Source: Lamprocystis purpurea DSM 4197 (GTDB taxonomy: Bacteria; Pseudomonadota; Gammaproteobacteria; Chromatiales; Chromatiaceae). From it: 37,482 nt of DNA. Made by a program: the position numbers and the translations under genes. Each line of letters starts with the position of its first letter. The stretch's first letter is position 1. The stretch is from NCBI RefSeq assembly GCF_000379525.1, contig NZ_KB902364.1:231-37712 (forward strand), in the 5' to 3' direction. Positions 1 to 37,482 of this stretch are shown here, in pieces. The notes beneath the pieces are model-generated. The model made no database searches. It was not told where the DNA came from and saw only the letters and a list, made by a program, of their open reading frames with translations.

Positions 1-1005
1 GCGTCGCGGTTGTCGGTTGCCCCCATGCTGGATTGGACGGATCGGCACTGCCGGTATTTCCTGCGGCTGATCACCCGACACACCCTGCTCTACACTGAAA
101 TGGTCACCACCGGTGCCCTGATCTACGGCGATCAGGATCGGCACCTGCGGTTCGACCCGGCGGAGCACCCGCTGGCGCTCCAACTCGGCGGCGCGGACCC
201 GCGGGCCATGGCCCAATGCGCCCGGCTGGGAGCGGATTGGAGATATGACGAGGTGAATATCAACGTGGGCTGCCCCTCGGATCGGGTGCAGAACGGGCGT
301 TTCGGGGCCTGCCTGATGGCGGAACCCCAGGTGGTGGCGGACTGTGTAGCAGCCATGAAAGACGCGGTCGCGCTGCCGGTGACAGTCAAGTGCCGGATCG
401 GGATCGATGATCGGGACAGCTACGAGGAACTGGCCGCGTTCGTCGCCGCCGTGGCCGCGGCCGGTTGCGACGCGCTCATCGTGCACGCCCGCAAGGCCTG
501 GCTCCAGGGTCTGAGCCCGCGGGAGAACCGCGAGGTCCCGCCGCTGCGCTACGATGTGGTTGCCCGACTCAAGGCGGACTTTCCGGCACTGAGCGTCGCC
601 ATCAATGGCGGCATTCTGACACTGGACGCGGCGGCCGGTTTCCTGAATCATCTGGACGGTGTCATGATCGGCCGGGCGGCCTACGAGAACCCCTGGATGC
701 TGGCCCAAGCGGACCGCCTGATCTATGGCGCTGCAACCCCGGTTCCGACCCGCCACGAGGTACTCGAGCGTTTTCTTCCCTATGTCGAGCGGCAACTTCA
801 AACCGGTGTCCCGCTGGGAGCCATGAGCCGGCACCTCCTGGGGCTCTTCCAGGGCCAACCCGGCGCCCGTGCCTGGCGTCGACACATCAGCGAGCACGCC
901 CATCGACCCGGCGCCGGGCCGGAGGTGCTGACCGCCGCCCTGCCGCCCGATCCTGCACACGCCGCTACGAGCGACGATCAGCAGTCCGCATATGACCGCA
1001 CCTAG
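1..1005 (+). CDS. dusA: tRNA-dihydrouridine synthase A, 5' end cut by the window
   Basis: FMN enzyme that reduces uridine to dihydrouridine in the D-loop of tRNAs (U20/U20a for the DusA family), in the cytoplasm. The frame is open from base 1 and enters the family's N-terminal signature directly (SVAPMLDWTDRHCRYFLRL), so only the first few residues are missing; the TTG at 10 is not a convincing start. The flavin/tRNA motif NVGCPSDRVQ is followed by FGACLM, whose Cys is the expected catalytic acid. Further family blocks are VKCRIGIDD, IVHARKAWLQGLSP, INGGI and MIGRAAYENPW. The C-terminal part (HLLGLFQGQPGARAWRRHIS) is typical of DusA rather than DusB or DusC. The gene stands alone, with 60 bp to the next gene. 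Assignment is by recognised family motifs. Confidence 0.95.
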   Translation, partial: ASRLSVAPMLDWTDRHCRYFLRLITRHTLLYTEMVTTGALIYGDQDRHLRFDPAEHPLALQLGGADPRAMAQCARLGADWRYDEVNINVGCPSDRVQNGRFGACLMAEPQVVADCVAAMKDAVALPVTVKCRIGIDDRDSYEELAAFVAAVAAAGCDALIVHARKAWLQGLSPRENREVPPLRYDVVARLKADFPALSVAINGGILTLDAAAGFLNHLDGVMIGRAAYENPWMLAQADRLIYGAATPVPTRHEVLERFLPYVERQLQTGVPLGAMSRHLLGLFQGQPGARAWRRHISEHAHRPGAGPEVLTAALPPDPAHAATSDDQQSAYDRT

Positions 1006-1065
1006 GGCGATTGCCGGAAAGCGATCTACAGGTTTTCACAGGTTGAACCCAACGGTCGGGCCGAC

Positions 1066-1947
1066 ATGCTGCTGCACTGGCTGCCGCTGACCCTGCTCTG
1101 CGCGCTTGCCCTGGCGAGTGCGGATGCGGCGACCAAGGCGTGGCTCCAAGAGTTCTCGGCCCGTGAACTGGCGGTGGTCCGGCTCGGCCTGACCGGGCTG
1201 CTGCTGTCTCCGCTGCTGTGGGACCTGCCGCCGCTCACGGGGCTGCCGGCCGCTTTCTGGTGGTGGCTGGCCGCGCTGGTGCCGCTGGAACTGTTGGCCA
1301 TGCTGTTTTATATGAAGTCCATCCGCGACCATCCGTTATCGCTCACCCTGCCTTACCTGGCCTTTACCCCGGTGTTCGTCATGGGCATCGCCTGGGTCCT
1401 GCTCGGCGAGGCGGTCACCCTGCAAGGGGCCGGCGGCGTCTTCCTGGTGGTGGCCGGGGCCTGGCTGCTCAATGGCGAGCGGGCGCAAGCCCAGGACTGG
1501 CGCAGTTGGGGCGAGCCCTTCCGGGCCGTTGTCGAGCAACCGGGGTCACGGATGATGCTGGCGACCGCGGCCATCTTCGCGTTGACTTCCACCATGGGAA
1601 AGGGCGCCATGCAGTACATGGCGCCGGAGCAGTTCGGGCCATTCTATTTCGGGGTGCTGGGTCTCACGGTCACGCTGGTCTTTGCCGTGCCGCGGCCGGG
1701 CATGTTTCGCAAGCTCGCCCGTCGGCCCTGGGCCGTCCTCACGGTCGCCGCACTCATGGGAATCATGGCCTACACCCACTTCCTGGCCATCGCGCAGGTC
1801 GAGGTGGCCTATATGATCGCGGTGAAACGCGTCAGTCTGCTGTTCGGCATCCTCTATGGCGCCCTGCTCTTTCGGGAGACTGGTCTCATCCGGCGGCTGC
1901 CGGCCGGCGCGCTGATGGTGGCTGGGGTGGCGCTGATCCTGCTTTGA
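1066..1947 (+). CDS. EamA/DMT-superfamily membrane transporter
   Basis: A 293-residue, very hydrophobic protein with roughly ten predicted membrane helices in two similar halves, the layout of EamA-domain exporters (drug/metabolite transporter superfamily). The first half carries the SADAATKAW and LPYLAFTPVFVM segments; the second starts near ATAAIFALTSTMGKGAMQYM after a charged loop (ERAQAQDWRSWGEPFR). Family members export small metabolites or amino acids; nothing here shows the substrate. No strong ribosome-binding site is visible before the ATG. The 3' end overlaps the 3' end of the convergent lipoprotein gene by 62 bp, which is unusual. Function beyond the family is unknown. Confidence 0.85.
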   Translation: MLLHWLPLTLLCALALASADAATKAWLQEFSARELAVVRLGLTGLLLSPLLWDLPPLTGLPAAFWWWLAALVPLELLAMLFYMKSIRDHPLSLTLPYLAFTPVFVMGIAWVLLGEAVTLQGAGGVFLVVAGAWLLNGERAQAQDWRSWGEPFRAVVEQPGSRMMLATAAIFALTSTMGKGAMQYMAPEQFGPFYFGVLGLTVTLVFAVPRPGMFRKLARRPWAVLTVAALMGIMAYTHFLAIAQVEVAYMIAVKRVSLLFGILYGALLFRETGLIRRLPAGALMVAGVALILL

Positions 1948-3445
1948 GTTCCTGATGCAGGATGCGCAGCAGCTCACGAATCGCAAGCGGATGGCCGACG
2001 CCACTGTGCCCGCTGGGGACCACGACCTCGGATTGGGCACTCGGCAGATGGGCGCTGCGATAGGTGACCACCCCATCCGAGCTGGCCGCCAGGTTGCCGC
2101 GCCCACGGTCGCCGAGGATTGTATGGGCCGGGACCTGCGGCGTGGTCGCATCCAGGACGCGCAGAAAGGCCGACTCGGGCGACAACCCATGGATGCTGTT
2201 CGGCAGACGCCCGCCATAGGAGCCGACGAGGCTGTCGGCCAGGGCGCCGAACTCGCGCAACAGCGTGTCGGGCAGCCGGATCAAGCGCGTCCCCCAGGCA
2301 CCCAGACCGCTGGTCGCGAGCCGGCTGCCCCGATGCGGGGTGAACATGAAGACCACCCGGCTCACATCGGTCCGCGGCGCGAAGACCAGGGCGCGGCGCG
2401 TCGCGCTGTAATCGGGCAGGGTCCCGATGTCCGGAACCATGGTCGCGGCGTCCTCCACGGTCACCCGTGACACCTGGGCGCGAGAGAGGATGCCCCCCAT
2501 GCTGTGGCCGATCAGGACCATAGGCTGCTTGGGCCGATACCGGGTCACGGCATCGTCCAGCGCCTGGCGCAACTGGAGCGCGGAAATCGGCACCGGTTTC
2601 CCCGTTGGATAGTAATAGAACCAGAACTGATAGTTGGCGCGGACCTGATCATCGGCGAGGAGGCCCTTGACCAGCGGCGCCCAGACCTGCGGCGTCGACA
2701 TCAGCCCGTGGACCAGCACCAGTGGACGTTTGACCGGATCGAAGGGTTCCAGAAAGACGATGCGCGGCTGTCCGGTGAAGCGGCCCGGCCGCACCAGGTT
2801 GACGAGTCCCGAGAGCAGGCTCGGCCCGGTCGCGCGGGTGGCATCCAGGGGCGCCTCCAGGTCCATCGCCACAGCCGTTTGGCCGTGGGCCGTGCGCACC
2901 GACCGGATCTGGTCCGGCTGCACCAGTGCCGCGGTGCAGCAGGTCGCCGCGGGGTCCGCGGGCAGTGCGATCAGCGTCCGCGGGAGTTGGTAGCCCGCCC
3001 GCGGGGCGTTGGGATCGGTGGACATGAGGCGGGCGATGGTCGGCAAGCCCAGGCCGGACCGATGCAAGCCGGGAACGGTGACCCGCGGACGCGTCACCGG
3101 CCGCAGATCGGTGAAGGCATCCGGCGCCTGAACGCCCGGCGGCACCTGCTGCGCCGGCACCGTCGGGCCCAAGATGTCGGACGGCCGGGCCGCATCCTCC
3201 AGCAGACTCGGCAAACGGCTGGCGACCAGCTCCCGATAGTCCGTCGCGGCAGCGGCGCGTGCCCGCTCGCTGCTGCCCGGCGCGGCCAGCACCTGCACCG
3301 CGGCGTCCAAACGCGGACCAATCGATGGCGTCTGAGACGGTACCAGCGCTTGGCAGCCGCCGAGCAGCAGACCGATGCAGAGTCCCGCGAGTCGACCCGC
3401 CGGGCGTTGAAACAGGATGGCTAGGCACATGGTATTACAGTTCAT
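1886..3445 (-). CDS. Alpha/beta-hydrolase lipoprotein (lipase/esterase-like)
   Basis: A 519-residue secreted lipoprotein. The N-terminus has a basic/hydrophobic signal ending in the lipobox LLGGC (lipidated Cys about 31). The catalytic domain begins near residue 240 with PLVLVHGLMSTPQVW (oxyanion-hole region), followed by the nucleophile elbow GHSMGG with Ser 315, then FMFTPHRGSRLA. A late His in VPSGHSGVGHP is a good candidate for the third triad member. About 200 residues before the hydrolase domain match nothing I recognise. Family knowledge says lipase or esterase acting in the periplasm or on the outer membrane; the substrate is unknown. The upstream ATG at 3445 is used; an alternative ATG (MCLAI) lies five codons later. 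Its 3' end runs into the convergent transporter gene. Confidence 0.88.
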   Translation of the reverse strand: MNCNTMCLAILFQRPAGRLAGLCIGLLLGGCQALVPSQTPSIGPRLDAAVQVLAAPGSSERARAAAATDYRELVASRLPSLLEDAARPSDILGPTVPAQQVPPGVQAPDAFTDLRPVTRPRVTVPGLHRSGLGLPTIARLMSTDPNAPRAGYQLPRTLIALPADPAATCCTAALVQPDQIRSVRTAHGQTAVAMDLEAPLDATRATGPSLLSGLVNLVRPGRFTGQPRIVFLEPFDPVKRPLVLVHGLMSTPQVWAPLVKGLLADDQVRANYQFWFYYYPTGKPVPISALQLRQALDDAVTRYRPKQPMVLIGHSMGGILSRAQVSRVTVEDAATMVPDIGTLPDYSATRRALVFAPRTDVSRVVFMFTPHRGSRLATSGLGAWGTRLIRLPDTLLREFGALADSLVGSYGGRLPNSIHGLSPESAFLRVLDATTPQVPAHTILGDRGRGNLAASSDGVVTYRSAHLPSAQSEVVVPSGHSGVGHPLAIRELLRILHQELKAGSAPPQPPSARRPAAAG

Positions 3446-3559
3446 CGATCCAGCCGCGGGCTGCAGCCGATGCGGGAATGGTAGGAACAGGTAACGGAAT
3501 TAGGCTACGATTCCGCACGCGATTCAACTCACCTGGGTGTTCTCTAGGAAGTGTCAGAC

Positions 3560-4744
3560 ATGTCCATCCACTGCTGCACGACGCACCTCGCCTTCCGGGC
3601 CGGACGCCGCTGGTCCGGCACCCTCGTCCTGACCGCAGTCCTGGCGGCCTGCCAACCGAGCGAAGAGATCCAACCCGTGCCCGAACCGGTCCGCCCGGTG
3701 CGGGTGCTGACCGTCGAAAAGCTGCCCGGCGGCGAGACCGTGACCCTGACCGGCAACATCCAGGCCCAGGACGACGTGGCCCTCGCCTTCCGGGTGGGCG
3801 GCCAGTTGATCGAGCGCACCGTCAACGTCGGCGATCGGGTGCGGGCGGGTCAGGTGATCGCCCGCCTCGACGCGGTGAACGAGCGTCACGCCGTGGACGC
3901 GGCCCGCGCCAATCTGGCCGGCGCCAGGGCGCGCCTGGTCGAGGCCCGCAACACCGTGCAACGTTACCAGCCCATGCTGGCTCGCGGCTTCGTCGCCCGC
4001 GCCCAGTTCGATCGCGCGGTGGAAGCGCGCGACGCCGCCCAGGCCCAGGTGGACGCCGTCCAGGCCCAGGTCAACACGGCCGAAAACCAGCTCGGCTTCA
4101 CGACCCTGGTCGCCGATGGACCCGGCACCGTCACCGCCCGTGGGGCCGAACCCGGTGAGGTGGTCGCGGCCGGCGCCATGATCGTGCGGCTCGCCCGCCA
4201 GAGTGGGCGCGATGCGGTCTTCGACGTACCGGCGCGGGTGATCGAAGCCGCGTCGGCCGAGGACACGGTGACCGTTGCCCTGAGCAGCGACCCCCGGGTC
4301 ACCACCACCGGCCGGGTCCGCGAGGTCTCGCCCCAGGCCGACCCGGTGACGCGAACCTTCAAGGTCCGAGTGGGTCTCGCCACCCCGCCGGAGGCGATGC
4401 GGCTCGGTTCCACCGTCACCGGCGCCATCGCGCTTGGCGGGACCGCGGGCATCAAGATCCCGACCGCGGCGCTGACCGCGACCGGCGGCGCACCGGCGGT
4501 CTGGACGCTGGACCCCGAGTCGAACACCGTGGCGCTGCGCAACGTCGATGTGGTGCGCTATGAACTCGACCGGGTGCTGGTCTCCCAGGGTCTGGAGCCC
4601 GGCGAACTGGTGGTGACCGCGGGCGTCCAGACCCTGCGCCCTGGCCAGCAGGTGCGGCTGCTCGGGGAGAGCGCCGCAATCAGCCCGGCCCCGGCTCCCA
4701 GCCCGGTCCCCGTCGAGCAGGCCAAACCCGAGGCGAAACCATGA
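3560..4744 (+). CDS. RND efflux periplasmic adaptor (membrane fusion lipoprotein)
   Basis: Periplasmic adaptor that links an inner-membrane RND pump to an outer-membrane channel. The ATG at 3560 is chosen because AGGAAG lies about 10 bases upstream; a GTG at 3551 is in frame. The signal ends in LTAVLAAC, a lipobox with Cys 31, so it is a lipoprotein like AcrA/MexA. Domains in order: beta-barrel/lipoyl start (VTLTGNIQAQDDVALAFRVGG), lipoyl half with VNVGDRVRAGQVIARLD, a coiled-coil hairpin rich in Ala/Arg/Gln, second lipoyl half (GTVTARGAEPGEVV), then beta-barrel and membrane-proximal domains. The stop overlaps the pump start by 4 bp (ATGA), so the two are translationally coupled. No outer-membrane factor or regulator gene is adjacent. 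Confidence 0.93.
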   Translation: MSIHCCTTHLAFRAGRRWSGTLVLTAVLAACQPSEEIQPVPEPVRPVRVLTVEKLPGGETVTLTGNIQAQDDVALAFRVGGQLIERTVNVGDRVRAGQVIARLDAVNERHAVDAARANLAGARARLVEARNTVQRYQPMLARGFVARAQFDRAVEARDAAQAQVDAVQAQVNTAENQLGFTTLVADGPGTVTARGAEPGEVVAAGAMIVRLARQSGRDAVFDVPARVIEAASAEDTVTVALSSDPRVTTTGRVREVSPQADPVTRTFKVRVGLATPPEAMRLGSTVTGAIALGGTAGIKIPTAALTATGGAPAVWTLDPESNTVALRNVDVVRYELDRVLVSQGLEPGELVVTAGVQTLRPGQQVRLLGESAAISPAPAPSPVPVEQAKPEAKP

Positions 4745-7700
4745 CCGGCTTCAACCTCTCCGCGTGGGCCATCCGCAACCGCTCGGTCACCATTTTTATC
4801 ATGCTCGCCGCGCTGATCGCCGGGATCAGCTCCTTCTACCAGCTCGGCCGCGCGGAAGACCCGCCGTTCACCTTCCGCACCATGGTGGTTGGGGCGGTCT
4901 GGCCCGGCGCCACCCTGGACGAGACGATCAAGCAAGTCACCGAGCGCCTCGAACGCACCCTGCAGGAGGTCCCGAACCTGGACAACCTGCGCAGCTTCAC
5001 CCGCGCCGGCACCACGACCATCTTCGTCGATCTGATCGGCAGTACCCAAGGCCGAGCGGTCGCGGACGCCTGGTATGAGGTGCGCAAGAAAGTGGCCGAC
5101 ATGCGCCACACCCTGCCGCAGGGAATCGTCGGCCCCTTCTTCAACGACGAGTTCGGCGATACCTTCGGGATCATCTACGCCTTCACCGCCGACGGCTTCA
5201 CGCACCGGGAGTTACGCGATGCCGTCGAGGGTGTCCGCTCCGAACTGCTGCAAGTCCCCGACGTGTCGCGGATCGATATCCTCGGCGCCCAGGACGAGAT
5301 CATCTTCATCGATTTTTCGGCCGAGCGGCTCGCCGGGCTGGGGTTCGACCCGAGTACGCTGATCGCGGCCTTGCGCGCGCAGAACATCGTCAGCCCCGCG
5401 GGCGTGCTGAGCACCAGCGACGAATCCATTGCCCTGCGGGTCACCGGCGCCTTCGGCTCCGAGCAGGACATCGCCGAGGTCACCTTCGCCATCGGTGACC
5501 GGATGCTGCGGCTGCGTGACATCGCCGAGGTGCGCCGCGGCTTCAGCGACCCGCCCCAGCCGATGTTCCGCATCAACGGCGAACCCGCCATCGGCCTGGC
5601 CATCGCCATGCGCGACGGCGGCGACACCCTGGCGCTCGGCCGCAATGTCGCGCACGCCATCGACAAGATCAAGGCCGACCTGCCGCACGGCATCGAGCCG
5701 CGGCTGGTGGCGGATCAGCCGTTGACGGTCGACCTGGCCATCAATGAGTTCACCGAATCGCTGTGGCAGGCCATCGCCATCGTGCTGGTGGTGAGCTTCG
5801 TCGCGCTCGGGGTGCGCGCCGGGACCGTCGTCGCCGTGGCCATTCCGCTCACACTCGCGGTGGTCTTTCCGCTGATGGACATCGTCGATATCGACCTGCA
5901 GCGCGTCTCGCTGGGGGCCCTGATCATCGCGCTGGCGCTGATGGTCGACGACGCCATGACCACCATCGACGCCATGAGCCGCCGGCTAGCCGCGGGCGAC
6001 GACAAGGTGGCCGCCGCCACCTATGCCTACCAGCACCTGTCCTTTGCGATGCTGATCGGCACTCTGGTCACCATCGCCGGCTTCGTGCCGATCGGCTTCG
6101 CCCAGAGTTCCGCCGGCGAATACACCTTCTCGATCTTCGCGGTGGTCGGCATCGCGCTCATCGCCTCCTGGTTCGTCGCCATGGTCTTCGCCCCCTTGAT
6201 CGGCATGGTGCTGCTGCGCCCGCCCAAGCCCGGTCAAGCGGAGAAGCCGAACCGCACGGTGGCGATCTACCGGGGCTTGCTGACGCTCGCGATGCGCGCC
6301 CGCTGGTTCACCATCGCCCTGACGCTCGCGATCTTCGTCGCGGCGATCATCGGTCTGGGCCAGGTCCCGCGCCAATTCTTTCCGTCCTCGGATCGCCCCG
6401 AATTGCTGGTCGATCTACGGCTGCCGCAGAACGCCTCGATCCATGCGACCGAGCGGCTGGTCGATACCTTCGAGCAAGTCCTGCGCGATGACCCCGAGTT
6501 CGCGCCCGAGATCGCACGCTGGAGCACCTACATCGGCCAGGGCGCCATCCGCTTTTATCTGCCGCTCGATGTGCAGTTGGCCAATCCCTTCTTCGCCCAG
6601 GCGGTGATCGTCACCAAGGACATCGAGGCCCGCGAGCGGCTGCAACCACGGCTGGAACAATTGCTGGCAGAACAGTTTCCGCAGGTGGTGGGACGGGTCT
6701 CGCCACTGGAATTGGGGCCGCCGGTCGGCTGGCCGGTGCAGTACCGCGTCCTGGGTCCGGACCCCATTAAGCTGCGCGACATCGCCATGCAGCTCGCCGA
6801 TCGCGTGGCCGCCCATCCGGGGACGCGCCGGGTCAACTTCGACTGGATGGAGCCGGAGCGGGAACTGCGCATCCGTATCGACCAGGATCAGGCCCGCCAG
6901 CTCGGTCTGAGCAGTCAGGCGGTGTCGACCGCACTCAACACCACGATCTCCGGCACCACCATTACGCAGGTCCGCGACGACATCTATCTGGTCAATGTGG
7001 TGGCGCGCGAACTGGGCGGGCAAAGCCTCTCTGTGGAGACCCTGCGCACCCTGCCGGTGTCATTGGCCAATGGACGCACCATCCCGCTCAGCCAGTTCGC
7101 TATCTTCGAGTACGGTCAGGACTTTCCGCTGGTCTGGCGGCGCGACCGGGTGCCGACGCTGACCGTCCAGGCCGACGTGGCACCGGGCGCGATGCCCGAG
7201 ACCGTGGTCGCCGACCTGGAGACGCCCATCGCCGAACTGAACGCCAGCCTACCCACGGGTTACCGCATCGAACTCGGCGGTTCGGTCGAGGAGAGTACCG
7301 ATTCGCGCGCTTCGGTCTTCGCGGTGGTGCCGCTGATGATCCTGCTAATGCTTTCGCTGCTGATCTTCCAGCTCAAGAGCTTTGCGCGGCTGTTCATCGT
7401 GCTCAGTCTGGTGCCGCTGGGCCTGATTGGCGTGGTCGCCGCGCTGCTGCTGTCCGGCAAACCGCTCGGCTTCGTCGCCATTCTCGGCATTCTGGCCCTG
7501 ATCGGCATGATCGCCAAGAACGCGGTCATCCTGATCGACCAGATCGAGGCCGAGCGGGCCGCGGGCCAGACGATCTGGGACGCGGTGGTGGAGGCCAGCG
7601 TCTCGCGCTTCCGCCCCATCATGCTGACCGCGCTCTCGACCGTGCTCGGCATGATCCCGATCGCGCCGACGGTGTTCTGGGGCTCCATGGCCTATGCCAT

Positions 7701-7827
7701 CATGGGGGGGCTGCTGGTCGCGTCGCTGCTCACGCTGGTGTTTCTGCCGACCCTCTATGTGACCTGGTTCGGAGGTCATCCCACACGTCCGGCGCCGGAC
7801 GGCCCGGAAGCAGCCCAGACGGTGTGA
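4741..7827 (+). CDS. RND efflux pump, inner-membrane permease (AcrB-like)
   Basis: Proton-driven multidrug or metabolite efflux pump, 1028 residues, the usual RND length. The N-terminus (IRNRSVTIFIMLAALIAGISSFYQLGRAEDPPF) is the first helix and start of the porter domain. The proton-relay acids are D403 and D404 in MVDDAMTTID (helix 4), and the partner Lys is K926 in GMIAKNAVILIDQ (helix 10), so the relay is intact. Two periplasmic porter/docking loops lie at about 40-330 and 550-850. It starts inside the adaptor stop codon and so is co-translated with it. The early AEDPPF motif is like the MexK/TriC/CusA-distant subset rather than classical AcrB, but the substrate cannot be read from sequence. 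Confidence 0.95.
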   Translation: MTGFNLSAWAIRNRSVTIFIMLAALIAGISSFYQLGRAEDPPFTFRTMVVGAVWPGATLDETIKQVTERLERTLQEVPNLDNLRSFTRAGTTTIFVDLIGSTQGRAVADAWYEVRKKVADMRHTLPQGIVGPFFNDEFGDTFGIIYAFTADGFTHRELRDAVEGVRSELLQVPDVSRIDILGAQDEIIFIDFSAERLAGLGFDPSTLIAALRAQNIVSPAGVLSTSDESIALRVTGAFGSEQDIAEVTFAIGDRMLRLRDIAEVRRGFSDPPQPMFRINGEPAIGLAIAMRDGGDTLALGRNVAHAIDKIKADLPHGIEPRLVADQPLTVDLAINEFTESLWQAIAIVLVVSFVALGVRAGTVVAVAIPLTLAVVFPLMDIVDIDLQRVSLGALIIALALMVDDAMTTIDAMSRRLAAGDDKVAAATYAYQHLSFAMLIGTLVTIAGFVPIGFAQSSAGEYTFSIFAVVGIALIASWFVAMVFAPLIGMVLLRPPKPGQAEKPNRTVAIYRGLLTLAMRARWFTIALTLAIFVAAIIGLGQVPRQFFPSSDRPELLVDLRLPQNASIHATERLVDTFEQVLRDDPEFAPEIARWSTYIGQGAIRFYLPLDVQLANPFFAQAVIVTKDIEARERLQPRLEQLLAEQFPQVVGRVSPLELGPPVGWPVQYRVLGPDPIKLRDIAMQLADRVAAHPGTRRVNFDWMEPERELRIRIDQDQARQLGLSSQAVSTALNTTISGTTITQVRDDIYLVNVVARELGGQSLSVETLRTLPVSLANGRTIPLSQFAIFEYGQDFPLVWRRDRVPTLTVQADVAPGAMPETVVADLETPIAELNASLPTGYRIELGGSVEESTDSRASVFAVVPLMILLMLSLLIFQLKSFARLFIVLSLVPLGLIGVVAALLLSGKPLGFVAILGILALIGMIAKNAVILIDQIEAERAAGQTIWDAVVEASVSRFRPIMLTALSTVLGMIPIAPTVFWGSMAYAIMGGLLVASLLTLVFLPTLYVTWFGGHPTRPAPDGPEAAQTV

Positions 7828-7907
7828 CGCCAGGCGAAGCCCGGATTCAAGACATCAAGCGTCGCGGCCGATCAAACATCTTGCCGCCCCGACCAGGAAC
7901 TTAAACC

Positions 7908-8507
7908 ATGTCCGTTCAACCCAAACTCCAACTCCATTTTGCGGACTGGCTCGCCGCCGAACGGGCGGCGGACCAGGGCCGCACTGAATATGTGGACGGC
8001 GAGGTCTTCGCCATGGCGGGCGGCACCGAGGCCCATAACCTGATCTGCGGCAACGTGCTGCGCGAACTGGGCAACCGCTTCAAGGGCCGTCCCTGCTATG
8101 TTTACACCAGCGACATGAAAGTCCGGATCGAGTCCGCCAACCTCGGCACCTACCCGGACGTTATGGCGATTTGCGGAGAGCGGCTGTTCTGGGACGACCA
8201 CCGGGATGTCATCATCAACCCCGGCCTGATCGTCGAGGTCCTCTCCGACAGCACCGAAGCCTATGACCGGGGGAACAAGTTCGGTTACTACCGATCACTC
8301 CCCAGCCTGCGGGCCTATCTGCTACTGTCTCAGCACCGAATCAGTGCCGAACTCTTCCTGCGCCAACCCGGCGGCGACTGGCTGCTCTCGACCTACGACG
8401 ATCCACGCGGCTCCATTCCGTTACTGGCCTTTGACACCGCATTGCCGCTGGCCGAGATCTATGACAAGGTCGAGTTCGCTACGCTCGCTGCGACAACGCA
8501 AGACTAG
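7908..8507 (+). CDS. Uma2-family PD-(D/E)XK protein (DUF820)
   Basis: A 199-residue protein of the Uma2 family, a restriction-endonuclease-like fold common in Cyanobacteria and Chromatiaceae whose role is unsettled. Visible family blocks: TEYVDGEVFAMAGGTEAHNLI (first acidic site), YTSDMKVRIESANLGTYPDVM with the conserved Asp in YPDVM, NPGLIVEVLSDSTEAYDRGNKFGYYRSLPSLRAYLLL with the E-V-L-S core and the Lys, and a C-terminal strand region. All expected catalytic positions appear present. It lies 80 bp downstream of the efflux operon. Its stop is directly followed by a broken repeat end (8519), marking the left edge of the accessory island. Confidence 0.88.
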   Translation: MSVQPKLQLHFADWLAAERAADQGRTEYVDGEVFAMAGGTEAHNLICGNVLRELGNRFKGRPCYVYTSDMKVRIESANLGTYPDVMAICGERLFWDDHRDVIINPGLIVEVLSDSTEAYDRGNKFGYYRSLPSLRAYLLLSQHRISAELFLRQPGGDWLLSTYDDPRGSIPLLAFDTALPLAEIYDKVEFATLAATTQD

Positions 8508-8518
8508 CCGCGTCCACC

Positions 8519-8556
8519 CAGCAATTCCAAATTTGGGCGACCTCGCGCGACCCTGC
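8519..8556 (+). repeat. Solo left end of the CAGCAATTCC-type MITE
   Basis: Bases 8519-8556 begin with CAGCAATTCCAAATTTGGG, identical to the terminus of the complete copy at 19219. They then follow that copy loosely (CG-rich, CGCGCGACCC) before similarity stops at the 3' end of the broken lipoprotein gene. No right end is visible, so this is a truncated copy. Confidence 0.65.
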
Positions 8557-8558
8557 GC

Positions 8559-8877
8559 TCATTGCAGTTGCTGTCCCGCAAGCTCTTGACCAATGCAGCG
8601 GCGCTCCCGGCAGGTGTAGTAGCTCGTGGTGCGCCCCTTATACTCATCGGTTGTGCGGCACAGCAGGTATTCCCCGCGGTTCGCCACGACCTCGGCTCCC
8701 ACGGCAGAGACGGCGGCGTTCCCGGCCTTATTGCGGGTGGCCGTCGTGCCGGCGGCGGCCTCCGACGTCACGGTCCCGGCGGTGCCGCTTGCCGCGGATG
8801 GGACGGCCTCGGACCCGCCTTTTCCCAATAGCTGATCGTACGAGCAGGCAGACAGCGCAAGGGTTAGCGCTGGCTGG
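8559..8877 (-). pseudogene. Small Ala/Thr-rich lipoprotein lacking its start
   Basis: Reading from 8877 the frame gives ALTLALSAC, a lipobox with no start codon or proper signal n-region before it. It continues SYDQLLGKGGSEAVPSAASG, an Ala/Gly/Thr-rich stretch, and a Cys-containing C-terminus (LLCRTTDEYKGRTTSYYTCRERRCIGQEL). In-frame codons upstream run into the 3' end of the neighbouring nuclease-like gene and contain no ATG, GTG or TTG. I therefore read it as a lipoprotein gene whose 5' end was lost when the upstream segment was joined to it. Translation from a TTG at 8828 would drop the signal. A second, 3'-truncated copy lies at 12541-12668 with the same junction. The family is not recognised. 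Confidence 0.6.
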
Positions 8878-9350
8878 ATGTCCGGCGCTCCAGCAGGTCT
8901 TTTAGCCGAACAAGTTCCTCGTTGCTGAGTCCGAGTAGCCGGTCTTCGGGGCGCAGACCGCGAACCAGATCCTCCGGCGACAGCCCCCGCAACCGCTCCT
9001 CCGGCGGCAACCCCCGCAGCCGCTCCTCCGGCGTCATTTCAGCCAACTTTTCGCGTGTCCACTCGCGCTTAAAATCTTCAAACGTGTAGGCCATCGAGAT
9101 ACCCACCTCGCGGTAGCGTTGGTAAATTTGCTCAAGAGTCAGCGACGGGAGGACAACGCCGCTGCCCTGGCTGATTTTTTAGCCTATTGTCTGGTGCTGG
9201 GTTGGCCGCAAGTGGCGTCCGGTGTCTATGCGGAGATCCGCAATACGTTGGAGTCCAGAGGGACACCCATCGGGTCCAACGACCTTCTGATTGCCGCCCA
9301 TGCCCGCCACCTTGGTTGTACACTGGTCACGAACAATGTTGAGAAATTCA
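8737..9350. repeat. Segmental duplication, copy 1 (with internal deletion)
   Basis: This stretch matches 12541-12968 and then jumps to 14048-14264, nearly base for base. It carries part of the lipoprotein remnant, the C-terminal part of the RLRGL-repeat protein and the C-terminal part of vapC. Relative to the other copy, about 1082 bp are missing; the join is at 9134-9136, where both parents share the trinucleotide AAG. Copy 1 also has one 27-bp coding repeat fewer. Confidence 0.85.
8864..9106 (-). pseudogene. C-terminal fragment of the RLRGL-repeat nuclease-like protein
   Basis: Eighty residues (MGISMAYTFEDFKREWTREK, then TPEERLRGLPPEERLRGL and similar units) equal the last third of the protein encoded at 12669-13367. 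The N-terminal two thirds are absent because the DNA upstream of 9135 has been replaced by vapC sequence. The 9-residue unit RLRGLPPEE occurs once less than in the longer copy. An ATG is present and a short protein could be made, but the conserved core is gone, so it is called a remnant. Confidence 0.75.
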
Positions 9351-9364
9351 CAGTAACGCCGTGA
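9131..9364 (+). pseudogene. vapC fragment (PIN toxin, second copy)
   Basis: Encodes SQRREDNAAALADFLAYCLV onward to NNVEKF, matching residues 50-120 of the intact VapC at 13904-14302 with a few substitutions (for example D71 to G). The first 49 residues, with catalytic Asp6 and Glu42, are missing. The C-terminus is replaced after NNVEKF by unrelated sequence (TVTP) where a repeat element begins. It cannot be an active PIN nuclease. Confidence 0.8.
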
Positions 9365-9433
9365 CCTGTAGGGTCCGCTGTGCGGACCGACGACCGTGCC
9401 GATCGCGCGGCGGCCGGGTTTATGACCAAGGCC
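9351..9433 (-). repeat. Dispersed repeat with a GGCC...CCGGCC end (GTCCGC/GCGGAC type)
   Basis: An inverted copy of 26982-27062. It shares the hairpin GGTCCGCACAGCGGACC, the flanking ACAGGTCACGG, and the terminal 22-mer that starts GGCC and ends GGTTTATGACCAAGGCC at 9412-9433. The left end has no matching terminal repeat, so it is one-ended here. It directly abuts the truncated vapC. Confidence 0.65.
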
Positions 9434-9916
9434 GCCCCGGCATCGACGCGGCGATGGATGGCTCCGACTTCCAAGCACCGCTGCCCATGTCCTCGCTCTT
9501 ACACGTGTTCATGGGTGCCCGCATCGCAGGGACCGGTGCTTGAATCTCCCTGGTGACCACGTCTTCTCAATGTCAGGCCTCGACAAGGCCTCGGACCCCG
9601 GGGAGTACCGGCGCCGCTCGCTATCGCGCAGCGCCTCGTTGCCTACCGGCGGGACAAAACCGTCAGCACTCGCCAACAAAAACGTTCGGGGCTCAACACC
9701 TTCAGTGTCGGCATCACCCGTGACCTTTGCACCTCGCCTGCGCATCAGCCTACGCATCGACCCGTCCGTTACCGGCTACGCCGCAAGGCGCGATACACTG
9801 GGCTCGCGGCTCACGATGACCCAGGCGGGACGCTCACCCGCTAGAACATGCGGCCTTGGCAGGCCGTACTGTCCCGGAATTTCTCTTTTTTTCATAGGCG
9901 TTGCGCTCTGGCGGCG
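9434..9916. other. Spacer without a recognisable gene
   Basis: About 480 bp with open frames on both strands but no product I recognise and no convincing start sites. The segment 9707-9741 recurs at 12497-12531 with three mismatches, so at least part of it is repeat-derived. The most likely reading is decayed mobile DNA. Confidence 0.5.
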
Positions 9917-10138
9917 TCATTCGGCGTGCCGAGTTGATCCTTCGCTAGCCTTGATCGCAGTGAACAGTTCTCTTAAGTCTGGATCGCTGAGCCATTTTTC
10001 TCTTTCGGTTGTATAATCGCCCCACCCCGTTTCCGTTTGCTGCAAGAATCTTATCATGCCAACAGGCCCGAGGCTCCGGCTCAGGGCATCTATGCCAATG
10101 GCCCTCACTTGATCCAATGTCATTCCTTGCGCGTTCAT
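9917..10138 (-). CDS. Small protein paired with a PIN toxin, putative antitoxin
   Basis: A 73-residue protein starting directly after the PIN-domain gene (TAGATG, no spacer), so the two are surely co-transcribed. The sequence MTLDQVRAIGIDALSRSLGP and RFLQQTETGWGDYTTEREKWL resembles a widespread family of uncharacterised small proteins that I recall next to PIN genes. The antitoxin role is inferred from position only; it has no clear DNA-binding motif. The toxin-first order is atypical for PIN modules. Base composition is visibly AT-richer than the neighbours, as for its partner. Confidence 0.65.
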   Translation of the reverse strand: MNAQGMTLDQVRAIGIDALSRSLGPVGMIRFLQQTETGWGDYTTEREKWLSDPDLRELFTAIKASEGSTRHAE

Positions 10139-10579
10139 CTAAATAATCTCCTGTAGCCAGGTTAAAGGATTAGAAACCCTAACGCTTACTGTCGCTTTCT
10201 TCCGGGCCGCCCTTTTAATCAGCTTGTCATCTGTCGACAAGAAAACGTCTACGCCAGCTTTTCTGGCGCAAGCCAAGTGCAGGGCGTCATATGACCTAAA
10301 GCCGACGCTCTTCAGAGTCGCGGCGGCGGCGAATATTTCTTCATCCAGCGTTATGATGGAAGTGGCTTGTTCGCAAAGCTTTAACAAACGACGCCGCCTG
10401 TCCAGGCTTGGAGCTTGATTCACTTCGAACAACACAACGCTGCTGCTGATCCATATCCAGTTTTCGGCTTCCAAGTTCTTCAGAATAGCGATGACCGCTT
10501 CCGATTCCAGGTGAATCCGGTCCTGTGTTTGGTCGTCAAAGGGGCGATTGAGACAACAAACGTCCAAATAAATCTTCAT
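10139..10579 (-). CDS. PIN-domain ribonuclease toxin
   Basis: A 146-residue PIN-domain protein, the fold of VapC-type RNase toxins. The N-terminus MKIYLDVCCLNRPFDD carries the first catalytic Asp (D5). The central Glu lies in VLFEVNQAP, and the C-terminal acids in SYDALHLACARK and FLSTDDKLIKRA. All four acidic positions expected for metal-dependent cleavage are present. It belongs to the subfamily with the IYLDVCCLNRPFDDQ start. The downstream 73-residue gene abuts its stop. The lower GC content compared with the flanks suggests separate acquisition. Confidence 0.85.
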   Translation of the reverse strand: MKIYLDVCCLNRPFDDQTQDRIHLESEAVIAILKNLEAENWIWISSSVVLFEVNQAPSLDRRRRLLKLCEQATSIITLDEEIFAAAATLKSVGFRSYDALHLACARKAGVDVFLSTDDKLIKRAARKKATVSVRVSNPLTWLQEII

Positions 10580-10873
10580 TCAGTGTTTTTCGAATTATCT
10601 GATGTGAACCTTCAGGCGGAGTTGCCAAACCAGACAAATAAAGTTAGCTGTGGTCTTTCCCCGATTGCTCCCAAATGGAAAAGGATAATTAATCGTGGGC
10701 TGTCCCCTATTGCTCTTGCCAACCGACTAAGTCACTGTTTTAAGTTGGTCTCGTGCTTAGCTTAGCGCCATTCGAGTCTGTCTCCGGTTTCCCGTGGCTA
10801 GGTCCAGCCGTTCGATGGCCTACTGACCCCGTTCGCCTCCCGTTAGCCTCAGTGACCACTCCGCCTTCGACGG
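10580..10873. other. Intergenic stretch with two short related motifs
   Basis: No gene is seen. Two related pieces, GTGGTCTTTCCCCGATTGCTC near 10650 and GGGCTGTCCCCTATTGCTC near 10699, look like the short 'ctgtccc-attgctc' motifs that often trail degenerate REP-associated elements. The remainder up to the brnA stop is unassigned. Confidence 0.4.
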
Positions 10874-11182
10874 TTAGCTTTTAACTGGATGGGTGGCCAG
10901 CCATTCCTTTAGGATTGTGTTAACTCGCGTCTGCCATCCCGGACCACTAGCCCGAAGAGCACCGACAACTTCAGGATCCAGCCGGATAGCGACCTGCTCT
11001 TTCGGGGGACGTTTGTTTGGTCCTCGATTTCGCCGCAACGCTGAAATGGTGGCTGCCACGCCGCCACCCGCAGTAACGGTTGCATCGCACCAATCGACTC
11101 TGCCATTATCTGCTGACGAGGTAGGCGCAGCTGCCTTTGCAGCTTCAATTTCAGACGGGCTAAATCGAGCGGAAGTACTCAT
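10874..11182 (-). CDS. brnA: BrnA-type antitoxin (DUF4415)
   Basis: Antitoxin of the BrnT/BrnA type II module; it binds and neutralises the BrnT RNase and represses the operon. The C-terminal KEQVAIRLDPEVVGALRASG and WQTRVNTILKEWL form the ribbon-helix-helix-like DNA-binding domain of DUF4415 proteins. The ATG at 11182 (MSTSARFSPSEIEAAK) is chosen because it overlaps the end of brnT by 23 bp, as usual in this module; an upstream in-frame start would lie deep inside brnT. The middle (residues about 20-60) is longer and lower in complexity than in typical BrnA. Confidence 0.85.
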   Translation of the reverse strand: MSTSARFSPSEIEAAKAAAPTSSADNGRVDWCDATVTAGGGVAATISALRRNRGPNKRPPKEQVAIRLDPEVVGALRASGPGWQTRVNTILKEWLATHPVKS

Positions 11183-11429
11183 CGGCGTCTTTGCGGTCGG
11201 CATAGCGGCAAGAGATTAAATGTGCGACGTCATCGCCGCGCGGAGTCCAAACCAGAAAGACAACTTTGCCTTGCCACATGCCCAGGCTTTGCAGCCTCAG
11301 TTCACCGTAGCTTTCACGGTTGTCTTCAGTTGTGATCATTGGATAGTCAAAAACCGGCTCCAGATCGGATAGATCAATCTTGTGCTTATGAAGGTTTTCC
11401 CTTCGCTTTGACTCATCCCAAGCGATCAT
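11160..11429 (-). CDS. brnT: BrnT-type RNase toxin (DUF497)
   Basis: A ribonuclease toxin of about 89 residues with the family opening MIAWDESKRRENLHKHKIDL, where the WDE...N..KH segment is the DUF497 hallmark. It is followed by FDYPMITTEDNRESYGELR and the RelE-like core VVFLVWTPRGDDVAHLISCRYADRKDADEY. The Arg/Tyr/Glu residues used in this fold are present. The ATG at 11429 is preferred over a TTG two codons upstream. It precedes and overlaps brnA. Its 5' edge coincides with the broken end of a DUF5615 gene, suggesting the module landed there. Confidence 0.88.
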   Translation of the reverse strand: MIAWDESKRRENLHKHKIDLSDLEPVFDYPMITTEDNRESYGELRLQSLGMWQGKVVFLVWTPRGDDVAHLISCRYADRKDADEYFRSI

Positions 11430-11599
11430 CGGCAAAATGTATATGCATTCTGCTGACTTGTCAATCGGATTCTTGACGCTGCATCGAGTTTGCCGTTTTT
11501 GACCCCCGACCAGCCGGCCTGCGGCACCGTGATGACCTCGTGCCCAATCGGCAACGGTGCTAGGCGTCGGGGAACGTCTTCGTCAAGCAGGATGCGCAT
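11426..11599 (-). pseudogene. Truncated DUF5615 PIN-like toxin
   Basis: Starts with MRILLDEDVPRRLAPLPIGH and continues EVITVPQAGWSGVKNGKL, the exact N-terminal pattern of DUF5615 (Mut7-C/PIN-like) proteins, which normally run to about 115 residues. Here similarity ends after residue 42; about 15 unrelated residues and a stop follow at the start of brnT. The lost half contains the remaining acidic residues, so activity is unlikely. The ATG overlaps the stop of the DUF433 gene, the usual arrangement of this antitoxin/toxin pair. Confidence 0.8.
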
Positions 11600-11801
11600 C
11601 AGTGAGCAAGGCGGCCTTCGTCTCTTCCAGCGCCGCGATGGCCAGATCCCGGCTGACCGATGGGAAATCCTGTAAGAAAACCTCCAACGGGTCGCCGGCT
11701 TCCAAGTGGTCGAACAGAATCTGGATTGGCACGCGCGTCCCCGCAAAAACGGGGGTGCCGCTGTGACGTTCCGGATCAACGATCACCAATTGTGCGTTCA
11801 T
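11583..11801 (-). CDS. DUF433 antitoxin-like protein
   Basis: A 72-residue DUF433 protein with the hallmark HSGTPVFAGTRVPIQILFDHL and the following F-L-x-D-F-P-x-V helix (VFLQDFPSVSRDLAIAAL). These are winged-helix-like proteins that pair with DUF5615 PIN-like proteins in putative toxin-antitoxin modules. The ATG at 11801 (MNAQLVIVDP) is chosen; the frame is open for 18 more codons upstream but lacks homology-like sequence there. Its partner is truncated. A MITE sits with its target repeat about 35 bp upstream, likely in the promoter region. Confidence 0.85.
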   Translation of the reverse strand: MNAQLVIVDPERHSGTPVFAGTRVPIQILFDHLEAGDPLEVFLQDFPSVSRDLAIAALEETKAALLTDAHPA

Positions 11802-11843
11802 GTCGCGTTCCAGATCAGATGTGTCGTCATTCTCGCCGCGGAC

Positions 11844-12002
11844 GGCCTTGATCATCGTTTCGGCCGGAGTCGGCCTGTCCGCAACTGGAGGCCGAGGCTT
11901 TCGCCGGTAGCGATTCCCGAGATCTCAAAAAAAATCATTGGTGTCTGCGCGCCGGACCGGCTAAAGCCTCGACCTCCAGTGGCCGGAACGATGACCAAGG
12001 CC
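11844..12002. mobile_element. GGCC-ended MITE with perfect 8-bp flanking repeat
   Basis: 159 bp bounded by inverted ends that match at 20 of 22 positions (left GGCCTTGATCATCG..., right the complement of GGCCTTGGTCATCG...). The element is flanked on both sides by CCGCGGAC (11836-11843 and 12003-12010), a perfect direct repeat as left by transposition. Inside are two facing copies of CTGGAGG-CGAGGCTTT-GCCGG that can form a long hairpin. It has no coding capacity and lies just upstream of the DUF433 gene. Confidence 0.85.
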
Positions 12003-12107
12003 CCGCGGACTAAGCAAGCAGCAAAGGCTGACCGGCGGCGATGGCCAATGCCCCGCCGGGTGATGATTGCTTATCGGACAGCAGGGTTCGGTGACGAAGT
12101 AACCGCA

Positions 12108-12335
12108 TCAATCGCACTGATCCTGTGGTGGTCGGTGACCGGTGCCGGCGGCGTGCGTCGCAGCGGAGCGGGCGATCTGGGCCATCAGTGAGCGGTCTTG
12201 CAGGACTTAGCGCGTTTCCTGCTCGCACTCCCAATCCTCGGCGCTGATGACCACGAAGTCGGCGTCGTCGCTGGCCGTGACGTTCGGTGGCTGATGGTCG
12301 GCGATCATTTTTGCTATATGCTCCTAGAGGTTGCC
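12108..12335 (-). pseudogene. Phd/YefM-type antitoxin with two stop codons
   Basis: The frame reads EHIAKMIADHQPPNVTASDD, then ADFVVISAEDWECEQETR, stop, VLQDRSLMAQIARSAATHAAGTG. The D-H-x-P, VVISAEDWE and RSL-x-x-QIA blocks are those of Phd/YefM antitoxins. TAA at 12207-12209 sits where a Tyr codon is expected and TAG at 12324-12326 is another nonsense codon near the N-terminus; the start is missing. No toxin gene follows. Fragments of a very similar gene occur at 18976-19053 and 19425-19450. Confidence 0.75.
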
Positions 12336-12339
12336 CCGA

Positions 12340-12500
12340 AACGCTGTTCCGAGTCAGATGACCGCGCGTTGTTCGCCGCGTCGATGACTCTCGCGGCAAC
12401 CGAGCCGCTTCGCGTCCACGCTGACGTCCTGATGACCAACCATGTTCATCTGCCGGCGACGCCGGAAACCGACCACGGACCGGGGCGGCTGATAAGGTCG
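12340..12500 (+). pseudogene. RAYT (REP-associated tyrosine transposase) N-terminal fragment
   Basis: Encodes RCSESDDRALFAASMTLAAT, then VHADVLMTNHVHLPATPETD and GPGRLI. The MTNHVHL block contains the HUH metal-binding histidines of Y1-type transposases. The fragment stops abruptly at about 12497, where a 35-bp repeat begins. Its last 90 bp are also present at 15183-15275, the start of the other RAYT fragment, so the two pieces overlap and may derive from one split gene or two copies. Confidence 0.75.
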
Positions 12501-12531
12501 GCTTCACCCGTTACCTTGGCACCTCGCCTGC
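12497..12531. repeat. 35-bp repeat shared with 9707-9741
   Basis: GTCGGC-TCACCCGT-ACCTT-GCACCTCGCCTGC, identical at 32 of 35 positions to 9707-9741. It lies at the junction between the RAYT fragment and copy 2 of the duplication. Confidence 0.7.
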
Positions 12532-12540
12532 TTATTTGCA

Positions 12541-12668
12541 GGTGGCCGTCGTGCCGGCGGCGGCCCCCGACGTCACGGTCCCGGCGGTGCCGCTTGCCGC
12601 GGATGGGACGGCCTCGGACCCGCCTTTTCCCAATAGCTGATCGTACGAGCAGGCAGACAGCGCAAGGG
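12541..12668 (-). pseudogene. Lipoprotein remnant, second copy, truncated at both ends
   Basis: Same frame as the remnant at 8559-8877 (lipobox LTLALSAC, SYDQLLGKGGSEAVPSAASG), but it stops at 12541 inside the Ala/Thr-rich stretch, so the Cys-rich C-terminus is gone. The start is missing exactly as in the other copy, so the start was lost before the duplication. Confidence 0.65.
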
Positions 12669-13367
12669 TTAGCGCTGGCCGGATGTCCGGCGCTCCAGCA
12701 GGTCTTTTAGCCGAACAAGTTCCTCGTTGCTGAGTCCGAGTAGCCGGTCTTCGGGGCGCAGACTGCGAACCAACTCCTCCGGCGACAGCCCCCGCAACCG
12801 CTCCTCCGGCGGCAACCCCCGCAACCGCTCCTCCGGCGGCAACCCCCGCAGCCGCTCCTCCGGCGTCATTTCAGCCAACTTTTCGCGTGTCCACTCGCGC
12901 TTAAAATCTTCAAACGTATAGGCCATCGAGATACCCACCTCGCGGTAGCGCTGGTAAATTTGCTCAAGTATCGGAACATGGTCGTCCCGGCGCCAGCGGT
13001 AGGTGTCGGCCCCGGCGAAGACCTTCGCCGCCTCGAAGCTGAGGATCTCCCACAATGCGTTGCGCGGACAGGGCTCCACCTCGCGCAATATGATCAGGGT
13101 CACGGTGCGGCCCACGACCGGCAGGCGGTAGACCCCGGGTTTGACCGCCTCAAGCGCCACTTGCCCAGCCAGGACGCGGGGACGGCGCGTGGTGACCGCA
13201 TAGAGCCCGAACGCACCGACCGGCTCCCGCGGCGCGAACGCCTTGCGGTAGTTGACGTAATGGCCGATCAGCTCCTCGATCGCCCACGCGTCCAGGCTCT
13301 CCTGGCCTGATTTGTAAGTCAGCAGATTGTGGGGCCGCAAATCCTCCAGCCCGTCGCAGGGGTCCAC
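12669..13367 (-). CDS. Rpn-like/uncharacterised protein with RLRGLPPEE repeats
   Basis: A 232-residue protein. Residues 1-140 (DPCDGLEDLRPHNLLTYKSG, then a domain with ALWEILSFEAAKVFAGA and HVPILEQIYQRYREVG) resemble the uncharacterised Rpn-associated proteins common in cyanobacteria and purple bacteria. The MAYTFEDFKREWTREKLAEM linker leads to tandem 9-residue units (RLRGLPPEE and variants, about five) and a helical tail. The start is uncertain: GTG at 13367 is the first start codon in frame, but the frame is open upstream (KWHTESKAEGIV) to a stop near 13440, so the N-terminus may be damaged. A nuclease function is only suggested by the family association. Confidence 0.6.
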   Translation of the reverse strand: MDPCDGLEDLRPHNLLTYKSGQESLDAWAIEELIGHYVNYRKAFAPREPVGAFGLYAVTTRRPRVLAGQVALEAVKPGVYRLPVVGRTVTLIILREVEPCPRNALWEILSFEAAKVFAGADTYRWRRDDHVPILEQIYQRYREVGISMAYTFEDFKREWTREKLAEMTPEERLRGLPPEERLRGLPPEERLRGLSPEELVRSLRPEDRLLGLSNEELVRLKDLLERRTSGQR

Positions 13368-13631
13368 TATACCTTCCGCTTTTGATTCGGTATGCCACTT
13401 GCTGCTTCGTTGTGGCGTGAACGGTGACAGGAGTAACGGTCAGATCATCAGTGATGTCATATGGAATCATCACAAGGTCGCCCCGGTGTTTACCGACCGC
13501 GCCCACCCGGTAGGCTTGCGCGCGGCCCGCCGCAACCCGATCGAATGCCTTTCTTCGCGAAGCCGACTGGCGTCCGCGCCGAACCAACGCTAGACTAAAC
13601 ATATGCGAGCAACATAGGTCAATGAGCGTCC

Positions 13632-13904
13632 ATGATCGACCATTCCGCTGCTTCACCCAACGTCGGCGCCGACCCGCCACGCACCGCCAGGCTTTTTCGC
13701 AACGGGACCAACCAAGCGGTGCGGCTGCCCCGCGACCTCGAGATCGACGCCGACGAGGTGCTGATTCGCCGCGACGGCGACAGTCTCGTCCTCACCCCCA
13801 AGCCACGCTCCTGGGATGACTATTTTGCGCGGGGGCAGCGGCTGACGCAGGATTTTCCCGACGCGATTGACGACCCTCCATCCCAGACCCGGGACGTCCT
13901 CTGA
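13632..13904 (+). CDS. vapB: VapB-type antitoxin (AbrB/SpoVT fold)
   Basis: A 90-residue antitoxin. TARLFRNGTNQAVRLPRDLE followed by IDADEVLIRRDGDSLVLTPK is the swapped-hairpin AbrB DNA-binding domain of the VapB class with the R-x-G-x-x-QAVRLP signature. The C-terminal tail SWDDYFARGQRLTQDFPD is the expected toxin-wrapping peptide. The stop overlaps the vapC start by one base (TGATG), so they are coupled. The ATG at 13632 is used. This is the only intact VapBC pair in the duplicated region. Confidence 0.88.
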   Translation: MIDHSAASPNVGADPPRTARLFRNGTNQAVRLPRDLEIDADEVLIRRDGDSLVLTPKPRSWDDYFARGQRLTQDFPDAIDDPPSQTRDVL

Positions 13905-14302
13905 TGCGCTGGATGCTCGACACCGATACCTGCATCTACGTCATGAAACACCATCCCCCACAGGTGCAGGCGCGGCTGCGGCGGGTGGCTATCGGGGAGC
14001 TTGGGATCTCCGCGATCGTCTTGGCGGAGCTTCAATTCGGCATTCAGAAGAGTCAGCGACGGGAGGACAGCGCCGCTGCCCTGGCTGATTTTCTAGCCTA
14101 TTGTCTGGTGCTGGATTGGCCGCAAGAGGCGTCCGGTGTCTATGCGGAGATCCGCAATGCGTTGGAGTCCAGAGGGACACCCATCGGGTCCAACGACCTG
14201 CTGATTGCCGCCCATGCCCGCCACCTTGGTTGTACACTGGTCACGAACAATGTTGAGGAATTCAGCCGAGTCAGTGGATTAACCATCGAAAATTGGGTCT
14301 GA
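13904..14302 (+). CDS. vapC: VapC-type PIN ribonuclease toxin
   Basis: A 132-residue PIN-domain RNase, the toxin partner of the preceding VapB. Catalytic acids are D6 (MRWMLDTDTCIY), E42 (ISAIVLAELQFG) and D98 (GSNDLLIAAHA), with the NNVEEF block at 115-120 completing the site. LDTDTCIYVMK is typical of the VapC subgroup related to MvpT/VapC of enterobacteria, which cleave initiator tRNA; whether this one does is unknown. The last two thirds are duplicated at 9131-9364. Confidence 0.9.
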   Translation: MRWMLDTDTCIYVMKHHPPQVQARLRRVAIGELGISAIVLAELQFGIQKSQRREDSAAALADFLAYCLVLDWPQEASGVYAEIRNALESRGTPIGSNDLLIAAHARHLGCTLVTNNVEEFSRVSGLTIENWV

Positions 14303-14451
14303 ATACCGGCTGACTGCGGATGAAGTGGGGATACCTCAGGATCTGTCCTCGGTTTCTTTGCGGCCTGTGTCGCGACAAGTTATGATCGGGGCGCGGTCAA
14401 GGCAGCCTATCGCGCTCAACTGCTTACAGCGAATCTTACCAAGGGACGAGC

Positions 14452-14760
14452 GTGCAGACATTCACCTTCGATTGCGAAGTAGACAAACACCGTGGTGTTG
14501 TGTTGGGCCTGCCGCCCAGCGTCTCTCCTGGCCGGCACCGTCTGGCTGTCACCATAGACCCACCCGAGATTGCCCTGGCGTCAACCCAAAGCGCGCCGAT
14601 TGCCCCGATTGACGAGAGCACGGCACCGCGCACCGACTTGTGGCGCCAACTGGAGGCGTTGCGCGCGCAGGCGGCCCAAACCGGGGATCTCCCCGACCCT
14701 ATGGCCTGGGACGCGGTGCCGGCGGAGGCCGAGCGACGCCGTGGCGAGCGCGATGACTAA
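14452..14760 (+). CDS. Putative antitoxin upstream of a PIN toxin
   Basis: A 102-residue protein with GTG start preceded by AAGGGA. The N-terminus MQTFTFDCEVDKHRGVVLGL and PSVSPGRHRLAVTIDPP is a small beta-rich domain like that in uncharacterised PIN-associated antitoxins. A Pro/Ala linker and a helical charged tail (LWRQLEALRAQAAQ) follow and would fit toxin wrapping. The stop overlaps the toxin start (ATGACTAA). The antitoxin role is inferred from the arrangement. Confidence 0.7.
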   Translation: MQTFTFDCEVDKHRGVVLGLPPSVSPGRHRLAVTIDPPEIALASTQSAPIAPIDESTAPRTDLWRQLEALRAQAAQTGDLPDPMAWDAVPAEAERRRGERDD

Positions 14761-15175
14761 GCGACGCACCTATCTGGAGGCCAATATCCTGATTGCGGCC
14801 TGGAACGGCGATGCCGAGTCCCGCGGCTGGGCGCGTGCCATATTGGATGGCCCAGAGCGCCAGCTCCTCACCAGCGATTTCGTCCGCTTGGAGGTTCTAC
14901 CCAAACCGGGCCATGACCGTCGGACCGTCGAAATCGCTTTCATGCAGGTGATCTTATCGGTCGCCGAGGATATCCCGGTGACCGGTGCACTGGTCCAGGA
15001 CGCGCTCGTGCTGGCCGGACGCCACGATCTCTCCGCCCTTGATGCATTGCATCTTGCGGCAGCCGCCGTCGGGGCGGCGGACGAAGTCGTGACCTTCGAA
15101 GGGCCCGAAAAGCCTATGTGCCGACAGACCGAGGTGACTGTCGTGTCACTACGCGCCGTTCGCGACCAACGGTAA
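14753..15175 (+). CDS. PIN-domain toxin with Glu in place of the first catalytic Asp
   Basis: A 140-residue PIN-domain protein: RRTYLEANILIAAWNGD (first acidic strand), SDFVRLEVLPK with the central Glu, DLSALDALHLAAAAVGA with the third acid and a C-terminal strand (VVTFEGPEKPM). The first position, normally Asp in the YLDxNxLI pattern, is Glu here. Some PIN subfamilies tolerate this, so activity is uncertain. The ATG at 14753 overlaps the end of the upstream putative antitoxin. Immediately downstream lies a RAYT fragment. Confidence 0.8.
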   Translation: MTKRRTYLEANILIAAWNGDAESRGWARAILDGPERQLLTSDFVRLEVLPKPGHDRRTVEIAFMQVILSVAEDIPVTGALVQDALVLAGRHDLSALDALHLAAAAVGAADEVVTFEGPEKPMCRQTEVTVVSLRAVRDQR

Positions 15176-15182
15176 ACGTGCA

Positions 15183-15819
15183 GAGTCGGTTCGCGTTCAC
15201 GCTGACCTGATGACCAACCATGTTCATCTGCCGGCGACTCCGGAAACCAACCGCGGACCGGGTCGGCTGATGAAGGGTCTCGGGCAGCGTTACGTTCAGT
15301 ACATCAACCGTACCGACCACCGAACAGGGAGGCGTTTCGAGGGCCGCTTCCGCTTCTCGGTTATCGAAGCCGACAGCGACCTCATTGCTTGCCGGCGCGA
15401 CATCGAAGTCAACCCGGTTCGGGCGCGCAGGGTGCCCACCGCAGAAGAATACCCCTGGTCGAGCGACCACTGCAATGCGCTCGGACTCACCGACCCCGTT
15501 GTCGCTGCGCACCCGCTTTATCTGGCGCTGGGCGAACGCGACGCTGAGCGGCGCTCGCGCTACCGCAGTCTGTTCGCCGACGCGATCCCTGAGAGCGAGA
15601 TTGCGGCGCTACGCGACGCGACCAACGGGGGGATTTGCCTTGGGCAGTGATCGCTTCCAGCGGCAGATCGCCGCGATGATTGGGCGGCGTACATGGCCCG
15701 GCAAATCGGGGCGACCGAAAAAAGAGCCCCCCGGACGCGAATCAGATCGAACTGCCGATCAAGTCTCGAAACCGTGGTCTGTCCCTAGTATCCCCCGTCT
15801 GTCCCTAGTATCCCCCTAG
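15183..15819 (+). pseudogene. RAYT transposase, 5'-truncated and frameshifted
   Basis: Y1/HUH transposase of the REP-associated family. MTNHVHLPATPETN holds the HUH motif, followed by GRRFEGRFRFSVIEADSDLI, EVNPVRARRVPTAEEYPWSS and HPLYLALGERDAERRSRYRS, all family blocks. The N-terminal about 60 residues are missing. A run of six G at 15627-15632 carries one base too many. Before it the frame ends quickly (ICLGQ, stop); in the next frame the protein continues as GGFALGSDRFQRQIAAMIGR and GRPKKEPPG. It is therefore inactive. RAYTs normally move REP hairpins. Confidence 0.85.
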
Positions 15820-15843
15820 TATCCCCGTCCCTAGTATCCCCCC
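15779..15843. repeat. Short tandem-like repeats GTCCCTAGTATCCCC
   Basis: The unit occurs at 15781, 15801 and 15827, with a partial CCTAGTATCCCC near 15816. It sits at the end of the RAYT remnant, where such transposases are often followed by their REP-like substrates. Confidence 0.7.
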
Positions 15844-15951
15844 AGTAGCTCAGCAAGTTCTGCCCGCACGTCCAATAGATCAAAGACTGTTGAGCTTATA
15901 AAGACTCGCATGCTCGTGTGTTCTCCAGCCTAACGTGTTAAACGGACCATC

Positions 15952-16072
15952 TGCGTGCTAGCCTGCCACGGGCCACTAGGGTGCTCAACTGAATTCCGCG
16001 AACCGACCAAGCAGCTCAGATCCCCGCCAGCGCCCTGACAGCCGCTCCACATGGACCCTGCGAAGCGTTCCC
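15952..16072 (+). repeat. Direct repeat A flanking the HsdR-N-like gene
   Basis: About 121 bp starting TGCGTGCTAGCCTGC and ending GCGAAGCGTTCCCC, about 90% identical in the same orientation to 17492-17613. The nonamer TAACGTGTT lies 21 bp before it here (15931) and 29 bp before the other copy (17463). A classic attC fold was not found. Confidence 0.8.
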
Positions 16073-16081
16073 CAGAGAACA

Positions 16082-16131
16082 GGGGCCAGGCTCAATTGCT
16101 TTCGTCTCTTAGCGCAATTGAACCTGGCCCC
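16082..16131. repeat. Hairpin GGGGCCAGG / CCTGGCCCC
   Basis: An 18-bp stem (16082-16099 with 16114-16131, one G-T pair) around a 14-base loop. It is followed by GGCCCCTTATTCT repeated twice. The sequence resembles REP-like 'gggccaggttcaattg' motifs; no T-run makes it a convincing terminator. Confidence 0.65.
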
Positions 16132-16290
16132 TTATTCTTGGCCCCTTATTCTCCCGGAAAAATCTGGCGGACTGTCGCTGATTCTCCAGAAACTTGGATC
16201 TGGGATTTCGCACAAGTCGCTGATATCGCCAGGCGATTCTCAACTGAGCGCCATTCTGGTCCGTCCTCGGTTTCCTGCCCGGTTGCCCTG

Positions 16291-17463
16291 CTATTCTCCA
16301 GTTGGCTGTATACGCACCTGAACATGTTGAGGTTCGATTTTTGCTAAGACAATGAGTTCTTTGATGCACGCGATAAATTGATGTCGATTGTGCCGGATAT
16401 TGAGGTGTCGCCCGCTTGGTAGTGGTCGCGTGGCTCCTGAGTCTGTAGATTCTGAATGGTCCGTAATGAGGGCCGCATTACGTGGATTCGGCCTTAGGAT
16501 TCCTGGGGGAAGGAGTTGCGCTTTGTCAAGGCACTGTGCAATTTTGATGAACATTTGAGTGAAAGGCGTATCCTTTGATCGTTCTAGAGAGATCTCTTCC
16601 AATCCGGGGAGAATCACAGCTACTGGATTATGCTCCTTTCGCAGATCATTTAACCGAATTAGAATCGCTTGGCCTTGGATTGTTTGCGTGCTAGCCGGAG
16701 AACTGGAGCAGTCATTATGCGAACTGCCCTGTACACCCCGCGGCAGTAACTCTAACGCCGCCGCTCCGGTAGCACCACTAAGCACCTCGATTTCGCGGAT
16801 TCGCGCATCGATTCTTTGCCGCTCGGCTCGAAGTTCGGACAATTCTGTTGCACGAGATTCTGCTTGTTCTCGCTTTTCTTTAAGTTTCTCGAGGTATGTT
16901 GGTATTGCTGCTAACGCATTACCATTTTCATTGTTCTCTCGCGCCAAAACCCCCCAAAGGCGCTCGCGAAGTTCCTTAGTCAACAGTTGCCGTCGATGGA
17001 ACTCCTCGATTATCTCGCAGCTTTGCAATGTTCCCGCGCGGAAAGCCTCTGTCACGCCATAAACGCGAAACACCTCTCCGTCGGTAAGGATGGCCATGGT
17101 CGCCTTCCGATCATGGGAGTGTTTAACGAACACGTAATACTCTAGTTGGCTCAAGTAGCTGTCAAGGCGCTTTCCCGGAGCCTTGGTCTCGACAATGATT
17201 CCAATAGGGAAATGATCCAGCACGACGTCAACATATCCGCGACCGGTGCGTCCTTCAAAGTTGAAATCCGCGTCTTCATACCCGAGTGCCCGAAGAAGCG
17301 GTAGAACTACTTTGTTCTTAACATCCTCCTCGCTGACGAGTTGGCTACGTGACAGGTTGACAACTTGGCTAAGGTCAGGAAGCATTCTGCTCATGTACTC
17401 AATGTGACAAACGGCGAATAACACTGTCCGCGCCAGAGCGGCCTGCGGGTTTTGGCCGCGCAT
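16291..17463 (-). CDS. HsdR-N-like PD-(D/E)XK protein with coiled coil
   Basis: A protein of 390 residues at most. Near residues 40-125, SEEDVKNKVVLPLLRALGYE, then GYVDVVLDHFPIGIIVETKAPG is the N-terminal nuclease fold of type I restriction HsdR and related proteins: Asp in YVDVV and the ExK pair in VETKAPG. The segment YLSQLEYYVFVKHSHDRKATMAILTDG follows as expected. A charged coiled coil (about 185-230, KLKEKREQAESRATEL) leads to an unrecognised C-terminal region. There is no helicase domain and no HsdM/HsdS neighbour, so this is a stand-alone protein. The start is uncertain; ATG at 17394 (MSRMLPDLSQ) is as likely. Base composition is clearly AT-richer than its surroundings and it lies between 120-bp direct repeats, both signs of transfer. 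A defence role is possible but unproven. Confidence 0.75.
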   Translation of the reverse strand: MRGQNPQAALARTVLFAVCHIEYMSRMLPDLSQVVNLSRSQLVSEEDVKNKVVLPLLRALGYEDADFNFEGRTGRGYVDVVLDHFPIGIIVETKAPGKRLDSYLSQLEYYVFVKHSHDRKATMAILTDGEVFRVYGVTEAFRAGTLQSCEIIEEFHRRQLLTKELRERLWGVLARENNENGNALAAIPTYLEKLKEKREQAESRATELSELRAERQRIDARIREIEVLSGATGAAALELLPRGVQGSSHNDCSSSPASTQTIQGQAILIRLNDLRKEHNPVAVILPGLEEISLERSKDTPFTQMFIKIAQCLDKAQLLPPGILRPNPRNAALITDHSESTDSGATRPLPSGRHLNIRHNRHQFIACIKELIVLAKIEPQHVQVRIQPTGE

Positions 17464-17491
17464 AACGTGTTCTAGGTCGAAACAGGCTCGT

Positions 17492-17613
17492 TGCGTGCTA
17501 GCCTGCTACGGGCCACTTAGGGTGCGAGACTGAATTCCGCTTACCGACCAAGCACCTCAGATCCCCGCCACCGCCTTGTCAGCCGCTCCACATGGACCCA
17601 GCGAAGCGTTCCC
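17492..17613 (+). repeat. Direct repeat B flanking the HsdR-N-like gene
   Basis: Partner of 15952-16072. It begins just upstream of the gene's 5' end. The two repeats bracket about 1.42 kb that contains only this gene and a hairpin. Confidence 0.8.
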
Positions 17614-17638
17614 CCGCGGCACGGCGGCGCGGGTTTTT
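17613..17638 (+). terminator. Possible rho-independent terminator
   Basis: CCCGCG (17613-17618) pairs with CGCGGG (17628-17633) across a 9-base loop and is followed by five T. It is short, and the plus-strand gene it would serve is not evident. Confidence 0.4.
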
Positions 17639-17736
17639 CCTGAGATGCCCGAATCGGTTGGCGGCTAAACCCCGTCAGTCTGTGCTTATGTTCGTCCACA
17701 CATGAAAGTTTTACAAGGGAATCAGTGTGACTTGGA

Positions 17737-18024
17737 TCACGGTTTTGTACAAAAAGTGGATACGGACTGTCGATGTCTCCCGGGCACAGTCCATCCGGAT
17801 GTGTTTCCGGACTGAACTCGACCATGGTCACCGTAATGGCCGCCGATTGCGAAGATAAAGAGCCCGTCCGCGTCGAATCGATAGACCACGCGGTCTTTCT
17901 GCGACAGCTGCCGCGACCACAATCCGCTGAGGACGTGTTTGCTGCCCCGAAATCGGTCAAGGGACTCGACCGGCGGCGATCGTGCGCTCGATCCTGCTGT
18001 CCGGATACTCGGGTTGCGCGCCAA
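17737..18024 (-). pseudogene. YoeB/Txe-like toxin remnant
   Basis: The central part reads SLDRFRGSKHVLSGLWSRQL, then SQKDRVVYRFDADGLFIFAI and GGHYGDH. These are the C-terminal half of YoeB/Txe RNases, including the G-L-W-S-R and R-x-V-Y-R strands and the terminal His-Tyr. The N-terminal half is not recognisable in any frame, and the C-terminus runs on for about 25 unrelated residues instead of ending at HY. No antitoxin precedes it, although YefM fragments are found at 12108 and 18976. Confidence 0.6.
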
Positions 18025-18249
18025 CGGCGGCCTGCCGGTGTCGGGGTGTTAGCCAGGCTGACCTGACCGTCGATCCAGTGCGGCACCGCGCCACCTGCGC
18101 ACGACGGGCCAGCCACCTCAGTTGTCATCGCGCCCCGATCATGGTTGCATGGTTGCGCTTAAACTGACCTTGCGGCCCGCGCCGCGCGCTCCTTCGACCG
18201 GCACCTGGCGCACCCCGCGCCAACGCCTGCCACCGTGCGAGGTACACCG

Positions 18250-18807
18250 ATGGAAGCCCTGAAACTGGCCACGCTCGCCGACCTTCTCGCCCACCCGGAC
18301 GAGCGGGTGGAACTCATCGACGGCGAGATCGTCCGCCGGCCCATGGCGCGCGCCGAGCACGCCTTCGCGCAGAGCAATCTGGTCGGCGAGCTACATCCGC
18401 TGCGGCGCCCCACCGGCCCCGGCGGCTGGTGGATCGCCACCGAGATCAGTGTCCTGTACGAGGCCCACCAGTGCCCGAGCCACGACCTCGCCGGCTGGCG
18501 CCGCGAACGCCTGCCGGAACGCCCCAGCGGTATCGTGGAACTGACACCGGACTGGGTGTGCGAAATTGTCTCCCCCGGCCACGAACGCAAGGACACTCTC
18601 ACCCTGCTGCTCCTCCTGCAACGCCACCGGGTGCCTTATTACTGGCTGATCTGGCCCGAGGAGCGCACCCTTGTCGCCTATGCGCTGGACGGCGCCACGT
18701 ATCGGATCATTGCCGACCTGACCGTGACCGGACCCGAGGCCACACGGGTCGCAATACCGCCTTTCGAGGCAGTGCCGATCGATGTGGGCTACATCCTCGG
18801 CGGCTGA
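18250..18807 (+). CDS. Uma2-family PD-(D/E)XK protein (second)
   Basis: A 185-residue Uma2 protein, different from the one at 7908. MEALKLATLADLLAHPDERV, then ELIDGEIVRRPMARAEHAFAQ carries the first acidic site. VLYEAHQCPSHDLAGWRRER has the Asp that is normally in PDv/PDl (here HDLAGW). WVCEIVSPGHERKDTLTLLL has the ExxSPxxxxKD core, and VPYYWLIWPEERTL is the conserved strand. The ATG at 18250 has GAGG seven bases upstream; a GTG at 18235 is in frame. About 30 residues of loop differ from the cyanobacterial forms. The catalytic set appears complete, but its role is unknown. Confidence 0.85.
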   Translation: MEALKLATLADLLAHPDERVELIDGEIVRRPMARAEHAFAQSNLVGELHPLRRPTGPGGWWIATEISVLYEAHQCPSHDLAGWRRERLPERPSGIVELTPDWVCEIVSPGHERKDTLTLLLLLQRHRVPYYWLIWPEERTLVAYALDGATYRIIADLTVTGPEATRVAIPPFEAVPIDVGYILGG

Positions 18808-18975
18808 GTAACGCGTGAGGGCCGATGGGGTCGGAAGTGAGGGGATTGGCGGGTCGCCCTGCGGGCACCGCTCTACCGGTCTTCGTAGTCGTAGTCGAAA
18901 TCGGATTTCATGGCGCGACCCCGACCCCCGATTGCGACGCCGAGGGCTGTAGGGTGCGGTGACGAAGGAACCGTA

Positions 18976-19053
18976 TCAATCACACTGATCTTTTGATGGT
19001 CGGTGATTGGTGCCGGCGGCATGCGTAGCAGCGGAGCGGACGATCTGGGCCAT
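18976..19053 (-). pseudogene. Phd/YefM-like antitoxin, C-terminal fragment (split gene)
   Basis: Reads MAQIVRSAATHAAGTNHRPS then KDQCD and stop, matching the C-terminus at 12108-12200. The preceding residues (DRSLM) lie 370 bp away at about 19434-19450, separated by two inserted elements (19055-19205 and 19219-19424). The rest of the gene is absent. Confidence 0.7.
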
Positions 19054-19054
19054 C

Positions 19055-19205
19055 GGCGTTGGTCGTCGTTCCGGCCAGACCCTGGGGCGGAAAGCTGATC
19101 CACAGATGTCACAGATGTTCACAGAGATTCTCTTCATCTGTGAACATCTGTGACATCTGTGGACAAATCCGAATGGTCGCTTTGGCCGGAACGATGATCA
19201 AGGCC
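19055..19205. mobile_element. GGCC-ended MITE carrying a 26-bp perfect hairpin
   Basis: 151 bp with ends GGCGTTGGTCGTCG... (left) and the complement of GGCCTTGATCATCG... (right). Flanks are GGGCCATC and AGGCCATC, an 8-bp direct repeat with one mismatch. The target is the split YefM-like gene. The interior is dominated by the hairpin at 19099-19163. Confidence 0.75.
19099..19163. repeat. 26-bp perfect inverted repeat (CACAGATGTTCACAG hairpin)
   Basis: Arms 19099-19124 and 19138-19163 are exact reverse complements (26 of 26) with a 13-base loop. A decayed relative is at 27271-27335. Confidence 0.9.
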
Positions 19206-19218
19206 AGGCCATCAGTGA

Positions 19219-19424
19219 CAGCAATTCCAAATTTGGGAGGCACCGCGCGGCCCCTGGTGGATGCGGCGCGCGCGACCGACGCGCCGGGTTCCTGACACCG
19301 AGCGGCGCGCCTTATCCACCCTACAGCGGCGCCGGTTTTGTAGGGTGGATAAGCGCAGCGCATCCACCGTCAGCCTCGCCGCCAGCTCGCTGCCGGCGGC
19401 GGCCACCCAAATTTGGAACTGCTG
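19219..19424. mobile_element. CAGCAATTCC-type MITE with perfect 9-bp flanking repeat
   Basis: 206 bp with ends CAGCAATTCCAAATTTGGG and its near-complement CCCAAATTTGGAACTGCTG (18 of 19). Flanks CATCAGTGA (19210-19218 and 19425-19433) are identical. The interior holds GTAGGGTGGATAAGCGCAGC facing a related inverse, a well-known type of intergenic motif. No open frame of note. It is inserted in the YefM-like pseudogene next to the preceding GGCC-ended element. Confidence 0.88.
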
Positions 19425-19452
19425 CATCAGTGAGCGGTCTTTGCGTTCTCTC

Positions 19453-20313
19453 TTAAAGGCCGGCAACGACCTCAAGGGCCAGACCGGTAGACTCGGCGAT
19501 GACGCTCGCGGCGACGCCGTTGGCCTTCATCGCTCGGGCGATCTCCAGGGTGCGTTCCTCGCGTCCCTCGATCTTGCCAACTACAAAGTTCGACGCGACC
19601 AGGCTCGCATGCAGATGCAGGTCCTCCTGCCAGCGCTCGTAGGCGGCGCGTTCCGCCGGCGCGAGCCCGAGCACGGCGAGCTTCTCCTTGGCCTCGCTCA
19701 AGCCCTTGGCCGAGAAACCGTCCTGAATTGACTGGTGCTTGAGGTAGTAGATCCATTCGTCGAGCGTGTCGCGGACGATGTCGTCGAAGCGCTCGACCTT
19801 GATCAGATAATACTCGGGGAACAGTTCGTGGGTGCGCTCACGCCCCGGAAACAGTTTGCGTTGGGCGCGGCTCAAGGCCAGTTCGTCGTGCTTGTGCAGA
19901 CCGCAAAAGCGCGTGGTGCCATGGTAGACGTAGTCCTCCCCGTGTCCAAGATCGAAATAGAGGATGTTGACCGAGATCACCTTGACCAGGTTCGCAGAGG
20001 ACTGGCCGACATCCAGATGCTCGACCAGCGCGCGGGCGCTCCCGTAGAGCATCCGCGACAAGTCATCGTGCCGGCGCTCGTATTGGACCTCGATCAGCAC
20101 CAGTTCACCGCGGTGGTTGCGCACCTTGAGATCCAGTCGGTTGGAGCGGTCGTCAGCGGTGTCGCGGTTCGACTCTGATTCCAAGACCTCTACGATCTGT
20201 ACGTCCTCGCGGAGCAGCTCGCTCAAGAAGCCTTCGAGGATGCCGAAGTTGGCCTTGCTGCGCAGCAGCCGTTTCATGGCCCAATCGAAACTGATGAGTT
20301 TGCGCGTTGCCAT
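19453..20313 (-). CDS. Rpn-family PD-(D/E)XK nuclease/transposase-like protein
   Basis: A 286-residue protein of the Rpn/PDDEXK transposase-like family (recombination-promoting nuclease). MATRKLISFDWAMKRLLRSK is the family N-terminus. The nuclease core is NRLDLKVRNHRGELVLIEVQ, with Asp in RLDLK and the E-x-Q pair in IEVQ, followed by SRMLYGSARALVEHL. A helical C-terminal region (RWQEDLHLHASLVASNFVVG and EGREERTLEIARAMK) is also typical. The ATG at 20313 is preferred over an upstream in-frame start at 20355. Its start lies 4 bp after the stop of the oppC-like gene on the same strand, so it may be transcribed with the ABC operon despite being unrelated in role. Family members promote RecA-independent recombination in E. 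coli. Confidence 0.88.
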   Translation of the reverse strand: MATRKLISFDWAMKRLLRSKANFGILEGFLSELLREDVQIVEVLESESNRDTADDRSNRLDLKVRNHRGELVLIEVQYERRHDDLSRMLYGSARALVEHLDVGQSSANLVKVISVNILYFDLGHGEDYVYHGTTRFCGLHKHDELALSRAQRKLFPGRERTHELFPEYYLIKVERFDDIVRDTLDEWIYYLKHQSIQDGFSAKGLSEAKEKLAVLGLAPAERAAYERWQEDLHLHASLVASNFVVGKIEGREERTLEIARAMKANGVAASVIAESTGLALEVVAGL

Positions 20314-20317
20314 GAAA

Positions 20318-21742
20318 CTAACGCACCCCCCGCAGCCGCGGGTCGAAGGCGTCACGCACTACATCGGCAAAGAGGTTGGCCGCCAGCACCAAAGCGAACA
20401 TGAAGACGAAAGCGGCGGTGAGCGACCACCAGACCATGGGGTCCCGCGCCAGTTCAAGGCGGGCGCTGTTGATCATGTTGCCCCAACTGTTCATGGTTGG
20501 GTCCACCCCGATGTTGACATAGGACAGCACCGCCTCCGCCAGGACCAGGCCGCTGAAATCCAGCACCAGGGTAATCATGACGATGTGCAGCACATTGGGC
20601 AGGATATGCCGGCCGAGGATGGCGAAGTGACCAACTCCCAGCGCGGATGACGCACGCACATAGTCCGCCTCGCGCAGCTTGAGCGCTTCACCGCGCAACA
20701 GCCGGCAGAGCCCGGTCCAACTGGTCACACCCAGAATCAGGCACAGGAACAAGAGCCGCAAATCCGCCCGCTCCACCAGGCTCTCGAACTGATCGGCATT
20801 GTTGCTCATGTAGACCTGAAGCATGAGGATGGCAGCGGCAATCAGCAGCACGCCGGGAATGGCGTTCAGGGTGGTGTAGAGGTATTGGATGATGTCATCC
20901 ACCCAGCCGCGAAAATAGCCGGCCATGATCCCCAGCAGGATGGCCGCGGGCAGCATCACCAGGGTGGTGAGTGTGCCGATGACGAGGCCGGTGCGAATGG
21001 ACTTGAGTGCCTGAAAAAAGACATCCTCGCCCACTTTGTCGGTGCCCAGAATGTGATATCGCAGTGCCAATTCACCGGCGACGAAGCCGAGAACCAGCAT
21101 GACGGCCAGGGTGCCGAGCGCGGTCCGCCAGGGAAAGGCCGTACCGCCGGCCAGCAAGACATCACGTGCGGCCATGAAGCCGATCCCCTGCCCCCGTGCC
21201 GTACTCCAAACGACCTGGGCGGCGATCAGACCCCAGACGATCAGGCCCTCCGCCAGACCGCGCAAGGTGAGACGCAGAATGTCCCAGCCGCGTTGTGTCG
21301 GGTCCTTCAGGTGCCGACCGCCATAGTTCAGTCGGGGATAGTCGCGGATCACGCTGCCGTCGGGCTGCGTGATGGCCTCCTTGACGAACAAGTGGGTGGC
21401 GAAAGGCGCGGAGTAGGTCTTTTCCTGGCGTTCACGCAGGGGCGCCGCCCAGGCGTCGAAAAGACTCAAGACGTCCGGGCCGAACTTGGTCCCGGCGCCG
21501 GTCTCGGTACCGGCGGTTTGGTCGGCCAGCGGCAGACGGAAGTGCACCGTGTCGAGCAGGCCGATCAGCACGTAAAAGCTCAGGACCACCAGGGTCCCGA
21601 TGCCCACCCGCGAACGCGCCACCCGCCGCCAGGGCGCGCGCAGATGCTCATGGCGCGCGGCATAGAGCCCGAACCCGATCGCGCTGATTACCAGCAGGAA
21701 AACCAGGGCATCGGTCCAGAGGATCACCGGCATCAGGGGCAT
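20318..21742 (-). CDS. ABC peptide transporter permease, OppC/DppC-like, long N-terminus
   Basis: A 474-residue inner-membrane permease. The C-terminal about 270 residues are a normal BPD_transp_1 domain: RTGLVIGTLTTLVMLPAAIL, the EAA-loop LREADYVRASSALGVGHFAI and HILPNVLHIVMITLVLDFSG, ending DPRLRGVR. The first 200 residues are unusual: two helices, a periplasmic-like loop (GRHLKDPTQRGWDILRLTLR) and more helices; OppC proteins are normally near 300. Start is uncertain among TTG 21760, ATG 21742 and ATG 21733. The family imports oligopeptides. It is third in the operon after the binding protein and the OppB-like gene. A MITE separates it from oppB, and no ATPase genes are adjacent. Confidence 0.88.
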   Translation of the reverse strand: MPLMPVILWTDALVFLLVISAIGFGLYAARHEHLRAPWRRVARSRVGIGTLVVLSFYVLIGLLDTVHFRLPLADQTAGTETGAGTKFGPDVLSLFDAWAAPLRERQEKTYSAPFATHLFVKEAITQPDGSVIRDYPRLNYGGRHLKDPTQRGWDILRLTLRGLAEGLIVWGLIAAQVVWSTARGQGIGFMAARDVLLAGGTAFPWRTALGTLAVMLVLGFVAGELALRYHILGTDKVGEDVFFQALKSIRTGLVIGTLTTLVMLPAAILLGIMAGYFRGWVDDIIQYLYTTLNAIPGVLLIAAAILMLQVYMSNNADQFESLVERADLRLLFLCLILGVTSWTGLCRLLRGEALKLREADYVRASSALGVGHFAILGRHILPNVLHIVMITLVLDFSGLVLAEAVLSYVNIGVDPTMNSWGNMINSARLELARDPMVWWSLTAAFVFMFALVLAANLFADVVRDAFDPRLRGVR

Positions 21743-21772
21743 GGCACGAGCCCCCGGCAATGACGAAAAACA

Positions 21773-21896
21773 GGCCTTGATCGCAATCCCGGCCAGCGGC
21801 GTGCGTAGTCAGGGCTTCCAGCCCTGACGGTGTCAGGCCAGGATGGCCTGACGACGCACCCGGCGAGCCCAAGTGGCCGGAATCTTGATCGAGGCC
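21773..21896. mobile_element. GGCC-ended MITE between oppC-like and oppB-like genes
   Basis: 124 bp, the same length as the inverted copy at 33679-33802. Ends GGCCTTGATCGCAATCCC... and the complement of GGCCTCGATCAAGATTCC... match at 17 of 22. Flanks GAAAAACA and GAAAGACA match at 7 of 8. The interior holds two hairpins, GTCAGGGCTTCCAGCCCTGA and GTCAGGCCAGGATGGCCTGA. Confidence 0.82.
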
Positions 21897-21929
21897 GAAA
21901 GACACCCGACCGCAATCCGCTTTCTCGAT

Positions 21930-22907
21930 TCATTGCAAGCGCACCCGCGGATCGACCAACGTATACGAGATATCGGTGAGAATCAGCCCCAGGATATAGA
22001 GCACGGCCCCCAGGAAAACCATGGCGCGCACGATGGCGAAGTCCTGATTGTTGATGGCGTCGATGGTGTAGCTGCCTAGGCCGGGAATACCGAAGAATGA
22101 CTCGGTGATCAGACTGCCCATGAAGAGCAGCGGCAACACCACCACCACGCCGGTGAGGATGGGGATCAACGCATTGCCCAAGACATGCCGGAACAGCACA
22201 CGCCGCTCGGTGAGACCCTTCGCGCGGGCGGTTCGCACATAGTCCTTGGAGACCTCTTCCAGGAACAGGGTGCGGTACCATCGCACCCCTGACCCGACGC
22301 CGCCGATCACGCCGACAATGACCGGCAGCACCAGGAACTTCCATGCCTCCACACCGGTGTCATAGCCGGAGATGGGCACCAGATGGAAGACCTTGCTCAG
22401 CAGATACTGACCCCCGATGATATAGAAGAGCCCGGAGATGGACAGCATGGCGACCAGCAACACCACGGCGCCGATATCCAGATAGGTGGCCCGGAAGAAG
22501 ACGATGAAGAGCGCCAGACTGATATTGAGCGCCAGCCCCACCAGCAGCACCGGCACCGCGATGGCCAGGCTCGGCCACATGCGTTGGGAAATATCATAGC
22601 CAATGTCGCGCCCGTCATCGGATGAGCCGAAGTCGAAGGCGAAAAGGCGCACCGAGCGCTCGAAAAAGATGGTGTCCGTCACCCGTGCCAGTCCGCTCGC
22701 AGCCTCATTGAACAGCAACGGCTTGTCATAGCCGTGCTCCTGTTTCCAGTTGGTGATGGCCTCCGGGGTGACCCGCTTCTCACCCAGGTGCATCCGTGCC
22801 ATCTGGTCCGGTGAGTTGAGGACGAAGAACAGCGTGAACGTCAGCAGATTGACCCCGATCAGGATCGGCACGGCATAGAGCAATCGGCGCAGGATATAGG
22901 CAATCAC
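21930..22907 (-). CDS. ABC peptide transporter permease, OppB/DppB-like
   Basis: A 325-residue permease with about six membrane helices. MIAYILRRLLYAVPILIGVN is the typical first helix, followed by a periplasmic loop, then the transport domain with the EAA loop VSKDYVRTARAKGLTERRVL and HVLGNALIPILTGVVVVLPL. The TESFFGIPGLGSYTIDAI block and the C-terminal LVDPRVRLQ are conserved in DppB/OppB. It starts with GTG overlapping the binding-protein stop by 4 bp (GTGA), so it is coupled to it. The 187 bp to the next gene contain a MITE, unusual in such an operon. Confidence 0.92.
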   Translation of the reverse strand: MIAYILRRLLYAVPILIGVNLLTFTLFFVLNSPDQMARMHLGEKRVTPEAITNWKQEHGYDKPLLFNEAASGLARVTDTIFFERSVRLFAFDFGSSDDGRDIGYDISQRMWPSLAIAVPVLLVGLALNISLALFIVFFRATYLDIGAVVLLVAMLSISGLFYIIGGQYLLSKVFHLVPISGYDTGVEAWKFLVLPVIVGVIGGVGSGVRWYRTLFLEEVSKDYVRTARAKGLTERRVLFRHVLGNALIPILTGVVVVLPLLFMGSLITESFFGIPGLGSYTIDAINNQDFAIVRAMVFLGAVLYILGLILTDISYTLVDPRVRLQ

Positions 22908-25144
22908 AGCGCGGTGCTCCGTTCACGCCGCCGCACCATCCACAGGGCCGGCAGCACCAGGATCAGGATCACACCCAGGATGACTCCCAACGGCCAGAGG
23001 ACGGGCGGATTCCACTCCGCGCGCAGCCGCTCGCGCAGCTTGGCGTCGATGCGCCGGTATTTCAGCGTGTTGTTGGCCATGCTGTTGGGACTGGCATTGT
23101 GCAGCCACTGATGATGCAGACTGAACGCCTTGGGATAGAAGCCCCAGGCCCAGGGGGCATCGCGGCGGGCGATCTCCACCATCTGATCGACCACCGCCTG
23201 ACGCTCGGGGCCGTCGGGCATGAACTTCATCTGATCGAAGAGCCGATCGAACTCCGGGTTCTTGTAATTGGAAGCGTTCTCCCCCTGATGCTCGACCTTG
23301 CCGTTGGGGCCGTAAAGCAGAAAGAAGAAGTTCTCCGGGTCCGGATAGTCCGCATTCCAGCCCCACATATAGACCTGCCCGGTGCCGTTGCGCATCTTTT
23401 CCTGGAAGCGGTTGTAGTCGGTGGAGCGGATGACCAGATCGATCCCGAGCTTTTCGAACTGCTTGCGAATCCAGGTCAACCGCGCTTTGTCATCCGGGCC
23501 GGTGGCAACCGCCTCGTAATTGATGCTCAAAGCCCGCCCGGTCTTAGGGTCACGTCCGCCCGGAAACCCGGCCTGTTCCATCAGCGCCAGCGCTTGATCC
23601 AAACCGCGGCGCACCGGGCGCCCATCCCGCCATTCGTAGACCATCGGATTGATGCCAGCCTCACCCTCGCGGTGACCGAAGATACCGGGCGGCAGCGGCC
23701 CCTGCGCGATCAACCCCCGGCCATTGGCAAAAATAGAGACGAATTCCTCATAGTCCACCGCGATGGAGATGGCCTGACGCAGCAGCCGCGCGGGCTCGGT
23801 ATAGCCGCCCACCACCGGGTCGAGCATATTGAACCCCATGTAGAAGATGGAGGTCTCGACCGAGGTCAGCAGGTCGATCCCCTTGTCCTGCATCTCATCG
23901 GTCAGTTGGGGTCCACCGTCCCCGCCGAAGCGCACCGCCTGATCGAATGAATCGGAGGGTACGCCGGAACTGTCGAAATAGCCCTGGAGGAACTTATTCC
24001 AGCGCGGAATATCCTCCTTTTCCAGGCTGTAGATGGCTTGATCCACCAGCGGCATGGGCCGACCCGCATCGGCCAGCAGCCCGGCCTCGCGGTCGCCCGG
24101 CATCCCTTCGGCCGGATAGGTCTCGCCCCAGAAATTCGGGTTGCGCGCCAACACCATCCGCAGGTTGGGATTGTTCTCGGTCAGCATGAAGGGACCGGTG
24201 CCGACCGGGTACCAGTCGAGCACGATGTTGCGCTCTTTCATGCCGGGTTGGGCGTAGAACAATTCCGCCTCCCAGGGCATGGGGGCGAAGAAGGGCATGG
24301 CGAGCCAGTAAGTGAACTGCGGGTACTTGCCGTTGATGCGGATGCGCACACTGTGGGGATCGACCACTTCCACCCCGCTGAGCCGGGCCTCGCGTAGGGC
24401 CTGAACCCGGGCGATCGGGTCCTTGTCCGCGATCAGGGCCAGCCGCTCACTCAGGTCCTTGAAACCCTGGATGTGCTCCTGCATCACCCCGGCGATCGGC
24501 GAGTGCAGCCAGGGGGCGGCCAGCCGTTTGATCTGGTGAGCGAAGTCGTCCGCGGTCACGGCGCGGGTGCCGGTCTGCGGAAAATCCGCCAGGCGGTTGA
24601 TGCCGTCAAGATCACGCTCGGTGAGCCGCAGGTAGCGGGGGTCGCCGGCCGCATTCAGGGCGAAAGCGGGATGCGGCTGGAAGCGCAGGTCGGGGCGCAA
24701 ACGGATCAGATAGTCACTGTAGGCGATCGATGCGAGCGGCGCGTCGGCCGGCAACGGGTTGGCGGCGGCATCGAAATACTGGGCAACCGGAACTTCCAGG
24801 GCCGACAGGGGCACCAGTTGATAAGGCCGCAGCAACAGGTGATATTGCAGCGGCGGCTCGTAGATCTGGGCCAAAAAGGCATATTCGTTGGCGCTGTAGG
24901 AACGCACCGGGTCCAGGTGTTTTGGGCGCTCGTCGAATGAGGAGTAGACGGTGTTGGTCAGGCCCTGGCCGGCCGGATAGGGGTCGTTCCAGGGGCCCTG
25001 GTCACAGCCGACGAGCATCCACCCGGCCAGCAATAGCCAGGCCCAGCGGATCAGGACCAGTGTGCCGCACGAGTCGCGTCCGGTCGCCCGGACCCCTCGC
25101 ACTTTCACCGGCCGCCAAGTTTCTGTAGTGTTGCAGGTCGCCAT
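22904..25144 (-). CDS. ABC transporter substrate-binding lipoprotein (SBP family 5) with a C-terminal membrane helix
   Basis: A 746-residue family-5 binding protein for peptides or similar ligands, longer than the usual 500-600. The signal (LVLIRWAWLLLAGWMLVGC) ends in a lipobox. SBP_bac_5 blocks include FDERPKHLDPVRSYSANEYA, FKDLSERL and YFDSSGVPSDSFDQAVRF, then VETSIFYMGFNMLDPVVGGY, WIRKQFEKLGIDLVIRSTDY and GWNADYPDPENFFFLLYGPN. Unusually, the C-terminus has a hydrophobic helix (LWPLGVILGVILILVLPALW) followed by RRRERSTAL, a likely second membrane anchor. The ATG at 25144 is chosen; the N-terminus before the signal is long. It heads the operon and is divergent from fabI with 91 bp between. 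Confidence 0.88.
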   Translation of the reverse strand: MATCNTTETWRPVKVRGVRATGRDSCGTLVLIRWAWLLLAGWMLVGCDQGPWNDPYPAGQGLTNTVYSSFDERPKHLDPVRSYSANEYAFLAQIYEPPLQYHLLLRPYQLVPLSALEVPVAQYFDAAANPLPADAPLASIAYSDYLIRLRPDLRFQPHPAFALNAAGDPRYLRLTERDLDGINRLADFPQTGTRAVTADDFAHQIKRLAAPWLHSPIAGVMQEHIQGFKDLSERLALIADKDPIARVQALREARLSGVEVVDPHSVRIRINGKYPQFTYWLAMPFFAPMPWEAELFYAQPGMKERNIVLDWYPVGTGPFMLTENNPNLRMVLARNPNFWGETYPAEGMPGDREAGLLADAGRPMPLVDQAIYSLEKEDIPRWNKFLQGYFDSSGVPSDSFDQAVRFGGDGGPQLTDEMQDKGIDLLTSVETSIFYMGFNMLDPVVGGYTEPARLLRQAISIAVDYEEFVSIFANGRGLIAQGPLPPGIFGHREGEAGINPMVYEWRDGRPVRRGLDQALALMEQAGFPGGRDPKTGRALSINYEAVATGPDDKARLTWIRKQFEKLGIDLVIRSTDYNRFQEKMRNGTGQVYMWGWNADYPDPENFFFLLYGPNGKVEHQGENASNYKNPEFDRLFDQMKFMPDGPERQAVVDQMVEIARRDAPWAWGFYPKAFSLHHQWLHNASPNSMANNTLKYRRIDAKLRERLRAEWNPPVLWPLGVILGVILILVLPALWMVRRRERSTAL

Positions 25145-25235
25145 GGGGTTGCCATAATCGCACGGCACCCCGCCGCACGAAAGCCCAAGATTCAGGCGCC
25201 GCGTGCGCCCGTTACCCTACCGGAGTTGATGACCC

Positions 25236-26012
25236 ATGGGATTTCTTCAAGACAAGCGCATCCTGGTGACCGGCGTCGCCAGCAACCGCTCCATCGCCTG
25301 GGGTTGTGCCGAGGCCATGCACCGCGAGGGCGCACAGATCGCGCTGACCTACCAGAACGACAAGCTCAAGGGCCGGGTCGAGGAGTTCGCCGCCCAGTTG
25401 GGCTCGGACATCGCGCTGCCGCTCGATGTGGGCAGCGACCGGCAGATTGCCCACTGTTTCGCGGCCCTGGAGGAACGCTGGGACGGGCTGGACGCCGTGG
25501 TCCACTCCATTGCCTACGCCCCCAAGCACGAGTTGGAAGGGGACTACGTGGACGCCCTGACCCGCGAGGGCTTCACCACCGCCCACGAGATCTCGTCCTA
25601 CAGCTTCTCCGCCCTGGCCAAAGCCAGCCGGCCCCTGATGGCCGGCCGCAATGGTGCGCTCCTCACCCTGACCTTCCTCGGCGCCGTGCGGGCCGTGCCC
25701 AACTACAACGTGATGGGGCTCGCCAAGGCGAGCCTGGAGGCCAATGTCCGCTATCTGGCGGCTTCCCTCGGCCCCACCGGCACCCGGGTCAACGCCATTT
25801 CCGCCGGACCGATCTACACCCTGGCCGCGGCCGGCATCTCGCACTTCCGCGCGATGCTCAATCAGGTGGAGAAACACACGCCCCTGCGGCGCACGGTGAC
25901 CACCGAAGAGGTGGGGAACGCGGCCGCCTTTTTGTGCTCGGATCTGGCGAGCGGCATCACCGGTGATATCCTGTATGTCGATACCGGGTTTAATATTTTG
26001 GGATTGGGATAA
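25236..26012 (+). CDS. fabI: Enoyl-[acyl-carrier-protein] reductase (NADH)
   Basis: The last reductive step of each fatty-acid elongation cycle, cytoplasmic, 258 residues as usual. The N-terminus [20 protein letters not shown] is the cofactor loop of Fab[18 protein letters not shown] is the substrate-loop block, and [20 protein letters not shown] holds the catalytic Tyr157 and Lys164. The segment [13 protein letters not shown] has Phe147 where E. coli FabI has Tyr146, which is normally conserved. The C-terminus [16 protein letters not shown] is standard. GGAG lies 11 bases before the ATG. It is divergent from the ABC operon and followed by a long hairpin. Confidence 0.95.
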
Positions 26013-26030
26013 ACGACCGCTATATCCCCC

Positions 26031-26124
26031 GTGGGAGCGGCGTCCCGCCGCGATGCGGTGCCGCGGTGACCGCTAACGCTGCGGCTGCACGCCCGGCCCC
26101 GTCGCGGCGGGACGCCGCTCCCAC
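26031..26124. repeat. 23-bp perfect inverted repeat GTGGGAGCGGCGTCCCGCC
   Basis: Arms 26031-26053 and 26102-26124 are exact reverse complements with a 48-base GC-rich loop. The arm is a common dispersed motif in gammaproteobacteria. It lies 18 bp after fabI and could end its transcript, but has no T-run. Confidence 0.85.
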
Positions 26125-26174
26125 AGCGTCGCTGCGCGACTTTCGCGGTATGCCTCGACCTCCGTTTTTCTTGT

Positions 26175-26196
26175 GGCCGGAACGACGATCTAAGCC
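26175..26196. repeat. Solo GGCC-type element end
   Basis: A 22-bp match to the right end of the GGCC-ended elements (GGCCGGAACGACGATC then TAAGCC). No opposite end is visible between it and the hairpin at 26124, so it is a remnant. Confidence 0.5.
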
Positions 26197-26236
26197 AACC
26201 ATTGTATTCGCTTATTAATTGATTCTTTACTCGTTC

Positions 26237-26989
26237 ATGAGTGAGCCAACCCACGCCGAGTACATCGCCGCCCTGATTGACCTTCATCGCGGGCTGCCGC
26301 GTCAAGGACCAGGGGACCCGGAACTCACACGACAGTTGTTGTGCCGGCTGCCGACCTTGCCGGCGCACCCGCGGATTGCCGACCTCGGTTGCGGATCCGG
26401 CGCCGCGACACTGCTACTCGCGAAGCACTACGGCAGCCTGGTCAGAGCAGTCGACGCGGCACCCGACTTCATCGAGGAACTGAGGGATAAGGCCGCCGCG
26501 GCGGGCCTTGACCATCTGGTCGAAGCCGTCTGTACCGATATGGCGACGCTGGACTGGCCACGCGCCTCGATCGATCTCCTCTGGTCCGAGGGTGCAGCGT
26601 ATAACCTGGGCTTCGAGCAGGCATTGAGGGCCTGGCACCCCATCGTATCCACGGGCGGCGTCGCCGTTGTATCGGAGATGAGTTGGTTCAGCGACACCGT
26701 GCCGGACCCGGCGCGTCGGTTCTGGGAATCGGCGTATCCGACCATGGGCACGGAGCAGCAGAACATCGGTCGCGCCGAAACCGCCGGCTTCAGTGTCGTT
26801 TTCACCGAAAGGCTGCCGAGCAATGCCTGGTGGGAACACTACTATGGTCCACTACGTGAGCGCATGCGCCGACCGGATGTGGCCGGCATGAATCAAGCCG
26901 TCATTCGGGAAACCGAGCAGGAGATGGCGCTGTTTGAACGCTACAGCGACTGTTATGGCTATACGTTTTATATTCTGCAAAGGCCTTGA
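26237..26989 (+). CDS. Class I SAM-dependent methyltransferase
   Basis: A 250-residue methyltransferase. The SAM-binding motif I is RIADLGCGSGAATLLLAKHY, with VRAVDAAPDFIEEL as motif II and DMATLDWPRASIDLLWSEGA as the following acidic site. The C-terminal half (VSTGGVAVVSEMSWFSDTVP, ending YGYTFYILQRP) resembles uncharacterised YjhP-like enzymes; the substrate is unknown. The ATG at 26237 (MSEPTHAEYI) is preferred over an in-frame TTG at 26219. The last codons and stop (26982-26989) lie inside the end of a repeat element, so the native C-terminus may have been altered by its insertion. Confidence 0.85.
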   Translation: MSEPTHAEYIAALIDLHRGLPRQGPGDPELTRQLLCRLPTLPAHPRIADLGCGSGAATLLLAKHYGSLVRAVDAAPDFIEELRDKAAAAGLDHLVEAVCTDMATLDWPRASIDLLWSEGAAYNLGFEQALRAWHPIVSTGGVAVVSEMSWFSDTVPDPARRFWESAYPTMGTEQQNIGRAETAGFSVVFTERLPSNAWWEHYYGPLRERMRRPDVAGMNQAVIRETEQEMALFERYSDCYGYTFYILQRP

Positions 26990-27210
26990 TCATAAACCCG
27001 GCCACCGCGCGATCTGCCCGGTCGCCGGTCCGCACAGCGGACCCTACAGGTCACGGTGTTACCATAGAGTCCGCTGTGCGGACCGTCCGCAACTGGAGGT
27101 CGAGGCTTTAGCCGGTGGCAATTCCCGAGATCTCAAAGAAAATCAGTGATGCTTGCGCGCCGGACCGGCTAAAGCCTCGACCTCCAGTCGCCGGAACGAC
27201 GATCAAGGCC
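26982..27210. repeat. Composite GGCC-ended element (two interiors)
   Basis: Begins GGCCTTGATCATAAACCC at 26982 and ends with the complement GAACGACGATCAAGGCC at 27210. The first half repeats the GTCCGC/GCGGAC hairpin seen at 9351-9433. The second half repeats the interior of the MITE at 11844-12002, with a perfect 25-bp inverted repeat (27092-27116 and 27164-27188). No flanking direct repeat is visible. It could be two elements joined. Confidence 0.7.
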
Positions 27211-27270
27211 CACGGCCGCCTTGATCATCGCGCGAGCCGGTTTCCGCCGACGCCCTAGTTCAAAAATCCG

Positions 27271-27335
27271 TTCCACCGATGTTCACAGATGTTTTTCTTC
27301 ATCTGTGAATATCTGTGTCATCTGTGGACAAATCC
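27271..27335. repeat. Decayed CACAGATGTTCACAG hairpin
   Basis: Related to 19099-19170 (ends CATCTGTGGACAAATCCG in both), but the left arm is shorter and mismatched. No terminal repeats are seen. Bases 27211-27377 hold no gene. Confidence 0.6.
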
Positions 27336-27377
27336 GGATGAAGGCCCCACCGCCGACCTTCCCGACAACCGCCGGCA

Positions 27378-29099
27378 TCAGATAAGAATGTCGTCCGCGT
27401 GCAGTAGATCAGCGAAGAGATCCTTCTTGATCACCTCGTAATTCCTGCGCGTCTTGGCCGCGGCGCCGATGATGTAACGGCGGGCGATGAAGACTTTGCG
27501 GCTGTCCTGCGCCGCCTCATCCATGAGCAACCAGCCGGTGTAGAGATAGCTGTAGATCTCCACCAATTCCTTGGCCGCGATGCTTTGGAATTGTTTGTCG
27601 GTCTTGTCGGCGACAAACTTCAGGGCGTCGAGGAACAGCACCCGCATCTCTTTCAATTCATCCGCCAGGCGCGCCAGATTGCCGGAATTCTCCTTCTGTT
27701 CCAACGTCGTGAAATGCTCGCCGAGAATGTCGCCGATGACGCCGCCGGTGGCCGCCACGATTTGCAGTTGCGAGGTGCCCTCGTAGATGTTGGTGATCCG
27801 CGCATCGCGGGTCAGACGCTCGACATTGAACTCCTTCATGTAACCCGTGCCGCCATGAATCTGCAAGGCGTCATAGGTGATCTTGTTGGCGTTCTCGCTC
27901 AGCACATACTTCGCCATGGGGGTGAGCAGCGCGGCGACCCGGGTCGCCTCCTTGAGTTTGGCGTTCTCGACCGTCGCATCCTTGCCCTCGGCCTTGAGCA
28001 CATCGATCTTTTCTTCCAGTTTATTGCGCAGATCAACCCAATGGCAGGCGGCGTAGAGCAGGGAACGGTCGCTCTCCAACGTCACCCGCATTTCCATCAG
28101 CAGGTTGGCGACCACGGGGATCGCATAGATACTCTTACCGAACTGTTCGCGCGCCCTGGCGTAGCGCAGCGCTTCCTCATAGGCGGCCTGAGAGATACCC
28201 AGACCCTGAGCGGCGACGCCGAGACGCGCACCGTTCATCATATCCATGACGTACTTGATCAGCCCGAACTTGCGCTTGCCGATGAGCTGCGCCGGGGTAT
28301 CGTTGAACTGCAACTCGCAGGTCGGCGAGCCATGGATTCCAAGCTTATTCTCGATCCGCCGCACGACGACATTATCTTTGCCGTAGCAGGCGAACAGACT
28401 CAAGCCCCGCCCGTCCTTGGTGCCGGGCTCGGAGCGGGCCAGGACCAGCAGGATTTGCGCATTGCCATTGGTGATGAAGCGCTTGACGCCCTTGAGACGC
28501 CACTGTCCGTCCTCGTCCTGATAGGCGAGCATGTTGACGGCCTGCAGGTCCGAGCCGGCGTCCGGTTCGGTCAGTACCATCGCCCCCGTGGCCGCACCGC
28601 TGGCGAATTGCGGCAGGAATTCCTGACGCTGCGCCTCATCGCCATATTTGTTGATGGTCTCGGCGATGTCCTGCAGACCGAAGAGGTTCATCAACGAGGC
28701 TTCGGCGCGGGCCACCATCTCGATCGCCATGGTGTAGATGGTGGTGGGGATGTTCAGACCCCCATAGCGCCGGGGCAGCGTGAACCCCATCAGCTCCGCC
28801 TTGGTCAGATCTTCCAGGGCCGCCTGAATGCCCTTGGCATAGGTCACCTTGCCGTCGGCGAAATGACTTCCCTCTTCATCGACGGCGGCCGCCTGGGGCG
28901 CCACGTTGTTCGCCGTGATGTCGCCGACGATTTCCAGGACCTTGCGATAATTATCCAAGGCATCCTGGTAGTCGGTGGGCGCGAAGTTGTAGCGAGTGGC
29001 CTCGGTGTAGCCGTGCTCGGCGATGTCAACCACCTCCTCCAGGTGCAGGCGGTCGAAATGAAACAGCAGATCGGTGTTATCGGTGAAATAGTTGGCCAT
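27378..29099 (-). CDS. Acyl-CoA dehydrogenase, operonic with its own ETF
   Basis: An FAD-dependent acyl-CoA dehydrogenase of 573 residues, on the long side for the family (about 380-600). Blocks in order: N-terminal helical domain; FAD/substrate motif GAMVLTEPDAGSDLQAVNML; WRLKGVKRFITNGNA; YARAREQFGKSIYAIPVVAN; LQIHGGTGYMKEFNVERLTR; the catalytic base Glu440 in NIYEGTSQLQ; and an extra C-terminal helical domain. The C-terminal domain is like that of long ACADs in anaerobes. It lies 7 bp downstream of etfA, so it most likely passes electrons to or from this ETF. The acyl substrate is not evident. Confidence 0.92.
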   Translation of the reverse strand: MANYFTDNTDLLFHFDRLHLEEVVDIAEHGYTEATRYNFAPTDYQDALDNYRKVLEIVGDITANNVAPQAAAVDEEGSHFADGKVTYAKGIQAALEDLTKAELMGFTLPRRYGGLNIPTTIYTMAIEMVARAEASLMNLFGLQDIAETINKYGDEAQRQEFLPQFASGAATGAMVLTEPDAGSDLQAVNMLAYQDEDGQWRLKGVKRFITNGNAQILLVLARSEPGTKDGRGLSLFACYGKDNVVVRRIENKLGIHGSPTCELQFNDTPAQLIGKRKFGLIKYVMDMMNGARLGVAAQGLGISQAAYEEALRYARAREQFGKSIYAIPVVANLLMEMRVTLESDRSLLYAACHWVDLRNKLEEKIDVLKAEGKDATVENAKLKEATRVAALLTPMAKYVLSENANKITYDALQIHGGTGYMKEFNVERLTRDARITNIYEGTSQLQIVAATGGVIGDILGEHFTTLEQKENSGNLARLADELKEMRVLFLDALKFVADKTDKQFQSIAAKELVEIYSYLYTGWLLMDEAAQDSRKVFIARRYIIGAAAKTRRNYEVIKKDLFADLLHADDILI

Positions 29100-29106
29100 G
29101 GCTCGG

Positions 29107-30123
29107 CTACTTTAACTTGTGCTTGTAGGCGTCGATGAGCTTGGGAATCACTTCCATCACATCGCCGACGATTCCATAATGGCAGACACCGAAGATCGGC
29201 GCGTCGGGGTCGGCGTTGATGGCGATGATCTTGTTGGATTCACTCATCCCGGCCCGGTGCTGAATCGCCCCGGAGATGCCGCAGGCGATATACAGCTTGG
29301 GCCGCACCGTGACCCCGGTCTGCCCCACCTGCCGGACGTGGTCGATATAACCGGCGTCCACCGCGGCACGCGTGCCCGCGACCTCGCCGCCGATCACCCG
29401 CGCCAGTTCGTGGAGAATCTGGAAATTCTGCCAGTTACCCATCCCGTAGCCACCGGCGACGATGATCGGAGCAGCCTTGAGATTGACCTTGCTCTCCTCA
29501 TGGTGCCGGGCAATGATCCGCACCAGTTGGTCGGCGGCGTCAGGCTCATAGTAGACGGGCGTAATGCGTCCGGCGACCGGCTGCGACAGCGGGATTTTCT
29601 CCATCACCCCCTCGCGCACCGTGGCCATTTGCACCGGCGAATCCGGACAGATGATGGTGGCGATGATGTTGCCGCCGAAGGCCGGGCGAATCTGCAGCAG
29701 GAGCTGGGAGTAATCCTTGCGCAAATAGGTGACGTCCGAGATTTGCAGATCAGTGCAGTCCGCGGTCAATCCGCTGCGGGTGTGGGAGGCGACGCGCGGC
29801 GCCAGATCCCGGCCGATGAAGGTGCCGCCAAACAAGACGATCCGCGGCTGATACCGGTCCACCAGCTCGCTCATGATGCGGCTGTAGGGCAAGGTGTTGT
29901 AGTGGTTCAGATCCGGGTGATCCGCCAGCAGGACGTCCGTGACGCCGTAGTGAAAAGTCTCTTCGGCGACGGCCTGCATATTGTGGCCGATGAGCACCGC
30001 CTGCAATTCCCCATTCAGGCTTTCCGCCAGCTTTCTGCCCTTGGAGAGCAACTCAAAGCTCACATCGGCCGGTTTGCCGTCGCGCTGCTCAATGAACACC
30101 CAGACCAGTTTATTCTCATTCAT
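29107..30123 (-). CDS. etfA: Electron transfer flavoprotein alpha subunit
   Basis: FAD-binding subunit of the heterodimeric ETF, 338 residues. The N-terminal Rossmann-like domain (LVWVFIEQRDGKPADVSFEL, then VLLADHPDLNHYNTLPYSRI) is followed by the C-terminal FAD domain with the signature VGQTG at 266-270, ISGAIQH at 283-289 and NADPDAPIF at 303-311. An N-terminal FLFGGTFIGRDLAPR-like block (IVLFGGTFIGRDLAPRVASH) is standard. It lies 6 bp after etfB and 7 bp before the dehydrogenase gene. Together they carry electrons between an acyl-CoA oxidation or reduction step and another acceptor. Confidence 0.95.
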   Translation of the reverse strand: MNENKLVWVFIEQRDGKPADVSFELLSKGRKLAESLNGELQAVLIGHNMQAVAEETFHYGVTDVLLADHPDLNHYNTLPYSRIMSELVDRYQPRIVLFGGTFIGRDLAPRVASHTRSGLTADCTDLQISDVTYLRKDYSQLLLQIRPAFGGNIIATIICPDSPVQMATVREGVMEKIPLSQPVAGRITPVYYEPDAADQLVRIIARHHEESKVNLKAAPIIVAGGYGMGNWQNFQILHELARVIGGEVAGTRAAVDAGYIDHVRQVGQTGVTVRPKLYIACGISGAIQHRAGMSESNKIIAINADPDAPIFGVCHYGIVGDVMEVIPKLIDAYKHKLK

Positions 30124-30129
30124 AGGGGC

Positions 30130-31020
30130 TTATCCGAAGATGTGGTCTTCCATCAGTTTATCGATCAGCGCATACATGCCGTCCTTGGTGGGCGGTATGG
30201 TTTCATGCGCGCTCCCGCCCAACACCACCGACTCGATCTTGTGCACCTTGGTCGGCGACCCGCCAAGGCCGCACCGGTTCAGGTCGACATCCAGATCGTC
30301 GGCGGTCAGCGTGGGGATAAACAGCCCCTTGGACACATACTCCTCCTTGAGCTGATCCATATACAGCAACGAATTGCCCTCGGTCATCTTTTCCAATTCG
30401 AGCAGGGTATGGGCATTCTTGTAAGCCATGACCCGTTTGGCCCGGAAGGGCCGGGGCGTGGCCGCATCCTTCACCACTGTGAGCAATAGCGGGAGGGTGC
30501 CTTCCAACACCTCGAAACCGTTATCCACCTTGCGCTTGACGGTGATCGTCGACCCTTCCGCATTGAGAATCGCTTCCGCATAGGTGATCTGCGGCAGGCT
30601 CAGCTTTTCAGCGGTCTGCGGACCGACTTGCGCGGTGTCGCCATCGATCGCCTGCCGGCCGGCGAAGATGATATCGTAGTTGCCCAGTTTGCGGAGCGCC
30701 TCCGCCAATACATAGGAGGTCGCCAGGGTGTCGGCGCCGGCGAATTTCCGGTCGCTGATGAGAAACGCCTCATCGGCACCCATATATAAGCATTCGCGCA
30801 GCAGATCCGAGGCTTTCAAAGGCCCCATGGTCATCACGCGCACGGTGCCGCCGAAGCGGTCGCGGAATTGCAGTGCCAATTCCAGCGCCACCTTGTCTTC
30901 AGGATTGAAAATGGTGGGAAGTTTACTGCGATTGACAGTGCCGTCCGGCTTCATCACCTGCCCGGAGATATTGGCCGTATCAGGAACCTGTTTGACCATT
31001 ACGATGGAATGGTAGCTCAT
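30130..31020 (-). CDS. etfB: Electron transfer flavoprotein beta subunit, bifurcating-type motif
   Basis: Beta subunit of the ETF, 296 residues; first gene of the operon. The N-terminus HSIVMVKQVPDTANISGQVM and RSKLPTIFNPEDKVALELAL is typical. At 121-134 it has GRQAIDGDTAQVGP, the pattern reported for electron-bifurcating ETFs (which bind a second FAD), whereas classical bacterial ETFs have a divergent stretch (AIDDD-NQT-like) and bind AMP. ECLYMGADEAFLISDRKFAG is also close to the anaerobic type. No ferredoxin or FixCX gene is next to it. Upstream lies a MITE, so the promoter would be within about 160 bp of the start. Confidence 0.93.
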   Translation of the reverse strand: MSYHSIVMVKQVPDTANISGQVMKPDGTVNRSKLPTIFNPEDKVALELALQFRDRFGGTVRVMTMGPLKASDLLRECLYMGADEAFLISDRKFAGADTLATSYVLAEALRKLGNYDIIFAGRQAIDGDTAQVGPQTAEKLSLPQITYAEAILNAEGSTITVKRKVDNGFEVLEGTLPLLLTVVKDAATPRPFRAKRVMAYKNAHTLLELEKMTEGNSLLYMDQLKEEYVSKGLFIPTLTADDLDVDLNRCGLGGSPTKVHKIESVVLGGSAHETIPPTKDGMYALIDKLMEDHIFG

Positions 31021-31180
31021 GCTCTGCCTTGTAAGTTCTTCTGGGATAATCGGGGAATGCGGCGACCGGCAGACCAGACGATCAGCATACGGGGGGCCGT
31101 GGCGGCCACATCACCCGGAAAAAGGGACCACGAAATTTTACCATTTTTCGTAAGCCCATGCGATGGAGGCGGCGGGACCG

Positions 31181-31399
31181 AAGCAGTTCCAAGTTTGGGT
31201 AGCCGCCGCGGGCGGAGTGGCGGCGGCGAGGTGGATGGTGGATGGTGGATGGTGGATGCGCTGCGCTTATCCACCCTACAAAAACCGGCTCCGCTGTAGG
31301 GTGGATAAGGCGCGCTGTTCGGTGTCAGGGACCCGGCACGTCGGTCGCGCGCCGCATCCACCAGGGGTCGCGCGATGCCGCCCAAGTCTGGAATAGCTG
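31181..31399. mobile_element. CAGCAATTCC-type MITE, second full copy
   Basis: 219 bp, inverted relative to 19219-19424. Ends AAGCAGTTCCAAGTTTGGG and CCCAAGTCTGGAATAGCTG match the family loosely. The flanks (GCGGGACCG / GCCGGGACC) share CGGGACC but not in register, so a target repeat is only possible. It includes four 7-bp units GGTGGAT at 31230-31257. It lies about 160 bp upstream of etfB. Apart from it, 31021-31417 holds nothing recognisable. Confidence 0.75.
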
Positions 31400-31417
31400 G
31401 CCGGGACCCATCCGGAA

Positions 31418-32389
31418 TCACCCTCCCGCGGCCTGCCGCTCGCGCCGCTTGAGCCAGACCTCCAGACCTTGCGCATTGAGTTCGGTGTCGACCGCGAGCA
31501 AGGCGTCGATCCGCACGTCCTCTAAATCCACTCCGTGGGCGCGGGCACTGGCCGTCAGGTGCGCCGATACCGCCCGCTTGAGCCGGGTGAGGCGTTCGGG
31601 GTCATCGCGCCCCTCCTCCGCCAGGGCGATCCCCGCCATGTCATGAATGCTCCGGCGCACGTCGTCCACCAGTCGCTCCGGCGCATCGACCCGCCCGTAG
31701 TGCGTCAGGTACATGGCTTTCGGATTCAGGTTCATGAGCTTATCGAGGCTTTGCAGCCACGCCTCCGGATCGAAGGCGACCGGGGTGGTGGGGGCGAACA
31801 GCCAGGGGGCGCCCCCCGTATCGAACTCGCGGTAGGCAATACCGAAGGTATCGCCGGTAAAACAGCCGCGCGTCCGGGCGTCGTGGATGCAGCCGTGATG
31901 ATTGGCGTGACCCGGCGTGTCGATGAAGGTCAGGATGCGGCCGGCCAGATCGACCTGCATCCCATCCTCGGCAACGATCACCCGCTCCTCGGGCACCGGG
32001 GTCAGGCCCCCGAAATCACGGGCGAAGGCCTCGGCACCATAGACCGCGCCGGCCCCCGCCAGCAACCGGGCCGGATCGATCATGTGCCGTGCGCCCTTGG
32101 GATGGATCACCAGTCGCGCCGCGGGACAGGCGGCGATCAGGTCGCCCGAGCCGCCCGCATGATCCAGGTGGACATGGGTCGGCATCACATAGTCGACGTG
32201 CGCCGGGGTCAGGCCCATGTCCGCAATGATCTTGAGCAGGGACGGCACCGTGTGCGCGGTGCCGGTGTCGACGAAAGCGAGCCGGTCGCCCGAGCGAACC
32301 AGATAGCACGCGGCCAGGCCGTGACGGTAGAGACCGGTTTCGATGCAGTAAATCTGGTCTGCGACCTCTTGAATGTGTGGAATCGACAT
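31418..32389 (-). CDS. MBL-fold metallo-hydrolase
   Basis: A 323-residue metallo-beta-lactamase-fold protein. The metal motif THVHLDHAGG has His72, His74, Asp76 and His77. Further ligands are in DTPGHANHHGC (His), FTGDTFGIA (Asp) and LTHYG (His), so a two-metal site is complete. The N-terminus (QEVADQIYCIETGLYRHGLA) and the C-terminal helical part (about 220-323) are as in uncharacterised glyoxalase II-like hydrolases of proteobacteria. The ATG at 32389 has GGAG nine bases upstream. It is divergent from the DUF2189 gene with 198 bp between. The substrate is unknown. Confidence 0.88.
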   Translation of the reverse strand: MSIPHIQEVADQIYCIETGLYRHGLAACYLVRSGDRLAFVDTGTAHTVPSLLKIIADMGLTPAHVDYVMPTHVHLDHAGGSGDLIAACPAARLVIHPKGARHMIDPARLLAGAGAVYGAEAFARDFGGLTPVPEERVIVAEDGMQVDLAGRILTFIDTPGHANHHGCIHDARTRGCFTGDTFGIAYREFDTGGAPWLFAPTTPVAFDPEAWLQSLDKLMNLNPKAMYLTHYGRVDAPERLVDDVRRSIHDMAGIALAEEGRDDPERLTRLKRAVSAHLTASARAHGVDLEDVRIDALLAVDTELNAQGLEVWLKRRERQAAGG

Positions 32390-32587
32390 GGCGGGGCTCC
32401 GATGGTGGTTGTATTGAGATCAGGATTGGTTTTAGATTGCATAGACCCGAGAGTCTAACCGCGCCGCTGGCCCGACGGTAAGTGGTCCGTCATTCCCGGA
32501 TTGCCGGGAACCGGACACAGCGCGCTCACCTCAACGGTTCCGATCGCCCAAGATCTTCACAAAAAAGACACTCGGAGGACACCTTAA

Positions 32588-33373
32588 ATGACCCAAGCAG
32601 CGACCGCCGGCGCAATGCCGACAGACACCCCCCGCATCAACGAAATCAGCCTGGAACGTCCCTGGGAGTGGGTCGTCAAGGGCTGGGCCGATCTCCGGGA
32701 GGCACCCCGGTTCAGCCTTGCCTACGGTGCCGTGTTCGTGATCGTCAGCGTACTGATGACCCTGGGCCTGCTGGCCGAGAACCTGTTCTTCATCGTCCCC
32801 GCGCTGGCCGCCGCCTTCTTCCTCATCGCCCCCTTGCTGGGGATCGGCCTCTACCAGATCAGTGCAAATCTCGAGGCCGACCGCCCGGTCGAGTTCTGCC
32901 AGGCACTGCAAGCCTGGCGACAGAACGAAGTGCAACTCGCGGCCATGGCCCTGATCCTGGTGTTCGTGCTGCTGGTGTGGATGCTCGCCGCCATCCTGAT
33001 CTTTGCGCTCTTCTACGACAACCCGGTACCGAACTGGGCCAATTTCCTGCCCACCCTCTTCCTGTCCGGGGAGAACAACACCTTCGTGGCGGCCGGCGTC
33101 ATCGGCGGCGGACTGATCGCCGCCTTCACCTTCTGCATCAGCGTCGTGACCGTGCCCATGCTGATGGACCGTCCGGTCGACGTCGTGACCGCCATGCGCA
33201 CCAGCATGGCGGCCGTCCGCAAGAACTGGCAGGCCTTGAGCCTGTGGGCCGCGCTGATCGTCATGTTCGTGGGGCTCGGCATCCTGACCTACTATATCGG
33301 TCTGTTGATCACCATGCCGCTGATTGGGCACGCCACCTGGCACGCCTATCGGGATCTGGTACCGCGCGACTGA
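32588..33373 (+). CDS. DUF2189 family integral membrane protein
   Basis: A 261-residue membrane protein. The N-terminal soluble stretch PRINEISLERPWEWVVKGWAD precedes about five to six helices (FSLAYGAVFVIVSVLMTLGL, the FFIVPALAAAFFLIAPLLGI pair, LAAMALILVFVLLVWMLAAI, AAGVIGGGLIAAFTFCISVV, and LWAALIVMFVGLGILTYYIG). The terminal HATWHAYRDLV motif is characteristic of DUF2189, which is often near cytochrome oxidase genes; none is seen here. It has a strong GGAGG site 8-10 bases before the ATG. Function unknown. Confidence 0.88.
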   Translation: MTQAATAGAMPTDTPRINEISLERPWEWVVKGWADLREAPRFSLAYGAVFVIVSVLMTLGLLAENLFFIVPALAAAFFLIAPLLGIGLYQISANLEADRPVEFCQALQAWRQNEVQLAAMALILVFVLLVWMLAAILIFALFYDNPVPNWANFLPTLFLSGENNTFVAAGVIGGGLIAAFTFCISVVTVPMLMDRPVDVVTAMRTSMAAVRKNWQALSLWAALIVMFVGLGILTYYIGLLITMPLIGHATWHAYRDLVPRD

Positions 33374-33678
33374 GGCCGCGGACGGCAAAGAATGCCAGGA
33401 AGCGGATCTGCGCCCGCTCGCCGGCGACGGCGAGCGGGGCATGAAGCGAAATGCATATAGCATTCGGACGTGATAACCGGACGTAGGGGCGGGTTTCAAA
33501 CCCGCCCCTACACCAAGGGTCTGTCTGGATATCAGGTACGAAGGCTGTAGCAGCTTGGACCCGCTGGCGAGAGGGCCTTGATCGTCGTTCCGGCCGCACG
33601 ATCACTGGAGGCCGAGGCTTTAGCCGGTCGACGCCGCGCCTGCACAGAAGTGGGAGCAAGGTCGGCGCCAGCCGAGCG
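33374..33678. other. Intergenic region with a palindrome and a solo element end
   Basis: No gene found. A 29-bp palindrome GTAGGGGCGGGTTT-C-AAACCCGCCCCTAC is at 33483-33511, a common dispersed motif that may also act as a terminator after the DUF2189 gene. A GGCC-type end (GGCCTTGATCGTCG..., 33574-33595) is followed by a partial CTGGAGGCCGAGGCTTTAGC. Confidence 0.7.
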
Positions 33679-33802
33679 GGCCTCGATCAAGATTCCGGCC
33701 ACTTGGGCTCGCCGGGTACGTAGTCAGGCCATCCTGGCCTGACACCGTCAGGGCTGGAAGCCCTGACTACGCAGGCCGCTGGCCGGGATTACGAGCAAGG
33801 CC
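33679..33802. mobile_element. GGCC-ended MITE with perfect 8-bp flanking repeat
   Basis: 124 bp, the inverted twin of 21773-21896. Left GGCCTCGATCAAGATTCC..., right the complement of GGCCTTGCTCGTAATCCC... . It is flanked exactly by GCCGAGCG on both sides (33671-33678 and 33803-33810). It carries the same two hairpins as the copy in the ABC operon. Bases 33803-34070 contain no gene I can identify. Confidence 0.88.
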
Positions 33803-34070
33803 GCCGAGCGGTGCGGCCAGGACGCTGCTCAAAGTGGCGCAGCGGCATCCAGCTGCGTTGCGGGAATTGACGGAGGCGTGAGGATTGCCGCAGCGTCATC
33901 CGACGCATTATAGCCAGATACGGTGTATGCCAGTCGCTATCGCGCGCGGTCTTTACCATTCTATGGTGTCGTGCGCTTCGCAAGTTCGATCCAGGTGGCC
34001 GCACTGTGGGGTCCACTGTGCTGACCGATCATCGCCAGCCGGCATGATGATCAAGAGCACTCCAGGCCGA

Positions 34071-34736
34071 TTATTCCTGAGGATCAAACGAGTAGCCGAG
34101 CATTTCAATGTCCGTCTTGAAATGCCGCGCAACCAATTCTGCAGTCTCAGCCGTGTAATAGCTTCGATAGTCCTTGCGCCGATCGCTGGCCTCACGCGCA
34201 TGGGGTAAGTCGGGGGGTTTGATCCCGATGCGGGCGCAGGCGGTCGCGAAGTCCGCGTGCAAACGTTCGTACCGACCAATATAGTCGACGATGGTCCGGC
34301 CGTGGAGATCGATCAGATAATCGCTCTGCAACTCGATCGAGGTGTCGACGTGATACTGGTAGGGACGCTCGGGGTCCAACTTCCAGCGCAGGAAGGCGTC
34401 GAAGGTCTCGTTGCCGCCGAGATAGCGCGGGCGTTCCCGCCGGATGTGGTGAAAGGAGCTGACCTGCAGGTCCCAGGGGTTGCGCACGAAGGCGAACTTG
34501 AACAGTTGGTCGAAAAACTCCTTGGGCAACATTTCCTTGGCGGCAATGGCCTTGGCGTGGCGCGGCAGCTTGGTGGCGAGGCGGTGGCCGCTCAGGTGAC
34601 TGAAGCGGCTGCACAGAAACATCGGCCAATACCAGGGGTCCGCCCAGCGCAACCCCTCCAGCGCGGCGCGCACGCTGGTGCCGCCGGTCTTGGCGATATG
34701 GACGAACAGAAAGCGGTGTTTGACTGAGAGCAGCAT
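34071..34736 (-). CDS. Sulfotransferase family protein
   Basis: A 221-residue protein with the sulfotransferase PAPS-binding loop near its start, HRFLFVHIAKTGGTSVRAAL (5'-phosphosulfate loop AKTGGTS), and the 3'-phosphate-binding block FKFAFVRNPWDLQVSSFHHI. This pattern is typical of the sulfotransferase family-2 proteins in proteobacteria; the C-terminal part (YIGRYERLHADFATACARIG) is also common to them. The acceptor is unknown. The ATG at 34736 gives MLLSVKHRFLFV. A much longer minus-strand frame extends upstream but only overlaps the kinase gene and is not coding. It starts 15 bp from the divergent kinase start. Confidence 0.87.
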   Translation of the reverse strand: MLLSVKHRFLFVHIAKTGGTSVRAALEGLRWADPWYWPMFLCSRFSHLSGHRLATKLPRHAKAIAAKEMLPKEFFDQLFKFAFVRNPWDLQVSSFHHIRRERPRYLGGNETFDAFLRWKLDPERPYQYHVDTSIELQSDYLIDLHGRTIVDYIGRYERLHADFATACARIGIKPPDLPHAREASDRRKDYRSYYTAETAELVARHFKTDIEMLGYSFDPQE

Positions 34737-34751
34737 GGGTTCGAGTGTAGC

Positions 34752-36110
34752 ATGACCCCGAAAGCCGATGCCGATGCGAACACGGCCCCTACCGCTGCCG
34801 TTCAACACGAGGACGCGGCCGGTGAGGCCCTGTGGATCGAGGTCATCCGCAAGATGGACGAGACCTATGCGGATCTGGTCCGCCATCAGGTCGAGCTGGA
34901 GGAAAAGAACAGCGCACTGGAGGAAGCCCAGCAGTTCATCGCGAGCGTCCTGGCGGCAATGACGGACGTGCTGATCGTCTGCGACGTGGACGGGCGCATC
35001 CAGCAGGTCAACGCCGCGCTGGAGACGCTGGTTGACGTGCCCGAGGCGCAGTTGCGCGGACGGACCTTCCTGTCCCTGCTCGCGGCGGAGTCCTTGCCGC
35101 TGGCGCGAACTTTCGGCGAGAAGATTCGCAGCAAGGCCATCCACGACTGTGAACTGCTCCTCGCGGGTCGCGACGGACAACCCGCGCCCCTGGCGATGAA
35201 CTGCACCTCGCGCTACGACCACCGCGGCCGACTGGTCGGGATGGTGCTGATCGGCCGGCCGGTCGGGGAGCTGCGTCAGGCCTATGAGGACCTGAACCGG
35301 GCTCACGCGGACCTCAAGCAGGCCCAGCAGCAACTGATCAGCGCGGAGAAAATGGCTTCGCTGGGTCGACTGGTGGCGGGGGTGGCCCATGAGCTGAACA
35401 ACCCGATCAGCTTCGTCTACGGCAACATTCACGCACTGGCCCGTTATCGTGAGCGGCTGGGCCGTTTCATCACCGGGGCCGAGGCCGCGGGGCTGTCGCC
35501 CGAGCTGCAGGACCTGTGGGATGAACTGCGCATCGGGCGCATCCTCACCGACCTGGACCCGCTGCTCAAAGGCACCCTGGAGGGCGCGGAGCGGGTGCGC
35601 GATCTGGTGCAGGATCTGCGTCGCTTCTCGTCCGGCGCGCAGGGCGAACACACGGACTTCGACCTCGCCCATGTGGTTCGTACCGCGGTGCACTGGGTCT
35701 CCCAGAGCGGTGCCAAGGACACCGGCCGGCAGACCCAGGCGATCACCCTGGACCTGCCGCCGCACCTGAGCGTCCGCGGTCATCCGGGTCAAATCCATCA
35801 GGTGGTGATGAACCTGGTACAGAACGCGCTGGACGCGGTGCGGGGGCGCCCTGAGCCGCACATTGGCGTGGACTTGACCGCCAGCGGCGCCACGGCCGTG
35901 CTGCGGGTGCATGACAACGGCCCGGGCGTCTCCGACACCGACCGCCTACGCGTCTTCGACCCCTTCTTCACCACCAAGCCGGTCGGTCAGGGTACCGGAC
36001 TTGGACTCTCCATCAGCTTGCGCGTCGTCACCGACCACGGCGGCACCCTCATCCTCGAACCGATGGCGGAAGGCGGCGCGGCCTTTCGGATGGAATTGCC
36101 GATGGGCTGA
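34752..36110 (+). CDS. hupT: PAS sensor histidine kinase, HupT/HoxJ-like
   Basis: A 452-residue kinase without membrane helices. Domains: N-terminal coiled helices (about 25-70), PAS domain (about 70-170), linker coil (175-200), HisKA with His213 in GVAHELNNPISFVYGNIHAL, then the ATPase domain with N box HQVVMNLVQNALDAV (349-363), G1 DNGPGV (388-393), F box FDPFFTTKP (402-410) and G2 GQGTGLGLS (412-420). The HELNNPISFVYGN sequence around the His is characteristic of HupT/HoxJ kinases of H2-sensing systems, which receive the signal from a HupUV sensor hydrogenase. The next gene is HupU-like. Its response regulator (HupR/HoxA) is not in the window. Confidence 0.85.
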   Translation: MTPKADADANTAPTAAVQHEDAAGEALWIEVIRKMDETYADLVRHQVELEEKNSALEEAQQFIASVLAAMTDVLIVCDVDGRIQQVNAALETLVDVPEAQLRGRTFLSLLAAESLPLARTFGEKIRSKAIHDCELLLAGRDGQPAPLAMNCTSRYDHRGRLVGMVLIGRPVGELRQAYEDLNRAHADLKQAQQQLISAEKMASLGRLVAGVAHELNNPISFVYGNIHALARYRERLGRFITGAEAAGLSPELQDLWDELRIGRILTDLDPLLKGTLEGAERVRDLVQDLRRFSSGAQGEHTDFDLAHVVRTAVHWVSQSGAKDTGRQTQAITLDLPPHLSVRGHPGQIHQVVMNLVQNALDAVRGRPEPHIGVDLTASGATAVLRVHDNGPGVSDTDRLRVFDPFFTTKPVGQGTGLGLSISLRVVTDHGGTLILEPMAEGGAAFRMELPMG

Positions 36111-36257
36111 GGGGACGAAACATCCCATGGCTTACCTCCGCAAGCCCGGAGCCGACGACTGAACCCGCTGGAGTTCAAAGCTTCAGCCTTGGCTATGAGG
36201 TCCAACACGCACGTTCTCCCCGTTTATTCGCGTTCAGTGACGGACAATACTCACCCG

Positions 36258-37289
36258 ATGCGCAACCCGGACACCAACCCCATGACACCCGAACTCGTGG
36301 TCCTCTGGCTCCAGTCCGGCGGCTGCGGCGGCTGCACCTTGTCGCTGCTGGGCGCCGAATCACCGGACCTGACTGCCACGCTGGACGGCGCGGGCATCCG
36401 CTTGCTTTGGCACCCGTCTTTCAGCGAAGCGAGCGGTGAGGAGGTGTTGGACTTGCTGGATGGCGCGATCAGCGGCACCCGCGCATTCGACGTGTTGTGC
36501 ATCGAGGGCGCCATGCTCCGCGGACCGCGGGGTACGGGCCGCTTTCATGTGCTGGCGGGGAGCGACCGGCCGCTGATCGATTGGGTGCGGCAGCTCGCCG
36601 CCCGCGCCCGCTATACCGTCGCGGTGGGCACCTGCGCCGCCTTCGGCGGGGTGACGGCCGCCGGTACCAACCCGACCGAGGCCTGCGGCCTGCAATTCGA
36701 GGGCACCCGTCCCGGCGGCCTGCTGGGGACGGACTACCGCGCGGGGTCCGGCCTGCCCGTGATCAATGTCGCCGGCTGCCCCACCCACCCCGACTGGGTC
36801 ACCGAGACCCTGATGGCCCTGGCCCTGGACGGCCTGACCGCGGACGACCTGGACCCCTACCGCCGACCGCGGATGTATGCGGACCATCTGGTGCATCACG
36901 GCTGTACCCGCAACGAGTTCTACGAATACAAGGCGAGCGCCCGCCGCCCCTCCGACCTGGGCTGCATGATGGAGCACCTGGGCTGCCTGGGCACCCAGGC
37001 GCATGGGGACTGCAACACCCGACTCTGGAATGGACAGGGCTCCTGCACCCGCGGCGGCTATGCGTGCATCAACTGCACCGCCCCCGAATTTGAGGAACCC
37101 GGCCACGCTTTTGCCGACACCCCCAGCATTGCCGGCATTCCCATCGGCCTGCCCTCCGACATGCCCAAGGCCTGGTTCGTCGCCCTGGCCTCACTGTCCA
37201 AGGCGGCGACCCCGGAGCGCCTGCGCCGCAACGCGGTGACGGACCATCTCGCCGTCCCGCCCGCGGTGCGCGGCACCAAGCCGCGTTAG
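36258..37289 (+). CDS. hupU: [NiFe]-hydrogenase small subunit, sensor type (HupU/HoxB-like)
   Basis: A 343-residue small subunit of a [NiFe]-hydrogenase. The N-terminal VLWLQSGGCGGCTLSLLG has the proximal cluster Cys pair (C23, C26), with GTCAAFGG and AGCPTHP completing it. The medial and distal clusters are in HHGCTRNEF and CMMEHLGCLG...DCNTRLWNGQGSC...CINC. There is no Tat signal (no twin-Arg RRxFxK), so it stays in the cytoplasm, unlike uptake HupS/HoxK. With the kinase upstream this indicates the regulatory (group 2b) HupUV/HoxBC type that senses H2. The start is uncertain (ATG 36258, or 36282). Its partner HupV should follow but the window ends. Downstream is a repeat element. Confidence 0.87.
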   Translation: MRNPDTNPMTPELVVLWLQSGGCGGCTLSLLGAESPDLTATLDGAGIRLLWHPSFSEASGEEVLDLLDGAISGTRAFDVLCIEGAMLRGPRGTGRFHVLAGSDRPLIDWVRQLAARARYTVAVGTCAAFGGVTAAGTNPTEACGLQFEGTRPGGLLGTDYRAGSGLPVINVAGCPTHPDWVTETLMALALDGLTADDLDPYRRPRMYADHLVHHGCTRNEFYEYKASARRPSDLGCMMEHLGCLGTQAHGDCNTRLWNGQGSCTRGGYACINCTAPEFEEPGHAFADTPSIAGIPIGLPSDMPKAWFVALASLSKAATPERLRRNAVTDHLAVPPAVRGTKPR

Positions 37290-37386
37290 CCGTTAGAAGC
37301 AACCCGAAACGACGCATCCCATCGTTGTCGTAATCGCAGTCGGAGAACCGATGCAACTCGGACAGCAAAGCCGCGAGGTACGAGAG

Positions 37387-37482
37387 GGCCTTGGTCGTCA
37401 TTCCGGCCGCCGGACGACCGGAGGCCGAGGCTTTACCGTGAAAGTGCGTAGTCAGGCCATCCTGGCCTGACGGCGTCGGGAC
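37387..37482. mobile_element. GGCC-ended element, truncated by the window end
   Basis: Starts GGCCTTGGTCGTCATTCC at 37387. The interior begins like the CTGGAGGCCGAGGCTT type and then switches to the GTCAGGCCATCCTGGCCTGA hairpin. The right end lies outside. It sits about 98 bp after the hupU stop. Confidence 0.7.

Follow-up and report, generated by a model that had tools for sequence, protein, structure and literature searches.

Among described systems, QMITE2 of Coxiella burnetii is, in the accounts cited, a MITE of 150-190 bp that has a GTAG REP inside and direct repeats of 7-11 nt (PMC5896051; also PMC10969869). REP dimers of Anabaena variabilis and H. neapolitanus are described as lying regularly within palindromes or inverted-repeat shells (PMC3733652), and REPINs as paired REPs in inverted orientation that fold into a long hairpin, in genomes with genes for REP-associated tyrosine transposases (RAYTs), the RAYTs being the proposed movers (PMC3116915). 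MITEPsy1 and MITEPsy2 are presented as short elements whose ends resemble a resident insertion sequence and which are thought to be moved in trans (PMC3189936).

In purple sulfur bacteria of one genus, many tiny transposons have their ends in common with a full-size transposon that is little known, and enclose differing hairpin cores. The window, the whole 37,482-nucleotide stretch analysed here (Chromatiaceae, genus of Thiodictyon), contains eight matches to the common end pattern at no more than three mismatches, with none expected from 100 shuffles. The mini-elements bounded by these ends are very probably non-autonomous MITEs that depend for their movement on a trans-acting protein encoded by a 1.9-kb DUF6399 insertion sequence. 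The features of the window are as follows.

9412-9433, minus strand: lone right end, C-type relic
11836-11843 and 12003-12010: left and right target repeat CCGCGGAC of the 11844 element, copies identical
11844-12002, plus strand: type E mini-element, 159 bp, with 22-bp ends at 11844-11865 and 11981-12002
11887-11977: inverted E-type REP pair, arms 11887-11907 (plus) and 11957-11977 (minus)
19047-19054 and 19206-19213: left (GGGCCATC) and right (AGGCCATC) target repeat of the 19055 element, 7 of 8
19055-19205, plus strand: type D mini-element, 151 bp
19100-19162, unstranded: type D inverted hairpin arms, lacking a clear REP tag
21765-21772 and 21897-21904: left (GAAAAACA) and right (GAAAGACA) target repeat of the 21773 element, 7 of 8
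21773-21896, plus strand: type A mini-element, 124 bp
26175-26196, minus strand: lone end, E-type-like relic, adjoining a G-type pair (26031 plus, 26104 minus)
26982-27210, unstranded: chimeric element, 229 bp, ends at 26982 (plus) and 27210 (minus)
33574-33595, plus strand: lone left end with an E-type motif behind it and no right part
33671-33678 and 33803-33810: left and right target repeat GCCGAGCG of the 33679 element, copies identical
33679-33802, minus strand: type A mini-element in opposite orientation, 124 bp
37387-37408, plus strand: left end that may pair with one beyond the window's edge (G000:C3:37894), the flanks agreeing at only 5 of 8 positions

The four GGCC-ended elements and their flanking 8-mers, first recognised in a first-pass annotation of the letters, are borne out at these coordinates, as is its proposal of common ends with exchangeable interiors. 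Each of the four interiors consists of a hairpin pair, of type E, D, A and A in turn, a content more specific than that annotation saw and, in the family, mostly REP-like; 33679-33802 is complementary to 21773-21896 at 96%. Its single ends at 9412, 26175 and 33574 stand, the one at 37387 has the possible partner listed above, and it missed both 26982 and 27210, which bound the chimera. In this chimera the left end and REP pair are C-type and the REP pair and right end are E-type; it is a recombinant and shows exchange. Its flanks TCTGCAAA and CACGGCCG, when compared, form no target repeat. Against Rfam, the only match was to a group II intron domain.

Comparison with the relative G004 places a colinear site, free of the mini-element, opposite 21773-21896. 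The length of this empty site is that expected from the predicted pre-insertion sequence, but the repeat letters matched at only 4 of 8 positions. It is the one clean case among the four window elements, those at 19055 and 33679 lying in rearranged stretches and that at 11844 beyond the 20-kb query used.

Across the own genome (G000, 6.90 Mb), the end pattern occurs 414 times at up to three mismatches and its reversed control not at all, and genomes of the genus hold 157-484 repeat ends each; the complete genome of T. syntrophicum Cad16T gives 434 matches. In a 1.22-Mb sample of the own genome, 59 pairs of adjacent ends spaced by 60-330 bp point towards each other, and 8 pairs have other orientations. 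Flank identity peaks at exactly 8 bp, reaching 0.625 against 0.26-0.32 at other lengths; of the 60 end pairs sampled, 25 show a repeat of 7/8 or better, compared with a mean of 0.55 after shuffling, the flanks of the other 35 agree at 6/8 or less, and many ends stand single. The 26 repeat-verified elements of the 1.22 Mb (96-159 bp) are short, have inverted ends and lack a transposase gene, and with a constant 8-bp target duplication and ends common to an autonomous DUF6399 element of the same genome they correspond to MITEs. Long-range end pairs with repeats, sought in the same 1.22 Mb, yielded none beyond these elements; the sample includes just one end of contig C45, the contig that carries the genome's full-length copy. 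Relaxing the ends to 10 bp over 1.73 Mb gave 11 pairs, one of which is a mini-element duplicated in tandem; the others were unconvincing.

The full-length insertion sequence with the same ends, of a kind that the first-pass annotation had suggested looking for, is 1.92 kb long, and its main gene encodes a DUF6399 protein, an entry that Pfam lists as of function unknown. Together with the genome sample, it supports the earlier reading of transposition with 8-bp duplication. The copy on T. syntrophicum plasmid pTs417 spans 1916 bp with GGTTGGAC at both flanks, and the own-genome copy (G000:C45) spans 1918 bp with GCGCATTG at both flanks and an open frame. T. syntrophicum Cad16T has 11 full-length copies, of 100% protein identity as listed, of which nine show 8/8 repeats at their own ends; copy L237 has a 6/8 repeat, and L199 an 8/8 repeat only with a switched right end.

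Among 22 DUF6399 loci, 17 carry the 12-bp core at each end with at least 10/12 matches, and 7/8 or 8/8 repeats occur in seven. The remaining 15 have no in-register repeat of 7/8, which at four loci is due to missing ends or flank. Ends in distant relatives are similar, with 7/8 or 8/8 repeats at 5 of 19 scan loci, and parent ends differ by lineage (CCGGCC, CCGCCC, TTGGTCC). G011, with 16 DUF6399 matches and one end, and G022, with four matches and nine ends, carry another end variant missed by the pattern. On two cyanobacterial plasmids encoding DUF6399 proteins (~30% identity), such ends were looked for and none was seen.

The DUF6399 protein is most likely a DDE transposase, with conserved acidic residues D119 (25/25), D173 (29/29) and E444 (30/32 ungapped alignment rows). 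Its predicted strands and helices follow one another in an order compatible with the RNase-H-like fold of such enzymes, but the stretches around these residues (117-121, 171-190 and 441-445) have pLDDT below 50 even in the better of two models, which used 37 rows and reached a mean pLDDT of 79.8; the first, from 19 rows, had a poor core. Foldseek returned nothing at E 0.001 for either model, so that the catalytic fold is a putative one. We infer that this protein catalyses transposition and moves the MITEs in trans. It would recognise ends of 22-24 bp (GGCCTTGATCAT...CCGGCCA) and duplicate 8 bp of target, two such ends, inverted and near each other, sufficing as a transposon. Since any close inverted end pair could act in this way, the intervening DNA would be cargo, in Thiodictyon chiefly two REP-like hairpins in inverted orientation. 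The interior may change when one element inserts into or next to another and a subsequent transposition takes one end from each, or through recombination between neighbours.

Hairpin pairs occupy 25 of the 26 repeat-verified own-genome elements, 24 being of tagged, REP-like types. In this typing both arms were matched for A, C, D and E and one arm only for B. The tags read from the sequences are GTAG in A, B and C, GGAG in E and F, and GTGG in G, with no clear tag in D, and the tagged palindromes stand in inverted pairs, as in REPs and REPINs. Motifs B, C, E, F and G are also found outside elements. Arrays of E and of G surround RAYT genes that score above the NCBIfam cut-off, the array of the E-type motif carried by the 11844 element having nine copies, and a third RAYT gene has C and F copies at a distance of ~1.1-1.2 kb. 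Of 20 Y1-transposase loci inspected, 14 were free of all these motifs; types A and D showed no linkage to RAYT/Y1-transposase loci, and type B turned up a single time, at the outer margin of one locus. At least two hairpin types belong to a REP/RAYT system, and the hairpin pairs presumably entered the elements by insertion or capture.

A second, unrelated family, 206 bp long with 9-bp repeats, likewise bears a REP-like pair; its parent was sought by plasmid search and end search.

Exchange of ends is observed in L235 and L199, whose 1916-bp sequences are identical, as are their 42-bp tails; this pair, the only clean case found, shows that an element can gain a new end in a single jump. Two further elements have two left ends with a repeat at the outer end (L112, 8/8; L098, 7/8). 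L019 joins a left end and E-type shell to a G-type pair and is only suggestive of exchange because its right end is absent. The shell between end and hairpin is kept within each interior type, so that each type looks like one lineage, later multiplied, as would be expected had separate MITE lineages arisen by internal deletion of related insertion sequences, with hairpins formed by mutation and no exchange of cargo. That origin is unlikely, given that the types have ends in common but not hairpins, that five motifs also occur outside elements, two of them in arrays around RAYT genes, and that the L199/L235 pair and the 26982-27210 chimera show exchange.

A hairpin interior might instead be required for mobility, for example through cruciform extrusion pairing the ends of a very short element, and 25 of the 26 own-genome elements are indeed strongly self-complementary (z < -3 against simple shuffles). 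This requirement is quite improbable, because among 19 repeat-verified elements of G009 and G002, comparable in size (124-136 bp) and bearing 7/8 or 8/8 repeats, only 2 reach z < -3; two of the 19 represent one duplicated stretch. REP types were sought in these 19, 16 of them from G009, and none matched. RAYT presence was rejected as a clean predictor of REP interiors: G002 has three RAYT matches, none over the cut-off, but G009 has three over the cut-off and no REP type.

Movement by another transposase, with the DUF6399 elements as passengers, would accommodate G005, in which 263 ends occur and no DUF6399 match was obtained, as well as the lack of a fold match, yet it is very improbable: the DUF6399 gene fills the full-length element, and the ends recur with it in distant genomes. 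ISL3 and IS1595 families also make 8-bp duplications, and both had been guessed as parents, along with IS66 and IS256. The first two resemble DUF6399 elements in duplication length; they differ in that DUF6399 proteins do not match them above cut-off and in that, at the 40 loci fetched from nine genomes, no transposase gene is enclosed by such ends together with a target repeat. PF01610 (ISL3) has no match in the parent protein P0001 and one among 19 relatives (E 0.0038), hhalign against two ISL3 proteins gave a probability of 0.2%, and no PF12762 (IS1595) transposase flanked by these ends was found. Scanned against Pfam and NCBIfam, P0001 scores above cut-off for DUF6399 only, not for IS66 or IS256.

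Most improbable of all is that RAYT proteins spread whole units by their REP pairs, the GGCC ends riding along: the 22 RAYT matches of G000 and the REP arrays flanking two RAYT genes would suit it, but the 19 repeat-verified G009/G002 elements match no REP type, the full-length DUF6399 element bears the same ends and repeats, and no target duplication is known from HUH transposition.

Transposition by the DUF6399 protein would give a family without known function a proposed one and tie the hundreds of repeat ends in each genome of the genus to a likely mover. The observed exchanges show that transposon ends and interiors are swapped as modules in nature. The balance tips slightly towards a wider reading, in which DUF6399 marks an unnamed insertion sequence family (8-bp duplication, GGCCTTGATCAT ends) across Chromatiaceae and sporadically elsewhere, and REP pairs have repeatedly been taken up by unrelated MITEs, namely the 8-bp and 9-bp families of one genome. 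If so, REP-carrying hybrid elements could be moved by two different transposition systems. REP pairs within MITEs would let REPs spread without a transposase of their own, which bears on the persistence of REP populations, and Cad16T with its full-length copies offers a ready test system.

Relative to REPINs as described (PMC3116915), the pairs in the mini-elements are enclosed by terminal inverted repeats and 8-bp duplications. The account of the Anabaena variabilis and H. neapolitanus shells links them to no transposase or target duplication (PMC3733652), whereas the mini-elements can be tied to a probable transposase and have a target duplication, and the descriptions of MITEPsy1 and MITEPsy2 present no family with several interiors (PMC3189936), unlike the mini-elements. 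QMITE2 resembles them as a MITE with direct repeats and a REP inside, and is described as one element with one kind of interior (PMC5896051, PMC10969869). Compared with QMITE2 as reported (PMC5896051), the mini-elements have several REP-like interiors, an identified parent and an observed end exchange.

The four GGCC-ended elements described in the first-pass annotation lie in the window exactly where it had placed them, with the ends and flanks it had reported:

11844-12002, element with a type E interior
19055-19205, element with a type D interior
21773-21896, element with a type A interior
33679-33802, element with a type A interior

Ends matching the pattern GGCCTTGATCRTCGTTCCGGCC with up to three mismatches occur 8 times in the window versus 0 expected, and the suggested genome-wide search returned 414 matches in the 6.90-Mb L. 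purpurea genome against 0 for the reversed control. A sample of 1,223,392 non-redundant bases from this genome contains 210 ends at up to five mismatches. Within this sample, neighbouring ends separated by 60-330 bp point toward each other in 59 cases and have another orientation in 8. Across the 60 inverted-order neighbouring pairs within 2.5 kb, the expectation of direct 8-mers at the flanks is upheld: flank identity reaches 62.5% over 8 bp versus 26-32% at all other lengths from 2 to 13, and this peak therefore sets the target duplication at 8 bp. The flanks match at 8/8 in 16 pairs, at 7/8 in 9 and at 6/8 or less in 35, while after random re-pairing (2000 shuffles) the number of pairs reaching at least 7/8 averages 0.55, with a maximum of 4. 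A weight-matrix search of the same sample, allowing pairs up to 6 kb, recovers repeats of at least 7/8 in 26/138 pairs, all 26 being 96-159 bp long.

The predicted empty site is only partly recovered. G004, a related genome colinear with much of the window (main blocks 94-96%), lacks the 21773-21896 element, and an ungapped join there leaves one 8-bp stretch, but only 4/8 of its letters match. Four other genomes (G001, G003, G005 and G007) show a longer gap of ~190 bp at this position.

Typing of the interiors of the 26 sampled elements that are repeat-verified, carrying an inverted end pair with flanking target repeats of 7/8 or better, confirms that one pattern of ends encloses several interior types.

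Interiors of the 26 repeat-verified elements of the L. purpurea sample
Type A, 124 bp, 11/26
Type B, 133 bp, 7/26
Type C, 135 bp, 3/26
Type D, 151 bp, 1/26
Type E, 159 bp, 3/26
None of the interior types, 96-bp element, 1/26

Folding lies far above that of simply shuffled sequence in 25 of these 26 interiors; for type B, one arm was located by motif search and the second by eye. Type F was found with 7/8 repeats at two loci (L113, L114). Types A, B, C, E, F and G consist of palindromes tagged GTAG, GGAG or GTGG and arranged as inverted pairs, in which they resemble REPs and REPINs, whereas a clear tag is lacking in type D. Type A is nearly confined to the elements: 32 of its 44 copies lie in paired elements, and of the remaining 12 all but one are no more than 150 bp from an end; motifs of types B, C, E, F and G are also found away from ends. 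By eye, two loci (L101 1501-1787 and G000:C111:132654-132967, the latter in L. purpurea) display an extra repeat nested within an E-type pair within GGCC ends, accompanied in one case by a G-type pair.

Types E and G are tied directly to genes for REP-associated tyrosine transposases (RAYTs): one such gene (L323) is surrounded by nine E copies within ~1 kb and another (L320) by twelve G copies, the densest 1-kb stretches of the sample holding 2 and 4, respectively. A third RAYT gene, in Candidatus Thiodictyon syntrophicum Cad16T, has C and F copies ~1.1-1.2 kb away, and all three genes score above the NCBIfam cut-off for REP-associated tyrosine transposase. None of the motifs occurs at 14 of the 20 Y1-transposase loci examined, however, which counts against a general RAYT link. 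The window also contains the following features:

8722-9350, 12527-12968 and 14048-14264, 217- to 300-bp direct repeats that are 87-97% identical and lie close to the PIN/VapC ORFs
9586-9834, minus strand, group II intron domains (Rfam RF02005, 96 bits)
10139-10579, minus strand, PIN-domain ORF
13904-14302, plus strand, PIN-domain ORF above the NCBIfam cut-off for VapC
14570-15175, plus strand, PIN-domain ORF
15210-15650, plus strand, RAYT fragment below cut-off, part of which recurs at 12428-12493 (94%)

In G009, from another genus of the family, and G002, repeat-verified elements number 19 in total and measure 124-136 bp; one duplicated stretch accounts for two of these. None of the 19 matches the L. 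purpurea interior types, a count biased by a motif set drawn from that genome; strong folding, scored free of this bias, is present in 2/19. As these elements mostly lack a strong fold, a hairpin pair is probably unnecessary for mobility.

A full-length insertion sequence with the same ends, proposed as something to look for, does exist. With a G009 element as query, a weak match (E 2e-3) on the Candidatus Thiodictyon syntrophicum plasmid pTs417 fell at a DUF6399 gene; the element containing this gene is 1916 bp long, has matching ends and is flanked by GGTTGGAC at left and right. The L. purpurea parent copy (G000:C45) spans 1918 bp, has an open frame and is bordered by GCGCATTG on either side. 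Cad16T, which identical gene coordinates on the plasmid indicate to be G007, carries 11 full-length copies (100% protein identity as listed). The repeats at a copy's own ends are 8/8 in nine of them and 6/8 in L237; L199 shows 3/8 at its own right end but 8/8 if a different right end, located 42 bp beyond it, is used. A second DUF6399 lineage (67% identity) has ends with CCGCCC; among its three Cad16T copies, two show 8/8 repeats if the right end is shifted one base outward, and the third shows none.

The Cad16T copies also document exchange of ends. At L235 the insertion sequence, with GCCGACCG on either side, sits within a 178-bp mini-element whose outer flanks match at 7/8. At L199, a 1916-bp sequence identical to that of L235 continues into an exact copy of the final 42 bp of the L235 mini-element, this composite having CTCGCCAC at both flanks. 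From sequence comparison, the simplest reading is that L199 would have arisen in one jump using the inserted sequence's left end and the host mini-element's right end. Two left ends are present in each of L112 and L098, and it is the outer one that bears the repeat, at 8/8 in L112 and 7/8 in L098. The window element at 26982-27210 is composed of a left half of type C and a right half of type E, which meet at a common GTCCGC; at this site G006 has neither interior and G004 has the C part, its right end being absent. No target repeat is present at 26982-27210, as expected for a recombinant origin.

Ends number 157-484 in each of the 8 genomes of the genus searched, L. purpurea included, 86 in G009, 0-9 in each of the remaining 14 family members and 0 or 1 in 15 genomes outside the family, the reversed-pattern control giving 0-2 per genome. 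Relatives of the 11844 element are present on Cad16T plasmids. G002 (L118-L124) has identical ends GGCCTTGATCATAATTCCGCCC in many copies and a full-length DUF6399 in 0/32 matches, a pattern that may reflect either decay after a burst or fragmentation of the assembly. When 38 genomes, L. purpurea among them, were searched at the protein level, DUF6399 relatives were detected in ten, namely 7/8 genus members plus G009, G011 and G022; none was found in G005, which yet has 263 ends. Conversely, despite DUF6399, ends of the GGCCTTGATCRTCGTTCCGGCC pattern are few in G011 (16 protein matches, 1 end) and G022 (4 and 9); a TTGGTCC end variant, largely missed by that pattern, occurs at loci of G011 and one other genome.

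A scan of a genome collection (84,980 species) identified 55 DUF6399 loci, 36 with titles naming Chromatiaceae or genera of that family, the others including Desulfobacteraceae, Chloroflexi, Planctomycetes and other bins. A blind inverted-end search at 25 scan loci returned 7/8 or 8/8 repeats at L262, L264, L268, L272 and L275; L278, a sixth candidate, was rejected as an artefact of a palindromic end. One of the five derives from a Chloroflexi bin, a taxon label that is weak because bins can be contaminated. In a search guided by the core GGCCTTGATCAT at 22 loci, of which 19 belong to the 55 scan loci and three were taken from the genus, at least 10/12 was found at both ends in 17/22 and 7/8 or 8/8 repeats in 7/22, while one end was not found at L261, L266 and L280. 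The usual reading is ...CCAA for left ends and ...CCAC for right ends, exceptions being L270, L273, L275 and L289.

Pfam assigns only the C-terminal part of the parent protein to DUF6399, with weak helix-turn-helix matches upstream, and NCBIfam gives nothing above cut-off. In a 37-row alignment (L275 numbering), acidic residues are conserved among ungapped rows at D119 (25/25), D173 (29/29), D193 (28/28) and E444 (30/32). The second structure model (mean pLDDT 79.8, pTM 0.64) places strand-strand-strand-helix-strand-helix before a long helical stretch and then the conserved E; no structural match to the DUF6399 models was found. The predicted order may be read as an RNase-H-like core with an insertion, the D119/D173/E444 stretches being modelled at pLDDT <50.

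A second mini-element family, unrelated to the GGCC-ended one, is also represented in the window:

19219-19424, 206-bp element lying 13 bp from the D-type element, ends CAGCAATTCCAAATTTGGG, flanked on each side by the 9-bp repeat CATCAGTGA
31181-31399, element
8519, 30001, 20260 and 28281, single end-like matches with up to 6 mismatches

In 16 sampled pairs, flank identity is 80.6% at 9 bp, with repeats of 9/9 in 9/16 and at least 8/9 in 10/16 (against a mean of 0.62 and a maximum of 5 after shuffling). A B or B2 motif is present in 16/16, so more than one family has MITEs enclosing a REP-like pair. Ends of this family number 208 in L. purpurea, 213 in G006 and 0-28 in nine other genomes searched; a plasmid search and the end search revealed no parent.

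A literature search returned no mention of DUF6399, and the DUF6399 elements probably constitute an unnamed insertion-sequence family, ISfinder being outside this comparison. In the parts of the literature covered, several REP types in one MITE shell were not reported. The portions consulted of two papers describe QMITE2 of Coxiella, a MITE with a GTAG REP inside (PMC5896051), and REP dimers within palindromic shells in two other bacteria (PMC3733652). The elements described here can be classed as IS-derived MITEs whose cargo is REP-like and whose interiors are exchangeable, a variation on this already known kind.
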